Positions 1-64,000 of a stretch of 64,000 nt of DNA are shown piece by piece; position 1 is the first letter of the stretch, and every line of letters begins with the position of its first letter. The notes beneath the pieces are model-generated. The model worked only from the letters and a program-made list of their open reading frames with translations. It did no database searches and had not been told where the DNA came from. Location of the stretch: contig CABHOK010000020.1 in the NCBI GenBank assembly GCA_902168205.1, positions 1-64,000 of the forward strand, written 5' to 3'. This stretch comes from an uncultured Chitinophaga sp. (GTDB lineage Bacteria; Bacteroidota; Bacteroidia; Cytophagales; Cyclobacteriaceae). The translations under genes and the position numbers were made by a program.

Positions 1-268
1 TCATAACGTGATCTCCTATAACTATGATTAAAACGCATTCCTGCCACTTGCAATGAAATACACCGTTCACCATTTAGCATGATTGTTTTGGACTATCAAG
101 TTAATAGTTTTGTGGGTAAACTTAAACCGGTCTCCGGGACTCTGATGCTTACGAGCCTTCATCGCCGAAGAGATTATTTTGTTTCCAATGTAAAGATGAA
201 GCCGTCAACTTTCTGTATGACACTTTTCTCAAACTGACCAGATAACTTTGTGTTGTAATTTGAATCAC
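1..268. other. Intergenic start of window, no supported gene
   Basis: No convincing gene is seen here. The longest plus-strand frame is an ATG at 79 running to a TGA at 235-237 (52 codons), with no recognisable motif or ribosome binding site. The stretch contains GGGACTCTGATG near 137-148, a word that recurs in altered form near 578-589 and 713-724 around the next gene. Nothing else is recognised. Confidence 0.4.
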
Positions 269-568
269 ATGCAAACAGAACAACTAATCATCTCTTTAAT
301 CAAAGACGATCTCATCAATAGTAAACTTGTTAATGGTCTTAGTCAACTTGGGCTTTCTGCGGGTGATTATCACTTACACTTGAGCGAAACCATCTTTACC
401 CTGATGGGCATAGATGGCGCTGAGGATGATGATAAATTACTGGATCACTATATTGGGCTAATCTCCGTTGCGCAAAATGTAGATCTTACGGATATAGCAG
501 GACGCAACTCTGTATTGGAAAAATTGGCACATAGCATTTATATTGAATTGCTTCAGCGGAAAGTATAG
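269..568 (+). CDS. Hypothetical protein, 99 aa
   Basis: An unrecognised small soluble protein, rich in Leu, Ile and acidic residues, with no signal peptide or membrane segment; predicted mostly alpha-helical by eye. The frame opens at a TTG at 248, but the ATG at 269 is the more natural start. It stands alone, with no operon partner, before a spacer of about 250 bp that carries heptamer repeats. No function is proposed. Confidence 0.55.
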   Translation: MQTEQLIISLIKDDLINSKLVNGLSQLGLSAGDYHLHLSETIFTLMGIDGAEDDDKLLDHYIGLISVAQNVDLTDIAGRNSVLEKLAHSIYIELLQRKV

Positions 569-754
569 GTTCATTAGCGACTCTAATGGGATGTGAAATT
601 TTTACAGAGTATAAACACTCCAGCGCTGAGGTTGGAGATATAGCGATTATCCGTTAACGGCTAGGTGGTTGCTTTGTGGATTATGCCTCGAAGCACCAGA
701 GTCGCGGAGGCCGGTGACTCTGATGGGGCGGTAGGATGGTGCTTGTTGCTTCTT

Positions 755-822
755 TCTCGCAACTCGCGACTAAAAGCTCACAGCTGCATTCCCCAGCAGC
801 TAGCAGCCAGAAACCAGCAGCC
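755..822. repeat. Degenerate heptamer array abutting rsmB stop
   Basis: Read on the minus strand, this is a run of 7-bp words beginning directly after the TAG stop of the rRNA methyltransferase (823-825): first GGCTGCT-type words (GGTTTCT, AGCTGCT), then AGCTGTG-type words (AGCTTTT, AGTTGCG). The period of seven is kept while the words vary. The same two word families recur at 2023-2223, 2480-2596, 3301-3445 and 45429-45621. A shorter relative of the CGTTATC family lies at about 643-662. Confidence 0.75.
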
Positions 823-2013
823 CTACTTCCTCTTCAGCAGTGCCATATAAAATCCATCAAACCCATCGCTTGGCCATACGTGTTGATCTTCGAGGAGTTC
901 GAAGTCTGATGGATTGTTGTCGAGGAACTTCTTTACCTGTTGTTGGTTTTCGGAGGGAAGTATACTGCAGGTAGAATATACCATGAGTCCACCGGGCTTT
1001 ACCATCTGGCAGTAGTCTTGGAGTATATGTTGTTGCAGTTCTTTTACATTGGTGATAAACTCTTCAGAGAGTTTCCACTTGGCATCGGGGTTGCGTTTTA
1101 GTACACCTAAACCCGAGCAAGGTACATCGAGTAATAAACGATCGGCAGAATTTTCGAGTCGCTTGATTACTTTGGAAGAATCAATCACACGTGTTTCGAG
1201 GTTTGTAACGCCACCCCTGCGTGCACGCTTTTGCAGTTCATCAAGCTTCCATTTCTCAGTGTCCATGCCAATGATGCGTCCTTTATTTTTCATAAGAGCC
1301 GCTATATGTAGTGTCTTGCCACCGGCACCCGCGCAAGCATCGATTACACGCTGACCGGGTTCTATATTTAGAAACGGAGCGATGAGTTGAGAAGCCGCAT
1401 CCTGCACTTCAAACAGCCCGCCTTTGAATGAAGGAGCGATAAAAACATTTTGTCGTTCTTTTAAAAGCAGTGCATCCGGAAAACCTTCCACAGTATAGGT
1501 TTGTACATTTTCTTCGAGAAGTCGTTCGCGCAGATCTTTCTTGGTAGTTTTTAATGTATTTACCCGCAGAACAACTTGTGCTTCTTCATTGAGCGAGCTG
1601 AGTTCTTTATCCCAGAGCTTGCCAATTTCTTTTTCTCCAAGTTCATCCAGCCAGTCGGGTATAGATTCGCGCACCTTGCGAAATTTATCAGCGTTGCGTT
1701 TTCGCTTGGCAATTTCGTTGGGATTAACACCTTTAAATTCTTCCCATGCAGGCAACGGTATATCTTGCAGCACTAGAATAGCCCCTAGCATCTTCCAGTA
1801 ATCATGTTCACCAGCCTGCGATATTTCGCGGAGTAACCTATACCAGCGCACAATGTCGTATGTTGTTTCAGCAATAAATCGTCTGTCGCGGGCACCCCAC
1901 TTGGAATTTTGCTTCAATACTTTTTCAATTACTTTATCAGCATAGCGCTGCTCGCCAAAAATTTGTTCGAGTGCCTGTACTACTGCGTTGGTTGTGTTGT
2001 TGTATAGCTTCAT
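823..2013 (-). CDS. rsmB: RsmB/NOP-family 16S rRNA (cytosine-C5) methyltransferase
   Basis: Transfers a methyl group from S-adenosylmethionine to C5 of a cytosine in rRNA; by family, position 967 of 16S rRNA. Length 396 aa from the ATG at 2013; the open frame continues upstream to 2106, but that part consists of repeat DNA. An N-terminal NusB-like helical region precedes the methyltransferase fold. Visible motifs are the SAM-binding DACAGAGGKTLH, DVPCSGLGVLKRNPD and the catalytic-cysteine motif YSTCSILPSEN, as expected for the two-cysteine m5C methyltransferases. Target specificity (RsmB versus another NOP-type enzyme) is inferred. A heptamer array begins directly after the stop. Confidence 0.85.
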   Translation of the reverse strand: MKLYNNTTNAVVQALEQIFGEQRYADKVIEKVLKQNSKWGARDRRFIAETTYDIVRWYRLLREISQAGEHDYWKMLGAILVLQDIPLPAWEEFKGVNPNEIAKRKRNADKFRKVRESIPDWLDELGEKEIGKLWDKELSSLNEEAQVVLRVNTLKTTKKDLRERLLEENVQTYTVEGFPDALLLKERQNVFIAPSFKGGLFEVQDAASQLIAPFLNIEPGQRVIDACAGAGGKTLHIAALMKNKGRIIGMDTEKWKLDELQKRARRGGVTNLETRVIDSSKVIKRLENSADRLLLDVPCSGLGVLKRNPDAKWKLSEEFITNVKELQQHILQDYCQMVKPGGLMVYSTCSILPSENQQQVKKFLDNNPSDFELLEDQHVWPSDGFDGFYMALLKRK

Positions 2014-2022
2014 TTTTAAGTT

Positions 2023-2223
2023 AGCTGCGAGCTTTGAGCTGTTAGCTGTGAGTTGTGTGGGAAGAGGGGCTGTGAGTTTGGTGCAAAGGTGCGAAAAAAT
2101 GTGCAAAAATTAGTTGCTGGGTTCTGGCCGCTGGCTACAAGACAGAGCTACCATAGTCTTAAAAACTACAGGTTCATGGCAGTAAACGTGAATCCAGCAA
2201 ACAACGTCTGGCAGCTAGTAGCC
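2023..2223. repeat. Heptamer arrays in rsmB / small membrane protein spacer
   Basis: Three blocks. 2023-2057 holds five 7-bp words of the AGCTGCG / AGCTTTG / AGTTGTG type. 2112-2139 holds words of the GGCCGCT / GGCTACA type. 2208-2223 is an inverted block (on the minus strand GGCTACT, AGCTGCC) that runs into the neighbouring gene, so its last sense codons and TAG stop (2215-2217) lie inside repeat DNA. No gene lies between the blocks. Confidence 0.7.
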
Positions 2224-2460
2224 ATTTCTCGTCATGTATATAAACAACCCTATGGCTACCGGGTATATCAGGAAATATAGAGGCGTAGGAGGTATGATGC
2301 GCAGTAACATAACAAACGGTGACAACAAAAGGAGAATACCGCTAATGATAATAATTGTTTTCCGGGAACGCTCAATCGGTTGTCGCCCAATTTCAAACAG
2401 GTGGTAGAGCAGGTAGGTGATTACTGCTACATTAAAAGCCATCAATAGAAGACGAATCAT
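2215..2460 (-). CDS. Small integral membrane protein, 81 aa
   Basis: An unrecognised membrane protein with about three hydrophobic segments (roughly residues 2-22, 35-53 and 57-76) and a short basic loop (RQPIERSRK) between the first two. Its last codons and stop lie within a heptamer repeat block, suggesting that the C-terminus was set by repeat invasion. It is a single gene facing away from ispD. No function can be assigned. Confidence 0.6.
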   Translation of the reverse strand: MIRLLLMAFNVAVITYLLYHLFEIGRQPIERSRKTIIIISGILLLLSPFVMLLRIIPPTPLYFLIYPVAIGLFIYMTRNGY

Positions 2461-2479
2461 ATTCGAAGATAGCCAAATT

Positions 2480-2596
2480 AGTTGTGAGCTTTGAGTTGCG
2501 AGCTTTGAGAAGTGGCTTCTGTTTACAGGCTACTGGTTGCTGGTCCTGTAGCCAGAAGCCTGTAGCTTTTGATCTCGCAGCTCGTGGCTCGCAGCT
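2480..2596. repeat. Nested inverted heptamer arms upstream of ispD
   Basis: The outer left arm 2480-2509 has words AGTTGTG, AGCTTTG and AGTTGCG; the outer right arm 2574-2596 is the reverse complement type (on minus AGCTGCG, AGCCACG). Inside these, 2514-2544 (GGCTACT, GGTTGCT) pairs with 2544-2566 (on minus GGCTTCT, GGCTACA). The two word families are therefore nested as a palindromic structure filling most of the 170-bp spacer. Confidence 0.8.
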
Positions 2597-2630
2597 AATT
2601 CACTATCTTGCTGCGTAAAAATAATTTGCA

Positions 2631-3302
2631 TTGAACGCCACAGAGTACGCTATCATCGTTGCCGGAGGAAAGGGCACGCGCATTAAGAGCAAGCTTCCTA
2701 AACAATTTCTGGAGTTGAGTGGCTTGCCTATACTCATGCATACGCTCCAGGCTTTTTACCGGTACTCTTCTTCTATCAAAATTATACTGGTGTTGCCACA
2801 GGATGACTTTGAGACATGGGAAGCTCTTTGTAAGAAGTATAATTTTACCCAACCGGTTATACTTCAAAAGGGGGGTGAATCCAGATTCCAGTCGGTGAAA
2901 AATGGTCTTGATAAAATTGAGGGCGGTGGACTTGTCGCTATACACGATGGTGTTCGCCCGTTGGTGAGTGAAGATATTATAGGGGCATCGTTCAGACTGG
3001 CAGCAGTACACCAATGTGCCGTGGCTTCTGTGCGATTGAAAGATTCCATCCGCATGACGGATCAGGATACAACCAAAGCGATGGACCGTTCTAAATTCAG
3101 ACTTATTCAAACCCCCCAAACATTTCAGGTTGATCTTATCAAAAAGGCATACGAGGTAAAAGAAGATCCCAATTTTACCGATGATGCCAGTGTAGCAGAA
3201 TTCTCCGGCCACCGCATATCGCTCTTTGAAGGCAGCTATGAGAATATAAAGATCACCACTCCGGAAGACTTGGTTGTAGCGGAGGCACTCATGGCGAAAT
3301 AG
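2631..3302 (+). CDS. ispD: 2-C-methyl-D-erythritol 4-phosphate cytidylyltransferase
   Basis: Catalyses CTP + MEP to CDP-ME in the non-mevalonate isoprenoid pathway. Length 223 aa, slightly short for the family. The N-terminal nucleotide-binding signature AGGKGTRIKSKLPKQF is present at residues 11-26, followed by the conserved HDGVRPLV and TDDASVAE motifs. The start is a TTG at 2631; no ATG fits before the signature and no Shine-Dalgarno sequence is visible. The stop TAG is the first triplet of the following heptamer array. It is transcribed alone, without ispF next to it. Confidence 0.93.
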   Translation: MNATEYAIIVAGGKGTRIKSKLPKQFLELSGLPILMHTLQAFYRYSSSIKIILVLPQDDFETWEALCKKYNFTQPVILQKGGESRFQSVKNGLDKIEGGGLVAIHDGVRPLVSEDIIGASFRLAAVHQCAVASVRLKDSIRMTDQDTTKAMDRSKFRLIQTPQTFQVDLIKKAYEVKEDPNFTDDASVAEFSGHRISLFEGSYENIKITTPEDLVVAEALMAK

Positions 3303-3445
3303 CTGCGAGCTTTGAGTCATGAGTTGTGAGGCGTGTATGAGAAGCTACTGGCTTCCGGCTACTGGTCGTTTTTCCTGAGGCTATATATTTACCAGAAAAA
3401 AACGATGAGTTTACAACGCCCGTCCTGAAGCCAGCGGCCAGCACC
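3301..3445. repeat. Heptamer arrays at the ispD stop codon
   Basis: Starting inside the ispD stop codon, 3301-3335 is five exact 7-bp steps (AGCTGCG, AGCTTTG, AGTCATG and relatives). 3343-3363 holds AGCTACT, GGCTTCC and GGCTACT. 3424-3445 is an inverted block that reads GGCCGCT, GGCTTCA on minus. The last pair forms inverted arms around about 60 bp. Confidence 0.75.
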
Positions 3446-3460
3446 ATTAGCCTTAATAAA

Positions 3461-3484
3461 AAAGGTGGCCCGAAAACCACCTTT
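3461..3484 (-). terminator. Rho-independent terminator for the OmpA lipoprotein gene
   Basis: Perfect stem AAAGGTGG / CCACCTTT with an 8-nt loop; on the minus strand it is followed by a T-rich tract. It lies about 20 bp downstream of the stop at 3506. Confidence 0.85.
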
Positions 3485-3505
3485 CTTAAATCTAAGATAT
3501 ATATA

Positions 3506-4183
3506 CTATATCTCGCCTTTCTCGGCTTTCTTCTTTAGTTTTTCGTTCGCGAAGATCGCTACTTCTACACGTCTGTTTTGTTTACGACCGGCTTCAGTTC
3601 CGTTATCTGCTACGGGTTGATCCGGCCCATAGCCTACCGTTGTAATACGTGTACCCGTAACACCTAACGTTTTTAAATAGGTTGATACAGAAGCCGCACG
3701 CTTGTCGGATAACGTCATGTTATAGTCATACTTGCCGGTTGAGTCTGTGTGTCCTTCGATCAGGATGTTGGTGTCGTCATACTTGTTGAGTACACGCGCC
3801 AGGTCTTGCAGGTTGGTTTTTGATGTTGCCGTTACTTCTGAAGAGTTGGTAGCAAACTGTATACCCTGGTGGAAAGTAATTTTTATCCCTTCGCCTACAC
3901 GCTCCACTTCTGCGCCTTCCAGGTCTTTCTTTAGTTCAGCAGCCTGCTTATCCATATACCGGCCGATCAAATACCCGGCTGTTCCACCAATGGCAGCACC
4001 AGCGATAGCACCAACGGCCGTGTTACCTGCAGCTTTACCGATGAGCGCACCGGCCGCGGCACCGCCTGCTGTACCAATAATAGCCCCTTTGGTTGCTTTG
4101 TTCATGTTCTTACATGAGCTGAACAGAATACAAATTGTTAACAGGAAGCTGAACAGATGCTTGCCCTTTAAAACATTTACCAT
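3506..4183 (-). CDS. OmpA-family lipoprotein with glycine zipper
   Basis: 225 aa. The N-terminal signal ends in a lipobox (LFSSC, Cys about residue 24), so the protein should be lipid-anchored in the envelope. Residues about 33-75 are a glycine-zipper segment (repeated GAxxG / AAAGALIG), a feature of membrane-associating envelope proteins. The C-terminal half is an OmpA/Pal-type peptidoglycan-binding domain with the motif IEGHTDSTG and the NRRVEVAI end. It probably ties the outer membrane to peptidoglycan. A terminator follows; the gene is monocistronic. Confidence 0.88.
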   Translation of the reverse strand: MVNVLKGKHLFSFLLTICILFSSCKNMNKATKGAIIGTAGGAAAGALIGKAAGNTAVGAIAGAAIGGTAGYLIGRYMDKQAAELKKDLEGAEVERVGEGIKITFHQGIQFATNSSEVTATSKTNLQDLARVLNKYDDTNILIEGHTDSTGKYDYNMTLSDKRAASVSTYLKTLGVTGTRITTVGYGPDQPVADNGTEAGRKQNRRVEVAIFANEKLKKKAEKGEI

Positions 4184-4401
4184 ACGTCTTTGATTGTGAT
4201 TGTTAGAGATAGAGTGTTAAAAAAAAGTTTTGGCTTTGTATTTATAGATGTATAGAAAGGGTTTTCAGATTTTTTGAATGGCGAAAGAAAGGCAGAATTG
4301 GAGATTAATGGATAAATGATTCGTTTGACGACATAAATCGGCAGAAATAAATACACCTATACCGATAAACGATCAGGCACTTTTCCTTCACAAAAAAGCA
4401 A

Positions 4402-4426
4402 GAAGCCGACTTTGAAGGTCGGCTTC
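4402..4426 (-). terminator. Terminator for the DUF2795 gene
   Basis: Perfect 9-bp stem GAAGCCGAC / GTCGGCTTC with a 7-nt loop. The minus-strand transcript continues into a T-rich tract (complement of AAAAAAG at 4392-4398). Confidence 0.8.
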
Positions 4427-4464
4427 AGCAAGAATACATGATAATGTAAAAATGTTTGTCGGTG

Positions 4465-4686
4465 TCAGTACTCGTCTTCGTTGAAGAAAAAGTCTTCTTT
4501 GGTTGGGTAGTCTGGCCAGATTTCTTCTATACTTTCGTAAGGTTGTCCGTCATCTTCCAGTTCCTGGAGGTTCTCCACTACTTCCAGGGGAGCGCCTGAA
4601 CGGATAGAATAATCGATCAACTCGTCTTTAGTTGCCGGCCAGGGAGCATCCTCTAAGTAAGAGGCAAGTTCAAGAGTCCAATACAT
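4465..4686 (-). CDS. DUF2795 domain protein, 73 aa
   Basis: A very acidic small soluble protein matching the DUF2795 family, common and highly conserved in Bacteroidota; its function is unknown. Recognisable parts are the N-terminal YWTLELASYLEDAPWPATK, a middle SGAPLEVVENLQEL, and a C-terminal aspartate/glutamate-rich tail. The start is certain because an unusually strong Shine-Dalgarno sequence (AAAGGAGG on minus, 4697-4704) sits about 10 nt upstream of the ATG, whereas nearly all other genes here lack one. It has its own terminator and is monocistronic. Confidence 0.88.
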   Translation of the reverse strand: MYWTLELASYLEDAPWPATKDELIDYSIRSGAPLEVVENLQELEDDGQPYESIEEIWPDYPTKEDFFFNEDEY

Positions 4687-4695
4687 AGTTTACGT

Positions 4696-4704
4696 CCTCC
4701 TTTT
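4696..4704 (-). promoter_or_regulatory. Strong Shine-Dalgarno sequence of the DUF2795 gene
   Basis: Plus-strand CCTCCTTTT, read as AAAAGGAGG on the minus strand, at ordinary spacing before the ATG at 4686. In Bacteroidota the anti-SD of 16S rRNA is normally sequestered and such sites are rare, so this site suggests translational regulation. Confidence 0.75.
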
Positions 4705-4734
4705 AATTTTTCGCAAAAATAAAATTAATTAGGG

Positions 4735-4828
4735 CATAGTCAATAGTTAGTACTCGATAGTATTAAAAACCAAAAAGTAACCCCATGCCGCGTGCAGTCA
4801 GCGGCTCCCCACTATGCACTATGGACTA
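4735..4828. repeat. Inverted heptamer arms, CATAGTC family
   Basis: Left arm 4735-4764: 7-bp words CATAGTC, AATAGTT, GATAGTA. Right arm 4806-4828, read on minus: ATAGTGC, ATAGTGG. The arms are separated by about 40 bp and lie between the divergent DUF2795 and ettA genes. The word differs from those of the arrays around ispD, but the period and arm geometry are the same. Confidence 0.7.
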
Positions 4829-4944
4829 AAAAAGCCATATTTGCGGCCATAAACTCAACGGCTAATTTTCTGAATTATTGAAATGAAGTAGCACTTCAGG
4901 TCATAATTTTATCAGAGACCAACCATTTTTACCAATACATACTC

Positions 4945-6627
4945 ATGGCTGACGAAAAAATTATTTTCTCGATGGCGGGCGTAAATAAGATTTACCCGCC
5001 CAACAAACAGGTTCTCAAAAATATTTACCTCTCCTTTTTCTATGGAGCCAAGATTGGCGTACTCGGTCTTAACGGGTCGGGTAAGTCATCGTTGTTACGC
5101 ATTATTGCCGGTATAGATAAAGAATACCAGGGAGAAGTTGTGTCTGATTTAAGTTTCTCCGTTGGTCTGCTGGAGCAGGAGCCGCAGCTTGACAAGACCA
5201 AGACGGTAAAAGAAGTGGTGGAAGAAGGTGCACATGAAATTGTGTCGCTGCTGAAAGAGTTTGAAGCCATCAACGAAAAATTTGCTGATCCGGCCGTAAT
5301 GGAAGATCCGGATGCCATGGATAAGCTGATCACCAAGCAAGGCGAGATACAGGAAAAACTGGATGCCGTTAATGCGTGGGAACTTGATAGTAAACTCGAG
5401 CGTGCTATGGATGCATTGCGTTGTCCTCCACCCGATGCTAAAATTGAACATCTTTCCGGTGGTGAAAAAAGACGCGTGGCACTTTGCCGTCTTCTGCTGA
5501 AAGAGCCGGATGTACTGTTGCTCGATGAACCTACCAACCACCTGGATGCCGAGTCAGTATATTGGCTTGAACAACACTTGAAACAATATAAAGGAACCGT
5601 AATCGCAGTAACCCACGACCGTTACTTCCTTGATAACGTAGCAGGATGGATTCTTGAACTTGACCGTGGTGAAGGTATACCTTGGAAAGGAAATTACTCT
5701 TCATGGCTCGATCAGAAACAAAAACGTCTGGCGCAGGAAGAAAAATCTGAATCCAAGAGACAAAAAGCATTGGAGCGCGAGTTGGAGTGGGTACGCATGA
5801 ATCCGAAAGGACGCCAGGCGAAAGGTAAAGCTCGTTTGAGCGCGTACGAGAAATTGTTAAGTCAGGAAGCAAAAGAGCGAGAAGAGAAACTCGAACTCTT
5901 TATACCACCCGGACCACGCCTCGGTAATAAAGTAATCGAAGCAACAGGTGTAGCGAAGGGCTATGGCGATAAATTACTCTATGAGAACCTGACATTCGCG
6001 TTGCCACCTGCTGGTATCGTTGGTATTATCGGACCGAACGGTGCAGGTAAAACAACGTTGTTTAAACTGATCATCGGTAAAGAGAAACCAGACGCTGGTA
6101 ATTTTGAAGTTGGTGAAACAGTAAAGATCGCGTACGTTGACCAGGAGCACGATGATCTTAATCCGGAAGACAGCGTATGGCAAGCTATTACCGGTGGTAA
6201 TGAGTTGATCGAGATCGGAGGTAAAACGCAGAACTCGCGCGCCTATGTTGGTAAGTTTAACTTCAACGGAACCGATCAACAGAAGAAAGTAAAAGAACTC
6301 TCCGGTGGTATGCGTAACCGCGTACACCTTGCTATAGCTTTGAAACAAGGTGGTAACTTATTGCTGCTCGATGAGCCTACCAACGATTTGGACGTAAACA
6401 CACTGCGTGCACTCGAAGAAGCACTTGATAACTTTGCCGGCTGTGCGGTAATTATATCTCACGACCGCTGGTTCCTCGATCGTGTATGCACACATATCCT
6501 TGCCTTTGAAGGCGATTCGCAGGTGTTCTGGTTTGAAGGAGGCTTCAGCGAATACGAAGAGAATAAACGTAAGCGCCTGGGCGATGATCAGCCACATCGC
6601 ATCAGGTACAAAAAACTGGTGAAGTAA
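4945..6627 (+). CDS. ettA: Energy-dependent translational throttle protein EttA (ABC-F)
   Basis: A soluble ABC-F ATPase that binds the ribosomal E site and gates entry into the elongation cycle according to energy status. 560 aa, the usual EttA length. Two ABC cassettes are complete: Walker A GLNGSGKSS (41-49), signature LSGGEKRRVALCR, Walker B LLLDEPTNHLD; then Walker A GPNGAGKTT (about 363-371), LSGGMRNRVHLA, and LLLDEPTNDLD. The inter-domain linker with KGRQAKGKARLSAYEKL is present. No membrane segments. A hairpin terminator follows the stop. Confidence 0.95.
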   Translation: MADEKIIFSMAGVNKIYPPNKQVLKNIYLSFFYGAKIGVLGLNGSGKSSLLRIIAGIDKEYQGEVVSDLSFSVGLLEQEPQLDKTKTVKEVVEEGAHEIVSLLKEFEAINEKFADPAVMEDPDAMDKLITKQGEIQEKLDAVNAWELDSKLERAMDALRCPPPDAKIEHLSGGEKRRVALCRLLLKEPDVLLLDEPTNHLDAESVYWLEQHLKQYKGTVIAVTHDRYFLDNVAGWILELDRGEGIPWKGNYSSWLDQKQKRLAQEEKSESKRQKALERELEWVRMNPKGRQAKGKARLSAYEKLLSQEAKEREEKLELFIPPGPRLGNKVIEATGVAKGYGDKLLYENLTFALPPAGIVGIIGPNGAGKTTLFKLIIGKEKPDAGNFEVGETVKIAYVDQEHDDLNPEDSVWQAITGGNELIEIGGKTQNSRAYVGKFNFNGTDQQKKVKELSGGMRNRVHLAIALKQGGNLLLLDEPTNDLDVNTLRALEEALDNFAGCAVIISHDRWFLDRVCTHILAFEGDSQVFWFEGGFSEYEENKRKRLGDDQPHRIRYKKLVK

Positions 6628-6642
6628 AAGAATATATATAGT

Positions 6643-6684
6643 CCGGCTGATGAAAATAAAACGCTCATCAGCCGGTAATTTTTT
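6643..6684 (+). terminator. Hairpin terminator after ettA
   Basis: Perfect 11-bp stem CCGGCTGATGA / TCATCAGCCGG (6643-6653 and 6665-6675) followed by TAATTTTTTAT. The next start codon is only 7 nt further, so it may attenuate rather than fully separate the next gene. Confidence 0.8.
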
Positions 6685-6690
6685 ATAGCC

Positions 6691-7059
6691 ATGCGAACTA
6701 TCTATACTATTGTTTTACTGGTACTATCCAACACCTTCATGACGCTGGCCTGGTATGGTCACCTGAAGTTTAAGGATATGAAGTGGAGTCAGAATTTACC
6801 GCTGATCGGTATCATTCTAATCAGTTGGGGAATAGCGTTGTTTGAATATATACTGCAAGTCCCGGCTAACCGGCTCGGATTTAAAGAATATGGCGGACCA
6901 TTTTCACTGGTGCAGCTCAAGGTAATTCAGGAAGTGATCACGCTCGTAGTCTTTATGATCTTCTCGTTTCTGTTCTTCAAAACCGAGACGTTTAAACTTA
7001 ATCATCTGATCGGTTTTGTGTTCCTGGTGTTGGCGGTATATTTTATTTTCAAAAAGTAG
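6691..7059 (+). CDS. DMT-family membrane protein (DUF486)
   Basis: 122 aa with four predicted transmembrane helices (about 3-20, 35-54, 74-96 and 101-121), matching the small DUF486 branch of the drug/metabolite transporter superfamily; transport has not been shown for the family. It keeps the conserved NTFMTLAWYGHLKF near the N-terminus and the PANRLG segment between helices 2 and 3. It is separated from the downstream SDR gene by 3 bp, so the two are probably co-transcribed. Confidence 0.8.
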   Translation: MRTIYTIVLLVLSNTFMTLAWYGHLKFKDMKWSQNLPLIGIILISWGIALFEYILQVPANRLGFKEYGGPFSLVQLKVIQEVITLVVFMIFSFLFFKTETFKLNHLIGFVFLVLAVYFIFKK

Positions 7060-7062
7060 ATT

Positions 7063-7872
7063 ATGGCAAAATTGAAAAACAGAGTTGTCTGGATTACCGG
7101 TGCGTCATCCGGGATAGGAGAAGCGCTTGCGTATGAGATGGCCAAGCAGGGCGCGCGATTGATTCTGTCGGCCCGAAGAAAAGAAGAACTTGAGCGTGTA
7201 AAAGGTAATTGTATATCTTCTGCACAAGCCAACATACATGTGCTGCCGTTCGATCTTACTAAAACAGAAACCCTGAAACTTACCACTGAAGCCGCCATCC
7301 AGGTTTTCGGACATATCGATATACTGGTAAACAACGGAGGTATCAGCCAGCGGAGTTTTGCAAAAGATACTTTGCTTGATGTAGACAAGCGGATCATGGA
7401 TGTAAATTACTTTGGCGCTGTAGCACTTACTAAAAATATACTGCCACATTTTCTGAAACGTAAGAGCGGACACCTGGTAACGGTATCGAGCGTCACCGGA
7501 ATTTTTGGAACACCGTATAGGTCAGGCTATGCGGCATCTAAACATGCGCTTCATGGTTTCTTCGATTCTCTTCGTGCAGAACTCTGGAAGGATGTAAGAG
7601 ATGCTATTACCGTTACCATGATTTGTCCCGGATTTATTCATACACCCATCACACTCTCTGCTGTTACCGGTGATGGAAGTCCGTTAGGTAAAATGGACGA
7701 TGCACAATACAAAGGTAAACCTGCCGATTGGTGTGCCCGAAAAATTATACACGCCATCGAAAAGAAAAAGAACGAAGTATATATAGGCGGAATTGAAACG
7801 TTGGGAGTTCGCTTTAAGCGGTTGTTTCCGAATTGGTTTGCCAGGTATATCCGGAGTGCGAAGGTTCGGTGA
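7063..7872 (+). CDS. Short-chain dehydrogenase/reductase
   Basis: 269 aa classical SDR, NAD(P)-dependent oxidoreductase of unknown substrate. The cofactor motif TGASSGIG is near the N-terminus, NNGG follows at the end of strand 4, and the catalytic SS...YxxxK is seen as SSVTGIFG followed by YAASK (Tyr about 156, Lys about 160). A basic position after the first beta strand (SARRKEE) suggests NADPH preference. It follows the DUF486 gene with a 3-bp gap. An octamer array begins at the base after its TGA. Confidence 0.88.
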   Translation: MAKLKNRVVWITGASSGIGEALAYEMAKQGARLILSARRKEELERVKGNCISSAQANIHVLPFDLTKTETLKLTTEAAIQVFGHIDILVNNGGISQRSFAKDTLLDVDKRIMDVNYFGAVALTKNILPHFLKRKSGHLVTVSSVTGIFGTPYRSGYAASKHALHGFFDSLRAELWKDVRDAITVTMICPGFIHTPITLSAVTGDGSPLGKMDDAQYKGKPADWCARKIIHAIEKKKNEVYIGGIETLGVRFKRLFPNWFARYIRSAKVR

Positions 7873-8033
7873 TCGAGAAGACCGAAAGTCGAGAAGACGG
7901 AAAGGCAGGAAGTCGGGAAGTTGGATGGATACGACTCGTCTTCATAATATTGATATTGCTCGCGGGATAAACACTTAAAAACTTTTTCCGGCTTTCGGAC
8001 TTTTTCTATCTTCCGGACTTTCGGACTTTTTCC
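7873..8033. repeat. Inverted octamer arms filling the SDR-glycosyltransferase spacer
   Basis: The left arm 7873-7920 is exactly six 8-bp words (TCGAGAAG, ACCGAAAG, GCAGGAAG and variants) starting at the base after the SDR stop. The right arm 7981-8033 is the reverse complement type (on minus TCCGAAAG, TCCGGAAG) and ends at the base before the ATG at 8034. All but 60 bp of the 161-bp spacer is therefore array, with boundaries that match the coding boundaries to the base. Confidence 0.85.
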
Positions 8034-9374
8034 ATGCCTCGCTATCTATTTCTATGCTATCACGGTAAAGGACATTTTAATCCGTGCTTTCAGTTGGCGC
8101 GTACGTTGCAGCAGTCGCATGAGGTGCTCTTTGCTGGTGTGCAGTTCTTTTTTAAGTATATAACTTCCCAGGGATTTTCGTATTACCCGTTAAAGACCGT
8201 TCCGTTTGGATTAGGACTTGAAGAATGGATGTGCGAGCAGCAAAAACGCAAGCCGGTATATTTCCATGCATTGAAAGATCGCTGGAATGATGAACTATAT
8301 AATAAGCGCGAACAAGAGCTAACAAAGTTGCTGGATACATTTGAGCCCGATGTAATTCTACTCGATACACACCAGACTACAGATTTCATCGTGCTATATC
8401 CGCTGCTGAAATCACGAAAGATACGATTGGCGCTGGTGCATGCTATGTTAACGTCTGTGCTTACGGATAATTTTCCTCCGGTGAATAGTCTTGTTTTTCC
8501 GGATGATCAGGCAGGTATAACGCGCGAGATAAATTTACTGAAACAGAAAAAACGAAATCGCTTGTGGAAACAGAAGCTGCGCTTTCTGGGCATGGACGAT
8601 GATACGATTATTCACCGGAGGGTTCGTAAAAATAAAATACCGGGTCGCTATATAGCAGCACAGCAACGGTTCTATGGATTGGTGCTGGATAATTTGCAGG
8701 AGTTTATTTTTCTGCCGCGTGAATTTGATTTTAAAGAAGCCAGGATGTACCCGAACCAGCACTATGTAGGCTTCCAGGTAGACTACGGACGGAGCGAAGC
8801 TAGTAACGATGCCTATACTTCTGTCAGAACTAAGATCCTGCAAAGAAAAGCTCTCCATAAAAAACTTGTATACTGTGCCTTTGGTACGGTGCCCATTGAT
8901 GATGCTCAAATATTTCTTTCATTTATAGATAATTTGATTGTCGCGCTGAACGATCTTAATGTAATTCTGCTGTTAGCCACAAGCCTCGATACAAATAATA
9001 TACAGTATAGTGACGATATATATATACTTCCATACGTTCCCCAATTGGACGTGCTGCAGTATTCGGATGTTTTTATAACGCATGGCGGATTGAATTCAAT
9101 TAAAGAAGCAATCGATCAGGCAGTGCCGATGCTGGTATATCCGGGTGAATCGGTGATGGACCCTCCCGGAAATTCAACGCGCGTAGTATACCATCAGCTT
9201 GGTTTGCGTGGCGATATGAAGACAGACTCCCCGGAAGATATTCATGGTAAACTCCATCAATTGCTGACAGATGGAAGATTTAAGAAGAACGTTGATGCGT
9301 TGAAACAGGTGAATCGGTCGTATTCCATTGATAAAGCGATAACACTTTTGTCAAGTCTTCCACCCATTGAATAA
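8034..9374 (+). CDS. UGT/MGT-type glycosyltransferase (GT1-like)
   Basis: 446 aa, GT-B fold. The N-terminal Rossmann-like half opens with YLFLCYHGKGHFNPCFQLA, the acceptor-domain signature of macrolide/UDP-glucuronosyl-type transferases. The C-terminal donor-binding half carries THGGLNSIKEAI (about 347-358) and VPMLVYPG. No signal peptide; cytoplasmic. Substrate unknown. The ATG directly follows an octamer array, so there is no ribosome binding site. A promoter for the next gene overlaps its 3' end. Confidence 0.83.
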   Translation: MPRYLFLCYHGKGHFNPCFQLARTLQQSHEVLFAGVQFFFKYITSQGFSYYPLKTVPFGLGLEEWMCEQQKRKPVYFHALKDRWNDELYNKREQELTKLLDTFEPDVILLDTHQTTDFIVLYPLLKSRKIRLALVHAMLTSVLTDNFPPVNSLVFPDDQAGITREINLLKQKKRNRLWKQKLRFLGMDDDTIIHRRVRKNKIPGRYIAAQQRFYGLVLDNLQEFIFLPREFDFKEARMYPNQHYVGFQVDYGRSEASNDAYTSVRTKILQRKALHKKLVYCAFGTVPIDDAQIFLSFIDNLIVALNDLNVILLLATSLDTNNIQYSDDIYILPYVPQLDVLQYSDVFITHGGLNSIKEAIDQAVPMLVYPGESVMDPPGNSTRVVYHQLGLRGDMKTDSPEDIHGKLHQLLTDGRFKKNVDALKQVNRSYSIDKAITLLSSLPPIE

Positions 9375-9397
9375 TCAGTTATACTGTTGTATCTTTC
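9367..9397 (+). promoter_or_regulatory. Promoter of the GH32 gene
   Basis: TTG (9367-9369), 20-bp spacer, TATCTTTC (9390-9397), close to the Bacteroidota consensus TTG-N17-23-TAnnTTTG. The inferred transcription start is just 5' of the ATG at 9422, which supports that start over the ATG at 9401. Confidence 0.5.
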
Positions 9398-9421
9398 TTC
9401 ATGCACCCAAACGAAAGATTT

Positions 9422-10990
9422 ATGCAGAAGTATATTGTTTATGCCGTTGTCTTGATTCTGACAGCATCCTGCACGATAAAACCTCCCGTTGAATCGCAGG
9501 GGACCGTTGTGGACGATACAGTCAAAGCGAGGAAGTACACCGAACAATACCGACCTGCTTTTCACTTTTCACCCGATCATAATTGGACGAACGATCCGAA
9601 TGGATTGTTATACTTTGATGGTGAGTATCACTTGTTTTATCAGTATAATCCCTTTGGTAACAAATGGGGACACATGAGTTGGGGGCACGCGGTAAGCACC
9701 GATTTGCTTCGCTGGGAGCATTTGCCAGTAGCGATCACAGAATATACAGATAAAGCATCAGGCGATAGTACGATGATCTTTTCCGGTAGTGCCGTAGCGG
9801 ATGTGAATAATACCAGTGGCTTTTTTTCGAAAGGCGGAGGTGGTATGGTGGATATATATACCTCACACGTACATCGTAACAACCAACAGTTAACGCAGCA
9901 TCAGAGTGTAGCTTATAGTGAAGATCGTGGCAGGACGTTTACGCGGTATACTGACAATCCTGTGCTTGATAAAAAACTGAAAGATTTTCGTGATCCAAAG
10001 GTTTTCTGGTATGAACCGGAAAAGAAATGGGTGATGACAGTGGTTGTTCCCGATAAATTCAAAGCGCAGTTTTACGAATCAAAGAATTTAAAAGATTGGA
10101 AACTGCTAAGTGAATTCGGTCCGCTCGGAGACACTGCAAAAATATGGGAATGTCCGGATCTGATAGAGGTACCGTTGCTTGATAATCCTGCGAAGAAAAA
10201 ATGGGTGCTGCTCATTTCGAACTCACATCCGCAAGGACCAACCTTTGTCGGTATGCAATACTTCGTTGGTAATTTTGATGGAAGAAAATTTACGCCTGAG
10301 TATCCGAAACAGTACCCGCTATACCTAGAATATGGTAAAGACTTTTACGCAGCTGTTACTTTTAACAATGTACCGAAGAGCGATGGCCGGACTATCTTGC
10401 TTGGCTGGGCTAACAATTGGGCTTACGGACAGGATATACCAACCGAGCCATGGCGAAGTGCTATGACGCTGCCGCGTGAGCTATATCTGAAAAATACAGC
10501 GTATGGTTATCGTGTGATTCAGAAGCCTGTTCGGGAACTGGCTGCAATCCGGGATGATAGCGTAAAATATACTCCGCCTGGTAAAGTGTTTCCCGGAAAA
10601 AGTTTTGAAGTCAATTATAGCTATACCGCGGGCAATGCCGCGAAGTTTGGATTTAAAATCATAACCGGTGAAAACGAGGAAACGATTATTGGCTACGACA
10701 AGAGTTTACAGGAGGTATACATCGATCGGACGAAGTCTGGTAATGTGTCGTTTCATAGTAATTTTCCCAGCGTAGATCGCGCACCGGTCAAGTTGCAGAA
10801 TGGTAAACTGAAGTTGCAGGTATTTGTAGATAACTCCATCGTTGAAGTTTATATCAACGATGGAGAACAGGTTATTACCGATCAGATCTTTCCGACATCA
10901 TCTGAATATAGCTTACAGCAATTTGCCGAGGGCGGTACTGCCGAAGCTGATATGCGCGTTTGGAAAATCAAATCGGTGTGGCTGGATTAA
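9422..10990 (+). CDS. Glycoside hydrolase family 32 lipoprotein (fructanase/invertase type)
   Basis: Hydrolyses beta-fructofuranosyl linkages (sucrose, inulin or levan; substrate not determined). 522 aa from the ATG at 9422, giving a lipoprotein signal ending LILTASC (Cys17); an upstream in-frame ATG at 9401 would spoil the signal peptide. GH32 landmarks: NWTNDPNG with the nucleophile Asp, FRDPKVFW, and the acid/base motif WECPDL. A five-bladed propeller is followed by a C-terminal beta-sandwich. Probably displayed on the outer membrane. No SusC/SusD or fructokinase gene is adjacent, so this is not a classical fructan utilisation locus. Confidence 0.92.
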   Translation: MQKYIVYAVVLILTASCTIKPPVESQGTVVDDTVKARKYTEQYRPAFHFSPDHNWTNDPNGLLYFDGEYHLFYQYNPFGNKWGHMSWGHAVSTDLLRWEHLPVAITEYTDKASGDSTMIFSGSAVADVNNTSGFFSKGGGGMVDIYTSHVHRNNQQLTQHQSVAYSEDRGRTFTRYTDNPVLDKKLKDFRDPKVFWYEPEKKWVMTVVVPDKFKAQFYESKNLKDWKLLSEFGPLGDTAKIWECPDLIEVPLLDNPAKKKWVLLISNSHPQGPTFVGMQYFVGNFDGRKFTPEYPKQYPLYLEYGKDFYAAVTFNNVPKSDGRTILLGWANNWAYGQDIPTEPWRSAMTLPRELYLKNTAYGYRVIQKPVRELAAIRDDSVKYTPPGKVFPGKSFEVNYSYTAGNAAKFGFKIITGENEETIIGYDKSLQEVYIDRTKSGNVSFHSNFPSVDRAPVKLQNGKLKLQVFVDNSIVEVYINDGEQVITDQIFPTSSEYSLQQFAEGGTAEADMRVWKIKSVWLD

Positions 10991-10998
10991 AATGTTGA

Positions 10999-12669
10999 TT
11001 AGCTAATCTTTACCGGCTCACGCATACCCACCCACGTAAAACGTTTGGTAACATATTCAGGATTGGTGAACGATGCATTACCTGCAGGATTACCTCCGGT
11101 TACATGGAAGTCAGAGAATGCAGCATGCTGGTTCATATATATACCACCAATAAGGTTAAATGATACAGGTGTAGCGGCCAGTGACATTTCATCGGCAATC
11201 TTTTCTTTTACTTTGTTGTCCGTTGTATAGGCTCCGCAAGATATAGCACCGTACTTCAGTGCCATCTCCTGTGCCAGTGCTATACTTTGATCTGTATTTT
11301 TTGTTTTGATCAGTAAAGCAATCGGGCCGAATAATTCTTTGCTGAATACCTCTTTCTTGGATGCATCCACCTCAATAAGAACGGGTGTAGCTACGCGTGC
11401 ATTTTTAAACATCGGGTTCTCGAACGTGCGTGACTTCAACCATACTTTACCCGGAAGTTTTTCGGCATCGGTAACACGCTCGCATGTCTTCTTGTTTTGT
11501 ACAGCGCCCAATACAAACGGTCCGGCTTTTGGGTTGTCGGCTATAGCATTTACCTGGTCGGCCAGTTTCTGTGCAAATTCATCAAACGACACTACACCGG
11601 CAGCAGTCTTGATGCCTGCTTCCGGTATATAAAAATTCTGTGGAGCTGTACACATCTGTCCGCTATATAAAGCGACTGAGAAAGCGAGGTTTGCTACAAC
11701 CTTGTCAACGTCTTCCACCGAATCAAGTATAACAGAGTTGACTCCGGTCTTTTCCGTAAATACAGTTTTACCCGGTAATGTCTCCAGGTAACTTCCAAAG
11801 GCTGAGTTTCCCGTAAAATCAATGAGCTTTACTTCCGGATGTTCCGCCAGTTCTTTTGTTATAGTTTTACTAACGGTATCTACCGCCAACTGACAAACTG
11901 ATGGATCTATATTGTTTTCCGATAGCACCTTTTGGATTTCGGCAACCACAATAGCAATGGGTAAAATTGCACCGGGATGCGGCTTTACAATAACAGCGTT
12001 ACCGGTAATAAGACTTCCATATATGCCGGTAACGGAATTCCATGTAGGAAATGTTGAGCATCCTATAACAACCGATATACCTTTCGGTACAGCACGCCAC
12101 TCTTTGTTCAGCTGTATATTAAATTTACCCATGGGCTTGTCCCAAACTGTTTTGGATCGGAAGCGCTGTAATTCTTCATAGCCTGCCGCTATAGCTTCAA
12201 GTGCGCGATCAGCAGCATGTGGGCCTGAGGCCTGAAACGCCATCATATACCCTTGCCCCGTAGTATGCATGGTGGCATACGCAATCTCGAAGAAACGTTG
12301 TTTAACACGCTCCAGTGATTCCGTTAATATACCGGCACGATCGTCAACCGAAACTTTTCGCCATACATGAAACGCTTTCTTCGCGTTATCAACCAACGCC
12401 TGAACGCTATAGGAAGGATACTGTATCTTCAACGCTTCCTGCAGGTAAGGCGATTCTTCTTCGCCAATCCATGCTTCAGCTGCCGGTTGCTTCAGCTCTT
12501 CAAACTTTTTTCCAAGGGTCGCCTTGAATTTAGCTTGTGCATCGGCATCAGCAGTTTCGCCATATATAGCAGGTGCGGGATGTTCAGGATAGTATGCAAA
12601 AAAAGTTCTGTCGTGTAATGCTTTTACGGCATTGGTGATCGTTGCTTTATGTTTTTCAAAGAGGGTCAT
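10999..12669 (-). CDS. paaN: PaaN-type aldehyde dehydrogenase (phenylacetate degradation family)
   Basis: 556 aa aldehyde dehydrogenase-superfamily protein resembling the long PaaN family rather than PaaZ, with the N-terminal YPEHPAPAIYGE stretch typical of it and no C-terminal hydratase. The catalytic cysteine is in SGQMCTAPQN; the cofactor-domain segment VKPHPGAILP and the glutamate-region FTGNSAFGS are present. It is expected to oxidise an aldehyde intermediate with NAD(P). No other paa gene is adjacent, so the pathway role is inferred only from similarity. Confidence 0.75.
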   Translation of the reverse strand: MTLFEKHKATITNAVKALHDRTFFAYYPEHPAPAIYGETADADAQAKFKATLGKKFEELKQPAAEAWIGEEESPYLQEALKIQYPSYSVQALVDNAKKAFHVWRKVSVDDRAGILTESLERVKQRFFEIAYATMHTTGQGYMMAFQASGPHAADRALEAIAAGYEELQRFRSKTVWDKPMGKFNIQLNKEWRAVPKGISVVIGCSTFPTWNSVTGIYGSLITGNAVIVKPHPGAILPIAIVVAEIQKVLSENNIDPSVCQLAVDTVSKTITKELAEHPEVKLIDFTGNSAFGSYLETLPGKTVFTEKTGVNSVILDSVEDVDKVVANLAFSVALYSGQMCTAPQNFYIPEAGIKTAAGVVSFDEFAQKLADQVNAIADNPKAGPFVLGAVQNKKTCERVTDAEKLPGKVWLKSRTFENPMFKNARVATPVLIEVDASKKEVFSKELFGPIALLIKTKNTDQSIALAQEMALKYGAISCGAYTTDNKVKEKIADEMSLAATPVSFNLIGGIYMNQHAAFSDFHVTGGNPAGNASFTNPEYVTKRFTWVGMREPVKIS

Positions 12670-12694
12670 ATATCTGGTTGTTTAGTAGTTTATT

Positions 12695-13417
12695 TTATTG
12701 CTTGCTGCCAAAAACTCTTTTTAACAATTCAGTTGTACGTGCCACCGGATCTTCGCGTATCTTCTTCTCTTCATCGGCTATCAGTAAAAATAATCCGTCC
12801 ATCGCTTTCGTGGTAGCATAGTCATTCAGATCCGGATTTACCTTTTCAACAAACGGAATTCGATTATACTGTGTTACCAGGTCGCTATAGTATTTCGTTG
12901 CATTTACTTTGCTGAGCGAGCTCGCAATAACCGGCTGAAATTTTTCGCGCAGTTGTGCAGATGTTGTGCGCTTTAAATATTCCGTTGCTGCATTGTCTGA
13001 CCCGCGTAAAATACTCCATGCATCCTGAATAGTCATTTGCCTGATGGCATTAACAAATATAGGTTTAGCTTCCTTGGCGGCATCTTCAGCACCCCGATTC
13101 AAGGTAAGTATAAATTTATCTACTTCACTGCCCAGACCAATCTGTCGTAATTTATCTTCTACTTTTTTAACATCCGGGGGAAACGGAATTTTGATCTTCG
13201 GATTTTTGAAGTAGCCATCCAGTTGCGAAGCCATGTCTGATCCGTTGGATATACCTTTTACCAACGCTTCCTTCAATCCTTCGCCTACCTCGGCAGTGGT
13301 TAATGGTTTTTCGGTGTTAAGAGCTTTGTTCACTTCGCTCATGGTCTGGTTAAGTTGAGCGGTGGTACAGGCTGTGAATACCAGCGCTGTCAGCATTGCA
13401 AATGTCGATCGTTTCAT
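12695..13417 (-). CDS. DUF4197 domain lipoprotein
   Basis: 240 aa; the signal peptide ends in FTACTT, a plausible lipobox with Cys at about residue 17. The rest matches DUF4197, a mostly helical envelope family of unknown function; a typical run is VGEGLKEALVKGI, then DAWSILRGSDNAATEYLKR. It lies 25 bp downstream of nothing obvious and is followed on the same strand by paaN, so co-transcription with that gene is possible. Confidence 0.85.
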   Translation of the reverse strand: MKRSTFAMLTALVFTACTTAQLNQTMSEVNKALNTEKPLTTAEVGEGLKEALVKGISNGSDMASQLDGYFKNPKIKIPFPPDVKKVEDKLRQIGLGSEVDKFILTLNRGAEDAAKEAKPIFVNAIRQMTIQDAWSILRGSDNAATEYLKRTTSAQLREKFQPVIASSLSKVNATKYYSDLVTQYNRIPFVEKVNPDLNDYATTKAMDGLFLLIADEEKKIREDPVARTTELLKRVFGSKQ

Positions 13418-13505
13418 AAACTGTTTAATTCGCGTGAAAGGTAAATAAAAGTCTACGACCCTTGTAAACGTCCTGTAGTTTAAAGAAGCATTTTGGCGTG
13501 GAGAT

Positions 13506-14771
13506 TTAGGTTCGCTGTAAACGGTCCGCAGTAATCTCCTGAATATTTTTACAGCCCGAAAGAGCCATCGTTAATTCGAAGTCGGCCATGAAATTGCGGA
13601 GTACGGTATATACACCTTGTTCACCGGCAAGCGCCAGTCCATATACATAAGGCCGGCCGATGCAAACAGCTTTCGCGCCCAGAGCAAGTGCTTTAAAAGC
13701 ATCGGCACCTCCGCGAATACCGCTGTCAAGCAACACGGGTATTGTGCCCCGCGTGATATCATATATTTTTGGTAGCGCATCGAGTGTGGCAACAGCACCA
13801 TCTACTTGCCGGCCTCCGTGATTGGAAATGATAATTCCATCCATACCGTAGTCTAATGCTTTGCGTGCATCATCAGCATGCAGGATACCTTTTAACAGTA
13901 TGGGTAATTTTGTTTGTTGTCTCAAAAAAGTCAGATCATTCCATGTGGTGCATGGATTAGAGTAGGTAGCTGTAAATTTTCTCACGGCTTTTATCGGTCG
14001 GCCTGATCGAAGTTTACGCAGAAAGTTATTGCCGGGATAATTATTCACCATCTTCGCCAGTCCGGCTATACTCCTGAGCGTTATTTTTCTTTTTACATCG
14101 GCACCTTCGTCAGGTTCGTCCAGCATTTTTTGAAAAACAGGATCTGAAGTATATTGCGCTATTCCTTTACCTTCCAGGAAAGGCAGGTAGGCAAGTTCAA
14201 GATCGCGGGTTCGCCACCCGAGCAATGTAGTATCCACCGTTACAACGATGGCCTTGCAGCCGCAACGTTCAGCGCGCTGCACAAAGCTTGCTACCAGTTC
14301 ATTCGATTTACTCCAATATAGCTGAAACCACCGCGGACTATTTTTCATAACTGCGGCACACGCTTCCATGGGGCGGCTTGCCTGGTTGGAAAATATATAG
14401 GGTATACCAAGTTGTGCCGCAGCACGCGCTACGGCAATATCAGCATCGTGGTGAACCATCTCCAGTACACCGACTGGAGAAAGTAAAAATGGTGACGGAA
14501 GTTTTTCTCCGAAGAGTTCAACAGAGGTGTCGCGTTCGCCAACGTTGCATAGCATGCGTGGCACAATACTATATTTCGTAAAGGCATTGCGATTGCTCTT
14601 GATGGTGTCTTCACAACCCGCACCTCCGGCTATATAAGCATAAGCGTTACGACTCATGTGTCGTTTCGCAGAGGCTTCGAGATTTGCCAGATCAATATTG
14701 ACGCGCGGTAAAATGCCTGCAAAACCACTAAGGTATATTTCCTTCTGCCAGTCGGGAGCTGTGAATTTCAT
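13506..14771 (-). CDS. FMN-dependent alpha-hydroxy-acid oxidase/dehydrogenase
   Basis: 421 aa, family of glycolate oxidase, lactate oxidase/monooxygenase and L-lactate dehydrogenase LldD: TIM barrel with FMN oxidising an L-2-hydroxyacid. The active-site histidine lies in SNHGGRQVDG, and the FMN phosphate-binding region is DSGIRGGADAFKALALGA followed by IGRP. The N-terminal YIAGGAGCEDT is the usual family entry motif. Substrate and electron acceptor cannot be told from sequence. Single gene; no lactate permease nearby. Confidence 0.87.
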   Translation of the reverse strand: MKFTAPDWQKEIYLSGFAGILPRVNIDLANLEASAKRHMSRNAYAYIAGGAGCEDTIKSNRNAFTKYSIVPRMLCNVGERDTSVELFGEKLPSPFLLSPVGVLEMVHHDADIAVARAAAQLGIPYIFSNQASRPMEACAAVMKNSPRWFQLYWSKSNELVASFVQRAERCGCKAIVVTVDTTLLGWRTRDLELAYLPFLEGKGIAQYTSDPVFQKMLDEPDEGADVKRKITLRSIAGLAKMVNNYPGNNFLRKLRSGRPIKAVRKFTATYSNPCTTWNDLTFLRQQTKLPILLKGILHADDARKALDYGMDGIIISNHGGRQVDGAVATLDALPKIYDITRGTIPVLLDSGIRGGADAFKALALGAKAVCIGRPYVYGLALAGEQGVYTVLRNFMADFELTMALSGCKNIQEITADRLQRT

Positions 14772-14971
14772 GCGATCGGTGATAAGGTATTCTCTAAAAT
14801 AACCTTTACCAGCGAATTACACTATTCATCTTGTTTGTAGGTGTTTTGCGTTGCCAGCTGTACCAGAAAATGAATTACTTTCAACAGTATGCGATTATGT
14901 TTCTTCTGGTGAGGCAATGCAATTCCCGGCCGCAATTTGTGGCGTTTATACGGAACCATATACTACATCTC

Positions 14972-16387
14972 TCAGAAACGATAGATCATACCAATGCCAA
15001 TGGCAGCCCGATACGGTTTTAAAGTAAAGGGTTCCTGGAGGGATTCGCTGGCCCGTATAGCATGTGTAAAGCTAGGTTGTATATAAAAATTCGTTCGAGT
15101 ATTTACAGCAAGTTCCAGCCGGTATAGCAACTGATAATTAAAGTAGTTTGAAGAACGGTTGCTATAGGTGTCGCCTCCGCCTGCACGGAGAAAGCCTTTT
15201 TGATATTGCAGTCCGGCCCCGATCTTGTGCATCAGCTTATCTGTTTTTAGCCGATAGAAGAAGCCTGCTGATATACCTGCGTTGCGCATGGCATACGAAA
15301 ACTCTTTTTGTTTGATGCCCGGTTTGATGATGTAATCTTCATCCGGATTTCCTTCGATCTCTTCTACGGCACCCGCGCTATATTTATACGTTATGGTTTG
15401 ATTTTGTTGATAGTAGGAGAGACCCGCGTATACTTCTATAGCTTGGGTGACGGGTATCTGGAAACCACCATCAATCGAAAGTCCTAACCGGTTGGAAGAA
15501 AATATACCATCTGATTTTAACTCGGTGATGTTTATGGCGTCATTCTTCGCCGGAACTATTTTTTGGTAGGCAAGCGAAGGTGAAACGGTAAAGTATATCG
15601 CAGGGTGGAATTTTTTCGCGCGTTTTTTCTGCTGCTGTTCCTCTTTCTTCACTGTTTCCTTGTCTTCGATACTGTCGGTTTTAGTTATATTCTTTGCCGA
15701 ATCCTGCTTCGCGATTTCTGAAGAATGGTTACGTGTTGCCGATTGATTGTTCGTTGTTTGATTAGCGTTGATGTTGTCAGCATTCTTTATGCTATCTGAC
15801 TCAGCAGAGGTTGAAATACGATCGTTATTCTCTTGTGTATCTATAGTCAGATCTGTTGGTTTTTCGCTGGTAGTTTGTTTAGCGGTATATAGGTTGTTAT
15901 TGCTATATTTCTTTTTGTGAACGTTGGATATGGATGTATTTTGAGCTGTAGATGTGTTTATACTTTCACTGTTTCCTGCATCTTGAACGGGAATGCCAGT
16001 CTTCCCGGAAGAAGTTTCTGATTTGATCTTCTGATTCTCAGCATCAGTGCGTGCGTCATGATGTTTCTTCTGCTCGTTAACAGATGCAGGCTCCCTCCCT
16101 CGGGTTAACTCTTCAGCAGATTTATGTGTATCAGTAGCGGAATTTATACCTGCAATTTCGTCCCTGGCGGGTATGGTATCCGTTGTGTTAACGGTAAACA
16201 ACAGCAAGAGTACCAACACCACGGCAGAAGCTATATCCTGCGAGAGCTCAATCCACTTGCGGGCATCATAACGCGAAGGAGAAATGATAGCGGCAATATC
16301 ATCCCAGTCATCTTCCGGTTCTTCGGTATAGTTACTTAACCGTGTTTTGATGTTATTCCAGAAATCTTTTTCAGGCAAGCTTTTCAT
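14972..16387 (-). CDS. Dual-membrane anti-sigma-like protein with C-terminal beta-barrel
   Basis: 471 aa with an unusual plan. Residues 1-48 are a short acidic cytoplasmic segment (FWNNIKTRLSNY, then DDWDDIAAII). Residues about 49-66 are a transmembrane helix (IASAVVLVLLLLFTVN). Residues about 70-250 are a low-complexity polar linker rich in Asn, Ser, Thr and Lys. Residues about 255-471 look like an outer-membrane beta-barrel with alternating aromatic strands and a terminal Phe. The start overlaps the end of the ECF sigma gene by 17 bp, arguing for translational coupling. This matches the layout of dual membrane-spanning anti-sigma factors (Dma) reported in Bacteroides thetaiotaomicron; homology is inferred from architecture. 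Confidence 0.75.
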   Translation of the reverse strand: MKSLPEKDFWNNIKTRLSNYTEEPEDDWDDIAAIISPSRYDARKWIELSQDIASAVVLVLLLLFTVNTTDTIPARDEIAGINSATDTHKSAEELTRGREPASVNEQKKHHDARTDAENQKIKSETSSGKTGIPVQDAGNSESINTSTAQNTSISNVHKKKYSNNNLYTAKQTTSEKPTDLTIDTQENNDRISTSAESDSIKNADNINANQTTNNQSATRNHSSEIAKQDSAKNITKTDSIEDKETVKKEEQQQKKRAKKFHPAIYFTVSPSLAYQKIVPAKNDAINITELKSDGIFSSNRLGLSIDGGFQIPVTQAIEVYAGLSYYQQNQTITYKYSAGAVEEIEGNPDEDYIIKPGIKQKEFSYAMRNAGISAGFFYRLKTDKLMHKIGAGLQYQKGFLRAGGGDTYSNRSSNYFNYQLLYRLELAVNTRTNFYIQPSFTHAIRASESLQEPFTLKPYRAAIGIGMIYRF

Positions 16388-16925
16388 AGCGCTTAATTCC
16401 GATACGTGTTAATTTTTCCTTGAGCAAATACTTCGCATGGTGAAGCTGCGACCGAGATGTGCCCTCCGTTACATTCAGCAACGTGGCAATCTCGGCATGA
16501 CTATATCCTTCCACTTCAAACAGGTTAAAGATGATGCGGCAGCCTTCCGGCAGTTCATTGATAACAGAGATGAGGAATTCATCCGACAAGTTTCCTACTA
16601 TACCTTCTGTGTCAATGCCTGCTATATCATAATCCGAAGAGGTATAGAGCTGCAGGCTCGTTTTCTTCGATTTGTGATAGTGATCAATGGCTGTATGTAC
16701 CGCTATAGATTTCATCCACGATTCAAGCTTATTCGCGGTCTCAACCTGGTGTATTTTTGTAAAGATCTTGATGAAAGTTTCCTGTAGCATGTCCTGTGCA
16801 TCTTCGCGGTTTTTTGCGTACCGCCTGCACAAGCCCATGAGTCTGGCCTTGAACAGGTCGTACAGGATCCGTTGTGCGGAAGCGTCCTTTTTTTTGCATC
16901 GTTCCAGCAAGTGTTGATATTGCAT
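16371..16925 (-). CDS. ECF-type RNA polymerase sigma factor
   Basis: 184 aa sigma-70-family protein with region 2 (RRYAKNREDAQDMLQETFIKIF) and region 4 containing the helix-turn-helix YSHAEIATLLNVTEGTSRSQ. No region 1.1 or 3, as in ECF factors. It overlaps the following gene, whose N-terminus is a candidate anti-sigma domain, so its activity is probably held at the inner membrane. The upstream spacer carries a 10-bp-stem hairpin. Confidence 0.92.
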   Translation of the reverse strand: MQYQHLLERCKKKDASAQRILYDLFKARLMGLCRRYAKNREDAQDMLQETFIKIFTKIHQVETANKLESWMKSIAVHTAIDHYHKSKKTSLQLYTSSDYDIAGIDTEGIVGNLSDEFLISVINELPEGCRIIFNLFEVEGYSHAEIATLLNVTEGTSRSQLHHAKYLLKEKLTRIGIKRYEKLA

Positions 16926-16934
16926 AAACAGGGG

Positions 16935-16962
16935 AGGTCTTCACCGCGAAGTGAAGACCTGT
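16935..16962. repeat. Hairpin upstream of the ECF sigma gene
   Basis: Inverted repeat AGGTCTTCAC / GTGAAGACCT with a 6-nt loop, 10 nt from the sigma-factor start. On the minus strand there is no T tract after it, so an attenuator or operator is as likely as a terminator for the lipoprotein gene upstream. Confidence 0.6.
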
Positions 16963-16991
16963 ATTGGGTCGTTTTTTAGTTTTGTTTCAGG

Positions 16992-17978
16992 TCAGTGAAT
17001 CGTTATCCCCACGCTTGCTTCCTTGCACTGTGAACCGTAGCAGACTTTATAGTAAAGACTGTCCGTAATGGTTGCTGTTGTATCCGGCACGATATAGTCT
17101 ATCGCGTATGTTTTATAGAGCGATGCAGTGCCGTATCGCGGAGCTTTCGAGATTGAGAATGTATACTGTGAGCTGTCCAGGCAAAGCGTATCATTGGCGA
17201 AAACCAGCAGGCGCAGCAGGTTGGTAGTTAATGAGTCGGTGTTTACCGTATAGTGATCGTTGCGCAGCTGCCAGTTGCAGGCCTGCTCTTTCTCAATATA
17301 TACTACACCAAATCCAACCTTCGAGGTGTCGGTCGGAGAGTATACTTTGTAAATGATCTTGTCTGTGCCGGTAAATGATCCGCCCGGAGTATATTGTATA
17401 CGGTTGCCGCTTACAACCGTAGCAGTACCTGCATACGGAGGGAAACTTGAAGAAGGTTTATATACTTCTACAATAAGATCGGAAGAATCGCAGAGCACAT
17501 CGTTCTGCAATACGTTTATAGTGACCGGGCCGGTAACATTATAAACAGAATCGTTGCGCGGATATATACCACACGGAAGTTGCGTAGTGTCATCTTCTAC
17601 GATAATGATCACACTGTCGAACTTGATAAATTCGTTGCTCTCTGAATATATAGAGAAGGCTATGGCATCCTGTCCTCTTTTAAAAGAGTTGTCCGGTGAA
17701 TATTGCAGGAAGCCGCTGCTTAATTCCGTAATGTTTCCATGTCGCGGCTGGCCGGAAATGTTCAGTCTGACGGTGCCTGACGTTTTTACTTTGGAGTACA
17801 GATCGATATAGGCAGAACCGTTGGGCAAAACATATACCTTGTCATTACTGATTTCTACCTGCGAGCCATTGGACGGATCATCGTCTTGCAATACATCGCA
17901 GGAGTAGTGGAGCATGGCGATTGCCGCTATCATAATTACCTGCAGCCAGTTTTTAATTTTAATCGGTGTCGGATTCAT
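16992..17978 (-). CDS. Lipoprotein with three Ig-like (cadherin/tandem-95 type) repeats
   Basis: 328 aa; signal peptide with lipobox LHYSC (Cys about 27). The remainder is three related beta-sandwich repeats, each ending in a run like FLQYSPDNSFKRGQDAIAFS, IQYTPGGSFTGTDKIIYKV, and a third DYIVPDTTATITDSLYYKV. The VLQNDVLCDSS / VFANDTLCLDSS linkers are typical of tandem-95 / Big_9 domains. It is surface or periplasmic and non-enzymatic. It lies immediately upstream of the sigma factor on the same strand and could be the sensory partner of that system. Confidence 0.75.
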   Translation of the reverse strand: MNPTPIKIKNWLQVIMIAAIAMLHYSCDVLQDDDPSNGSQVEISNDKVYVLPNGSAYIDLYSKVKTSGTVRLNISGQPRHGNITELSSGFLQYSPDNSFKRGQDAIAFSIYSESNEFIKFDSVIIIVEDDTTQLPCGIYPRNDSVYNVTGPVTINVLQNDVLCDSSDLIVEVYKPSSSFPPYAGTATVVSGNRIQYTPGGSFTGTDKIIYKVYSPTDTSKVGFGVVYIEKEQACNWQLRNDHYTVNTDSLTTNLLRLLVFANDTLCLDSSQYTFSISKAPRYGTASLYKTYAIDYIVPDTTATITDSLYYKVCYGSQCKEASVGITIH

Positions 17979-18056
17979 AGAGATGTTTGTTTATTAGGTA
18001 AGACTGGTTTCCTTTGCAGAACGTTGGAAGATGATTTGAAAATTTTAAAGTGATCT

Positions 18057-19307
18057 ATGAAGACTATTCTGGCAGAACTGCTGACCATCGGTGATGAGAT
18101 ACTATATGGACAAATTGTTGATACGAACTCGCAATGGATGAGTGTTGAACTCAGTAATGCCGGTATAAAGGTAATTCGAAAGACAACGGTTGGCGACCAG
18201 GAAGGAGAGATCCTTACTGCATTTGCAGAGGCAGAGAAGCGCGCGGACATTGTGTTGATCACAGGTGGGTTGGGTCCTACGAACGATGATCTAACGAAGC
18301 CTTGCCTGGCAAAGTATTTTAACTGCGAAGTAAAGATTCATGAAGAAGCACTGGCAGAAGTAACGGAATTCTTCAAAAGCAGAGGTCGTGAACTAACAGA
18401 GATCAATCGCCAGCAGGCCGCCCTGCCGGTATGCTGCGAGAAAGTTACCAACGTGCTGGGTACTGCTCCGGGCATGTGGTTTGAACGCAACGGTAAAGTA
18501 TTTGTGTCCATGCCAGGTGTGCCACACGAAATGAAACGGATGATGACCGACCTGGTTATTCCGAAGTTGAAGAAGACATTCAGTACTCCGGCTATATATC
18601 ATAAAGTAATCCGTACTGTAGGTATAGGGGAGTCATTTCTGGCCGAGAAAATAGTGGAGTGGGAAAATGCATTGCCTCCACACATCAAGCTCGCATACCT
18701 GCCCAGCCTGGGGGAAGTAAAGCTGAGGCTTACCGGCATTGGTAATACAACGGAGGCACTGGTGAACGAAACCGAAGTACTCACCGAAAAACTGCGTGAG
18801 CGTATAGGACAATTTATATATGGCTATGGCGAAGAACCGCTGGAAGTAGCAGTAGGCAAGAGACTGCTCGATAAAAAACTGACTATAGCAGTAGCGGAAA
18901 GTTGTACCGGTGGCTACCTCTCGCACATGATCACCAGTGTACCGGGAAGCTCTTCATATTTTTTAGGAAGTATTATACCGTACGACTATGCTATTAAAAT
19001 GAGACAGCTGGGAGTAAAACCCGAAACGTTAGAGCAATATGGAGCGGTAAGCGAAGAGACCATTCGCGAAATGGCGAACCTGGTGCGCGCTAAATTCAAC
19101 ACAGATATAGGTGTAGCAACAAGCGGTATAGCAGGCCCTGGCGGTGCTACGCCTGAGAAACCCGTGGGTACGGTTTGGATTGCATACTCCGATAAACATC
19201 AAACTGTAACACGAAAACTACAATTGTCGAAAGAACGATTATTGAATATCAAGATGGCGTCTATTGCGGTGCTGAACCTGGTGCGATTGAGTTTGCCGAA
19301 AGGCTGA
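18057..19307 (+). CDS. cinA: CinA-family nicotinamide-nucleotide amidase
   Basis: 416 aa, full-length two-domain CinA. The N-terminal MoCF-type domain (ADP-ribose pyrophosphatase in characterised homologues) shows ITGGLGPTNDDLTK. The C-terminal domain (NMN deamidase, PncC) shows VAESCTGGYLSHMIT, VPGSSSYFLGSIIPY and SGIAGPGGATPEKPVGTVW. It recycles NMN produced by NAD-dependent enzymes such as DNA ligase. A decayed duplicate of its last codons lies downstream at about 19424-19480, beyond an octamer array that begins two bases after the stop. Confidence 0.93.
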   Translation: MKTILAELLTIGDEILYGQIVDTNSQWMSVELSNAGIKVIRKTTVGDQEGEILTAFAEAEKRADIVLITGGLGPTNDDLTKPCLAKYFNCEVKIHEEALAEVTEFFKSRGRELTEINRQQAALPVCCEKVTNVLGTAPGMWFERNGKVFVSMPGVPHEMKRMMTDLVIPKLKKTFSTPAIYHKVIRTVGIGESFLAEKIVEWENALPPHIKLAYLPSLGEVKLRLTGIGNTTEALVNETEVLTEKLRERIGQFIYGYGEEPLEVAVGKRLLDKKLTIAVAESCTGGYLSHMITSVPGSSSYFLGSIIPYDYAIKMRQLGVKPETLEQYGAVSEETIREMANLVRAKFNTDIGVATSGIAGPGGATPEKPVGTVWIAYSDKHQTVTRKLQLSKERLLNIKMASIAVLNLVRLSLPKG

Positions 19308-19309
19308 GC

Positions 19310-19418
19310 GTGTTTAAGTGTTTACGTGTTTAGGTGTTTAGGTTATGGTGATGCACCATTGTTGTTAAATTAAACGATACGTTCAACCCTAACGAACCTC
19401 AACACATTAACACAAACA
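19310..19418. repeat. Inverted octamer arms, GTGTTTAN family
   Basis: The left arm 19310-19341 is four 8-bp words differing only in the last base (GTGTTTAA, GTGTTTAC, GTGTTTAG twice). The right arm 19382-19418, read on minus, is GTGTTAAT, GTGTTGAG and more degenerate words. Spacing between arms is 40 bp. Confidence 0.82.
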
Positions 19419-19423
19419 AGTAT

Positions 19424-19480
19424 AGATCGCTTACTCCGATAAACTATTGCGGTATGGTGCGATTGAGTTTGCAGAAATAA
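19424..19480 (+). pseudogene. Decayed partial copy of the cinA 3' end
   Basis: Three blocks match the true cinA end in order: ACTCCGATAAA (true copy near 19188), CTATTGCGGT (true copy 19261-19270) and TGGTGCGATTGAGTTTGC (true copy about 19279-19296). The intervening 60-70 bp and about 8 bp of the intact gene are deleted in the copy. It is non-coding. Confidence 0.75.
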
Positions 19481-19493
19481 TTTTATACTTTAG
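19463..19493 (+). promoter_or_regulatory. Candidate promoter upstream of the E2 gene
   Basis: TTG (19463-19465), 20-bp spacer, TACTTTAG (19486-19493). The -33 element lies inside the cinA 3' remnant. The same -7 octamer, TACTTTAG, is used at 31452-31459. Confidence 0.5.
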
Positions 19494-19753
19494 CCTCATG
19501 AGGTCGGTGAAGGAAGAAACCACGTTGCTATATAAAGTCACAAGTGATGCAATCATTCTTCTCGGCTTTATCGATACTCGAAGTGAAAGTGCGGTATACT
19601 AATGTTTGTTTTTCTTTGGCATGTATACCTGTTTTCAGAATTCCGTTAGCTGAAAATATCTTCTTTGAACGTTTTCTTTCAAAGAGTTGGTCAGGCATGT
19701 GAAAAATCCAAAACCTGATTAACTTGCCACATCAAAAAACAACCGATTGAATC

Positions 19754-21055
19754 ATGGCAGAGGTAGAACTGATCATGCCGAAAATGGGCGAAAGTATATT
19801 CGAGGCTACGATATTAACCTGGCTCAAAAAGCCTGGCGATAAAATCGAGCAGGATGAATCTGTACTCGAAGTAGCTACTGATAAAGTAGATACTGAAGTT
19901 CCATCCACTTATGCAGGTATACTGAAAGAAATTTTAGCGAAGGAAGGCGATGTTGTAAAAGTGGGTGCTCCCATTGCCATCATTACATCCGATGTTGCTG
20001 AAGGTAAAAACGCAGCAGCAACGGCACCGGCCGAAGGAAAGAAAACTTCTGAGCCTGCTGTAAAGGAAGTTGCTGTTGCACATGCTAACGGAGCTTCACA
20101 CGATGCTGCTGATTTTAAATCGAGCTCACGTTTTTACTCACCACTTGTAAAGAATATTGCGCGTGAAGAAAATATTCCGGTAGCCGAGCTTGAAACTATA
20201 TCCGGCAGTGGTGCAGAAGGTCGTGTTACCAAGAAAGATATTCTGGACTATGTACAGTCACGTAAGGTAGGAGCAACTCCTCAACCTGCCGTGAAGCATG
20301 CCGTTGCTACTACATCAGCACCAAAAGTTCAGGCTTCGATCAACGCAGGTGATGAGATCATCGAAATGGATCGCATGCGCAAGATGATTGCCGAGCGCAT
20401 GGTAGACTCCAAGCGTATAGCCCCGCACGTTACTTCATTTGTAGAAGCCGATGTTACCAACATCGTGCAGTGGCGTAACAAAGTGAAGGGTGAATTTCAG
20501 AAGCGCGATGGTGATGTGTTGACATTTACTCCGCTGTTCATCGAAGCTGTTGTGTTGGCTATAAAAGATTACCCGATGATCAACGTGCAGGTGGATGGTG
20601 ACAGAATTATCAAGAAGAAAGATATTAATATAGGTATGGCAGTAGCGCTGCCTTCCGGAAATCTTATTGTACCGGTCATTAAAAATGCTGATCAGTATAA
20701 TCTTGCCGGTCTTGCTAAAATTGTAAACGACCTGGCCAGACGTGCCCGTGATAACAAATTGAAACCGGATGAACTCTCCGGGGGAACGTTCACCATTTCG
20801 AATGTTGGTTCGTTTGGTAATGTAATGGGTACCCCGATCATCATGCAGCCACAGGTGGGCATCATAGCCCTCGGGGCCATACAGAAAAAGCCGGCTGTTA
20901 TGGAGATGCCGTATGGCGATGTGATCGCGATCCGACACAAAATGTTCCTCTCACATTCGTACGACCACCGGGTGGTAGACGGAGCTTTGGGCGGAAGTGT
21001 AGTGCGCAGAGTGGCCGATTACCTTGAGAAATTCGACATAAACAGAAGTATTTAG
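19754..21055 (+). CDS. 2-oxo acid dehydrogenase E2 (dihydrolipoamide acyltransferase)
   Basis: 433 aa. N-terminal lipoyl domain (about 1-78) with the lipoylated lysine in VATDKVDTEV; a peripheral subunit-binding domain at about 128-165 (YSPLVKNIAREENIP...GRVTKKDIL); Ala/Pro-rich linkers on both sides; and a C-terminal catalytic domain (about 205-433) ending with the active-site motif SYDHRVVDGALGG. It transfers an acyl group from E1-bound thiamine to CoA in a pyruvate, 2-oxoglutarate or branched-chain complex. A single lipoyl domain and the overall sequence suit a pyruvate or branched-chain complex; E1 and E3 are not adjacent, so the substrate is left open. Confidence 0.9.
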   Translation: MAEVELIMPKMGESIFEATILTWLKKPGDKIEQDESVLEVATDKVDTEVPSTYAGILKEILAKEGDVVKVGAPIAIITSDVAEGKNAAATAPAEGKKTSEPAVKEVAVAHANGASHDAADFKSSSRFYSPLVKNIAREENIPVAELETISGSGAEGRVTKKDILDYVQSRKVGATPQPAVKHAVATTSAPKVQASINAGDEIIEMDRMRKMIAERMVDSKRIAPHVTSFVEADVTNIVQWRNKVKGEFQKRDGDVLTFTPLFIEAVVLAIKDYPMINVQVDGDRIIKKKDINIGMAVALPSGNLIVPVIKNADQYNLAGLAKIVNDLARRARDNKLKPDELSGGTFTISNVGSFGNVMGTPIIMQPQVGIIALGAIQKKPAVMEMPYGDVIAIRHKMFLSHSYDHRVVDGALGGSVVRRVADYLEKFDINRSI

Positions 21056-21056
21056 T

Positions 21057-21070
21057 ACACGTGACACGTG
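21057..21070. repeat. Two perfect heptamers ACACGTG after the E2 stop
   Basis: ACACGTG occurs twice in tandem one base after the TAG stop. It is the shortest example of the stop-adjacent heptamer arrays; each unit contains the palindrome CACGTG, so a protein-binding site is an alternative reading. Confidence 0.45.
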
Positions 21071-21076
21071 AAATGA

Positions 21077-21115
21077 CCCGGACGATTTCTTAAACCGTTC
21101 GGGTTTACTATTTTT
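21077..21115 (+). terminator. Hairpin terminator after the E2 gene
   Basis: Stem CCCGGACG / CGTTCGGG (one G-T pair; 21077-21084 and 21096-21103) followed by TTTACTATTTTT. It ends 5 bp before the ParA start. Confidence 0.7.
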
Positions 21116-21119
21116 AGGC

Positions 21120-21743
21120 ATGTCCAAAATTATCTCTTTCATCAGCCGGAAAGGCGGTACGGGCAAAACCACCAACGCTATAAACCTGGCTACTACTCTC
21201 TCCAAACTTGGCAAGCGCGTGCTGCTGGTGGAGACGGATACCAACTATACCCTGAACACACTTCGTAAAATGGAATTGTTCAAGGCGAAAGATGGCCTCG
21301 CGAATTTCGAGATACTCGGTTCGCACGATCACCAGGTAGCCGATGAACTCATCAAACTGAAAGAGAATAAAAAGAACGACATCATCATTGTAGACAGTGC
21401 CGGTAAAACTACCGATGAAGGAATTAAAAAACTTTGTCTGGTGAGCGATGCTGTTATCGTACCAACCAGTCTTACACAAAACGATTTACTGGTAACCTAT
21501 CAAACTGTAACCGATCTTTCGCCAGCACGGGAGCTTAATCAGAAACTTAAGATCATAATTCTTCCGAACCGTATTCACAGTTCAACCAACCTATATTCTG
21601 TACGGGAGAATCTGAAAAATCTCGATGCTATTATTTTACCGGTAATCGTACCGCAGAAAAATCTTTTCGTTAATTTCAGTACACTTGAAGCTGAAAAAGA
21701 ATATCAGCCGGTAGCACAAGCCATTCTCAATCACCTCGCATGA
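21120..21743 (+). CDS. ParA/MinD-type ATPase (orphan)
   Basis: 207 aa, the short form of the ParA family without an N-terminal DNA-binding domain. The deviant Walker A motif RKGGTGKTTNAINLA has the signature lysine at the second position; the A' region is IIIVDSAGKT. Such ATPases form gradients on the nucleoid or membrane and position cargo. The downstream gene overlaps by 4 bp and does not look like ParB; no parS-like repeats are seen. A role in partitioning the chromosome is therefore less likely than positioning of another complex. Confidence 0.85.
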   Translation: MSKIISFISRKGGTGKTTNAINLATTLSKLGKRVLLVETDTNYTLNTLRKMELFKAKDGLANFEILGSHDHQVADELIKLKENKKNDIIIVDSAGKTTDEGIKKLCLVSDAVIVPTSLTQNDLLVTYQTVTDLSPARELNQKLKIIILPNRIHSSTNLYSVRENLKNLDAIILPVIVPQKNLFVNFSTLEAEKEYQPVAQAILNHLA

Positions 21744-22147
21744 GCAAGAAAAAAAATACACTGAAGGACCTTGATGATTTTTTAAAGCAGCAGGCCGCTA
21801 CATTGGTGTCGCCTGCCAAACTCAGTGAGCAGATTGAAACACCTCCGCCACCTGCCGCGGAAGCTGCACCGGTTGTTAGTCCGCAAGTCACTACACCACC
21901 GGTCGTTGAGCCTGCACCTGCTGTTGTTGAAGAAGTAACAACCGCTAAAATTCTGGAGGCTATAAAAACGCTGGCACAAAAGGAAGGTACTACGGTTCAG
22001 TATAAATTGTATGATGTTATACTGCAAGCTGCTGAGACTAAAGTTATTTCATCAGCAGAAGATAAAATGCTGATCAATACCGTGCTTTTTCTGAAGAGTG
22101 GTGATAACTGGAAAGACGTTATTCGCGATTACTGGAAAAACAGATAG
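21740..22147 (+). CDS. Small ParA-associated protein with Pro/Ala linker, 135 aa
   Basis: Unrecognised. The N-terminal 28 residues are lysine-rich and helical (MSKKKNTLKDLDDFLKQQ), as in peptides by which ParA partners stimulate ATPase activity. Residues about 33-65 are a Pro/Ala/Val-rich flexible linker (PPPPAAEAAP). Residues about 66-135 form a compact, probably helical domain. It is translationally coupled to the ParA gene (ATGA overlap), so it is the likely adaptor or activator of that ATPase. Confidence 0.7.
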   Translation: MSKKKNTLKDLDDFLKQQAATLVSPAKLSEQIETPPPPAAEAAPVVSPQVTTPPVVEPAPAVVEEVTTAKILEAIKTLAQKEGTTVQYKLYDVILQAAETKVISSAEDKMLINTVLFLKSGDNWKDVIRDYWKNR

Positions 22148-22598
22148 GGTATTACACGCGTAAGCCTGAAGTATACTATGATATATATATCTTGCCTGTA
22201 ACCAGGTGTAGTTAATGTATGTAATGATTTTTTTGAACCGGTACACTTTTGTGATGCCGTTTTTTTTTATTTTTATCTGGTGCCGGATTCTTCGGTAAGT
22301 AAATATTTTGTGTTTTCTATTGATAATGATCTATAATATATATCTGTTTTGTTAAGATTATCGGTATATATTGTTGCTGCCTCATTAGTTTACAATGCCG
22401 CGTCATTTTTTGATGACCTATATTTGTCGGCGAATAATTGTCTTCTAACACTGCTATAGGCAAGTCAAAGAGAGTTCACTTTTTTGTTCCCGGTTAATGT
22501 GCGCTTTGAAGTAAAAGAAAACTTGTTTTGCGCGCGGTTATGTTATCCTTCGTAAAAGGAGCCGTGCAATTTTTTATATACTTTAAACTGTAGTGTGC
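22148..22598. other. 451-bp AT-rich leader of the pectate lyase gene
   Basis: No gene is seen. A -7-like box TATATTTG lies at 22419-22426, immediately preceded by an inverted repeat GTCAT-TTTTTTG-ATGAC (about 22402-22417) that could be an operator; no clear -33 TTG is present. If used, the leader would be about 165 nt. Confidence 0.45.
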
Positions 22599-25500
22599 AT
22601 GCAAAGATTTGAGGAGAGAGGAGCACTTGTGGCGCAGCCTTTCTATTGGTTGAAATTTGTTTATTTCTGTTTTTTTATTTTTTTGATGTTGATATCGTTA
22701 GCTACACAAGCGCAGTCAACATGCTATGAAACCATTACACTTCCCAGTGATAGTAAATTTGGGGGAGGAGATGTACCCGGATCAAAACTGATTGGCAATA
22801 CATACGGAGCCGGAGAAGGCCCTGGCATATATATAGTGGCTGATGGTGGTTATCGTCTGTATCTGAATGACGAATTGTTGGCCTACGATAATGCAGCCGG
22901 TCGTGTTCGTTTTATACCTATGACGTTCCTCCCGGGTAAAAATGCCATTTCAATTGTGGGTGTAAATGGTCAGGGAGCTCCCGGAGTATTGATGCACCTG
23001 GAGGAACTCGAGAAACCTTATGTTACGGACGCTGGCTGGAAAGTACTCAATAACCCGGCTGACAATAGCTGGAAGAGCCGATCGTATAATGATAGTGCAT
23101 GGCCTGCCGCTACTGTAACTACAAACGGTACGCTGACAACATTACCCAGTGGAGGTTCTCTCTCTGCACCTGCTTTTCCTATAAAGTCAAAGGCAAAATG
23201 GATTTGGTCAGGCAACGCGAAAGATAAGAATGTTGTTCTTCGCTACACCTTCAATATCAAGGCTATCGGGTTTGGCGCTGCCACTACGGGTGGTGACAAT
23301 AGCAATATTGTTATTGTAAAAAGCGAAGCGGATTTTCTGAAGTATATCAAAGACCCAGCCAGTATGGTTCTATTGATACCGGAAGGCACACTTGATTTTC
23401 GTAAGAAGCGAATTGAAACGAACATGCAGGTGTGCGAGTCAAGCTGTGAAAAAATGGGTACTTATTGTGGTACTACTCCTGCACTTCCTGGTCTTACCTA
23501 TAAACGATCTATGATGAGTGAGAGCGATTGCAGCAAAGCGAATGGTAAATATGTATACCCGTATTGGTGGGAGCAGCTTATCTGGGTAGGATCAAACAAA
23601 TCAATTATAGGTATGGGGCGTGGAGCTTCGCTGCGAGGTGCTTCTTTCTATAGCAACCAAACTGTGCTCGTACAAAATCTTATTTTCCGGAATCTGAAGA
23701 TATGGGATGTTAACCCGCATATCATTGAAGCGCAGGGCGGCATTACGTTAGATTATGTAACTAAGCTTTGGGTAGATCATTGTTCTTTTAAATGGATCAG
23801 CGATGGCAATGATGTTTCCCATGCCAAAGAAGTTACGTACTCCTGGAATCATTGGAACGGGTATAATGAATTTCAGTGTAACGGTCGTGATTTCTATGCA
23901 GCATTGGTGAGTGATTCAGACGTTACGTTTGATCATGTATTTTGGAATGGAGGAAGTGGTCGAAATCCAAAAGCCAATATCAATGCGCGGGTACACGTTA
24001 TTAATAACTATCACAAGGACAATGTTTACTATGCAATAGCATCCAATTCTCCAACGGCAGAGGTACTCGTGGATGCTAACTATTTTGACAATGTATGTTT
24101 CCCTACTTATAAATTTGCTGCGACCGGACGCATTTATTGTAATAAGAATATATATGTAAAGGCAGGTGGTTTTCTTGTTCATAATGATCTTGAAAAGACC
24201 GAACCGAAGGATGCTGTTTTTACACCACCGTATAAATATAGCCTGGATCTGGCCGATAGTGTGCCTTCGTTGGTGGCAGCGAGAGCGGGTGCCGGTGGTT
24301 CATGGGGAACTATGCCGCTTTATACAGATGCCGCCGGTTGGAAGAATACAGCACCCGATGTTTCTATTTCCTCACCCTCTTCAACAGAAGTATCGGTGTC
24401 CGCTACTGATGGTAATGGCATTGGTAAAGTTGAGTTCTATAGCGGCATAACAAAAATAGGTGAAGTTCTGAAAGCTCCTTATAATCTAAATGTAGGAGCT
24501 GATACCTGTACACGTTCCATTGTAGCAATAGTATATGATACAAAAGGACTGGCCACAACATCTTTGCCCATTACGCTGTGCAAGTCGCTGGTAGCGCATA
24601 AGTATCAGGTTAATAAGGGATCATGGCTCACGGGAACAAGCGCAACAGTACATGAAGGCGATACTATTAAATTTAGCCCACAACCATCCACTATATCTTC
24701 CGGATGGTCGTGGCAAGGACCTGGCAATTATACCGCTTCAACCCGTGCCATCCAGCTTTTTAATGTCTCGTCAGCACAAGCCGGGGTATACATAGCGACA
24801 TTGTCGGATGGTTCGGGCTGTTCTGCTAACGCAAACTTTACACTAACAGTAACGAGCACCAAGAAGTATACACTTACCACTACGGCCACACCAACTGCCG
24901 GGGGGACTATAACCGGCGCAGGAAATTATAAAGACGGCACCGTGGTAACGGTTAAAGCTACACCAGCCACAGGTTATATCTTTACGGGTTGGAGTGGTGA
25001 TGCTACGGGTACATCTACTTCAATAGGTATAACAATGGATGGTAATAAATCTGTTACTGCTACTTTCAAAGCTGTCTATACGCTTAGTACTTCAGCCAGT
25101 CCTGCAGCCGGGGGAACAGTGAGTGGTGCCGGGAGCTATAATTCCGGAGATGTGGTAACGGTTAAAGCTACACCAGCTGCAGGCTATATCTTTACGGGTT
25201 GGAGTGGTGATGCTACGGGTACATCTACTTCAATAGCTATAACAGTGGATGGTAATAAATCAGTTACTGCGAATTTCCAGGTAAAAGCTCCGGATAAATA
25301 TACGCTTACTACTACTACTTTGCCTGCAGCTGGCGGTACTGTGATTGGTGCAGGAAGCTATAATTCCGGCGATGTTGTTAGTGTGAAGGCTATACCAGCT
25401 ACGGGCTATATCTTTACGGGGTGGAGCGGTGATGTTACAGGCACATCTTCGTCTGTATCAATAACGATGGATGGTAATAAATCTGTTACCGCGAACTTCC

Positions 25501-26453
25501 AATTAATCAAGTACACGCTTGCTGCTGTCGCTACGCCAACTGCTGGCGGTACAGTGAGTGGTGCAGGAAGCTATAATTCCGGCGATGTTGTTACTGTGAA
25601 GGCCACACCAGCTACGGGCTATATCTTTACGGGTTGGAGCGGTGATGTTACTGGTACTTCTTCTTCGGTAACAATAACGATGGATGGTAGCAAATCCGTT
25701 ACAGCTAACTTTCAATTGAAAGCTCCTGATAAATATACTCTTACTACTGCGGCTTCGCCTTCTGCTGGTGGAGCAGTGAGTGGTGCCGGGAGCTATAATT
25801 CCGGAGATGTAGTAATGGTTAAAGCTACACCAGCTACAGGTTATATCTTTACGGGGTGGAGTGGTGATGCCACGGGTACATCTACTTCTGTATCAATAAC
25901 GATGGATGATAGCAAATCCGTTATTGCTAATTTTCAATTGAAAACTCCTGATAAATATACTCTTACTGCCACAGCTTCGCCTGTTGAAGGTGGTACTGTG
26001 AACGGAGCCGGAAATTATGATGCCGGAGCAACGGTAACTATTACTGTTACACCTGCAACGGGATACATCTTTACCGGCTGGAGCGGGGATATAGTGGATA
26101 CTTCCCCTGAGGTAACCCTAGTCATGAGCAGTGATAAAACTGTTACAGCCAACTTTGAGGAGCAAACGAAAGAGAGCGTTACAGTGAAGCCACGAAAATT
26201 ATTTTCGCCTGATAACCGCGGTGATGCGAGCACAGAAACCTGGGAAATTGAAAACGCTTATCTGCTTGACGGTGCTGAAATTGTTATCTACAACCGACAA
26301 GGTCAAAAGGTATACGCTTCCATCGGGTATAACACTCCATGGGATGGAACATCCGGAGGAAGACCGCTTCCTGACGGTGCGTACTTTTATACCATTGTAT
26401 ATCCTGATCATAGAAAACAAACAGGAAGCGTTACTATTGCGAGATTGAAGTAA
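22599..26453 (+). CDS. Secreted multidomain pectate lyase (PL1) with T9SS sorting domain
   Basis: 1284 aa. The start is taken at the ATG at 22599; a GTG at 22593 is in frame. A hydrophobic signal (to about residue 40, ending TQAQS) is followed by a jelly-roll-like region (about 45-225), a parallel beta-helix pectate lyase domain (about 330-525) with WVDHCSF near 390 and the catalytic-arginine-type GRNPKA near 453, two Ig-like domains, six InlB-B-type repeats (about 757-1187; each with GWSGDxTGT and KSVTANF), and a C-terminal CHU_C / type B type IX secretion domain. It should be exported by the T9SS to cleave pectin by beta-elimination. The repeats are near-identical in DNA. Confidence 0.9.
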   Translation: MQRFEERGALVAQPFYWLKFVYFCFFIFLMLISLATQAQSTCYETITLPSDSKFGGGDVPGSKLIGNTYGAGEGPGIYIVADGGYRLYLNDELLAYDNAAGRVRFIPMTFLPGKNAISIVGVNGQGAPGVLMHLEELEKPYVTDAGWKVLNNPADNSWKSRSYNDSAWPAATVTTNGTLTTLPSGGSLSAPAFPIKSKAKWIWSGNAKDKNVVLRYTFNIKAIGFGAATTGGDNSNIVIVKSEADFLKYIKDPASMVLLIPEGTLDFRKKRIETNMQVCESSCEKMGTYCGTTPALPGLTYKRSMMSESDCSKANGKYVYPYWWEQLIWVGSNKSIIGMGRGASLRGASFYSNQTVLVQNLIFRNLKIWDVNPHIIEAQGGITLDYVTKLWVDHCSFKWISDGNDVSHAKEVTYSWNHWNGYNEFQCNGRDFYAALVSDSDVTFDHVFWNGGSGRNPKANINARVHVINNYHKDNVYYAIASNSPTAEVLVDANYFDNVCFPTYKFAATGRIYCNKNIYVKAGGFLVHNDLEKTEPKDAVFTPPYKYSLDLADSVPSLVAARAGAGGSWGTMPLYTDAAGWKNTAPDVSISSPSSTEVSVSATDGNGIGKVEFYSGITKIGEVLKAPYNLNVGADTCTRSIVAIVYDTKGLATTSLPITLCKSLVAHKYQVNKGSWLTGTSATVHEGDTIKFSPQPSTISSGWSWQGPGNYTASTRAIQLFNVSSAQAGVYIATLSDGSGCSANANFTLTVTSTKKYTLTTTATPTAGGTITGAGNYKDGTVVTVKATPATGYIFTGWSGDATGTSTSIGITMDGNKSVTATFKAVYTLSTSASPAAGGTVSGAGSYNSGDVVTVKATPAAGYIFTGWSGDATGTSTSIAITVDGNKSVTANFQVKAPDKYTLTTTTLPAAGGTVIGAGSYNSGDVVSVKAIPATGYIFTGWSGDVTGTSSSVSITMDGNKSVTANFQLIKYTLAAVATPTAGGTVSGAGSYNSGDVVTVKATPATGYIFTGWSGDVTGTSSSVTITMDGSKSVTANFQLKAPDKYTLTTAASPSAGGAVSGAGSYNSGDVVMVKATPATGYIFTGWSGDATGTSTSVSITMDDSKSVIANFQLKTPDKYTLTATASPVEGGTVNGAGNYDAGATVTITVTPATGYIFTGWSGDIVDTSPEVTLVMSSDKTVTANFEEQTKESVTVKPRKLFSPDNRGDASTETWEIENAYLLDGAEIVIYNRQGQKVYASIGYNTPWDGTSGGRPLPDGAYFYTIVYPDHRKQTGSVTIARLK
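24870..26160 (+). repeat. Six tandem ~215-bp repeats within the pectate lyase gene
   Basis: Units begin near 24870, 25076, 25294, 25507, 25729 and 25948. Each encodes one InlB-B-type repeat of about 72 aa. Several stretches are identical between units 1-5 (for example TATATCTTTACGGG), while unit 6 is the most diverged. Confidence 0.88.
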
Positions 26454-26530
26454 GAGAAGCAAGACGTAAGGAGCAAGAATGTTCTTCTTGCTCCTTACTA
26501 CTCGCGGTTCAGGGTTCGTGGCTCGAAGCT
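26454..26530. repeat. Heptamer hairpin and inverted block after the pectate lyase stop
   Basis: Directly after the TAA (26451-26453), 7-bp words such as GAAGCAA and GGAGCAA run to 26479 and pair with an inverted arm 26482-26503; the core stem GTAAGGAGCAAGAA / TTCTTGCTCCTTAC is perfect. 26501-26530 is a minus-oriented AGCTTCG / AGCCACG block of the family seen around ispD. The hairpin could also act as the transcript end. Confidence 0.75.
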
Positions 26531-26568
26531 GTTTTGTATATTAGCGCCTCAACTACAAACAACGGATC

Positions 26569-27714
26569 ATGAAATTCGGAACGAAAGCAGTACACGCAGG
26601 CGTGGAGCCTGATCCATCAACCGGGGCCATCATGACCCCTATCTATCAAACATCAACCTATGTGCAGGAATCTCCTGCCAAACATAAAGGATACGCTTAC
26701 GCGCGCGGAGCAAACCCCACGCGTAATTCTCTGCAGAAAAGTCTGGCGGCATTGGAGAATGGGAAGTATGGCATCTGCTTTTCATCCGGCATGGGCGCTA
26801 CAGATGCAGTGATAAAATTATTGAACCCGGGCGATGAAGTGATCACCAGCAACGACTTGTATGGTGGTTCATACCGGATGTTCAAGCGTGTGTTTGAAAA
26901 GTATGGTATCAAATTTCATTTCATTGATCTTACCAACGCGGCTAATATCAACACGGTAATCAATGCTAAAACAAAACTGCTATGGATTGAGACACCTACC
27001 AATCCGCTGATGAACATTGTTGACATCGAAGCATGTGTAGCCATCGCGAAGAAGAACGATGTTATTGTAGCGGTAGATAATACGTTTGCTTCTCCTTATC
27101 TGCAGAATCCATTGGATCTGGGCGCAGATATAGTGATGCATTCTGTTACCAAATACCTGGGGGGCCACTCCGATGTGGTGATGGGAGCTTTGGTATTGAA
27201 CGATGAAAAGTTATACCAGGAACTTCACTTTATTATGAACTCGTGTGGTGCCGTACCCGGACCGCAGGATTCTTTTCTTGTGCTGCGCGGTATAAAAACA
27301 CTGCACCTTCGTATGGAGCGCCATTGTATCAACGGAAGAAAGATAGCTGAGTATCTTAAGAGCCATCCTAAAATTGGTAAAGTATACTGGCCGGGCTTTA
27401 CAGATCATCCGAATCATGCCATTGCTAAAAAGCAGATGAGAGATTTTGGTGGCATGCTTTCGTTTACCCTGAAAGATGATAGCATTGAAAAAGCAACTCA
27501 ATTGATGGAAAGTGTTGAACTGTTTGCACTGGCAGAATCATTGGGCGGGGTAGAGTCCCTGATCAATCACCCGGCTTCGATGACGCACGCGAGTATACCG
27601 AAAGAAGAACGTTTGAAAAGCGGTCTTGTGGATTCACTTATTCGCCTGAGCATTGGTGTGGAGGATGCCGAAGATTTACTGGCCGACCTGGAGCAGGCAC
27701 TGAATAAAGTATAA
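26569..27714 (+). CDS. metB: Cystathionine gamma-synthase/lyase-type PLP enzyme
   Basis: 381 aa, the usual length for the Cys/Met metabolism PLP family. The N-terminal [13 protein letters not shown], the phosphate-binding [10 protein letters not shown] and SSGMGA segments, and the PLP lysine in [12 protein letters not shown] are all present, as is the C-terminal [18 protein letters not shown]. It acts in trans-sulfuration, either making cystathionine from an activated homoserine and cysteine (MetB) or cleaving it; the symbol is provisional. Single gene with its own terminator. Confidence 0.85.
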
Positions 27715-27743
27715 CGATATTTACTATAGATCGAATAATAAAA

Positions 27744-27776
27744 GAAGCTGCCTTTCCGGCAGCTTCTTTATTTTAT
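27744..27776 (+). terminator. Terminator after metB
   Basis: Perfect 9-bp stem GAAGCTGCC / GGCAGCTTC (27744-27752, 27758-27766) followed by TTTATTTTAT. The upstream A-rich side makes it usable in both directions, between two convergent genes. Confidence 0.85.
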
Positions 27777-27804
27777 AACCAACCTCAAACCTATACCTAC
27801 ATCT

Positions 27805-28128
27805 TTACCAGGCGCGTGGTCTTGCCTGTGCATCATGTTTGTTATGGCGTAATGATCGGTTAGCACGGTTCTGTTCACGATGAATGCGGGTGCGCTCGCG
27901 GCAGGTTACGGTACCATCGGCCTTGGCTCTGCGTTCCATGCGATGAATATGGCGCTGGTCGTGTACGGCATGTGCCGTTTCTCTGCGGGTAAGCTCACCA
28001 CTGGCAACTCCCTGACGAATGCGATGGCGTTGATTTTCCTGGCGTTGATCGATATGTGGTGTAGAAGTCTGCGCCTGTGCTATACCTGCAAAAGTCATCA
28101 GCAGTAATGCTATAATTGTGTGTTTCAT
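27805..28128 (-). CDS. Secreted basic His/Arg-rich protein, 107 aa
   Basis: An N-terminal signal peptide (cleavage after about AQAQ, residue 20) precedes an 87-residue highly basic, helical region with two similar halves (QGVASGELTRRE...HRMERRAKADG and then GTVTCRERTRIHREQ). This SGELTxxE / GxVTxxE pattern resembles short EF-hand-like or all-helical periplasmic proteins seen in many Bacteroidota; the role is unknown. An opposite-strand frame of 75 codons inside it is considered a shadow. Confidence 0.7.
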   Translation of the reverse strand: MKHTIIALLLMTFAGIAQAQTSTPHIDQRQENQRHRIRQGVASGELTRRETAHAVHDQRHIHRMERRAKADGTVTCRERTRIHREQNRANRSLRHNKHDAQARPRAW

Positions 28129-28205
28129 ATCCCTTGTTTGTTAAATCTGATGCTTAGACAGACACCAATCGTAAAGGTTTAATGGTTCAACTAAAAAATA
28201 TAGGG

Positions 28206-28236
28206 TTGTCAATTACGCAGGAGCCCCTTATCTTGA
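28206..28236 (+). promoter_or_regulatory. Promoter upstream of the 890-aa protein
   Basis: TTG (28206-28208), 20-bp spacer, TATCTTGA (28229-28236), close to TTG-N20-TAnnTTTG, about 30 bp upstream of the GTG start. Confidence 0.5.
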
Positions 28237-28264
28237 GCCTTAATTTTATCTACAAGCAGTAAGC

Positions 28265-30937
28265 GTGAAGAGACTTCCACTGTTAATTACCATCGGAATA
28301 GTGCTCGTAACGGTCGGGGGCTATTTTATCTACGAGCGATTACTCGTTTCCAAAAATACATCGCCCTGGGAACTGGTACCTGAGTCTACCATTTTTGTTT
28401 ACGAAGCCAACAACTGCCAGGCCTGTGTGCAGCAAATGCAACAGACCTCGTTATGGTCGGTTTTTCGTAAGGCTGCATTTTACCAGAAGTCTGCTGATTC
28501 GCTCAAGATGCTTTTTGATTTCATCGAGTCGCAGCCACGCAACTTACTCGTGTCGGCACATCAGACGCGTAAAGATGATTTTGATTTTGTATTCTATGTT
28601 CCGCTATATCAATCCAAGATCAAGAACCTGTTACTCGAGCAATGGGGTAAATTAAAAACCGATGAGCGCGAGTTTAACGGTGTGCAGATCCATGAGCTGA
28701 GTTCAAAAGGACAAATGTTTTCGTGGGCGGAGGTAGATGATATATGGGTTGGAAGTTTTACTCCGTTCCTGCTGGAAGACGTGATCCGTACCTATACCGG
28801 TGATGGTTCTACTTTTAAAAACCAGATATCATCGGTATACCAGATGCCGCATGTTAAAGAAGATGCTGGCAATCTATATGTCAATATCAAGAACTTCGGT
28901 AACTGGATCGGTTCATTTGCCGATGTACCTACCGATTTTGTTCAGCAGGTTGGACACTCGTCTCTGCTCGATATCAAGGCCGATGCAAAGGCCTTAACGT
29001 TTAACGGTTTCAGTATGGACAGTGCCAGCCAGGGATATATACTCTCGGTTTTTAATAACCAGGTGCCGGTTCCGTTTAACATGAAGAACTATATTTCATC
29101 GCGATCTATTATGGTAACGAGTTATGGTATCAGCGATGGTGCAAAGCTGGGCGAGTCACTCAAGGTCTATACGGATAAAAAGAAACCATCGCTTCAGGAT
29201 TCGATCGCTCAATTGGAAACGTTAACCGGTGTGCAGGTGCAAAGCCTGTACAAAACTTTGGGTAAAGAAGTTAGCGTTTGTTACCTCGAAGGACGAGAAG
29301 GTAATCTTTCCAAAATCATGCTGGTGGAAACCACGAAAGCCGATGAATGGGTAAATGCATTTAATACCATTGCGCAGAAGACCAGTGTTGATACTGTTTT
29401 CTATGAGCGCTTCTCAGACTATGACTTGCGTGAGATACCGCTGCGTGCTTTCCCTGAAAAATTATTCTGGCCATTACTCTCCGGTTTTTCTTCAAGCTAT
29501 TATACTACACTCGGCAATACGGTAATTATAGGTGAAGATGTAGACGAACTAAAGAATTTCCTGGATGATATCGATAAGGAAGAAACATGGGGAAAATCGG
29601 TAGCGCAGAATCAGTTTCTTGAGACAACGCTGCTGGAGGCAAACCTCAGTATCTATATCAATACGCCTCTTGCATGGAATATGGTGGCAGCATCGCTATA
29701 CCCGAAGTGGAAACAATTTGTAGAGGAGAATCAGGGATTACTACAGTCGCTGGAGATGGGCGCTATACAGATGAGTCACCTCAACAACAGTTACTATACC
29801 AACATTACATGGGCAGCCGGCGAGGCTGGTACTGGTGGCGTGCTGGCAGAAGGTAAACAGGACGAGAAACGCGATAAACTCATCACTACATTCAGTGAGG
29901 GTATATATAAATTCTTTGTAATCCGGAATCATTTCACCAAACAGGAGGATGTACTGGTGCAGGATTCAACCCGTGCGATCAGCCTCGTGTCAGCGGATGG
30001 AAAAGTACAATGGAAGGTCGATCTCGATAATTATATAGCAGGCGATGTGGCCCAGATCGATTACCTGAAGAATGGTAAGCTTCAGTTTTTCTTTGCTACA
30101 CCGGGCAAGCTCCACGTGATAGACCGCCTCGGTAATTATGTAAAACCCTTCCCGGTAAATATAGCGGAGAAGGATATCGAGTTTATCAGCGTAGTAGATT
30201 ACGATCATAGTAAAAATTACCGTTTCCTGGTGTCTGGTAAATCCGGTAAACTTTGGATGTATGATAAAGGCGGAGAGAACCTGGATGGCTGGAAACCGAA
30301 GTCAGTAGAGGGCAGTTTGTTTGCCCCGGCACAACATCATCGCCTGCGTGGTAAAGACTATATTGTTGCCATTCGCGAAGATGGCGTGGTAAACCTGATG
30401 AACCGCAGAGGCGAAAGTCTGAAGAACTTCCCGTTGAATCTCGATGCGCGTCCTGTGGGTGGCTATGCAATTGAAAGCGGTAATGATGCTGCATCAACGA
30501 ATATTGTCATTGTCTCACGCGATGGTTTCCGGATTAAATTCAATGTAGAAGGTAAAGTGGTGAGTCGTGAGTCGCTGATCAAGACAGTGCCTGAAGCACG
30601 CTTTAGTCTGGTGGAAGAAGAGAAAGGTAAAACATACCTCGTAATCCGACAGGAGCCACGACAGCTAACCGTAATGAACAGCGATCTGAAAGAAATTTTC
30701 GGAAGCGATTTTATCGGTAACAATCCGGCAGAACTGCGCTACTATGATTTTGGAAGCGGCAAGGTATATATTACAGTTACCGACAGAAGTCAGGATCTCA
30801 CTTTTATATATGACGGACAAGGTAAATTAATCACCGCTATTCCGCTGGAGAGCAGCGCTGTATTGGTGCGCCCGTCCGGGCAGAGCCTGAAAGTATATAG
30901 CGGTCTTGGGCGTTCGCTTACGCTGCAGCCATTATAG
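28265..30937 (+). CDS. Membrane-anchored 890-aa protein with C-terminal propeller-like region
   Basis: No confident family; the first two thirds resemble DUF3352-type proteins. It starts with GTG at 28265. Residues about 5-24 form a signal anchor (LPLLITIGIVLVTVGGYFI), and a CxxC (NNCQACVQQ) follows at about 50-53. Residues about 45-560 are alpha/beta with repeated mini-motifs. Residues about 580-890 look like repeating beta strands of a propeller, with runs like VSADGKVQWKVDLD and MNRRGESLKNFPLN reminiscent of PQQ/WD-type blades. Probably periplasm-facing. Single gene. Confidence 0.6.
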   Translation: MKRLPLLITIGIVLVTVGGYFIYERLLVSKNTSPWELVPESTIFVYEANNCQACVQQMQQTSLWSVFRKAAFYQKSADSLKMLFDFIESQPRNLLVSAHQTRKDDFDFVFYVPLYQSKIKNLLLEQWGKLKTDEREFNGVQIHELSSKGQMFSWAEVDDIWVGSFTPFLLEDVIRTYTGDGSTFKNQISSVYQMPHVKEDAGNLYVNIKNFGNWIGSFADVPTDFVQQVGHSSLLDIKADAKALTFNGFSMDSASQGYILSVFNNQVPVPFNMKNYISSRSIMVTSYGISDGAKLGESLKVYTDKKKPSLQDSIAQLETLTGVQVQSLYKTLGKEVSVCYLEGREGNLSKIMLVETTKADEWVNAFNTIAQKTSVDTVFYERFSDYDLREIPLRAFPEKLFWPLLSGFSSSYYTTLGNTVIIGEDVDELKNFLDDIDKEETWGKSVAQNQFLETTLLEANLSIYINTPLAWNMVAASLYPKWKQFVEENQGLLQSLEMGAIQMSHLNNSYYTNITWAAGEAGTGGVLAEGKQDEKRDKLITTFSEGIYKFFVIRNHFTKQEDVLVQDSTRAISLVSADGKVQWKVDLDNYIAGDVAQIDYLKNGKLQFFFATPGKLHVIDRLGNYVKPFPVNIAEKDIEFISVVDYDHSKNYRFLVSGKSGKLWMYDKGGENLDGWKPKSVEGSLFAPAQHHRLRGKDYIVAIREDGVVNLMNRRGESLKNFPLNLDARPVGGYAIESGNDAASTNIVIVSRDGFRIKFNVEGKVVSRESLIKTVPEARFSLVEEEKGKTYLVIRQEPRQLTVMNSDLKEIFGSDFIGNNPAELRYYDFGSGKVYITVTDRSQDLTFIYDGQGKLITAIPLESSAVLVRPSGQSLKVYSGLGRSLTLQPL

Positions 30938-30956
30938 GCCTGTAGTGCGGGGATGC

Positions 30957-30989
30957 TTTGTAGCATTTGTATTTTTGTTTGTACCTTCA
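30957..30989 (+). promoter_or_regulatory. Candidate promoter of the DUF2007 gene
   Basis: TTTG (30957-30960), 21-bp spacer, TACCTTCA (30982-30989). A second -7-like box TATTTTTG lies at 30970-30977. Confidence 0.35.
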
Positions 30990-31006
30990 TAGCATAAACA
31001 CCTTCC

Positions 31007-31408
31007 ATGGAAGCGCAGAATCGGATCGTGGTCTTTCAGCAATTCAATAATGCTATCGAAGCGAATATAGTAAAGACAAAGCTGGATGCTTATGGTATAC
31101 CGTGTTTCCTGACGGAGGAAAATCTTGCGAATCTATACCCGGGCCAGCAGCACGCATTTTTCCAGGTACGTCTTCATCTGTTTGAAACAGATGTTTCCGA
31201 AGCACATCAAATCGTTGGTGAAGCAAACTTTGTGATCGAAGACGGATCAACCCTGGTATGCCCGCAATGCCAGTCGCGCAGTATAGAGCGCGACTTTCCG
31301 CGAAAACTTAACGATCAATTTTTAGCGGGTCTGAATATACTGTTCTTCGGAATATTCTTTCCTGACCGCAAAGTGAACCGATGTGCGGATTGTCAGCATG
31401 AATTTTAG
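31007..31408 (+). CDS. DUF2007 protein with C-terminal zinc ribbon
   Basis: 133 aa. Residues about 1-75 match the DUF2007 putative signal-transducing domain (AIEANIVKTKLDAYGIPCFL is the usual opening). Residues about 84-131 contain two Cys pairs, CPQCQS and CADC, forming a probable zinc ribbon around a hydrophobic stretch (FLAGLNILFFGIFF). Ligand and partner are unknown. The gene is alone between two plus-strand neighbours with their own promoters. Confidence 0.75.
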   Translation: MEAQNRIVVFQQFNNAIEANIVKTKLDAYGIPCFLTEENLANLYPGQQHAFFQVRLHLFETDVSEAHQIVGEANFVIEDGSTLVCPQCQSRSIERDFPRKLNDQFLAGLNILFFGIFFPDRKVNRCADCQHEF

Positions 31409-31428
31409 GTTGAGTGTCATCGCTACGC

Positions 31429-31459
31429 TTGTAAATCGTTCGATCCATCATTACTTTAG
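31429..31459 (+). promoter_or_regulatory. Promoter of the SLOG-protein gene
   Basis: TTG (31429-31431), 20-bp spacer, TACTTTAG (31452-31459), 22 bp upstream of the ATG. Geometry and -7 sequence are the same as at 19463-19493. Confidence 0.5.
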
Positions 31460-31480
31460 TAGCTAGAATGTACTGAAACT

Positions 31481-32002
31481 ATGTCTGTTAAAACGATTGT
31501 AGGAATTATGGGCCCCGGTGAAAATGCCACTCCGGAAGATAACGAAATGGCATTTGAGCTTGGCCGCGCCATCGCTAAAAATGGCTGGGTGGTTTTAACA
31601 GGCGGCCGCAGCTTTGGTGTGATGGATGCAGCCATGAAAGGTGCACGTGATGCCGGTGGACTCACTATTGGTGTGCTGCCGGACAGCAACGATCGTAACT
31701 CTTCCGAGAATGCCCAGATCAGAATTGTTACCGGTATGGGTAGTGCACGCAACCTGATCAACGTGTTGTCAAGCAACATCATTGTGGTGTTGGGTATGGC
31801 AGCGGGCACAGCATCAGAAGTAGCGCTGGCGGTGAAGTCTAACAAAAAAGTTATACTCCTGAATCAGGACGAGATCACCATCCGATTCTTTAAAAATATA
31901 GGCACATATCGTGTCATGGTTGCCAAAACTGTTGATGAGGTTGTCTTCCAGATTAAAGATTACCTGGCGGTACACAAAGCCGGGTTAACTACACACGAAT
32001 AA
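31481..32002 (+). CDS. SLOG-type Rossmann protein (TIGR00725 family)
   Basis: 173 aa, a LOG/DprA-like nucleotide-binding fold. Visible are GIMGPGENATPEDNEMAFELG at the N-terminus, TGGRSFGVMDAAMKGA and TGMGSARN; the PGGxGTxxE motif of lysine-decarboxylase-like LOG enzymes is replaced by GMAAGTASEVALA, so phosphoribohydrolase activity is uncertain. Ligand unknown. A strong terminator follows within 30 bp. Confidence 0.82.
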   Translation: MSVKTIVGIMGPGENATPEDNEMAFELGRAIAKNGWVVLTGGRSFGVMDAAMKGARDAGGLTIGVLPDSNDRNSSENAQIRIVTGMGSARNLINVLSSNIIVVLGMAAGTASEVALAVKSNKKVILLNQDEITIRFFKNIGTYRVMVAKTVDEVVFQIKDYLAVHKAGLTTHE

Positions 32003-32031
32003 TTCCTTTTATAAGGCTATAAAAAAAAGAA

Positions 32032-32069
32032 GGAGGCTCTCCAGGGAGCCTCCCAAGATTCTTTTTTCT
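32032..32069 (+). terminator. Terminator after the SLOG gene
   Basis: Perfect 8-bp stem GGAGGCTC / GAGCCTCC with a 6-nt loop, followed by a CTTTTTTCTT tract. An A-run upstream allows function on the minus strand too. Confidence 0.8.
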
Positions 32070-32326
32070 TTACCTTCGCCAGTATTACCTGGAATCAGGC
32101 TGTAAGAGTATATTCTCAGCTTTTTATCCAAGATTCGCATCTCAGTTAAAGGAAGCACCCCTAAAGACGAAAGAAATCTGTTGTCTGTAATCATTAAAAT
32201 ATAGTACCAGTCCACAGTCTGTTTTTCTATTGCATGCTGTTGTAGCATCGCGAGAAATGAATTTCTCATAGTGTGTAACGGGTTTCATACTTTGAGTATA
32301 CGGTCCTGTATGTATATAAACAAAGA

Positions 32327-32346
32327 AAGGGCTCATGGGAGCCCTT
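32327..32346. terminator. Hairpin AAGGGCTC/GAGCCCTT
   Basis: Perfect 8-bp stem with a 4-nt loop in the convergent spacer; followed on the plus side by CTTGATCTTCTCC, only a weak T tract. Its direction is uncertain. Confidence 0.5.
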
Positions 32347-32438
32347 CTTGATCTTCTCCTGCTTTTTATTCAAATTCCAGTGTCAGTGAAAAATGAAAAA
32401 GGCTGATGGAGATAATCGGTATACTTTAGTTTTATAGG

Positions 32439-32720
32439 CTATATTTTTCTTCTGCCTACATTTTCTTTCAATCCATTTATACCTTGCGAAGCTTCTGCGG
32501 CAGCGTCTTCAGCTTCTTCTGTTACGCGGTCTTTTATCTCCGCGAGGTAACTCTTCCCTTTGCCCATCCATTGCGAAATTTCGTCCAGCCAATCGTCAGT
32601 GGTCTTCTTGATATTCTTGCGAAGGTCTTCTCCCTTTTCAGGTGCAATGAGCATGCCGACAATGACGCCTGCGGCTGCAGCGCCCAAAATGCCGATAACT
32701 ACTTTTGATGTTGAATTCAT
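32439..32720 (-). CDS. YtxH-domain small membrane protein
   Basis: 93 aa from the ATG at 32720; the frame is open further upstream but loses the family start. The N-terminal hydrophobic helix VVIGILGAAAAGVIVGMLIAP and the following EKGEDLRKNIKK are the YtxH signature; the rest is a charged helix. Members are induced by general stress; function unknown. It lies downstream of the DUF4142 lipoprotein gene with a 25-bp gap, probably in one transcript. Confidence 0.85.
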   Translation of the reverse strand: MNSTSKVVIGILGAAAAGVIVGMLIAPEKGEDLRKNIKKTTDDWLDEISQWMGKGKSYLAEIKDRVTEEAEDAAAEASQGINGLKENVGRRKI

Positions 32721-32745
32721 GGTCGTTAAAAATTTAAAGTGGTAA

Positions 32746-33309
32746 TTATATACTTTGTTCACACGCTTTCACTTTGTTAAGGTGGGCGCGTAAGTCTGGT
32801 AATTTCTGATCAATTAATATTTTCAGATCAGCGTCTTTTGTTTTCTCAAGCCGCGATTCAAATTCACGGATGTTCTCTTCATGTTGATCAACCATCGCCT
32901 TGCACCACTCGCGATTGAATTCCTTAACATCGTCTTCTTTGGTAAGGTCTTCAATCTTTCGCTTCGCATCATCTTCTTCTTCACTGGGCACTGTAATGGC
33001 TTTCAGGCTGGCAAAAGTTTGCAGCTCTTCCAGCATTTTACTGTGTTCTTTCTCCAGTAGTTGGGCTACTTCTTTGATCTGTGTATTGTCTGATTTTTGC
33101 GCGGCCAGTTTTGCCAAAGTTATTTCAGCATAATTGGCGGCTACAGTCTCCGCTACAAAGTCAGCATCGTTCTCTTCTTTCTGATCGCTGAATTTTTCTT
33201 CGTTAGCTTCTGAGGCAATTTCATTTGTATCGGTAGATTCTTTTTTGCCACACGAAACGGCCATCATCCCGGCAAACACAAATGGTATAATTCTATGAAC
33301 AACTTTCAT
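32746..33309 (-). CDS. DUF4142 lipoprotein
   Basis: 187 aa from the ATG at 33309 (the upstream extension is not coding in character). The signal peptide ends MMAVSCGKK, Cys about residue 19. The mature part is a ferritin-like four-helix bundle of the DUF4142 family, with FVAETVAANYAEITLAKLA, then LLEKEHSKMLEEL and a C-terminal LRAHLNKVKAC. The function is unknown; homologues occur in stress and biofilm settings. It is upstream of ytxH and downstream of the PA2169-family gene on the same strand. Confidence 0.85.
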   Translation of the reverse strand: MKVVHRIIPFVFAGMMAVSCGKKESTDTNEIASEANEEKFSDQKEENDADFVAETVAANYAEITLAKLAAQKSDNTQIKEVAQLLEKEHSKMLEELQTFASLKAITVPSEEEDDAKRKIEDLTKEDDVKEFNREWCKAMVDQHEENIREFESRLEKTKDADLKILIDQKLPDLRAHLNKVKACEQSI

Positions 33310-33335
33310 CGCTTGCTGAATTAAATAGATATAGA

Positions 33336-33812
33336 TCAATGTGTGTGCGCGTACTGATCGCGATAATTCTTGATCTTGTCGTGCGATTGCTTGATGGAAC
33401 TGCGCTGACTCTCTACAAGAGTTCTTACGCCAACCGGCCACTCAAAGTTTTCGCTTAGTGCATCTTTGTAAGATTCAAGTGCGCGATCTTCGCCAAATTC
33501 ACATAGCTGCAGGGCAGCCAGTACATCGTCTGTTGAAAATGTACTCTTTACATCCATCCACGCGCGGTATACATCGCCTGCTGCAGTTGTATCTTTCGCG
33601 GGAGTTCCTCCAAGACGCACTACAGCATCTGCTAAACTGCTTTTATACGATCGGCTGTCTTCAGCCATTTTTGAAAAGAGTGATTTAACTTCAAAGTCTG
33701 TAGTATCCTTGATCTCATCAGCCGCCTTTTGATATCCCTTTATACGATCAAGATTCGTGCGGATCAGGTCATTCAGTATACTGGTGACCCTTTCATTTTC
33801 ATTCGTTTTCAT
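33336..33812 (-). CDS. PA2169-family four-helix bundle protein (DUF2383)
   Basis: 158 aa from the ATG at 33812. Ferritin-like bundle without a signal peptide; typical segments are SILNDLIRTNLDRIKGYQKAA, LGGTPAKDTTAAGDVYRAW, and CEFGEDRALESYKDAL near the end. The metal ligands are not evident. First gene of a probable three-gene minus-strand set with DUF4142 and YtxH, all families found together in stress or starvation regulons of Bacteroidota. Confidence 0.85.
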   Translation of the reverse strand: MKTNENERVTSILNDLIRTNLDRIKGYQKAADEIKDTTDFEVKSLFSKMAEDSRSYKSSLADAVVRLGGTPAKDTTAAGDVYRAWMDVKSTFSTDDVLAALQLCEFGEDRALESYKDALSENFEWPVGVRTLVESQRSSIKQSHDKIKNYRDQYAHTH

Positions 33813-34238
33813 AATTACAATTTTTTTAAGTACGATAACGGCCAGCACTTGCCGGCTTGCGATGAACGGTTCAAAAAAACATGCCATTACTATGCTAAAT
33901 GAATACCCGAATATACTTTGGTTTTTGAGTAGGGTATGCCACAGCAAACTATATGCACGTTTAAACACTGTGAATAAATCCCACAAGTAGTAGAATGATT
34001 TTGAGGTGAAATGGGGAACGAGCATGTGTGAGGCAGCTGCGAATGCTATACTATATTTTATGTCGCATCCAGGTTCCTGCATGCGCTTCGCGACACAGTT
34101 TGTGGTACAATATACTCCGGTGCGTGAGGAATATTTTTCTCATCTGTGGCTCCAGGCATACGCGTACTATACCGAGAAACTAAAAGGCATAAATATTTTT
34201 ACGCCTTCCTGAGAATTGAAATACTAAATTAAAATGTT
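33813..34238. other. 426-bp divergent intergenic region
   Basis: Lies between the PA2169-family and DUF6232 genes and must hold both promoters, but no clear TTG-N20-TAnnTTTG pair is seen. A 68-codon plus frame (34006-34212) has no family features and is not called. No repeats of the heptamer or octamer type are present. Confidence 0.4.
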
Positions 34239-34718
34239 ATGATACCGGATAAGATTTTGTATACAGATGGACACGATGTAACGGTAACGGACTCTACGTT
34301 CCAGGTTAAAAATACATCGTATAGTTTGCGAGGAATTATCAAGCACGGGCTTCTTATTGTGAGGCCTCAGCGACTGCCCGGCATTTTGTTAATGCTCGCA
34401 GGTATAATTCTGACGTTCTGCGGATTCATGAATTTGTTTCCGATAAACGCATTCGGTGATATACGCTCCAATGGCGAGTATATTGACGCGAATGTTATTA
34501 TGATGTGGGCTGGCGGCGCACTGTTCCTTATCGGTTTACTTATTATTGCACTGATCCGCGAACGCTATGCCGTACGTATTGCTACAGCAGAAGGTGAGAA
34601 AAATGCAGTGGTGAGCTATCGTAAAGAATATATAGCGCAGATTGTAAATGCATTGAACGAAGCGTTGCGATTTGCACGGCCCGGCTCCGGGCATTCATTT
34701 GTTGCTGTTAAAGATTAG
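34239..34718 (+). CDS. DUF6232 membrane protein
   Basis: 159 aa. The opening ILYTDGHDVTVTDSTFQVKNTSYSL followed by two transmembrane helices (about 46-68 and 88-109) and a soluble C-terminal domain matches DUF6232, found in many bacteria; function unknown. The N- and C-terminal parts face the same side. Strong terminator after the gene; monocistronic. Confidence 0.8.
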   Translation: MIPDKILYTDGHDVTVTDSTFQVKNTSYSLRGIIKHGLLIVRPQRLPGILLMLAGIILTFCGFMNLFPINAFGDIRSNGEYIDANVIMMWAGGALFLIGLLIIALIRERYAVRIATAEGEKNAVVSYRKEYIAQIVNALNEALRFARPGSGHSFVAVKD

Positions 34719-34736
34719 CAAGCGAAGTATATTAGG

Positions 34737-34773
34737 TCTGTCCCGCACGTTATAGCGGGACAGATTTTTTTTG
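34737..34773 (+). terminator. Strong intrinsic terminator after the DUF6232 gene
   Basis: Perfect 10-bp stem TCTGTCCCGC / GCGGGACAGA (34737-34746, 34755-34764) with an 8-nt loop, followed by eight T. Confidence 0.92.
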
Positions 34774-34803
34774 ACTATAGTTTAATGCCGATCTGTTGAG
34801 TAT

Positions 34804-35796
34804 ATGGTAAGATTCATTACAGCTTCACTCGTTATTCTTTTTGCGTATACCGCGTGGTGTCAGCCGGAGCCGAAGGAGCCACTGGGTTTGGCATTGGAGA
34901 ATTTCAAATATCCGTTTCCGGTTCAATACTTGAAACTTCGTGTTCAGGGACAGGATGTAATAATGGCTTATATGGATGTAAAGCCGGTAGCCAACGCTAA
35001 CGACAAAACTGTTTTATTACTGCACGGAAAGAATTTTTTCGGTGCCTATTGGGAACGCACCATTCGGTTTTTAGCGGGACAAGGATATCGTGTTATCGTT
35101 CCGGATCAGATCGGTTTCGGTAAATCTTCCAAAGCATCTATAATATATTCGTTTCAGCTTCTGGCAGAACAAACCAAGCATTTGCTCGACTCGCTTTCCA
35201 TTTCAACCGTAGCGGTTGTAGGACACTCGATGGGCGGTATGCTGGCAACGCGGTTTACCTTAATGTACCCGGGAATGGTCAGTCATTTGATACTGGAGAA
35301 CCCCATCGGACTTGAAGACTATAAAGTAAAGGTGCCGTATAGTTCTATCGAGAAAGAATATGAGAAGGAACTTAAAAAGACAGAAGCAGGCATACATAAA
35401 TATCACGAAGCTTATTATGTAGTATGGAAACTTGAATACGAACCTTACGTACAAGTTCAATACCGCTGGACATTAAGTGCTGAGTATAATCGGCTGGCCT
35501 GGGTAAATGCACTCACCAGTCACATGATTTATACGCAACCCGTTGTATATGAATTTCAGAATATAAAGAGACCAACGTTGCTGATTATTGGCCAGGCTGA
35601 TCGTACTTCACCGGGTAAAGAAGCACTGTCGGAAGAAGAACGAAAAACCGTAGGACAGTATCCGGCTCTGGGCAGAAAAGTAGCTGAGTCGATTACCGGT
35701 GCACATCTTATCGAGTTTGAAAATGTTGGTCATATACCACACTTGGAGAGTGCCGAACGATTCCAGCAGGCATTAAAAGATTTTATAGCGCAATAA
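34804..35796 (+). CDS. Exported alpha/beta hydrolase
   Basis: 330 aa. The signal peptide ends at about TAWCQ (residue 20). Alpha/beta hydrolase fold with the oxyanion-region LLLHGKNFFGAYWERT, the nucleophile elbow VVGHSMGGMLATRF (Ser about 143), the acid near IIGQADRTSPG and the base in VGHIPHLE. Probably an esterase or lipase-like enzyme in the periplasm; substrate unknown. The next gene starts 9 bp later, so the pair is likely an operon. Confidence 0.87.
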   Translation: MVRFITASLVILFAYTAWCQPEPKEPLGLALENFKYPFPVQYLKLRVQGQDVIMAYMDVKPVANANDKTVLLLHGKNFFGAYWERTIRFLAGQGYRVIVPDQIGFGKSSKASIIYSFQLLAEQTKHLLDSLSISTVAVVGHSMGGMLATRFTLMYPGMVSHLILENPIGLEDYKVKVPYSSIEKEYEKELKKTEAGIHKYHEAYYVVWKLEYEPYVQVQYRWTLSAEYNRLAWVNALTSHMIYTQPVVYEFQNIKRPTLLIIGQADRTSPGKEALSEEERKTVGQYPALGRKVAESITGAHLIEFENVGHIPHLESAERFQQALKDFIAQ

Positions 35797-35805
35797 CCAA
35801 ATGAC

Positions 35806-36285
35806 ATGTACGATCTGAAAGAAATTGCCGTCATCAAAGACTATATGTTGAAGAGCAACCAGACGGTAGCCGTAGCAGAAAGTGTTACGGCAGGTCATAT
35901 ACAGGCGGCCTTGTCGCAGGCAGAGTTTGCGCTTCAGTTTTTTCAGGGTGGTATTACAGCCTATAATTTAGCACAGAAGTATAAACATTTGCAGGTGGAG
36001 CCAATCCATGCACAACAATGTAATTGTGTGTCGGAGAAAGTAGTGATGGAGATGGCGGATAATGTATGCACACTTTTTAAAAGCGATTGGGGTATAGCTA
36101 TAACGGGCTACGCAACACCAACGCCTGAGTTTTCGGTGGAGGAACCTTTTGCATTCTTTTCCTTTTCATTTCGCGGTAAAAACCTGGAAGTAAAACGCAT
36201 CCACACATCCATAAATAATTCGTGGGAAGTTCAGCGTTTCTTTACAGAAGAAGTTATCAAAGAGTTTGCGTCATTGATCGTGTGA
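35806..36285 (+). CDS. Degenerate CinA C-terminal-like (PncC-like) protein
   Basis: 159 aa, single CinA C-terminal domain. The substrate-site motif of active NMN deamidases (AESCTGG) is AESVTAGH here, and the SGIAGPGGxTPEKPVG loop, intact in the full cinA at 18057-19307, is replaced by TGYATPTPEFSVEEP. The fold seems kept (AFFSFSFRGKNLEVKRIH), but the catalytic cluster is altered, so it may bind a nucleotide without deamidating NMN. Coupled to the hydrolase gene upstream by 9 bp. Confidence 0.75.
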   Translation: MYDLKEIAVIKDYMLKSNQTVAVAESVTAGHIQAALSQAEFALQFFQGGITAYNLAQKYKHLQVEPIHAQQCNCVSEKVVMEMADNVCTLFKSDWGIAITGYATPTPEFSVEEPFAFFSFSFRGKNLEVKRIHTSINNSWEVQRFFTEEVIKEFASLIV

Positions 36286-36312
36286 GCATACGTTTCAGGC
36301 AAAGTATATAAT

Positions 36313-36349
36313 AAAAAGCATCCCGGTTATTTCAGCAGGGATGCTTTTT
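36313..36349. terminator. Bidirectional terminator
   Basis: Perfect 12-bp stem AAAAAGCATCCC / GGGATGCTTTTT with a 13-nt loop between convergent genes. T tracts exist on both strands. Confidence 0.9.
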
Positions 36350-36373
36350 GCTTTTCAACGTGTGCTATATATA

Positions 36374-37390
36374 CTAGCGTATCTCCGCTGTACTTGTTTT
36401 TCGGGAAGTGCCCGAAGTTGTTGTGCTTACGGAAGAAGAAGCATTGCCTTTATTCGAATTTTCAAAAATGCCTTCTGAAGATTTTACCCGAATTCGGTTC
36501 TCAACATTCTGAACACCGGAAACTCGTTCCGCTAAATCTTCAGCCCTGCGTTTGTCCATGCGGTCGTTTACAGAACCAATCAATGTAACTTCTCCATTGG
36601 CAACAACGATCTCAACCTCCGTAGCATCTATATAGGGATCGTCACCGAGGCGATCGCTGATGTCTTCTTTGATGCGTTCATCAGAACGTTTATAGCCTTT
36701 CGGTCCTTTGCCGCGATGCTGGCCGCTTCTCAGGCGATCCTGTTCGCGTCTGCGTTCAGCATCATCATCACCAAACCATGATGAAACCTCATCGCGACTT
36801 TTGTCCCACCAGCTGCGATCTTCATCCTGGTAGTCATCCTCAGATCGATAGCGATTATAGTTTCGATTATACGCACCGTAGTTACCGGAATTATAGCTTG
36901 TTCCGCCATAGCCACCATCTTCACGATTTCGCCTGTTGCGGTATATATCACTGTCGTAACTCATGTCATCATCCCAGTTACCGCGATGCTCACGGAAACG
37001 ATCAGCGTCATAGCCACTATTGCCATATCCACCTTCATAGCTTCCCCCACGATAGGTGTTGCGATTGCCATAGTAGTTTGAATCGAAATCTCGATCATAT
37101 GGTATACGCGAATTTCTGCTTCCTGAATTACCCTGGCGATAGTCGCTGTCTACACGATTATAGCCGTACTGACTATATTGATTTTCCTTGCCGTAGGAAG
37201 GGCGCTGATAGCGTGCATTGTCAGGATAATATGATTCATTTCCATAGCGTCTTTCATTCTCATTCCATTCTGAATTTTCAGAGTAGCGACCTGTATGATA
37301 GCGATCTCCATAGTTGGAACCACGTGAACTACTTTCTTTGCCTGGCCAGTAGGTACGAGATCCTCTTTGCGCGCGATTGTAGTTTGCCAT
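36374..37390 (-). CDS. BON-domain protein with long Tyr/Asn/Gly/Arg-rich N-terminus and SWFGD motif
   Basis: 338 aa. Residues 1 to about 190 are low-complexity, rich in Tyr, Gly, Asn, Arg and Ser with many RNYGG-like steps, similar to eukaryotic prion-like/RGG segments. At about 195-225 comes WWDKSRDEVSSWFGDDDAER, the SWFGD signature of stress-related proteins. Residues about 235-310 are a BON domain (DERIKEDISDRLGDD, VEIVVANGEVTLIGSV), which binds phospholipid or other ligands. No signal peptide, so probably cytoplasmic. Confidence 0.82.
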   Translation of the reverse strand: MANYNRAQRGSRTYWPGKESSSRGSNYGDRYHTGRYSENSEWNENERRYGNESYYPDNARYQRPSYGKENQYSQYGYNRVDSDYRQGNSGSRNSRIPYDRDFDSNYYGNRNTYRGGSYEGGYGNSGYDADRFREHRGNWDDDMSYDSDIYRNRRNREDGGYGGTSYNSGNYGAYNRNYNRYRSEDDYQDEDRSWWDKSRDEVSSWFGDDDAERRREQDRLRSGQHRGKGPKGYKRSDERIKEDISDRLGDDPYIDATEVEIVVANGEVTLIGSVNDRMDKRRAEDLAERVSGVQNVENRIRVKSSEGIFENSNKGNASSSVSTTTSGTSRKTSTAEIR

Positions 37391-37532
37391 AAGTTAAAGT
37401 ATTTTAAAAGTTGATAAATAAATTTCAAATGAAGAAGCGACAAAATCGTGCCTTTAGCGCATGAAGAAGTATGAGCATCGTGTTACTCACACCGTGCGCA
37501 GATGTCACAGGAATTACACACCTGAAAGTTTT

Positions 37533-37883
37533 TCAGGCGAAAGAAGTAGACTCAAATATTTTATTGAGTTCTTCCATTACCAGTGGCTTTTCTAAAATGC
37601 GAAATGACGAAGCAGTTGTTTTAGGAACATGATATGCACTGATGAGATTAAGTTGTGCTCGCGGATAATTTAATCGTATATACTCTGATTTTCCCCAACC
37701 CAGGCCGTCTGGCAGATTGTTGTCGAGAAATATATAGTCCGGATCAACTTCATCAAGGATCTTCATTCCCTCTGCTAACGTAAGCGCATGATATACTTCA
37801 CAATTTTTTCGCGTGAAAAAACTTTTCATGATAAAACCAAAATCCTGTTCATCATCAATCAGCAAAATTTTCTTGGTCTCCAT
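37533..37883 (-). CDS. Single-domain response regulator (receiver only)
   Basis: 116 aa CheY-like receiver with no output domain. The acidic pair is in LLIDDEQDFG, the phosphoacceptor Asp in YIFLDNNLPDG (about residue 53), and the lysine in ILEKPL. The usual DxxMP after the phosphorylation site is NNLPDG. Its kinase is not adjacent. A CCTGAAA / TTTCAGG hairpin lies at its stop. Confidence 0.87.
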   Translation of the reverse strand: METKKILLIDDEQDFGFIMKSFFTRKNCEVYHALTLAEGMKILDEVDPDYIFLDNNLPDGLGWGKSEYIRLNYPRAQLNLISAYHVPKTTASSFRILEKPLVMEELNKIFESTSFA

Positions 37884-38043
37884 GTTCTTGCATCCTATAA
37901 AACCCTACCAACATCAAATTCGGAACCATTGCAACTTAGGAAAGCAATGTAGAAGTGTATAAATGTGTATTTAACTACTCATCCGCACTTGTTTCTTTCA
38001 GTACAGGTAAAAAATGGAATGCTGTAGCACGAGAAGTATTTGT

Positions 38044-38108
38044 TTGAAATATATACCGGCAGATATGGTATAATAATAGACATGAAAACATAAATACAGC
38101 AGGAGGTA
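38044..38108 (+). promoter_or_regulatory. E. coli-like promoter and strong Shine-Dalgarno before the NTF2-like gene
   Basis: TTGAAA (38044-38049), 19-bp spacer, TATAAT (38069-38074), then AGGAGGT (38102-38108) 4-5 nt upstream of the ATG at 38113. Neither the -10 nor the SD is typical of this genome, where TAnnTTnG promoters and SD-less starts are the rule. Confidence 0.45.
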
Positions 38109-38112
38109 TACC

Positions 38113-38574
38113 ATGAGCGATGTGAAACAAAAAGTAAAACAATTTTTTCAGGCATACGAAGCCCGCTTTATGCGCGCGCTGCAAGGCGATAATAAAATAG
38201 AAGGTGCCGTAGATGATGTTGAAGGAACTGTAAATGCATTTGCAGAACATTTTATTGAAGCGAGTCCTGCCGGAGTGGTGGCCGGTAAGAATGATGATTC
38301 GTTTCGGAAAATGATTCCACGGGGAAATGAATTTTACCGAAGCATCGGTACACAACTGATGAAGATACGCGACATTGATGTTGCCGAGTTGAATGAACAC
38401 CACGTAATGGCTACCGTTGAATGGGACTCGCGCTACAAACGAAAAGACGGAACAGAAATAGCCATCAGTTTTGAAGTGGTTTATTTGTTGCAACACATCG
38501 AAGGCGAGCTGAAAATATTTGCCTATATAACAGGAGATGAACAGCAGGCATTGCGCGAAGCGGAGTTGATCTGA
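38113..38574 (+). CDS. NTF2/SnoaL-like fold protein, 153 aa
   Basis: A soluble protein with the mixed alpha/beta pattern of the NTF2-like superfamily: an N-terminal helix pair (VKQFFQAYEARFMRAL), FAEHFIEASPAGVVAGKND, and C-terminal strands HHVMATVEWDSRY, VVYLLQHIEGELKIFAYI. No catalytic residues can be named. The start is fixed by the strong SD. A terminator follows. Single gene, convergent with the PD40-OmpA gene. Confidence 0.7.
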   Translation: MSDVKQKVKQFFQAYEARFMRALQGDNKIEGAVDDVEGTVNAFAEHFIEASPAGVVAGKNDDSFRKMIPRGNEFYRSIGTQLMKIRDIDVAELNEHHVMATVEWDSRYKRKDGTEIAISFEVVYLLQHIEGELKIFAYITGDEQQALREAELI

Positions 38575-38612
38575 TGTTTTGAAAAAGAAATGATATATAC
38601 TTGCAGGAAGCA

Positions 38613-38641
38613 AAAAGAGCCGATCGCTGACCGGCTCTTAG
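38613..38641 (-). terminator. Terminator between convergent genes
   Basis: Stem AAGAGCCG / CGGCTCTT (38615-38622, 38632-38639); on the minus strand it is followed by TTTTTG. It serves the PD40-OmpA gene and possibly the plus-strand gene. Confidence 0.75.
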
Positions 38642-38664
38642 CGTATATATACTTTTGATGAAGC

Positions 38665-40428
38665 TTACTTCTTCACTACCGTAAACTCCACGCGTCTGTT
38701 GTTGGCGCGGCCTGCATCGCTATCATTGGTGTCGATTGGTTTACTTTCGCCATAGCCATGTGCGGTGAGGCGGTAACTTTCAATTCCCTGACTGATGAGA
38801 TAATCTACCACAGCCTGCGAACGACCTTGTGAAAGATTGGCGTTATAGTCATCCGAACCTTTGTTATCCGTGTGCCCCGCAATTTCAATTTCAACTGTGC
38901 TGTTCTGTTTCAGGAAATCAACCACTTTATTAAGTTCTGTAAAAGACTCTTTCTTCAGCGTAGTCTTGTCGAAATCGAAGTATATATTTTTAAGACGCAC
39001 TGTTACACCAATCTCGATCGGCAACAAGTATAAATCTCGAATGGCGGGAGAGAGTTCTTCACTTTCCAGTTGAACACTATCCGTTGAATTAAGATAACCT
39101 TCTGCAGAAGCAGTTATCATATACCAGCCGAGTTTCGGTACTTCTTTTTCATAGCTTCCGCGTGAAGCATCTACTTTGAAGTTTGTCTTGCGATCGTTGC
39201 GCAGTGTTATATCCAGTTTAGCCGCAATCTGCTTATCGGTTTTTTTATCGTATACATTACCGCTTACCAGTAATTTTTTAGCTACCGGTTTCAAGAGTAT
39301 CTCGATAAATATGGTAGTATCTTTTTTGAGTACCGGTAATTTGAATGACTGCTCTTTCGGTATAAAACCTTCCGTACGCGCAGCGATGGTAAACGCCTGC
39401 ATCTCCGGTGCCTTGGTGTCAAATTTACCTTGTGGGTTTGAACGCAGTGCGATTGGTTCGCGATCGGTAACTTTTATCTCAACGTTAGCCTGTAATGGTT
39501 CCTGTGTTTTTTCATTCAACACAACACCGGTTAACTGTACTTTGAATGTCTTCGGTACCAGTTGGTATAGATCGAGCTGTGCACCGTCCATAGCTTTGTT
39601 CGCGCGGCTGGTAAATACGTTGCCTGCGTTATCAATAGTAAAGTAGTAGTCTAGTGCACTGGTGTTGATAGGCTTGCCCATGTTAATAGGTTCAGACCAA
39701 TTCATCCACGTATCATCCAGGCGTGTTGTTCTATATATATCAACACCACCTTGTCTGCCGGGCGATTGTCTTGCACTTGCGAAGTATAGTGTTTTTTGAT
39801 CCGGTCCTATAAATGGTCCTACATCATCCAGTGTTGTGCTTAGTTTTAATTTCTCGGGTTTAGACCATGATCCGTTAGGCTGAACATGACTTGCGTAGAG
39901 ATCGCTGTTCGGACTGTTTTCTTTTTCACTAAAATATATGATCATGTGCTTCATGTCGGCCGACATACTTGCGCCATAAAAGCGACCCTGATTCATCGAC
40001 TTGAAATCTTTTACATCCAGTTCGCGCAGGGAAGATCCGGTAACAATCGAGAAACCTTTTTCACCTTTGGTTCTTCCGCCTTTAATAAAAAGACTTCCAT
40101 CCGGAAATACTGTGAACACCTGGTTGGAATGGTGAATGTTGAACGGATTGCGCAAGTGTTCGGCTTTACCCCAAACGCCATTGGCATCTTTCTTCGATAC
40201 CCAGATGTCCTGTGTATCATCTTTACCCTGTGTGTTCTCCGGGTGGTCCTGAACAAAGAAGTAAAGCGTGTTGCCGTCCGGAGAAATTACCGGAGCAGCT
40301 TCGTGGTGAAACGTGTTTACATTCTTGTCCATTTTAACAAGCTCATAACGTTCCATCGGCTGTTGAGCCGTCTGGCCGAACACGCAAAAAGTGAGCAAAG
40401 TAAAAACGAGTAAAAGTGGGGTTTTCAT
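38665..40428 (-). CDS. OmpA-family protein with PD40 propeller and carboxypeptidase-like Ig domains
   Basis: 587 aa. The signal peptide ends near FCVFGQ (about residue 19). Residues about 40-285 hold PD40/TolB-like repeats (VISPDGNTLYFFVQD, FIGPDQKTLYFASARQ). Residues about 295-470 carry two carboxypeptidase-regulatory-like beta-sandwiches (TGVVLNEKTQEPLQANVEI, SGNVYDKKTDKQIAAKLDI). The C-terminal OmpA domain (about 475-587) has IEIAGHTDNKGSDDYN and NNRRVEFTVV and binds peptidoglycan. This architecture is typical of T9SS-associated/PorE-like Bacteroidota envelope proteins. Confidence 0.88.
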   Translation of the reverse strand: MKTPLLLVFTLLTFCVFGQTAQQPMERYELVKMDKNVNTFHHEAAPVISPDGNTLYFFVQDHPENTQGKDDTQDIWVSKKDANGVWGKAEHLRNPFNIHHSNQVFTVFPDGSLFIKGGRTKGEKGFSIVTGSSLRELDVKDFKSMNQGRFYGASMSADMKHMIIYFSEKENSPNSDLYASHVQPNGSWSKPEKLKLSTTLDDVGPFIGPDQKTLYFASARQSPGRQGGVDIYRTTRLDDTWMNWSEPINMGKPINTSALDYYFTIDNAGNVFTSRANKAMDGAQLDLYQLVPKTFKVQLTGVVLNEKTQEPLQANVEIKVTDREPIALRSNPQGKFDTKAPEMQAFTIAARTEGFIPKEQSFKLPVLKKDTTIFIEILLKPVAKKLLVSGNVYDKKTDKQIAAKLDITLRNDRKTNFKVDASRGSYEKEVPKLGWYMITASAEGYLNSTDSVQLESEELSPAIRDLYLLPIEIGVTVRLKNIYFDFDKTTLKKESFTELNKVVDFLKQNSTVEIEIAGHTDNKGSDDYNANLSQGRSQAVVDYLISQGIESYRLTAHGYGESKPIDTNDSDAGRANNRRVEFTVVKK

Positions 40429-40494
40429 GAAGGTTATTAATTAACGTTATTCAGAGTAAAGTTAAGACAATAAGAGCATTCGTAATACACAAAA

Positions 40495-40516
40495 AAACCG
40501 GGCAATTGCCCGGTTT
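40495..40516 (-). terminator. Terminator of the cytochrome-b-like gene
   Basis: Palindrome AAACCGGGC-AATT-GCCCGGTTT; the minus-strand transcript then reads seven T. It lies about 55 bp after the stop at 40571. Confidence 0.85.
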
Positions 40517-40570
40517 GTCGATAGCCATACCGTTATTTTATAGCTTTATATGTAATTACTTACATTGATT

Positions 40571-41014
40571 TTACATCCGTATGCTGCCGATGATTTTGAG
40601 ACCACCCTGCAGCACCACAGCGATAATGATAACCAGTGCGATCGTGTTGAAGATGAACAGACGTTTATGCTTGGCAACCGGATCACTCATACGTTTTGAA
40701 GTTGAACGTGCAATGGTTATGAGTACCACAGCGATGAGCATACCGGTGATATGTTCCACTGTCCAATAGCGTGTCATTTTATCATTCATGGTCTGACTGC
40801 CGAATTGTACAAACGGACTTACAAAATATAGCGCTAAGCCTGCGAGGAATTGAATGTGCGTAAAGATCAATAAGAAAAGGCTGAGCATGTTGTCTGCTTT
40901 TTCAAATGGCTTTTTGTTCATCAAGCCGATCAATGATTTGATGATCACTGCGATCAGTAACAACAATACGAGATAGCGAATGGATGAATGGGTATGTAAT
41001 AATCCGGTATACAT
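40571..41014 (-). CDS. Cytochrome-b-like four-helix membrane protein
   Basis: 147 aa with four hydrophobic helices (about 11-31, 43-64, 84-106 and 122-142). Histidines that could bind heme occur as HTHSSIRY near the N-terminus, HIQF in helix 2, EHITG before helix 3 and KHKRL before helix 4. This is the small Bacteroidota family often labelled cytochrome B; heme binding is inferred. Single gene with a strong terminator. Confidence 0.72.
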   Translation of the reverse strand: MYTGLLHTHSSIRYLVLLLLIAVIIKSLIGLMNKKPFEKADNMLSLFLLIFTHIQFLAGLALYFVSPFVQFGSQTMNDKMTRYWTVEHITGMLIAVVLITIARSTSKRMSDPVAKHKRLFIFNTIALVIIIAVVLQGGLKIIGSIRM

Positions 41015-41099
41015 AAGCAGTTTAAATTTGCGTCCAAATTAACACGGCATTTCCAAAGTTCCGAACCTTTGATAACTTCTTTAAAACGGGCAAAACGTT

Positions 41100-41107
41100 T
41101 ACCTTTG
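41100..41107 (+). promoter_or_regulatory. -7 box TACCTTTG upstream of the channel gene
   Basis: A perfect match to the Bacteroidota -7 consensus TAnnTTTG, 20 bp upstream of the ATG at 41128. No TTG is found at the expected -33 distance (the nearest TTTG is 28 bp away). Confidence 0.4.
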
Positions 41108-41127
41108 AGCTTCCTGATCTGCTTTAC

Positions 41128-42075
41128 ATGTTAAAATATTTTTTTGCTGTGTGTCTGGCGCTGATGCTGGCCACTGCGTATGCTCAACAAGAACGCGTAC
41201 CCGATACCGTAAAGGTGGGAGCGTATGTAATCAGTGTACACGATATCAACTTTCACGATAAAGAATATACCATTCGGTTCTGGCTGTGGTTTGTGTACGA
41301 TAATGCTGACTTCGATTTTTCCAAACAACTCGACATTCCCAATGCGAAAGAAATAGAGCCACCCGATATCATTGTTGATAGTGTGGAAGGTAAATCGTGG
41401 GCGATCATGAAAATGAAATGTACCATGAAAGAGAAGTGGGATGTACAGGATTTTCCCTTCGACCAGCAACACCTGAAAGTACAGATCGAGAACGCATTGT
41501 TTGATAACCGGAGTCTTGTATTTGTGCCCGACCTGAAAGGAAGCCGATTTGATGAAAAGGAAGCAATCGATGGCTGGACGATCAAAAACTTTCAGGTACT
41601 AAGCAAGAGTAATGATTATGAGACAGGCTTTGGTGATTCAACGGTGACCGGCCAAGTGTTCTCCACGTTTAACATCGAAATGGATATTGAACGCAATGCC
41701 TGGGGATTGTTCATGAAGATCTTCATTGGTATGTATATAGCGTTTCTCATTGCTATAGTAAGTTTTACGCCACATCCTTCCGAGCTGGAACCTCGGTTCG
41801 GTTTGCCTGTGGGTGGTTTGTTTGCAGCCGTTGGTAACAAGTATATTATTGATTCCGTATTGCCGGAGTCGTCTACGTTTACCCTGGTAGACACACTGCA
41901 TGCGTTTACCTTCTTTGCTATTTTTATGACACTGGTAGTTTCTGCCATTGCGCTGAAGTATCATGACAGCGGGCGTACAGAGGCTGCGTTGCGTGTGAAC
42001 AGAATTGGTTCCAGAATAGTAGTAGTGTCCTATATTTTCGCGAACTTGATCGCAGTTGTATTAGCCTTACGTTGA
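41128..42075 (+). CDS. Pentameric ligand-gated ion channel homologue (Cys-loop superfamily, prokaryotic type)
   Basis: 315 aa. Signal peptide to about residue 19 (ATAYA/Q). Residues about 25-188 are a beta-sandwich extracellular-type domain containing the superfamily hallmark DVQDFPFDQQ (105-114), the Pro-loop equivalent without the flanking cysteines. Four transmembrane helices follow: M1 about 191-212, M2 about 224-246 (FGLPVGGLFAAVG then YIIDSVLP), M3 about 252-277, M4 about 293-314. No large M3-M4 cytoplasmic loop, as in GLIC/ELIC-type bacterial channels. It should pentamerise in the inner membrane with its ligand domain in the periplasm; ligand and ion unknown. Confidence 0.82.
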   Translation: MLKYFFAVCLALMLATAYAQQERVPDTVKVGAYVISVHDINFHDKEYTIRFWLWFVYDNADFDFSKQLDIPNAKEIEPPDIIVDSVEGKSWAIMKMKCTMKEKWDVQDFPFDQQHLKVQIENALFDNRSLVFVPDLKGSRFDEKEAIDGWTIKNFQVLSKSNDYETGFGDSTVTGQVFSTFNIEMDIERNAWGLFMKIFIGMYIAFLIAIVSFTPHPSELEPRFGLPVGGLFAAVGNKYIIDSVLPESSTFTLVDTLHAFTFFAIFMTLVVSAIALKYHDSGRTEAALRVNRIGSRIVVVSYIFANLIAVVLALR

Positions 42076-42288
42076 ATAAAACATACGCTATAAAAAATGT
42101 ATCAGCTGAAGTTGCGCCGATGTTAGTTGTGATGCTAAGAATAAAATTTTTTACGTTCCAAACTTTCTATGGCAACAGTGTAACGGCTTATACGTTTCAG
42201 AAGTAAATATTAACTCGTAACTTATACCCTGTCAAACCGCAATATATCCGGTATATGCTACGTTTTGCAAATACCGATACCCTGCTAT

Positions 42289-43578
42289 ATGAGTAAACCT
42301 GTCCTGAAAGATCTGCCCGAGCTTGTTGCAGCCAATGTTATAACCGAAGAGACTGCACAGCGGATACGAGCCTTCTATCAACAAAAGGAAGAGCATGCAC
42401 CAAATCGTTTGGTTATAGTCTTCGGTATCCTGGGAGCATTGCTCGTGGGGTTAGGTATTATTCTGATCATCGCTCACAACTGGGATATACTCAGTAAAGT
42501 ACCCAAGCTTGGTATAGCGTTATTGCCTTTGCTTATCGGGCAGGCGGTTTGTGGTTTTGTGCTGCTTCGTAAATCGGACAGCACGGCATGGCGGGAGGGA
42601 GCTGCTACATTTCTTTTCCTGGCGATTGCGGCCAGTATTTCCATCGTAAGCCAGGTATATAATATCGAAGGTACCCTGTACGGCTTTTTGTTTTTGTGGA
42701 TGATCGTGGCCTTGCCGGTAATCTATGTCATGCGCTCATCGCTGGCTTCGTTACTCTATATGGTGGGTATAACCTGGTATGTATGCGACTTGAGTTATTT
42801 TCAATATTCGGATACTATAGCGTGGTGGTATTGGTTATTACTTGCGTTAGTGCTTCCGCGTTACTATATCTTATACAAAGAGCGTATTCAAAGTAATTTC
42901 TTCGCGTTTCATTCCTGGTTTATTGCATTATCGGTTACGGTGGTGCTGGGTATGTTCAGTGGTATGCTCCGGGAATTAATCTTGGCGGTATATATCAATG
43001 TGTTCTGTGTTTTTATTCTCATCGGGCAGATTGAAAAGATTCGCGAACGCAGGCTTATCAGCAACGGGTTCCTGGTAACAGGAAGCCTCGGGCTAATATC
43101 GTTACTACTCTTTATGAGCTTTGAATGGTTCTGGACGGAAGTGTTTAACGATAGTGTATACCGCGTTGCCCTGCAACACGCATATCCGTACTGGGTCACA
43201 TTTGCTATGGCTGTTATGTTGCTGATCGTGTTAGGAGTGAGACAATCTTTTACATCGATCAATGCCAAGAGTTATGCTTTTGCGGTAGTACTGATATTGA
43301 TGCTTGTAAGTTATCAACTGCCATTGCTGGCCAGGGTATTGGACAATATACTCTTGTTTGCCTTTGGAGTGTTTACCATTCGCGATGGTGCGAGACAAAA
43401 TAAACTTAGCCTGCTGAATTACGGTTTGTTAATTCTTACGGCATTAATTATCTGTCGCTTCTTCGATCTCGATATGAGTTTTGTAGCACGTGGTTTACTT
43501 TTTGTGCTGGTAGGAGCAGGCTTCTTCATTGCCAACATCTGGATGGTTAAAAAACGTAAGCAGGAATTGAACGCATAG
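42289..43578 (+). CDS. DUF2157 membrane protein
   Basis: 429 aa from the ATG at 42289 (an earlier in-frame TTG at 42265 is less likely). The N-terminal 45-residue soluble segment (LPELVAANVITEETAQRIRAFY) and the following FGILGALLVGLGIILIIAHNWD match DUF2157. At least ten hydrophobic helices follow. Function unknown. The GDYXXLXY-type gene starts 4 bp after the stop, a pairing found in many bacteria, so the two products probably act together. Confidence 0.87.
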   Translation: MSKPVLKDLPELVAANVITEETAQRIRAFYQQKEEHAPNRLVIVFGILGALLVGLGIILIIAHNWDILSKVPKLGIALLPLLIGQAVCGFVLLRKSDSTAWREGAATFLFLAIAASISIVSQVYNIEGTLYGFLFLWMIVALPVIYVMRSSLASLLYMVGITWYVCDLSYFQYSDTIAWWYWLLLALVLPRYYILYKERIQSNFFAFHSWFIALSVTVVLGMFSGMLRELILAVYINVFCVFILIGQIEKIRERRLISNGFLVTGSLGLISLLLFMSFEWFWTEVFNDSVYRVALQHAYPYWVTFAMAVMLLIVLGVRQSFTSINAKSYAFAVVLILMLVSYQLPLLARVLDNILLFAFGVFTIRDGARQNKLSLLNYGLLILTALIICRFFDLDMSFVARGLLFVLVGAGFFIANIWMVKKRKQELNA

Positions 43579-43582
43579 CATC

Positions 43583-44161
43583 ATGAAAAAGATTATACTT
43601 CCGTTATTTATAGTGATGTGTCTGGTGCAGTGGTATGTGCCTGCCAAAATGATTGTTGATCAGGAAGCCGTTCTCAGTGAAGGCAAGGTATATAAATTCA
43701 AGACAGCGCCCGTTGATCCGGCTGATCCGTTTAGGGGTAAATATATAGTGCTCAGTTTTGCCGAGAATCATTTTAAGGTGAAGGACTACAATGAGTGGTT
43801 AAATGTTCATGATATATATGTATCACTCACCGACTCGGCAGGCTTTGCGAGAATTCGTAACGTTTCTGTAACCGAGCCGCAGGATGAAGACTATGTAAAG
43901 GCACGCGTTGATTTTGTGTCAACGTACGAGCCCTATGCCGTGTGGATCGAATACCCGTTCGATCGTTTTTACCTGGAAGAATCGAAAGCCAGTGAAGCGG
44001 AAAAGATATACTGGGAATCGCAACGGAATGATTCAACACAGATTGCCTATGCCGTGGTGAGTGTACGCAATGGCGAGGCAGCGCTGACGGATGTCAGGAT
44101 CAACGATAGAAGCATTGTGGACATCGTAGCCGAGATTAATCAGGAGCAATCGTCCGATTGA
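43583..44161 (+). CDS. GDYXXLXY-type protein, divergent signature
   Basis: 192 aa, an N-terminal membrane anchor (IILPLFIVMCLVQWYV, about 3-18) and a periplasmic beta-rich domain. The family signature GDYxxLxY is RGKYIVLSF here; the rest, with DPADPFRGKYI and YAVVSVRNGEAALTDVRIN near the C-terminus, fits the family. Co-transcribed with the DUF2157 gene (4-bp gap). No enzymatic residues are known for the family. Confidence 0.78.
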   Translation: MKKIILPLFIVMCLVQWYVPAKMIVDQEAVLSEGKVYKFKTAPVDPADPFRGKYIVLSFAENHFKVKDYNEWLNVHDIYVSLTDSAGFARIRNVSVTEPQDEDYVKARVDFVSTYEPYAVWIEYPFDRFYLEESKASEAEKIYWESQRNDSTQIAYAVVSVRNGEAALTDVRINDRSIVDIVAEINQEQSSD

Positions 44162-44203
44162 CAGGTAAACTCTTCCTTTCGTCAAAAAGGTTGTAAGACA
44201 GCA

Positions 44204-44233
44204 TTGGTGCCTTACTGACTTCTGCTATCTTCA
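44204..44233 (+). promoter_or_regulatory. Promoter of the PQQ dehydrogenase gene
   Basis: TTG (44204-44206), 19-bp spacer, TATCTTCA (44226-44233), 40 bp upstream of the ATG at 44274. Confidence 0.45.
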
Positions 44234-44273
44234 CTCCCTTAATCCAACTATATACTTGTACAAATACACATCT

Positions 44274-45425
44274 ATGACCCTAAAAAAAGGAATTGTATAT
44301 GCGTTACTGATCGCATCGGTGGTGGCGTGCTCAGAGAAAAACGGAACTGAACACCCGGACACAGCAACACCAGTCGCTACTGTAATTGAATCTGAAAAAT
44401 TAAAATTCACGATTGACACATTGACGGATAAATTGGACAACCCGTGGGGAATGGCCTTTTTACCCGATGGAAGAATTCTGGTAACGGAAAAGAAAGGTGA
44501 GATCCGAATTATAAAGGATGGTAAATTACTCGATGAGAAAATTGAAAATGTACCGGCCGTATACGATCATGGTCAGGGCGGTTTGTTAGATATAGCCTTG
44601 CACCCTGATTATACAACCAATGGCTGGATATATTTAAGTTATGCAAAACCCGGTGAAGGTGGTGGCGGTACAACCATTGCCAGAACTAAACTGAATGGTA
44701 ATGCCTTTATCGAATTTAAAGAATTATTCTCAGCGCAACCTTTCGTTGACTCTGAAGTACACTTTGGTTCGCGCATTGTGTTTGATGGAAAAGGACATAT
44801 ATTCTTTTCGTCAGGGGAGCGTGGTACTAAAGAGAACGCACAGAACCTTGGCAATCACCTCGGAAAAGTGCTCCGCTTAAATGAAGATGGTACTGTCCCA
44901 ACTGACAATCCATTTGTAAATAAAGCCGGAGCTAAACCTGAAATATGGAGCTACGGACATCGCAATCCTCAGGGGTTGGTATATAACACTACAACGGGTG
45001 AGCTATGGGACGTAGAGCACGGTCCGAAAGGTGGTGACGAACTAAATAAAGTTGAAGCTGGTAAAAATTACGGGTGGCCTGTTATTACCTACGGTATAAA
45101 TTACGATGGCACTCCGATAACCGACATCACCAAGAAAGATGGTATGGAACAACCGGTATGGTATTGGGTTCCCTCCATCGCTACTTGCGGCATGGCCCAA
45201 GTTACCAGCGATATATACCCGAACTGGAAAAACAACTTCCTGGTAGGCGCACTGGCACAAACCCATATATCACGTGTAGAAGTTGACAACGGTAAATATG
45301 TAAAACACGAAAGACTTCTTGAGAAAGTAGGCCGCGTACGCATGGCAAAGCAAGGACCTGATGGGTACATATATATTGCCACGCAGAGCCCGGGGATGAT
45401 AGTGAAGATCGTACCTGCGAATTAA
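44274..45425 (+). CDS. PQQ-dependent sugar dehydrogenase, lipoprotein
   Basis: 383 aa from the ATG at 44274; the signal has a lipobox SVVACSEK (Cys about 18). A six-bladed propeller of the soluble aldose sugar dehydrogenase (GSDH/Asd) family: LDNPWGMAFLPDGRILVTE at the first blade, DHGQGGLLDIALHPDY with the catalytic-type His region, and WSYGHRNPQGL, VEHGPKGGDELN for PQQ/Ca2+ binding. It oxidises sugars in the periplasm or on the surface. Followed by a terminator that is embedded in heptamer repeats. Confidence 0.9.
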   Translation: MTLKKGIVYALLIASVVACSEKNGTEHPDTATPVATVIESEKLKFTIDTLTDKLDNPWGMAFLPDGRILVTEKKGEIRIIKDGKLLDEKIENVPAVYDHGQGGLLDIALHPDYTTNGWIYLSYAKPGEGGGGTTIARTKLNGNAFIEFKELFSAQPFVDSEVHFGSRIVFDGKGHIFFSSGERGTKENAQNLGNHLGKVLRLNEDGTVPTDNPFVNKAGAKPEIWSYGHRNPQGLVYNTTTGELWDVEHGPKGGDELNKVEAGKNYGWPVITYGINYDGTPITDITKKDGMEQPVWYWVPSIATCGMAQVTSDIYPNWKNNFLVGALAQTHISRVEVDNGKYVKHERLLEKVGRVRMAKQGPDGYIYIATQSPGMIVKIVPAN

Positions 45426-45428
45426 ACT

Positions 45429-45621
45429 AGCTGCTAGCTGCCAGATTTGAGCTTCGAGTTTTAAAAAGAGGAGTTACTGAATGAAAAGTAGCTCCTCTTT
45501 TTTTGGGCTGCAGGCTTCAGGCTGGTAGCCTCTGGTTGTTACAACTATATTCAATGTAACTGCTACTAACGAATATATATATATATGTATTTTTTCTTGT
45601 CGTAACTCAAAGCTCGCAGCT
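45429..45621. repeat. Heptamer arrays between convergent PQQ dehydrogenase and aldo/keto reductase genes
   Basis: 45429-45463: five 7-bp words (AGCTGCT, AGCTGCC, AGCTTCG and relatives), starting three bases after the TAA. 45506-45540: five words of the GGCTTCA type. 45604-45621: inverted AGCTGCG / AGCTTTG words ending 3 bp before the convergent stop. An AT dinucleotide run lies at 45572-45585. Each arm thus sits at a stop codon. Confidence 0.8.
45465..45505 (+). terminator. Terminator inside the heptamer spacer
   Basis: Stem AAAGAGGAG / CTCCTCTTT (45465-45473, 45492-45500), extended by TACT/AGTA, followed by a run of eight T. It serves the PQQ dehydrogenase gene. Confidence 0.85.
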
Positions 45622-45624
45622 ATT

Positions 45625-46623
45625 TCAAAGGTCTGCAAGTACGAACTCACTCGCAGCCTTGTCGATTATTTTCAGCTCTTCATCTGTGAGTCTGAATTCA
45701 AGTGCTTTTACGTTTTCTTTTACCTGGTTCTCGTCTCGTGCACCCACCAGTACGCAGTCCATGGCAGGTTGGCGCGTTGTCCAGTTGATGACGAGTTGAG
45801 ATAGCGTTGCTTCGTGTGCATCTGCTATAGGTTTTATTTTCTGTAGCAATGCGTTGGCGCGATTTATATTTTCGGCAGTATAGAATTTGTTGTTCTCGCG
45901 TGTATCGCCTTCACCAAATTTATAGCCAGGTTTTATTTTGCCGGAGAGTAAGCCGCGCTGCAGCGGGCTGTAGGGAACTATACTCAATCCTTTTTGCAAG
46001 GCTTGGGGTACTACATCTTTTTCGATGCCGCGGTTTATCATGCTATAGGGAACCTGGTTCGAAGCTAGCTTTACAGTCTTAAGAGCTTCATCAACCTGCT
46101 CGGTGTTATAGTTACAAACACCGGCTGCGCGTACTTTACCTTGCTCTATCAATTTAGCAACGGCACCCATCGTTTCTCCTATAGGCGTTGTTGCATCCGA
46201 CCAGTGTATTTGTAACAAGTCGATATAGTCGGTCTTTAATCTTCGTAAACTGTCTTCACATTCTTTAATTACCTTGGCAGCTCCCGAGTAACGGTATACT
46301 TTCAGTGGTTTACCTTGATTGTCGGTTGTGTCGAAGAAGAATTCGCCCTGGTCGGTTTCCCAGTTCAAACCATATTTAGTCAGTATCTGGTATTTATCGC
46401 GCGGTATACCCTGCAACGCTTTGCCTACGAGTTCTTCACTGCGACCGAAGCCATATACCGGTGCTGTATCAATGGTAGTCATGCCGAGATCATACGAAGC
46501 ACGTATCGCGCGTAATGCAGCACTCTCTTCGGCTCCTCCCCACATCCATCCGCCAACAGCCCATGCACCAAATGCCATCGGGGTAACTTTTACTGACGAG
46601 CTTCCTAGTTTTATTAATTCCAT
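45625..46623 (-). CDS. Aldo/keto reductase
   Basis: 332 aa TIM-barrel NADPH-dependent reductase of the YajO/GSP69-like class. Catalytic residues are seen in TIDTAPVYGFGRSEE (Asp, Tyr), KYGLN (Lys) and LLQIHWSD (His). Substrate unknown. It follows the CHAT gene on the same strand after a gap that is entirely octamer repeat, and is convergent with the PQQ dehydrogenase. Confidence 0.9.
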   Translation of the reverse strand: MELIKLGSSSVKVTPMAFGAWAVGGWMWGGAEESAALRAIRASYDLGMTTIDTAPVYGFGRSEELVGKALQGIPRDKYQILTKYGLNWETDQGEFFFDTTDNQGKPLKVYRYSGAAKVIKECEDSLRRLKTDYIDLLQIHWSDATTPIGETMGAVAKLIEQGKVRAAGVCNYNTEQVDEALKTVKLASNQVPYSMINRGIEKDVVPQALQKGLSIVPYSPLQRGLLSGKIKPGYKFGEGDTRENNKFYTAENINRANALLQKIKPIADAHEATLSQLVINWTTRQPAMDCVLVGARDENQVKENVKALEFRLTDEELKIIDKAASEFVLADL

Positions 46624-46625
46624 CT

Positions 46626-46663
46626 TTTACGTGTTTATGTGTGTATGTTGTTACGTGTTTACG
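46626..46663. repeat. Octamer array filling the whole gap between two genes
   Basis: 8-bp words CGTGTTTA, TGTGTGTA, TGTTGTTA and CGTGTTTA again (46630-46661). The gap between the AKR start (46623) and the CHAT-gene stop (46664) is only 40 bp and consists of this array. The word belongs to the GTGTTTAN family seen after cinA. Confidence 0.78.
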
Positions 46664-49522
46664 TTACATGCCCATCATGACGAAGGCGCCCCAGTAGTAG
46701 GGATCTTTATATTTAGTCATGAGTTGCAGTTGGGCTTGCTTGAAGGCTTTTTGTTTGTTGCCGAGTTTTAGCCAACTGGTATAAAAATTACTCATCAGTT
46801 GTTGGGTGGCGGCATCGTCTACTTTCCAGAGACTCATGATCAGTGCATCGGCACCGGCTACCAGAAATGCGCGCTGCAGTCCGTATACTCCTTCACCTGC
46901 TTTTACATCACCAAGTCCGGTTTCGCATGCACTTAATACAATCAGGTCGGTTCCTTCTAAATTTAGGTTCATCGCTTCATAAGCAGTAAGTATACCGTTG
47001 TCGTTACTGTCCAGGTCTGGCGTTCGTTTACCGCTCACTGTTCCGGATGCTCCTGTTAATAACAAGCCCGAACGAAGTAAAGGATTGTCGTTGGCATTTT
47101 CAAGATGTATACCAAAGGCAGCACCACTGCTTTCTATATCTTTCAGAAAATATCCATGCGTGGCAATGTGTACAAGGGTAGGGGCTTTGATTGCTTTCAG
47201 GTTCTTCTCAGTGGCAGTCTTTTGTGTATACTGTGTTACCTGGTAGCCTGATGTTTTTAATACTTTGGCTATATTATCAATCTCTACTTTGGTCCCCGGT
47301 AATGCTGCTATATCTCCGGCTCCGTAATCCGGAAACCCTAACAATGTAGCATTCTTTTTGGGGGCTTTTGCTTTCTTGCTCTTCAGTGCAATGAGATCTT
47401 TAGAGTTACCAAGAATGACGAGGTCATAACGATTGATGATATAATCGGCACCTGGTTTTTTTAGTGTATTGAGGTTGATCTGGTTATAGGCGCCATCAGG
47501 AGATATATAGATTAGTTTCTTTCCTTTCAACTCGGGCTCGATACGCGCCCAGTATTGATCGTACGAGTATTCATCGGCTATACGTTGCTGTACTGCGTTA
47601 CGATAAAATTTAGCATAGCGTGTATCGAGTTGTGTGCCATTGTCTAGCACAATCAGTTTGGGTACTTCCGTTGCTTTCGTTACGACAAGCGCAAGGTAGC
47701 GGGCGTCATTCTCAAACTTCTGGTCGTACCTGGCAACGCGTATAATTTCTACGACAGCTTCCGTATCTGTGAGCAGAGCTTTGATCTGATCTACACTTAT
47801 TTTTTTAGCAGAGTACCCTGAAGAGAAATCGCCTGAGCGTTCGGATAACTTTCTTTCCATCGCATTGGCTGCACGTTCAAGCGAATCGAGATTTATACTC
47901 TGTTGTTTTAATTCCTGCTTGGAGTAAGCATATAAACGTGCGAGTGTCTCCTTCTGGTCAAGCCACGTACGGTAATCTTTAATAAGCTGCGCATCTTTAC
48001 TGGAAAGAATCGCCTGCTTTACTTTATTGGTTGAGTTAAGGAGTAATGCTTTGGTGGCGATCTGGTAATCGTAAAGTGCTTCAATAATGTGTATATTATC
48101 CTGACTGCCTTCTATAGCAAAATTATAGAATCGCTGAAAACGTGGCGAGAGTATATCCCAGTACTTGGTTTTCTCTGCTTCGCTCATCGGCGGGAAATAC
48201 GTGTTGATGAAGTTCAGCGATTTGTCCATTACATCGCGGTACATCATGAACGCACTTTCCCAGGTTTTACGTTTCCAGTAAAGTATAGCCAGGTCCTCCT
48301 GCGACTGTACGTATAGCGGGTGATTCTTGCCCAACGTTGTCTCACGAATGGCCAGAGCTTTCTGTAACAACGGATCAGCATCGGTATATTTGGTTTTATA
48401 GCGATAAAAGTTACCGAGGTCGCTGATGGCTTTGGCGTATGCCGGGTTTTCTTCGTTGAAGTTGGATTTATAGATAGCGGCCGAACGTTTCAGAAGATCT
48501 TCTACTTTATCTTCTTTATTCATGACCATATATAGCGCGGCCTGGTTGTTGAGCATGGCAGCATAGTCAGGACTGTTTTTGCCGAGCCTTTTCTCCATGC
48601 CCAGGTATATGGTTTCTGCTTCCGGATATTTACCCATCTGCTGATATAGCAGGGCGAGGTTTGCCAGGAACTTTAAATGATTTCTGGATTTACTGCTTTG
48701 AAGTCGTTCAGCAATCGCAATTGCTTCCTTAAGAATTTTCTCAGCTTCTTCAAATCTACCAATAGCCTGAAAGAGCATAGCCTGGTTGTTCAATGCTATA
48801 GCATAAGGCATCGCTGCCTGCAGGTTGTTTGCCTTCATAATGCCGAGCGATGCCTCAAAATCGTTCTCTGCTTCGTTGTAGCGTGCGAGATTATACTTTA
48901 GCACTCCGTAATTGTTGAGTGATGCCGCCACACTGGTATTGTTGTCGCCATATTTAGTCTTGCGCATGGTGAGCGCTTCCACCGTAAACTCTTCAGCCTG
49001 GGTAAAGCGACCCATGGTGGCATATAGTAATCCCTGGTTGGAGATAGTTTTGAGATAACCTATATCTTCTTTCAGACTTGCTTTTTCGTACGCAAGCTTG
49101 GCGGCTATAAATTTTTTCTCGGCAAGCGTAAATTTTCCATTGGCATACCATACCTCGCCGGCTTCGCGATGAAAGCGGGCAAGTTCGGCATCCGATAGTT
49201 CTTCATTTTTTAAGTATGATGATGTGAGCGATACGGCCGATGTAAAGCGAGCGGCTGTCTCACCTTTTTCTTTTACATCGAACAAGGCAGCATTATCGCT
49301 TAACAGAATGGCGTAGTCAAAATCAGAAGAGTCGAACTCGGCACGGGCCCGCTCCATGTCTTTCATGGCGAGGTTAAACAGCTTATCGCGGTTCTCTTTG
49401 GTGTTAAGACTTTTACCAACATCGGTAGCCGCTTTCTTCAGGTCTTTCAGAATTTGTGCGTATAGCGGAGTGGTCCAGGAGAGTATAATAAAAATAGCTG
49501 CGACAGTAGAGGTTCGCTTCAT
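46664..49522 (-). CDS. Exported TPR-CHAT protein
   Basis: 952 aa. Signal peptide (to about residue 22, PLYAQ). Residues about 120-430 contain roughly seven tetratricopeptide repeats (for example NYGVLKYNLARYNEAENDFE). A helical linker follows, and the C-terminal CHAT domain (about 640-952) keeps the caspase-like dyad: His in LVHIATHGYF (about 789) and Cys in LSACETG (about 866). A cysteine peptidase is therefore expected, acting in the envelope. The substrate is not evident: no gasdermin-like, caspase-like or Cas gene is nearby. It is common in Bacteroidota as an orphan gene. Confidence 0.87.
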   Translation of the reverse strand: MKRTSTVAAIFIILSWTTPLYAQILKDLKKAATDVGKSLNTKENRDKLFNLAMKDMERARAEFDSSDFDYAILLSDNAALFDVKEKGETAARFTSAVSLTSSYLKNEELSDAELARFHREAGEVWYANGKFTLAEKKFIAAKLAYEKASLKEDIGYLKTISNQGLLYATMGRFTQAEEFTVEALTMRKTKYGDNNTSVAASLNNYGVLKYNLARYNEAENDFEASLGIMKANNLQAAMPYAIALNNQAMLFQAIGRFEEAEKILKEAIAIAERLQSSKSRNHLKFLANLALLYQQMGKYPEAETIYLGMEKRLGKNSPDYAAMLNNQAALYMVMNKEDKVEDLLKRSAAIYKSNFNEENPAYAKAISDLGNFYRYKTKYTDADPLLQKALAIRETTLGKNHPLYVQSQEDLAILYWKRKTWESAFMMYRDVMDKSLNFINTYFPPMSEAEKTKYWDILSPRFQRFYNFAIEGSQDNIHIIEALYDYQIATKALLLNSTNKVKQAILSSKDAQLIKDYRTWLDQKETLARLYAYSKQELKQQSINLDSLERAANAMERKLSERSGDFSSGYSAKKISVDQIKALLTDTEAVVEIIRVARYDQKFENDARYLALVVTKATEVPKLIVLDNGTQLDTRYAKFYRNAVQQRIADEYSYDQYWARIEPELKGKKLIYISPDGAYNQINLNTLKKPGADYIINRYDLVILGNSKDLIALKSKKAKAPKKNATLLGFPDYGAGDIAALPGTKVEIDNIAKVLKTSGYQVTQYTQKTATEKNLKAIKAPTLVHIATHGYFLKDIESSGAAFGIHLENANDNPLLRSGLLLTGASGTVSGKRTPDLDSNDNGILTAYEAMNLNLEGTDLIVLSACETGLGDVKAGEGVYGLQRAFLVAGADALIMSLWKVDDAATQQLMSNFYTSWLKLGNKQKAFKQAQLQLMTKYKDPYYWGAFVMMGM

Positions 49523-49612
49523 GGGTATGGGTGTTAATCACTCGAATTTAACTAAAATGAAGTGGCAGGGTTTCAGGAGCCGAAAAGAAAAGTTTGCCCC
49601 CATAAGCGTGTA

Positions 49613-49646
49613 GCCCTATAGATGCAAGGTGCAGCATCTATAGGGC
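49613..49646 (-). terminator. Long hairpin downstream of the TIM-barrel gene
   Basis: Perfect 13-bp stem GCCCTATAGATGC / GCATCTATAGGGC with an 8-nt loop, about 10 bp past the stop at 49657 on the minus strand. No T tract follows, so it may be a transcript-stabilising or Rho-type end. Confidence 0.6.
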
Positions 49647-49656
49647 AGAATATATC

Positions 49657-50580
49657 TTAAAAAGTATCTACTTCACGATAGGCTTTGATGAGTGCGAGTT
49701 CACCCTCTTTGCCTGACTTCGCTATACCGTGTTCCATACCCCACACGCCCCGGTAGCCTTTATCGTAAACATGCTTGAATATGTTCTTATAGTTGATCTC
49801 TCCGGTGGTAGGTTCTTTGCGTCCCGGGTTATCACCGATCTGAAAGTATGCGATCTCATCCCAGCAACGATCTATATTGTTAATGATGTTGCCTTCGTTA
49901 CGCTGCATGTGATAAACATCATATAATATTTTACATGCCGGACTGTTCACCGCTTTGCATAACTCGTAGGTCTGGTCGGAGTAACGCATGAATAACTCCG
50001 GAGTATCACTTAGTGGTTCAAGTACCATCACGAGACCATGCGGTTCAAAAATTTCAGCGCCTCTGCGAAGGGCATCTACTACATTGGCCGTTTGTATACC
50101 TATAGGAATGTTGCGCTCAAAAAATCCCGGAACAACGGTCATCCATTTGCCATTTACACGCTTGGCTAATTCCACACAAGCCTTGCAGGTCTTTATAAAA
50201 TTATCTTTGAATTCCTGCTTGCCTGTTGTTAAAGATACTTTCCAGTTGTCGCCACCATCTACAACGAACACACCCATTACCATGTTAAGCTTGGCTAATG
50301 TAGCACCAATCTTATCCTGCTCTTCCTTGGAGCGCTTCAGCATACCGTTGTCTTCAATACTGCGGAAGCCCTGGTCGTACATGAATTTTATCTGATCGAC
50401 AAAATCTTTACCGGCATGGTTGGCAAACATTCCATCGTGGGGTGCATAGTTACACTTGAATGTTCTTTCAGCTGGTGATAACGATGCGCGATCAGTTGCT
50501 GCTCCGGCAAAAGCACTTCCTAATGCTGTGGATGCTACTGCGGTTGTAAGACCATTCTTCAGAAAGTTTCTCCTTTTCAT
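49657..50580 (-). CDS. Tat-exported hydroxypyruvate isomerase-like TIM-barrel protein
   Basis: 307 aa. The N-terminus KRRNFLKNG with the following hydrophobic AVASTALGSAFAGAA is a twin-arginine signal. The mature part is a xylose-isomerase-like TIM barrel of the Hyi family; metal-binding residues are suggested by VLEPLSD, YDVYHMQRNEG, FQIGDNPGR and WGMEHG. It would interconvert a hydroxy-oxo acid or a sugar; substrate not known. Export with a folded, metal-loaded barrel fits the Tat route. Confidence 0.85.
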   Translation of the reverse strand: MKRRNFLKNGLTTAVASTALGSAFAGAATDRASLSPAERTFKCNYAPHDGMFANHAGKDFVDQIKFMYDQGFRSIEDNGMLKRSKEEQDKIGATLAKLNMVMGVFVVDGGDNWKVSLTTGKQEFKDNFIKTCKACVELAKRVNGKWMTVVPGFFERNIPIGIQTANVVDALRRGAEIFEPHGLVMVLEPLSDTPELFMRYSDQTYELCKAVNSPACKILYDVYHMQRNEGNIINNIDRCWDEIAYFQIGDNPGRKEPTTGEINYKNIFKHVYDKGYRGVWGMEHGIAKSGKEGELALIKAYREVDTF

Positions 50581-50596
50581 AGGGTGTTGGTTGATG

Positions 50597-50812
50597 GATT
50601 GGAAAATTAGAAAATTGGAAAATTGAAAGATTGTTTTGTCTATAGGTGTTGAGTTTGTTCAATATAAACAATCTCTCCATTTGAAGATTGGAAAATTATA
50701 GGATTGGAAGATTGGAAGATTGGAAGATTGGAAGATTGGAAGATTGGAAGATTGGAAGATTTATCTTCCCAATAGCCTGTATTTAAATTTTATAATTTTT
50801 CAATCTTCCAAT
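50597..50812. repeat. GATTGGAA octamer array with perfect tandem core
   Basis: 50597-50636 holds degenerate words (GATTGGAA, AATTAGAA, AATTGAAA). 50702-50757 is seven exact copies of GATTGGAA. 50780-50812 is the inverted arm (on minus TATTGGAA, GATTGAAA). The array starts about 16 bp from the TIM-barrel start and ends just before the queA terminator. The perfect core is expected to vary in copy number by slippage. Confidence 0.9.
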
Positions 50813-50820
50813 AAAAAGAA

Positions 50821-50845
50821 AAGCCAACCCTATACGAGCTGGCTT
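50821..50845 (-). terminator. queA terminator
   Basis: Stem AAGCCA / TGGCTT with a 13-nt loop; on the minus strand it is followed by TTCTTTTTATT. It lies 25 bp past the queA stop. Confidence 0.7.
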
Positions 50846-50869
50846 CGAAAATATAGTGCAGATCTTCAA

Positions 50870-51916
50870 CTAGATGATCAACATTGCGTCACCGTAGGTG
50901 AGGAATTTATACTTTTCTTTCTTGGCAACTCTATACGCTTCCATGATGAGATCGTATCCACCAAAGGCAGAGGCCATCATTAATAATGTTGACTCTGGCA
51001 TGTGGAAGTTTGTTACCATCGCATTGCAGATCTTGAAATCGTACGGAGGAAAGATAAATTTATCAGTCCATCCTTCACGTGCTTTCAGGCGGTTCGTTGC
51101 TGATACCGCAGACTCCAACGCGCGCATGGTAGTAGTACCGATAGCACATACCCTCTTTTTGTTATCGAGAGCTTTGTTTACCATATCGACAGCTTCATTG
51201 CCAACAATGAAGTTTTCGGAATCCATTTTATGCTTGGTGAGATCTTCAACATCTACCGGACGGAATGTACCCAAGCCGATGTGAAGCGTAACGTAAGTCA
51301 TGTCGACACCTTTCAACTGAAGACGTTTCAATAACTGACGTGTAAAGTGAAGGCCAGCGGTAGGAGCTGATACAGCACCTTTATTTTTAGCGAAGATTGT
51401 CTGGAAGCGATCTTTGTCTTCAGGCTTTACTTTGCGCTTGATATATTTAGGAAGCGGAGTTTCTCCCAATGTTTCTACTACTTTATCGAAAGCAGCAGAG
51501 TCACCATCGAAAAGAAAACGAATGGTACGACCGCGAGAAGTTGTGTTGTCTATAACTTCAGCAACCAAGTCGCCATTACCAAAATATAGTTTATTACCCA
51601 CGCGGATCTTGCGGGCCGGGTCAACCAGTACATCCCACAAGTGCATATCTGCATTGAGTTCGCGCAGCAGGAATACTTCAATCTTTGCACCGGTCTTTTC
51701 CTTTCGTCCGTAAAGACGGGCAGGGAACACCATGGTATCATTACCAACCATTACATCGCCATCGTCAAAATAATCAACGATGTCTTTGAATATTTTATGC
51801 TCTATTTTACCAGAGTCCTTATGCACAACCATCAAACGTGCTTCGTCACGGTTCTCGGCTGGGTCCAGGGCAATAGAGTTGTTGGGGAGTTCGAATTTAA
51901 ATTCGGATAACTTCAT
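50870..51916 (-). CDS. queA: S-adenosylmethionine:tRNA ribosyltransferase-isomerase
   Basis: Transfers the ribosyl moiety of SAM to preQ1 in tRNA to give epoxyqueuosine. 348 aa from the ATG at 51916, the usual length (the frame is open to 52000 without family similarity). Family motifs: [21 protein letters not shown] at the start, [30 protein letters not shown], and [15 protein letters not shown]. Single gene with its own terminator, no other queuosine gene nearby. Confidence 0.95.
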
Positions 51917-52118
51917 ATTCGTTAATGCAAAGTATGCCCAATAAAGGGTAAATTTTATTTTGGGTTGCAAAAATAAGGCAACAATTGGCTTTTGCGACAA
52001 AAGGTGCCGTTTTTTTCAGACTTGTAACAAAAAAGCAAGTTTTTTAGTCTTAAAAAAGTAATTTGTTTGGTATAAAACCGACAAACCCAATCAATCTAAC
52101 ACTGCGTTAATTACCAGT

Positions 52119-53381
52119 ATGTATACTTTACGCCAGATTTTCGAAAGTTTCCGGTTTGCCTGGAGGGCACTGAAGTCCAATATTCTGCGCACAGTGCTGT
52201 CGCTGCTGGGCGTAACGATAGGGATTTTTGCCATTATCGCAGTGCTCACGCTGGTCGATTCACTTGAGAAAAATATCAAGGACAGTCTCAATTTTATAGG
52301 CACGAACGTAATCTACGTTGATAAATGGCCTTGGCTTGCTGATAATGATGGCGAATATCGCTGGTGGGACTTCTGGAGAAGGCCTAACTCTTCTTATAAT
52401 GAGTATAAATTTTTACAGGAGAACCTGAAATATAGCAGCTCGATCGCGATTTATGCCGACCGCGGACGCATGACTGTAAAGCGTGACAACAATAGTATAA
52501 GCGATGTGCGCCTGGTAGGAGGTAGCGAAGGGTACGACAATATATTTACCGTGAACATTGAACGCGGCCGTTACCTGACCACCGATGAAATTGCCGGAGG
52601 CAGAGATGTAGTGATCATCGGGTTTGAAGTCGCGAAAACGCTTTTCCCGAATGATGACCCTATCGGTAAAGTTGTTAAGATAAAGAACCGGAAATTTACT
52701 GTGATCGGTACGGTAAAGAAGGAAGGACAGAGTTTTATGGGCACACCGAGTAACGACTATGTTTCCATTGTACCGTATGCTACGTTCCGAAAATTATACC
52801 AGACAGGTTCCGGCCGCTGGGATGAGATGGAATCAAGTATAGGTATCCGCGGATTGGAATCAGATATAGGTTTGGTTGAACTCGAAAACGAAGTGCGCGG
52901 TATCATGCGTACCCGAAGAGGATTGCGCCCGGCAGATAAAGATAACTTTGCCGTTAACCGGCCCGAAGCACTTGCAAACATCATTGGTAATTTATTTGAT
53001 GTAGTAGGTATTGCCGGCTGGATTATCGGAGGTTTTTCAATACTTGTAGGAGGATTCGGTATTGCCAACATCATGTTTGTATCGGTAAAAGAGCGAACGA
53101 GTGTGATTGGTCTACAGAAATCGCTCGGAGCTAAAAATTACTTTATACTATTCCAGTTCCTGTTTGAAGCGATCTTCCTCAGTCTTATCGGGGGGCTCGC
53201 GGGACTTTTCCTGGTATATCTGATAACGTTTATCCCGATGGGGTCACTGATCGTTACGCTCACGTTTAAAAATATAGTATTAGGCTTAACAGTTTCTACC
53301 GTGATCGGACTTGTTTCCGGAATTGTACCCGCTGCATTGGCAGCACGCCTTGACCCGGTAATTGCCATTCGTGCCACCTGA
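52119..53381 (+). CDS. ABC transporter permease, MacB/FtsX type
   Basis: 420 aa. One N-terminal helix (about 28-48, LSLLGVTIGIFAIIAVLTLV), a periplasmic MacB core domain (about 50-270) and three C-terminal FtsX helices (about 290-315, 340-365, 380-405) ending with the typical PAALAARLDPVIAIRA. It needs a separate ATPase, not encoded here. Such pumps move lipoproteins, peptides or macrolides or transmit mechanical force. Monocistronic; terminator shared with recA. Confidence 0.9.
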   Translation: MYTLRQIFESFRFAWRALKSNILRTVLSLLGVTIGIFAIIAVLTLVDSLEKNIKDSLNFIGTNVIYVDKWPWLADNDGEYRWWDFWRRPNSSYNEYKFLQENLKYSSSIAIYADRGRMTVKRDNNSISDVRLVGGSEGYDNIFTVNIERGRYLTTDEIAGGRDVVIIGFEVAKTLFPNDDPIGKVVKIKNRKFTVIGTVKKEGQSFMGTPSNDYVSIVPYATFRKLYQTGSGRWDEMESSIGIRGLESDIGLVELENEVRGIMRTRRGLRPADKDNFAVNRPEALANIIGNLFDVVGIAGWIIGGFSILVGGFGIANIMFVSVKERTSVIGLQKSLGAKNYFILFQFLFEAIFLSLIGGLAGLFLVYLITFIPMGSLIVTLTFKNIVLGLTVSTVIGLVSGIVPAALAARLDPVIAIRAT

Positions 53382-53430
53382 TATATACGTATATGTACAC
53401 GATGGCGGAAGCTGTCGGTATATAAATATA

Positions 53431-53457
53431 AAAGCCCGTGAGATGCTCGCGGGCTTT
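53431..53457. terminator. Bidirectional terminator between the permease gene and recA
   Basis: Stem AAAGCCCGTGAG / CTCGCGGGCTTT (one G-T pair) with a 3-nt loop; T-rich on both outgoing sides. Confidence 0.85.
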
Positions 53458-53492
53458 TGCTTTAATGTCTCTTATGACTAAGTGTATATTCA

Positions 53493-54521
53493 CTACTCTT
53501 TTTCTTCCAGAACTTTAGCGCCTTCTACGCCAGCCAGGTGTTCCTTGATTTTCTTTTCGAGCTCATCCATCAGTTCAGGATTATCTTCGATAAGTTGTTT
53601 AACGGCATCACGACCCTGGCCAAGTTTGTTACCGTTGTATGAGAACCAGGAACCGGATTTCTGAACAACGTTAAGTTCTACACCCAGATCGATAATCTCT
53701 CCTGACTTAGATATACCGCGACCGTACATGATATCGAACTCCACCACTTTGAACGGAGGTGCTACTTTGTTCTTTACCACTTTTACTTTTACGCGGTTAC
53801 CGGTAATATCATCAGCAGCTTCTTTGATCTGACCAATTCTGCGAATATCCAGACGAACTGATGCATAGAATTTCAAAGCGTTACCACCCGTAGTTGTTTC
53901 AGGGTTACCGAACATTACACCGATCTTCTCGCGTAACTGGTTAATGAAGATACAGGAGCAACCTGTTTTGCTGATGGTACCGGTAAGTTTACGAAGCGCC
54001 TGCGACATGAGGCGGGCCTGTAAGCCCATTTTACTTTCACCCATCTCGCCTTCCAATTCACCTTTTGGCACAAGGGCGGCAACCGAGTCAATGACAATGA
54101 TATCGATAGCCCCTGAGCGGATCAGGTGATCGGCAATTTCAAGAGCCTGCTCACCGTTGTCGGGCTGGGAGATCAAAAGATTCTCGGTGTCAATGCCAAG
54201 CTTTTCAGCGTATGATTTATCGAACGCGTGTTCCGCATCAATGAACGCTGCAAGACCACCGCGCTTCTGTGCTTCCGCGATGCAATGCATGGTAAGCGTA
54301 GTTTTACCAGACGATTCAGGTCCGTAGATCTCGATAATTCTTCCGCGCGGTATACCTCCTATACCCAGCGCAATGTCAAGTCCCAGAGAACCGGTTGAGA
54401 TAGCAGGGATATCCACCACTTTCTCATCACTCAGTTTCATCACGGTACCTTTACCATACGTTTTTTCCAGTTTGTCAATCGTTAACTGAAGTGCCTTCAG
54501 TTTTTCTTTTGCATCGCTCAT
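53493..54521 (-). CDS. recA: Recombinase A
   Basis: DNA strand-exchange protein and LexA co-protease. 342 aa from the ATG at 54521. Walker [10 protein letters not shown] at 67-75, Walker B region [17 protein letters not shown], the L2 region with [20 protein letters not shown], and a short acidic tail (VLEEKE). No SOS box-like palindrome is evident upstream, in keeping with a reduced or different SOS control in this phylum. Confidence 0.98.
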
Positions 54522-54844
54522 ATTCAGTTGTTTTATTTCTCGTCTGTCAATTAGGCTGGTCTCGTTTTCAGTTTTGAAAGTACAAAGGATCAATCAGAAG
54601 TACACTTCAGTAATCAATCATCAACCTAAAAAAGTATTAACTATTTTTATTAGTTTAATTGGGTTTAAAATTACTAATTAAAATAGAAAATCAAAATGAA
54701 TCTGCTGATATGGAGCAGTTTTTTAGCTTTTTCGGGTTGCCGCCCTGTCCGTTGAATTCCCGTTAACCGCTGTCGGAGCCGCATACAAAGTTGAGGTATA
54801 CTTTTATCTTGCAGGCTATAGATCGAAGAAATATTTTTTGTTGC

Positions 54845-55894
54845 ATGAAGAGTCGTTTCGGTAAAATCATCAAGCGCGTTTTGTTGGCACTTCTCCTGGT
54901 GGTTGCTATTCTCTTGGTCGTATTTTGGGATCTGGTGAGTTATGGTGTTCGGCAGGGATACGGGCAACTGAACATCGTATGGAATGCGCGACCAGTGGAA
55001 GAGTTCATGGCCGATCCTTCGTTTCCGGATTCACTCAAAGCAAGACTGAGGCTGATCGATGAAGTAAGAAAGTATGCGATCGATTCACTTGGCCTCAAAG
55101 ACACCGAGAACTATAAAACACTATACGATCAAAAAGGTAAAGAAGTAATGTGGGTGGTATTGGCGGCTGAACCTTTCAAGCTGAAACCAAAAGAGTGGAA
55201 GTTCCCGGTGATTGGTTCTGTTCCCTACAAAGGTTTCTTCAACCAGAAGCTCGCGTTCAATCTGAAAAAAGAGTTGGAAGGAGAAGGTTATGATGTGATC
55301 GTTCGTAATCCGGGGGGCTGGTCAACACTCGGTTGGTTTACCGACCCTATACTTAGCAAAATGCTTAGTCGTAGTGAAGGCGATCTCGCGAATCTAATTA
55401 TACATGAAATGTCGCACGCTACCATCTTTGTAAAAGATAGTGTAGACTTTAATGAGAACCTGGCTACGTTCATTGGCGATCGAGGTGCCGAGAAGTTTCT
55501 GATCTATAAATATGGTCGTGATTCGAAAGAGTACACAACCTATATTGATGAAGATAAGGATTACCTGAAGTATGTAGACCACATGCTGCGTGGGGCGCAC
55601 CTGCTCGATAGTTTATATAGTGGCATGCACGAGAGCGATCCGCTGGAAAAGAAAAAAGAAATAAAGCAGGCTGCGATTCAGAAGATCATTGATAACCTCG
55701 ATACGCTTTCGCTGGCCCTTACCAAAAATCCTTCGCAGCGATTTAAGGATAAGCTACCCAACAACGCTTACTTCATGAACTTCCGGCAGTATCAATCGAA
55801 ACAGAATATTTTCGGAGAAGAATGGAGCACCGTTTTTCATGGCGACCTGCGTGCTTACATCCTTCACCTGAGCGAGAAGTATCCTTTTCTCTAA
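54845..55894 (+). CDS. Putative zinc aminopeptidase (PF10023 family)
   Basis: 349 aa from the ATG at 54845. An N-terminal transmembrane anchor (VLLALLLVVAILLVVFWDL) follows a short basic head. The zinc-peptidase motif IIHEMSHATIFV (HExxH at about 187-191) and downstream FNENLATFIGDRGA, the third-ligand glutamate region, match the Aminopep/PF10023 family. It should face the periplasm. Substrate specificity is unproven. Single gene. Confidence 0.85.
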   Translation: MKSRFGKIIKRVLLALLLVVAILLVVFWDLVSYGVRQGYGQLNIVWNARPVEEFMADPSFPDSLKARLRLIDEVRKYAIDSLGLKDTENYKTLYDQKGKEVMWVVLAAEPFKLKPKEWKFPVIGSVPYKGFFNQKLAFNLKKELEGEGYDVIVRNPGGWSTLGWFTDPILSKMLSRSEGDLANLIIHEMSHATIFVKDSVDFNENLATFIGDRGAEKFLIYKYGRDSKEYTTYIDEDKDYLKYVDHMLRGAHLLDSLYSGMHESDPLEKKKEIKQAAIQKIIDNLDTLSLALTKNPSQRFKDKLPNNAYFMNFRQYQSKQNIFGEEWSTVFHGDLRAYILHLSEKYPFL

Positions 55895-56011
55895 CGCCCG
55901 AAACCTTTTGCTATTACCGAATTGTTATCCGGGCTTAAGGAATTGTTAAGAAACACTTCCCGGTTTTTAATGGGCTTTTTTATGTATATTTTTGAAGCAA
56001 ATAGTTGAACC

Positions 56012-56701
56012 ATGGGAAACAAGCAAATGCACAAAGTGCTTGTCGTTGACGATGAAGAACCGATTTTGGAACTTCTGAAGTACAACCTCGAAAAAGGCGG
56101 ATACGATGTGAAAACTGCGTCTGATGGCTCAAAAGCTGTGGACATTGCTAAAAAGTTTGTACCGGATCTGGTATTGCTTGATATCATGATGCCCAAGATG
56201 GATGGCGTAGAAACCTGCCGGTTGCTGCGCGACATCCCTGAACTGCAAAAAACATTTGTTGTATTCCTCACGGCACGCTCCGAAGAATATTCAGAGGTAG
56301 CTGCGTTTGATGTGGGTGCAGATGACTATATCACCAAGCCAATCAAGCCGCGTGCACTCATGAGCCGCATCAGTGCGTTGTTCAGAAGAGATTCTAAAAA
56401 GTCATCGCCTTCCAGTCTCATTACGATTGGTGAACTTACGATTGACCGCACCAGCTATACTATAAAAGTAAACGAGAAGGAGATCAACCTCCCGAAGAAA
56501 GAATTCGAGCTGCTATATTTCCTGGCGCAGAATCCCAATAAAGTATTTAGTCGCGAAGATCTGTTGCAGAACATCTGGGGTTCCGATGTATATGTACTCG
56601 CCCGCACGGTAGACGTTCACATTCGTAAAGTGCGCGAAAAGATTGGTGATGACTTTATTACTACAGTGAAAGGTGTAGGGTATAAATTCAGTCTCAACTA
56701 G
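56012..56701 (+). CDS. OmpR/PhoB-family response regulator
   Basis: 229 aa: receiver domain (about 6-125) with VVDDEEP, LLDIMMPKMDG (Asp about 56), FLTARSEE and KPIKPRAL; then a winged-helix DNA-binding domain (about 135-229) with LPKKEFELLYFLAQNPNKVFSRE and GVGYKF. It most resembles PhoB-type regulators. The probable cognate kinase begins at 57612, but an unrelated membrane-protein gene is placed between them. A TATTTTTG -7-like box lies at 55987-55994. Confidence 0.92.
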   Translation: MGNKQMHKVLVVDDEEPILELLKYNLEKGGYDVKTASDGSKAVDIAKKFVPDLVLLDIMMPKMDGVETCRLLRDIPELQKTFVVFLTARSEEYSEVAAFDVGADDYITKPIKPRALMSRISALFRRDSKKSSPSSLITIGELTIDRTSYTIKVNEKEINLPKKEFELLYFLAQNPNKVFSREDLLQNIWGSDVYVLARTVDVHIRKVREKIGDDFITTVKGVGYKFSLN

Positions 56702-56703
56702 TA

Positions 56704-57601
56704 GTCGTTATCCGTTAATTGTTATCCGTTATCCGGGAGTTATTCAGAGGTGTTGGTATATCTATGATATACCTGTTATTATTAACTTGATCGGATTTTT
56801 GTTGAGTTTTATTCATTCATGCTAATTCTATTAAGGCAGATCGTGTAATTTGGCTTTCGGAATCGACATCGTATGAATATTGAACGCCTGAAGAAAATTC
56901 ACCGATACTCCGGTATAATACTGGCCACTTTCTTTCTCTTTCATATTGTCAATCATCTTTTCGCATGGGGCGGTCCTGATACGCACATACGCGTTATGAA
57001 TTTATTCCGCCATGTTTACCGCTTTCCTCCGGTAGAAGTAATTTTGTTGTTGAGCGCGCTTATACAGGTAACTGTTGGTTTAATGCTGGTGTGGCAAAAA
57101 GGATTCAGAAAAAATCTATATGATCTTTTGCAGGTTATCAGCGGGCTATACCTTTCGTTTTTCCTACTCTTTCATATTCGTGCCGTATTGCTTGGACGCT
57201 ATTCCTGGAATGTAGAGACTGATTTTTATTTCGCTGCATGGGGCGTAAAGAACCATCCGGCCGATCTGTTTTTTATACCCTATTACTCGCTTTCCGTACT
57301 CTGCGTATTTATACACCTGGCTTGTGTACACCGCCAGAAGATGCTCGCATTAGCTGTAACAAATGCAGGCGTTGTAACCTCACCACTACAGGTAACACGT
57401 CAGGCGATTGTAATTATAGCTACCGGCATTGTGGTAACGGCATTAATCCTGGCTGCTTTTATAATAGCATGATGATATATACTAACGATTATAAAATCTC
57501 TTGCACAGAGATAACGAAGAAGACACAAACAACAAAAAGGCTTTGCTTACCTTGCGTCTGCATTTATCTACGGATAACGATTCACTAATAACGATTAACG
57601 G
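56704..57601. repeat. Inverted CGTTATC heptamer arms bracketing a gene
   Basis: The left arm 56706-56733 has 7-bp words CGTTATC, CGTTAAT, TGTTATC and CGTTATC, starting four bases after the regulator's stop. The right arm 57570-57601, read on minus, has CGTTAAT, CGTTATT, AGTGAAT and CGTTATC, ending 10 bp before the kinase start. Together they enclose about 840 bp holding one complete gene (56873-57472). Confidence 0.8.
56873..57472 (+). CDS. Succinate dehydrogenase membrane-anchor-like protein
   Basis: 199 aa with five hydrophobic helices. The opening IERLKKIHRYSGIILATFFLFHIVNHL carries a histidine pattern like heme-binding cytochrome b subunits of succinate dehydrogenase/fumarate reductase; later FLLFHIRAVLLG and FIHLACVHRQK give further candidate ligands. 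No flavoprotein or iron-sulfur subunit is nearby, so a stand-alone quinone- or heme-linked role is possible. It is inserted between the two genes of a two-component pair and flanked by inverted heptamer arms. Confidence 0.7.
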   Translation: MNIERLKKIHRYSGIILATFFLFHIVNHLFAWGGPDTHIRVMNLFRHVYRFPPVEVILLLSALIQVTVGLMLVWQKGFRKNLYDLLQVISGLYLSFFLLFHIRAVLLGRYSWNVETDFYFAAWGVKNHPADLFFIPYYSLSVLCVFIHLACVHRQKMLALAVTNAGVVTSPLQVTRQAIVIIATGIVVTALILAAFIIA

Positions 57602-57611
57602 CTAAACGAAC

Positions 57612-58673
57612 ATGGTTTACAGTTCCCGCGGTCTTGCTCTGCTTCTTGCGTTCTGCATTGCCCTGATCACGTCTTTATTTCTTTCGTTGTTCAAAAGTAT
57701 TGCTGCCAGCGCGTTGCTGGTTGCTTTTGCCATCAGCTTCTCGGTTTCGTACCTGCTTATTTTTACAGTGCTGGAGTTTCTCATCTTTCGTGAGATCAAT
57801 AAAATATACAAGCTGATGGGTAAGTTGAAAAAGAAAGAACTTGCCAAGATCGACAGACAAAAAACAGCTCCGCTGAACCCGCTCAAAACAATAAATGAAG
57901 ATATATACTCTTTTGCCGAGTTGAAGCAAAAGGAAATTGATGAACTTAAAAAACTCGAAGCATTCCGCAGAGAGTTTATTGCCGATGTATCGCACGAGCT
58001 GAAGACACCGATTTTTGCCGCACAGGGATTTGTGCATACACTCCTTGATGGCGCTGTGAATGATAAAACAGTGCGTACAAAATTTCTGAAGAAAGCCGCG
58101 AAGAGTCTGGATGGTCTGGATATGCTCGTTCAAGACTTGCTAACACTCTCGCATATTGAAACCGGTCAGATAAAAATGCACTTTGAGACAATCGATATGC
58201 ACAAGCTTACCGAAGAAGTGTTTGAACAGTTTGAAGAAAAAGGCGAGAAGCGGAATATAAAATTACGCGTAGAAGGCGCCCATCATAAAGCATTGGTATA
58301 TGCTGATTGGCAGCGCATCAGCCAGGTGATGACAAACCTGATCAGCAATGCCATCAAACATTCGAACGATGGCTCCGATGTGGTGGTGAGTTTCGACATC
58401 AGCAAAAAAAATGTTGTTACCAAGGTGCGCGACTTTGGCGAAGGTATACCGGCTGAACATCAAACCCGCATCTTTGAACGTTTCTACCGTGTCGATAAAA
58501 GCCGAAGTCGCGAGAAGGGCGGTACCGGTTTGGGGCTCGCCATCGTGAAACATATCCTTGACGGACACAATACAAAAGCCGAAGTAGAGAGCGAACCCGG
58601 TAAAGGTTCTACTTTTAGTTTTAAATTGCCGCGTGTTAAGCCGGATGCTGCCGAGCATCACCAGGCTGACTAA
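57612..58673 (+). CDS. PhoR-like sensor histidine kinase
   Basis: 353 aa. Two N-terminal transmembrane helices (about 8-28 and 34-58) with almost no periplasmic loop, then a coiled linker, a HisKA domain with ADVSHELKTPIFA (phosphoacceptor His about 129), and an HATPase_c domain with NLISNAIKHSNDG, DFGEGIP, GGTGLGLAIVKHI. Without a sensory loop, it probably responds through partners or within the membrane, as PhoR does. The partner regulator is 0.9 kb upstream. Confidence 0.92.
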   Translation: MVYSSRGLALLLAFCIALITSLFLSLFKSIAASALLVAFAISFSVSYLLIFTVLEFLIFREINKIYKLMGKLKKKELAKIDRQKTAPLNPLKTINEDIYSFAELKQKEIDELKKLEAFRREFIADVSHELKTPIFAAQGFVHTLLDGAVNDKTVRTKFLKKAAKSLDGLDMLVQDLLTLSHIETGQIKMHFETIDMHKLTEEVFEQFEEKGEKRNIKLRVEGAHHKALVYADWQRISQVMTNLISNAIKHSNDGSDVVVSFDISKKNVVTKVRDFGEGIPAEHQTRIFERFYRVDKSRSREKGGTGLGLAIVKHILDGHNTKAEVESEPGKGSTFSFKLPRVKPDAAEHHQAD

Positions 58674-58690
58674 AACTAAAAGGAATTATC

Positions 58691-59410
58691 TTGAAGGCTG
58701 CCAAAATCAATTTAGAAGAACTTATTCTCTTCGAAGACGAAGATTTTATTCTCATCAATAAACCTCCGTTTGTTGCTACACTTGAAGACCGGAACTCGAA
58801 AGTTAACCTGCTCGGATTAGCCCGCGAGTATGTTGATACCGCGCAGGTATGCCATCGTCTCGATAAAGATACATCCGGTGTACTGGCGATAGCTAAAAAT
58901 CCGGAAGCATACCGCCACATGAGTTTGCAGTTTGAAAAACGTGAAGTCACCAAAATATACCATGCCGTTGCGGATGGCATTCATAACTTTAAAGATGAAC
59001 TGGTTGATCTTCCGATCCTGAAACAGGATGATGGTATAGTAAAAATCAGCAGGCGTGAAGGTAAACAGGCACAAACGTATTTTACTTCTATCAAGTCATA
59101 CAAGCTGCATACGCTGGTGGAGTGCCGACCGATAACCGGACGAATGCACCAGATCAGAATTCATCTTTCAACGTTGAAGGCTTCTATTACTGGTGATGAA
59201 CTTTATGGCGGTAAACCATTTTTTCTATCGAGTGTAAAGCGCGGTTTCAATTTAAAGAAGCAAACGGAAGAGCAGCCCATCATGAAACGTATGGCGCTGC
59301 ATGCGTACTCGCTCACCTTTGCCGATATGAAAGGCAACACGCAAAAAATAGAAGCGCCTTATCCCAAAGATTTGCAGGCACTGGTGAAACAGTTAGAGAT
59401 TAACAGCTAA
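58691..59410 (+). CDS. RluA-family RNA pseudouridine synthase
   Basis: 239 aa; converts uridine to pseudouridine in rRNA or tRNA. It starts at a TTG at 58691 preceded by AAAGGA. The catalytic Asp is in CHRLDKDTSG (about residues 55-64); KIYHAVADG, GRMHQIRIHL and GDELYGG are also typical. No S4 domain. It lies 17 bp after the kinase gene, so it is probably in the same transcript. Confidence 0.9.
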   Translation: MKAAKINLEELILFEDEDFILINKPPFVATLEDRNSKVNLLGLAREYVDTAQVCHRLDKDTSGVLAIAKNPEAYRHMSLQFEKREVTKIYHAVADGIHNFKDELVDLPILKQDDGIVKISRREGKQAQTYFTSIKSYKLHTLVECRPITGRMHQIRIHLSTLKASITGDELYGGKPFFLSSVKRGFNLKKQTEEQPIMKRMALHAYSLTFADMKGNTQKIEAPYPKDLQALVKQLEINS

Positions 59411-59460
59411 TATCCGTCATACGTGGTAGCAGGTATAGAGCTATAGCTGCTACCGTAATT

Positions 59461-60540
59461 CTATTTTATTTCCAGAATAACATCGCCACCAACCGGGTAT
59501 GCCGTGCAGGTAAGTGTTCTGCCTTTTTCCACTTCGCTATCCACCAGCACTTCGTTGTTCCACATCCATACTTTTCCTTTTATGCATGATGCTGCGCACG
59601 TACCACATTGTCCTGATTCGCAGCTGTAGGGTATAGGTATATTCAGCTTTTTAGCATGCTGCAGAATGGTTTCCGGAAACTGCGTTTCAAACGTATATAC
59701 ATTGCCATTCAGTCGTAGCTCTACGGCATGTTTGTCTTGATCAGAAGGTTCATTTTTTTGTATAGGCTTTCGCGTTGCAAAATTTTCTTTACGGATGTTA
59801 TCGGCAGGTACACCTTCAGTTTGAAGAACGATCGTAGCCATACGCATATACTCATACGGACCGCACAGGTAAAAAAGTGTGTCACGATGATCGGTGCCTG
59901 AATATTGCTTCAATAAATCTTCCAATAAGAATTTGCCGAGCCGTGCCCGTGAAAGATTGCGTGACGTACTGAACAGGTACTCGATGGTGAGTTGATCGCT
60001 ATATTTCTTTTGAAGTTCATTCAGCTCCTTGTAAAATATAGTGTCGTCAGGTTGGCGATTGCTATAAATTAATACCACCTGCAGCGCAGGATACGTTGTT
60101 AATACATGCTTGAGTAATGAGTATATCGGAGTGATGCCGCTACCGGCCGCCAGGAAGATCAGTTTCTTATAATTCACCAGATTTTCCGGTAACGTAAAAT
60201 GCCCGGACGAACCAATGGTGAGCAAAGTGTCGCCAGGCTTTACCCGATCGATAAACCACCGCGAGTATTCTCCATTCTCAATTCGTTTCAACGTTATGGT
60301 GGGAATGGCGTCTATCCCGGGCGTTGTAGAGAACGAGTAACTTCTCCGATCACCGTCATTAGTACCATTCTTGGGAAAGATAAACGTAATGAATTGTCCC
60401 GGTGTATAGTGCAAAGGCGAACCATCAGCATACTCCAATTGAAAAGACTTTACATTTTTAGTTTCCTCAACAACATCACGAACAACAATTCTTTTATAAG
60501 CTGACGATGTATTCACTACGTTATTATTATTTAAATTCAA
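59461..60540 (-). CDS. Ferredoxin-NAD(P) reductase fused to 2Fe-2S domain
   Basis: 359 aa. FAD-binding barrel (about 15-115; RRSYSFSTTPG), NAD(P)-binding domain (about 120-245; GSGITPIYSLLKHV and CGPYEYM), then a plant-type 2Fe-2S ferredoxin domain with CESGQCGTCAASC and LTC. It passes electrons from NAD(P)H to an oxygenase or other acceptor and resembles PaaE/HmpX-type reductases. No oxygenase is next to it. Divergent from an AraC-family regulator, which may control it. Confidence 0.9.
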   Translation of the reverse strand: MNLNNNNVVNTSSAYKRIVVRDVVEETKNVKSFQLEYADGSPLHYTPGQFITFIFPKNGTNDGDRRSYSFSTTPGIDAIPTITLKRIENGEYSRWFIDRVKPGDTLLTIGSSGHFTLPENLVNYKKLIFLAAGSGITPIYSLLKHVLTTYPALQVVLIYSNRQPDDTIFYKELNELQKKYSDQLTIEYLFSTSRNLSRARLGKFLLEDLLKQYSGTDHRDTLFYLCGPYEYMRMATIVLQTEGVPADNIRKENFATRKPIQKNEPSDQDKHAVELRLNGNVYTFETQFPETILQHAKKLNIPIPYSCESGQCGTCAASCIKGKVWMWNNEVLVDSEVEKGRTLTCTAYPVGGDVILEIK

Positions 60541-60557
60541 GTATAAATTAAGCCACG

Positions 60558-60604
60558 AATCCTAAAATCTTTCAATCTTAAAATTTTTCCAATCTTCCAA
60601 TTCC
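60558..60604. repeat. Octamer arm of the GATTGGAA family
   Basis: Read on minus: AATTGGAA, GATTGGAA, then AAATTTTA-like and GATTGAAA, GATTTTAG words. It occupies the 65-bp gap between two divergent genes and reaches the base before the AraC-family start at 60606. The word matches the array at 50597-50812, 10 kb away. Confidence 0.75.
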
Positions 60605-60605
60605 C

Positions 60606-61385
60606 ATGCATTACCAGGAAATCAAGCCGCCCGCAACACTCCAGCACCTGGTAAGATTTTTCTGGGTGCTCGAATATAACGGAGGTTCTCAATTTCCGGT
60701 TCAATATAAATTACTGGCGGAAGGTTTTCCGGGCCTGGTGTTCTTCTTCAAAAATCAATACGGTGCAATTAACGGACAGACTACTGAACATCGCTCGTTT
60801 TCAATGACCGGTAATTTTAAAATGATAGGGGTATACCTGTATCCGTATGCGCTGCCGCTGCTGTATAAAATTCCTTCTCACGAATTTACACATCAGCATA
60901 TACCTTTGGATGAATGGTGTAAAGCAGAGTTCTCTGAACTGCAGGAGCGAATACTGGAAACCGAAACAGATGCTGAAGGAGTTAATATACTATCAGACTA
61001 CTTGTACCAGAAGAGTATACGGGCTGTAGCAGCAAGCGATAAGTTTCATCAATGTATACTGCACGTGATAGACCAGTTCGGCAATGTGGCGGTTGACCGG
61101 CTCGCTCAACACGCAGGTATATCGAATCGTCAGTTGGAAAGAAAGTTCAACGCCTCCGTTGGGGTGTCTCCCAAAGTATATTCGCGGTTAATGCGGTTTC
61201 ACGCGTCACTACGATTTATAAAGTCCGGCTCGATGAAAACATTGACAGATATAGCCTATGCCGCAGGATATTTCGATCAGTCACATTTCATTCGTGAGTT
61301 CAAGGAATTTGCCGGTCTTTCTCCCGGCGAATATGTTAGTCTTCCCGCATTCAATCGTGCTGATAATTTTATTCAGCTTTCGTAG
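60606..61385 (+). CDS. AraC-family transcriptional regulator
   Basis: 259 aa. The N-terminal half (about 1-140) is a DUF6597-like sensory domain (HLVRFFWVLEYNGG, LLAEGFPGLVFFF, GVYLYPYALPLL). The C-terminal AraC/XylS DNA-binding domain (about 150-250) has VDRLAQHAGISNRQLERKF and TDIAYAAGYFDQSHFIREF. It probably controls the divergent reductase gene or the VOC gene downstream. Confidence 0.9.
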   Translation: MHYQEIKPPATLQHLVRFFWVLEYNGGSQFPVQYKLLAEGFPGLVFFFKNQYGAINGQTTEHRSFSMTGNFKMIGVYLYPYALPLLYKIPSHEFTHQHIPLDEWCKAEFSELQERILETETDAEGVNILSDYLYQKSIRAVAASDKFHQCILHVIDQFGNVAVDRLAQHAGISNRQLERKFNASVGVSPKVYSRLMRFHASLRFIKSGSMKTLTDIAYAAGYFDQSHFIREFKEFAGLSPGEYVSLPAFNRADNFIQLS

Positions 61386-61455
61386 CATGTCGTGTTCATA
61401 CAATCCCCAGCGTTTGTCATGTTATAGCTTCGTGCAGTTAAAACTGTAAAAGCTT

Positions 61456-61911
61456 ATGAAAACAACATCCAACCAAAATCCTGCACCGGCAGGTTACTCA
61501 CGGGTATGTCCATACCTGATGGTAGCTGACATCGAAGCGCTGCTGATCTTTTTAAAAGACGTGCTTGATGTGGAGATAACTGAAAAACTAACTTCGGCTG
61601 ATGGAACGGTTCGTCATGCCGAAGTATGTCTCGGTGATTCTGTTATTATGATGGGGAAGGAACAGCCTGGTTATCCTGCCGAAAGTATGATCTACGTTTT
61701 TGTTCCCGATGCTGATGCCACATTTAAGAAGGCATTGCAGCACGGTGCAACATCGATTATGGAACCAGGCGATCGGTTCTACGGGTATCGTGAAGGCGGC
61801 TTTAGAGATCCTTCCGGAAATCAGTGGTGGGTTGCGCAGGTAATTGAAAACGTGTCGAAAGAAGAGATGGAAAGACGTGCAGCTTCGTACGACTTCAAGC
61901 CAGCAAAATAG
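61456..61911 (+). CDS. VOC (glyoxalase/bleomycin-resistance-like) protein
   Basis: 151 aa with two beta-alpha-beta-beta-beta modules. PYLMVADIEALLIFLKDVLD opens the fold, VCLGDSVIMMGKE and YVFVPDADATFKKALQHGA mark the second module, and FRDPSGNQWWVAQ is the usual PhnB-like end. Metal and substrate unknown. It follows the AraC-family gene on the same strand. Confidence 0.85.
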   Translation: MKTTSNQNPAPAGYSRVCPYLMVADIEALLIFLKDVLDVEITEKLTSADGTVRHAEVCLGDSVIMMGKEQPGYPAESMIYVFVPDADATFKKALQHGATSIMEPGDRFYGYREGGFRDPSGNQWWVAQVIENVSKEEMERRAASYDFKPAK

Positions 61912-62089
61912 GGGACATAATGAGCGGATAAATGCTAAAATGTTACCCAATTATGACTTGTGAACAAAAAAAATCCGAAATTGCCGCCTGATAAAGTTTT
62001 TGGGAGTTTCTCCAAAGGTCTAATTTTCAATGCTTTACTTTCGATTTTAAATTGTTTTGATTGATTTTAAAGCAATTTCAGAATCATGC

Positions 62090-62120
62090 TTGCATTTACC
62101 AGACAGGCAGTTTACCTTTG
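62090..62120 (+). promoter_or_regulatory. rplM-rpsI-rpsB operon promoter
   Basis: TTG (62090-62092), 20-bp spacer, TACCTTTG (62113-62120), a perfect -7 match to TAnnTTTG. Confidence 0.65.
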
Positions 62121-62170
62121 TGTCCCTTTTTGAAAGGGGTAGTGTTTTTAATTGAATCTCTAATAATAAA
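62121..62170 (+). promoter_or_regulatory. Candidate L13 leader hairpin
   Basis: The roughly 45-nt leader contains a compact hairpin CCCTTT-TTG-AAAGGG (62125-62139). Ribosomal protein leaders of this kind often bind the first operon product; here that would be L13. Function is inferred. Confidence 0.4.
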
Positions 62171-62614
62171 ATGGATCATAATAGCTATAAAACACTGAAT
62201 GCCAATAAGGCTACAGTTGAAAAAGGCTGGGTAATAGTGGACGCAAACGCACAGGTGCTGGGTCGTGTGGCTAGCCAGGTTGCCCACATTATTCGTGGAA
62301 AGCATAAGCCAAGCTATACTCCCAATGTGGATTGTGGCGATAACGTAATTGTTATCAACGCGGAAAAAGTAAGAATGACTGGCAAGAAGTGGACTGATCG
62401 CGTGATCTTCACACACTCAGGTTACCCAGGCGGTCAGCGCGAGCACACTCCTACTATGATCCGTTCAAAGCATCCTGAGCGCCTCATCGAGCACGCTGTA
62501 CGCGGCATGCTTCCGAAGAACAGACTCGGACGCGAACTTTTCAGAAGCCTGCATGTTTATGCCGGTAACGAACACCCTCATACTGCTCAACAACCTAAAG
62601 AAATAAAGTTCTGA
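62171..62614 (+). CDS. rplM: 50S ribosomal protein L13
   Basis: 147 aa, the usual length. Conserved [40 protein letters not shown] and [18 protein letters not shown] are present. First gene of the operon with rpsI and rpsB. Confidence 0.97.
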
Positions 62615-62618
62615 TATC

Positions 62619-63005
62619 ATGCAGATCATCAACACCATCGGTAGAAGAAAAACCTCCATTGCCAGAGTGTATGTAAAACCTGGAAAAGGAGATATTAAAG
62701 TGAATGACCGTGATCTGAAGGAGTACTTCCTTTCTGAAATTCACCAGACTACAGTAAAGCAACCTCTTTCTACCATTAAGGCAGAAGGCCAGTATGATGT
62801 TACTGTAAATGTTGAAGGTGGTGGCGTAAAAGGCCAGGCAGAAGCAGTTCGCCTTGGTATTGCCCGCGCACTGGTTGAGTTCAGTACTGAAAACAAGCCT
62901 GCTCTGAAGAAAGAAGGTTTGTTAACCCGCGACTCAAGAATGGTTGAGCGTAAGAAGCCGGGTAGAAGAAAGGCAAGAAGAAGATTCCAGTTTAGCAAGC
63001 GTTAA
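62619..63005 (+). CDS. rpsI: 30S ribosomal protein S9
   Basis: 128 aa with [17 protein letters not shown] at the start and the basic C-terminal tail [17 protein letters not shown] that reaches the ribosomal P site. It starts 4 bp after rplM. Confidence 0.97.
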
Positions 63006-63018
63006 TCATAACAAGAGA

Positions 63019-63789
63019 ATGGCTGAAAAATTAACATATCAGGATCTGTTGGATGCAGGTGCACACTTTGGTCACCTCACCCGCAAGTGGAACCCGAAGA
63101 TGGCTGAGTACATCTTCATGGAAAATAATGGTATCCACCTTATCGACCTGAATAAAACATTGGCATGCTTAGACGAAGCTACTTACGCACTGAAGAACAT
63201 TGTTCGTTCAGGTCGCAAGATCATGTTCGTAGCAACGAAGAAGCAAGCTAAAGATATCGTATCGGAAGAAGCAAAACGTCTTAACATGCCGTTCGTAACA
63301 GAGCGCTGGTTAGGTGGTATGCTTACAAACTTCGCTACAATCCGTAAGTCTTTGAAGAAACTCGCGCAGATCGAGAAGTTGATGAAAGACGAAGCTTTCA
63401 CCAACCTTGCGAAACGCGAACGCCTCATGGTAACTCGTGAGAAAGCTAAACTTGAAAAATTGTTAGGTGGTATCGCTGATCTGAACAGACTCCCTGCAGC
63501 ATTGTTCGTGATTGACGTAAAACGTGAGCACATCGCTGTAACAGAAGCTCAAAAACTCAACATCCCGGTTTTTGCGCTGGTAGATACAAACTCAGATCCT
63601 TCAGGTGTTGATTTCCCGATTCCTGCCAACGATGATGCTTTCAAATCAATTTCTATCCTGACCAAATATATTGGTAAAGTGATCGAAGAAGGTTTGATGG
63701 AGCGTAAGAAAGATAAAGATGACGCTGCGCAGAAGAAGGAAGAAGACGAGAAGAGAAAAGTTGATTCTGCAGTAGAAGAAAGCAAATAA
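63019..63789 (+). CDS. rpsB: 30S ribosomal protein S2
   Basis: 256 aa from the ATG at 63019 (preceded by AAGAGA); the open frame extends into rpsI but the family start is LTYQDLLDAGAHFGHLTRKWNP. Conserved RWLGGMLTNFATI and VDTNSDP are present. The C-terminal 30 residues are a charged Lys/Asp/Glu tail (KDKDDAAQKKEEDEK). Confidence 0.97.
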   Translation: MAEKLTYQDLLDAGAHFGHLTRKWNPKMAEYIFMENNGIHLIDLNKTLACLDEATYALKNIVRSGRKIMFVATKKQAKDIVSEEAKRLNMPFVTERWLGGMLTNFATIRKSLKKLAQIEKLMKDEAFTNLAKRERLMVTREKAKLEKLLGGIADLNRLPAALFVIDVKREHIAVTEAQKLNIPVFALVDTNSDPSGVDFPIPANDDAFKSISILTKYIGKVIEEGLMERKKDKDDAAQKKEEDEKRKVDSAVEESK

Positions 63790-63856
63790 TTAAAAGCTGA
63801 TGTGCCAAGGTGCAAAAAATGCACGCGGTAGTCATAATTAATGCAATGATAATGCA

Positions 63857-63893
63857 CTAAACATCGGCCCAAAGCCGGTGTTTAGTTTTTTTT
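63857..63893 (+). terminator. Terminator after rpsB
   Basis: Stem CTAAACATCGGC / GCCGGTGTTTAG (one mismatch/wobble; 63857-63868 and 63874-63885) followed by eight T. It separates tsf transcription at least partly from the rplM operon. Confidence 0.9.
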
Positions 63894-63914
63894 AGGGAGT
63901 TCAAAAAAATAGAT

Positions 63915-63943
63915 AATCGTAAATACTAAAAATCGTAAATACT
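63915..63943. repeat. Octamer array ending at the tsf start
   Basis: Two 13-bp copies ATCGTAAATACTA with a period of 16, readable as alternating 8-bp words (AATCGTAA, ATACTAAA). The second copy ends in the ATG of tsf. No other spacer sequence separates it from the gene. Confidence 0.65.
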
Positions 63944-64000
63944 ATGTCAGCTATTTCAGCACAAGATGTAAACAAGCTCCGCCAGATGACGGGTGCAGGT
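63944..64000 (+). CDS. tsf: Elongation factor Ts, N-terminal fragment (cut by window end)
   Basis: The first 19 codons give SAISAQDVNKLRQMTGAG, the N-terminal UBA-like helix with the conserved LRQMTGAG of EF-Ts. The gene continues beyond the window. Position after rpsB is the classical order. Confidence 0.92.
   Translation, partial: MSAISAQDVNKLRQMTGAG

Follow-up and report, generated by a model that had tools for sequence, protein, structure and literature searches.

The window analysed here, a single stretch of 64,000 nucleotides, raises the question of why so many of its intergenic spacers are built of degenerate 7- and 8-bp words kept in register, and why these arrays begin where genes stop. 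A preliminary description had reported at least twelve such spacers in the window; a PWM scan recovered twelve, and a CATAGTC pair lies in spacer 4687-4944, where the right arm was detected by a lag test. In 864 kb of the Ohtaekwangia-group genome G000, spacers were self-similar at periods 7, 8, 14 and 16 and at hardly any other. A lag-p run score of at least 12 was reached by 7 of 529 spacers at period 7 (0.2 expected), 22 at period 8 (0 expected), 8 at period 14 (0.2 expected) and 23 at period 16 (0 expected), with 0-3 spacers apiece at the remaining periods from 2 to 20 and none of the matched coding segments. PWM scanning at threshold 20 found 200 arrays in 519 spacers, compared with 4.25 per dinucleotide shuffle (four shuffles scored with the identical word profiles, which were trained on the very arrays that they score), bearing out the suggested excess of period-7/8 register over shuffled spacers. 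Arrays occur in 92 of these 519 spacers, ~18% of those examined. A reversed-sequence control also matches noncoding DNA (57 versus 205 real matches at T ≥ 20; 41 versus 174 at T ≥ 24), probably owing to the near mirror symmetry of some words, and coding DNA gives 42 matches at T ≥ 20 and 7 at T ≥ 24, with genes taken from our own hexamer caller and start positions approximate.

Words of 7 or 8 bp belonging to at least seven families lie in short in-register arrays across the genome; in each word a core that hardly varies is combined with positions that are free, and seven dispersed families account for 84 of 95 arrays. Together with the lag test, this upholds the earlier proposal of a genome-wide word system of several families with fixed and free letters. 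Most core letters are 92-100% fixed and the same positions are free at unlinked loci, the arrays having been chosen for self-similarity, which favours fixity within, not between, arrays. A fixed GGG is absent from all seven family profiles, and F3 units may contain GGG. The families are:

F1: GATTNNAA, unit 8
F2: GTGTNTAN, unit 8
F3: AAGNCNGN, unit 8
F4: GAGCTNN, unit 7
F5: CGTTANN, unit 7
F6: AGTAAGA, unit 7 (first described as GGAGCAA)
F7: TGGCTNC, unit 7

Within the window the arrays are distributed as follows, X and X' being the two orientations:

640-663, minus strand: F5 array, X' (PWM scan)
756-785, minus strand: F4 array, X' (PWM scan)
793-822, minus strand: F7 array, X', adjoining the stop of ORF 823-2106 (minus)
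2023-2057, plus strand: F4 array, X
2111-2138, plus strand: F7 array, X
2190-2224, minus strand: F7 array, X'
2480-2509, plus strand: F4 array, X, forming the left outer arm of a nested palindrome (F4-F7-F7'-F4')
2513-2543, plus strand: F7 array, X, inner left arm of the palindrome
2545-2566, minus strand: F7 array, X', inner right arm of the palindrome
2574-2596, minus strand: F4 array, X', outer right arm of the palindrome
3301-3330, plus strand: F4 array, X, located at the stop codon of ORF 2631-3302 (plus)
3344-3365, plus strand: F7 array, X
3424-3443, minus strand: F7 array, X'
4735-4828, unstranded: pair of CATAGTC (7) arms, the left with words from 4735 onwards (by eye), the right spanning 4810-4828
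7873-7925, plus strand: F3 array, X, offset 0 from stop 7872
8003-8029, minus strand: F3 array, X', 4 nt ahead of ATG 8034
19309-19343, plus strand: F2 array, X, 1 nt past stop 19307
19396-19418, minus strand: F2 array, X'
26455-26479, plus strand: F6 array, X, 1 nt past stop 26453
26494-26530, minus strand: F4 array, X'
45429-45462, plus strand: F4 array, X, 3 nt past stop 45425
45506-45538, plus strand: F7 array, X
45600-45621, minus strand: F4 array, X', lying 3 nt away from the stop codon of ORF 45625-46623 (minus)
46626-46664, plus strand: F2 array, nearly filling a 40-bp spacer
50597-50633, plus strand: F1 array, X
50679-50761, plus strand: F1 array, X, including consecutive perfect GATTGGAA units
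50782-50812, minus strand: F1 array, X'
56702-56735, plus strand: F5 array, X, offset 0 from stop 56701
57570-57605, minus strand: F5 array, X', ahead of ORF 57612
60558-60589, minus strand: F1 array, X', ahead of ORF 60606

Searches of the whole window gave no Rfam match and no tRNA. AATCGTAA at 63903-63943 does not form a further dispersed family; it is a leader before EF-Ts and is conserved in three relatives.

Arrays are often paired inward-facing (X..loop..X'), with pairs of one family in some cases nested inside those of another, and frequently begin at a stop position shared with the sister species. In the genome sample, 49 of 224 arrays lie within 2 nt of a stop compared with 9.7 expected, an array between convergent genes being entered once per stop. 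At each of the seven window stops singled out at the outset (823, 3300, 7872, 19307, 26453, 45425 and 56701) the array does begin within -2 to +3 nt, the gene called at 3300 being the plus-strand ORF 2631-3302. The companion suggestion that arrays often end near the next start holds at single loci (8034, 60606) but not in the genome sample, where start codons have no array excess (6 of 172 versus 6.4 expected, starts being approximate). Adjacent same-family arrays of opposite orientation are arranged X..X' in 41 cases and X'..X in none. Sense X outnumbers X' by 71 to 10 within 15 nt downstream of stops (exceptions 10/81), and X' outnumbers X by 25 to 1 within 20 nt upstream of called starts; handedness is weak in single-array spacers (19 for, 12 against). 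Two inverted arms, described as the usual form, are a narrow majority when both belong to one family: same-family X..X' is present in 51 of the 92 array spacers (same-family X'..X also in one of the 92), five have X..X' of different families only, and 36 have neither. Array-bearing spacers make up 27/86 of convergent, 16/103 of divergent and 49/330 of tandem spacers (chi2 p = 0.0013). Stops beside arrays comprise 11 TAA, 23 TAG and 22 TGA (n = 56), compared with 339, 155 and 190 (n = 684; p = 1e-5). Relative to O. koreensis, the stop position of array-adjacent genes is kept in 11 of 15 cases and lies within one codon in all 15, some of these genes having an array in O. koreensis as well.

Many arrays present in one species are missing from its sister, while closer relatives keep place and word as the free letters drift. 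The F3 array at 7873-7925 is also found in G150, G151 and G074, both CATAGTC arms (4735-4828) are recognisable in these same three genomes, and G150 is without the perfect GATTGGAA run of the F1 array at 50679-50761. Comparison of orthologous spacers between close relatives, as put forward in the preliminary description, confirmed that word and place are kept and that cores vary less than free letters. In gapless alignments of orthologous arrays of G000 and G150 (20 arrays from one 64-kb region, gapless runs <16 nt dropped), core positions differ at 39/398 (9.8%), free positions at 50/147 (34%) and flanks at 91/547 (16.6%; core versus free p = 1.6e-10, core versus flank p = 0.003, free versus flank p = 9e-6). 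Because they diverge less than free letters and flanks, the word cores are constrained or rewritten; their divergence is close to the all-spacer average of 12.6% and is clearly lower than that of the immediate flanks only. Four-fold sites differ at 40.5% in the orthologue comparison, with orthologous arrays counted in both directions.

O. koreensis is array-poor, with 17 arrays (T ≥ 24) in 480 kb compared with 174 in 864 kb of G000, and the arrays therefore have no essential role. Arm places still scoring ≥18 in that species number 6/8 for F3, 4/11 for F5, 2/8 for F4, 1/5 for F1, 0/5 for F2, 0/4 for F6 and 0/6 for F7. Most of the others resemble shuffles, so that the usual state of an array is presence or absence and not decay, and decayed relics in O. 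koreensis were rejected. At loci of genera g16 and g17 picked for holding GTGTTTAN (arrays in 19/20), which inform on handedness and position but not on frequency, this word is arranged X..X' in 10 cases and X'..X in 1, with 15 sense X and 0 X' within 15 nt downstream of stops. In 20-40 kb samples of 18 other Bacteroidia genomes, all picked from genomes matching a class-wide F5-pattern search, period 7/14 arrays were present in 4/18 and period 8 arrays in none. That search matched 52 of 148 genomes and says little about F5 itself, because a reversed control pattern also matches in many. Period-7/8/14/16 runs occur in 8/37 of the named loci L098-L134.

If transcribed arms pair, the arrays could act as RNA 3' hairpins that halt transcription or shield mRNA 3' ends. 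Same-family arms pair at -25.4 kcal/mol compared with -8.7 across families, and the predicted hairpin potential was found in four of five folded examples, which beat shuffles (z -2.2 to -6.1, the nested palindrome at 2480-2596 reaching -6.1; the fifth, z -0.45). Canonical terminators are scarcer at convergent array ends (12/47 versus 54/118 array-free spacers, p = 0.02). Terminator substitution is seen in convergent ends only, tandem ends having no deficit (9/38 versus 68/281), and ends with a distant array have a terminator in 5/11 tandem and 4/7 convergent cases; at C3a:135163 a terminator-like hairpin with a T-run persists beside the array (by eye). An arm's own partner falls in the best tenth for 8 of 39 arms (about 4 expected), but on average it pairs no better than an arm taken from elsewhere (mean rank 0.51 of 39), free-letter identity is 0.63 with the own partner and 0.66 with foreign ones, and compensatory change revealed no general co-evolution of the 39 arms. 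No U-tract follows the distal arm, the T fraction there being close to the spacer mean (33 elements), and core changes in tandem spacers are strand-symmetric, with no wobble asymmetry (59/1169 wobble-keeping versus 48/1013 wobble-breaking, p = 0.77). The absence of U-tract, general arm co-evolution and wobble asymmetry speaks against transcript 3' ends, one of the roles first envisaged, as the selected function, and we consider the RNA reading unlikely. Ordinary replication slippage at simple sequence repeats of unit 7-8, also named early as an origin, would suit the preference of other Bacteroidota for period 7/8 with different words and a few perfect expansions (window 50679-50761; G016); the polymerase-grip hypothesis of Mrazek 2007 is a proposed cause of this type, as cited in the available text of PMC4692102 and PMC4679880. 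Among 511 pairs of neighbouring units, however, just 22 are identical; six families fall short of the random expectation, and F1 stands at 0.07 versus 0.06. The 92 spacers of the sample have a few words in common, which local slippage does not give. With adjacent units not clearly more alike than random, slippage is quite improbable as the maker of the present arrays.

Recent block copying was rejected, there being no clear excess of shared blocks between arrays (F3 pairs are slightly high, 16-mers 8 versus 4.9 and 24-mers 1 versus 0.1) in a test that fast free-letter drift restricts to recent events. Mobile palindromes of REP/RAYT type would match the intergenic, palindromic and 3'-end-biased character of the arrays, and G000 has one Y1_Tnp match (E 8e-8). 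The neighbourhood of that gene, however, shows other palindromes and lacks a strong word array (by eye), loops appear unrelated between loci (by eye) in keeping with the lack of shared blocks, and Y1_Tnp is independent of array content (G148 and G149 carry it and have no period-7/8 arrays in 40 kb each), making this origin scarcely credible. The arrays could instead be a functionless mark of mutational writing, in which spacer ends are trimmed to the gene edge and both strands are extended 5'-to-3' and joined, a reading that we regard as possible though rather less than likely. Extension of both 3' ends would give the X..X' handedness, and the unrelated loops agree with it, as does the small length change relative to O. 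koreensis (median +13, wide spread) in 15 orthologous spacers of which only the G000 copy carries an array, despite the 14-103 bp that this array occupies; at C3a:149293 the terminator-like hairpin of O. koreensis is gone (by eye). Functionless writing with 7/8-nt words would also account for X..X' pairing, the nesting of families and the sharp array edges at stops. One-off neutral writing would not, however, predict in-place drift of free letters around a conserved core, as found in the gapless alignments. G000 has two Ku genes, which do not discriminate because Ku is present in all 7 genus members. RVT_1 has 0 matches in G000 (99.5% complete) and 1-2 in each of the other 6 members, and reverse-transcriptase (telomerase-like) repeat addition was rejected on its absence from this array-rich genome. 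We know of no writing enzyme for such words. Trans-acting, word-specific DNA writing in Bacteroidota that is not based on a known reverse transcriptase, with telomere-like 7/8-nt extension and joining of spacer ends producing a lineage-specific, changing 'lexicon' of boundary words later co-opted and kept by selection, is a speculation that we hold to be highly doubtful.

We tentatively favour, at somewhat less than even confidence, strand-symmetric DNA-level 3'-boundary elements that arise by overwriting or insertion in spacers and are kept by word-core constraint. Such arrays would take the place of dispensable spacer DNA, or be inserted in it, as far as the last selection-protected base, and purifying selection would afterwards hold the word core, which would most likely be read as DNA by a putative factor or set DNA structure between (often convergent) genes. 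Core constraint and strand symmetry are indirect signs that would be compatible with a putative word-binding protein. In position, the proposed boundary elements are comparable to E. coli BIMEs and Xanthomonas heptamer pairs. Against boundary elements, seven families would need several readers, continued rewriting could also conserve cores, and core divergence (9.8%) lies near that of all spacers (12.6%).

REP/BIME of enterobacteria are, like the arrays here, extragenic palindromes at 3' ends, but they are without word periodicity and are RAYT-linked. Cyanobacterial STRR comprise several tandem heptanucleotide words per genome, and we know of no paired, stop-abutting, degenerate architecture among them. 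Three such words are given for Calothrix (as cited in the available text of PMC4692102). The initial statement that no equivalent had been described does not stand: the available texts report inward-facing heptamer pairs near stops in Xanthomonas (Rehm et al. 2015, PMC4692102) and TAACTGA arrays (MacGregor 2015, PMC4679880). Rehm et al. describe the heptamers GGGAATC in Xanthomonas and GGGGA(C/T)T in Nostoc, and count 70 inward-facing pairs in one Xanthomonas genome and 75 in another. As far as that text goes, the Xanthomonas heptamers share with the present arrays period 7, a mostly intergenic location, inward pairs and many gene classes; here too the arrays are noncoding with a short unit (7, and also 8) and form inward pairs with the word on the coding strand after the stop. 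The Xanthomonas kind is described there as one G-rich, quadruplex-forming word per genome, whereas the present genome has at least seven words and no fixed G-run, and its arrays differ further in fixed and free letters, units of both 7 and 8 bp, nested composite palindromes and a Bacteroidota host. The arrays described here are a multi-word, degenerate variant of the Xanthomonas kind. TAACTGA arrays, reported from Beggiatoaceae, cyanobacteria and five Bacteroidetes, are likewise intergenic heptamer arrays at gene edges, patchily distributed and present in some Bacteroidetes; in the available text they differ in that most of those in the main genome directly precede starts and have one orientation, with one fixed word and one inverted repeat only.

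An unexplained excess of period-7 arrays between bacterial genes is on record (available text of PMC4692102 and PMC4679880). The present genome makes the cause of such arrays testable: several words occur together, sister species differ in whether they carry arrays, and the free letters supply a built-in near-neutral reference. Slippage, copying, RNA structure and DNA-level constraint can be told apart in it, and the results here support none of the first three. Should proteins read the cores, Bacteroidota would hold an unannotated layer of 3'-boundary elements; if the words are written, a so far undescribed DNA synthesis activity would exist.

A total of 864 kb (12%) of the 7.3-Mb source genome, comprising the window and 800 kb more, was analysed. 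Noncoding spacers (n = 529; 100.7 kb) were examined for self-match runs at lags of 2 to 20 bp, with dinucleotide shuffles providing the expectation. At a run score of ≥12, period 8 was found in 22 spacers, period 7 in seven, period 14 in eight and period 16 in 23 (0–0.2 expected from shuffles), each remaining period occurred in 0–3 spacers, and length-matched coding segments gave no runs at this score. At a run score of ≥9, 68 of the 529 spacers were positive and contained 95 arrays of words kept in register, 84 of which are accounted for by seven dispersed families.

Dispersed word families and their periods
F1, RATTNNAA, 8 bp
F2, GTGTKTAN, 8 bp
F3, AAGWCSGR, 8 bp
F4, GAGCTNN, 7 bp
F5, CGTTANN, 7 bp
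F6, AGTAAGA, 7 bp
F7, TGGCTNC, 7 bp

Most core letters were 92–100% fixed within a family and the free letters were variable, with lower fixity (69–89%) at one or more positions of F2, F4, F5, F6 and F7. A word-profile scan at score 20 recovered 200 arrays in 519 spacers versus 4.25 per shuffled set. Over the whole sample, noncoding DNA yielded 205 arrays at score 20 and 174 at score 24, and coding DNA 42 and 7; with reversed sequence as the control, the corresponding counts were 57 and 41 noncoding, and 25 and 2 coding. A 22-nt stretch of perfect F1 units had 47 partly overlapping genome-wide matches at up to three mismatches, and the reversed pattern none. The period-7/8 register of several word families at gene spacers, noted in the preliminary description, is real, being far above dinucleotide shuffles and lacking in matched coding segments.

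Arrays were present in 92 of the 519 spacers, with convergent spacers the richest (27/86; divergent 16/103, tandem 49/330). Denoting an array X and its opposite orientation X', adjacent arrays of the same family were arranged X..X' in 41 cases and X'..X in none (X..X and X'..X', seven each), which bears out the suggestion of two inverted arms. Different-family neighbours were X..X (20), X'..X' (21), X..X' (8) or X'..X (2), and at the laxer threshold of 16, X..X' versus X'..X counts were 43 versus 0 within and 16 versus 6 between families. Two or more families occurred in 30 of the 92 spacers, including composites such as F4>F7>..F7<F4<; the nested F4–F7 composite at 2484–2594 had a fold z of -6.1. 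At 2595–3320, ORFs overlap on both strands; the gene caller took the plus-strand ORF (2631–3302), and conservation of the minus-strand ORF (2595–3320) is below that of its neighbours.

Arrays adjoined (≤2 nt) or overlapped the stop codon in 49 of 224 array–stop pairs versus 9.7 expected from random placement within the same spacer, whereas starts as called showed no excess (6/172 versus 6.4), so the proposed gene-boundary precision holds at stops and not at called starts. On the sense strand, X predominated within 15 nt past a stop (71, X' 10) and X' within 20 nt ahead of a called start (25, X 1). Handedness was weak in single-array spacers (19 for versus 12 against).

Between the source genome and its relative UBA5867, protein identity is 93.6% and 40.5% of four-fold sites differ. 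Of the 16 window spacers with a match to an array at the lax threshold of 16, 14 have the same family in the same orientation in UBA5867; the two spacers without a counterpart are weak matches. In gapless aligned arrays, 39/398 core and 50/147 free letters differed, as did 91/547 in the 30-bp flanks. Among 108 spacers of the sampled stretch C3a orthologous to Ohtaekwangia koreensis, 22 bear arrays in the source genome, seven of them also in O. koreensis (one solely of another family, one weak), and three bear arrays in O. koreensis alone, which is array-poor (17 at score 24 in 480 kb). Arm places are largely common to the two species for F3 (6/8), and not at all for F7 (0/6). The F1 pattern numbered 175 in the source genome, 120 in UBA5867 and 1–8 in each of five other genus members (reversed control 11, 9 and 0–1), and F4 numbered 86, 52, 52 in the more distant Pseudochryseolinea flava and 0–2 in the other four (control 6, 4, 11 and 0–2). 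Word sets are thus patchy, since F4, unlike F1, is abundant in P. flava yet scarce in the other four. Where an array lies at the stop, the gene ends at the same codon as in O. koreensis in 11/15 cases and within one codon in 15/15 (non-array genes, same codon, 148/179), with TAG and TGA commoner and TAA rarer at array-adjacent stops. The O. koreensis comparison suggests that arrays arise where sequence is overwritten or inserted as far as the stop codon.

Slippage had been proposed as an origin; in the source genome, similarity between adjacent units does not clearly exceed the random level, and long blocks common to different loci are not clearly above chance, giving no sign of recent slippage or recent copying. 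Earlier copying may have left no trace, given the rapid drift of free letters. Long perfect or near-perfect arrays (GATTGGAA, GTGTTGAG), at 50679–50761 of the window and 29824–30095 of a sampled 80 kb (L046–L049) of another Bacteroidota genome (G016), have the look of recent expansion by slippage, which most arrays do not. The AATCGTAAATACT words at 63903–63943, ahead of the EF-Ts start and conserved in three relatives with the rpsB–tsf hairpin and T-run, are a locus-specific leader outside the dispersed families. A 222/435-bp tandem repeat (24945–26090) lies within ORF 22593–26453, and this region looks longer in O. koreensis DSM 25262 and in a related MAG (G151). The reverse transcriptase profile RVT_1 had no matches in the source genome; a single RAYT-like gene (C2:175460–175825, in L029) is accompanied by palindromes that by eye are REP-like, its own and distinct from the word arrays.

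Arm co-evolution was absent on average (mean rank of an arm's own partner, 0.51 of 39), with the own partner in the best tenth for 8 of 39 arms and arms at C2a:71880 and C2a:292056 alike by eye over stretches of at least 20 nt. As there was also no U-tract past arrays and no wobble asymmetry in the source genome, RNA pairing is not a visibly conserved feature. Of the proposed steps, maintenance of the arrays through constraint acting on word cores at the DNA level has the best support.

Runs of period 7, 8, 14 or 16 built of different words occurred in 8 of 37 named loci, including Chryseosolibacter, Chryseolinea, Arcicella and a Crocinitomicaceae MAG, and in four sampled genus or family members. 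Among 148 genomes of the family, 19 (from 14 of 84 genera) carried the GTGTTTAN pattern, six of them at least 10 times; in two other genera, in stretches taken around the pattern itself, it had the handedness of the source genome. Four of 18 other Bacteroidia genomes (20–40 kb each) contained period-7/14 arrays. In a class-wide Bacteroidia search, the reversed F5 control (ATTGC-based heptamers) had 126–187 matches each in genomes G236, G244 and G255, which probably have their own heptamer words.

Searches of open-licence (PMC) literature for Bacteroidetes or Ohtaekwangia heptamer, octamer and degenerate intergenic repeats gave no title or abstract opening describing this system, which is weak evidence of absence as most subscription journals lie outside this scope. 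The statement of no described equivalent needs amending in view of Xanthomonas, in which, according to Rehm et al. (2015; PMC4692102), a G-rich heptamer of unexplained function forms arrays of equal geometry, differing as a single word versus seven here. TAACTGA arrays, lying mostly on the start side in the main species studied and occurring in five Bacteroidetes among others, are described by MacGregor (2015; PMC4679880), in contrast to the stop-side arrays here. Dense and built of several words, the arrays of the source genome belong to a class of intergenic 7-mer arrays that is known but unexplained.
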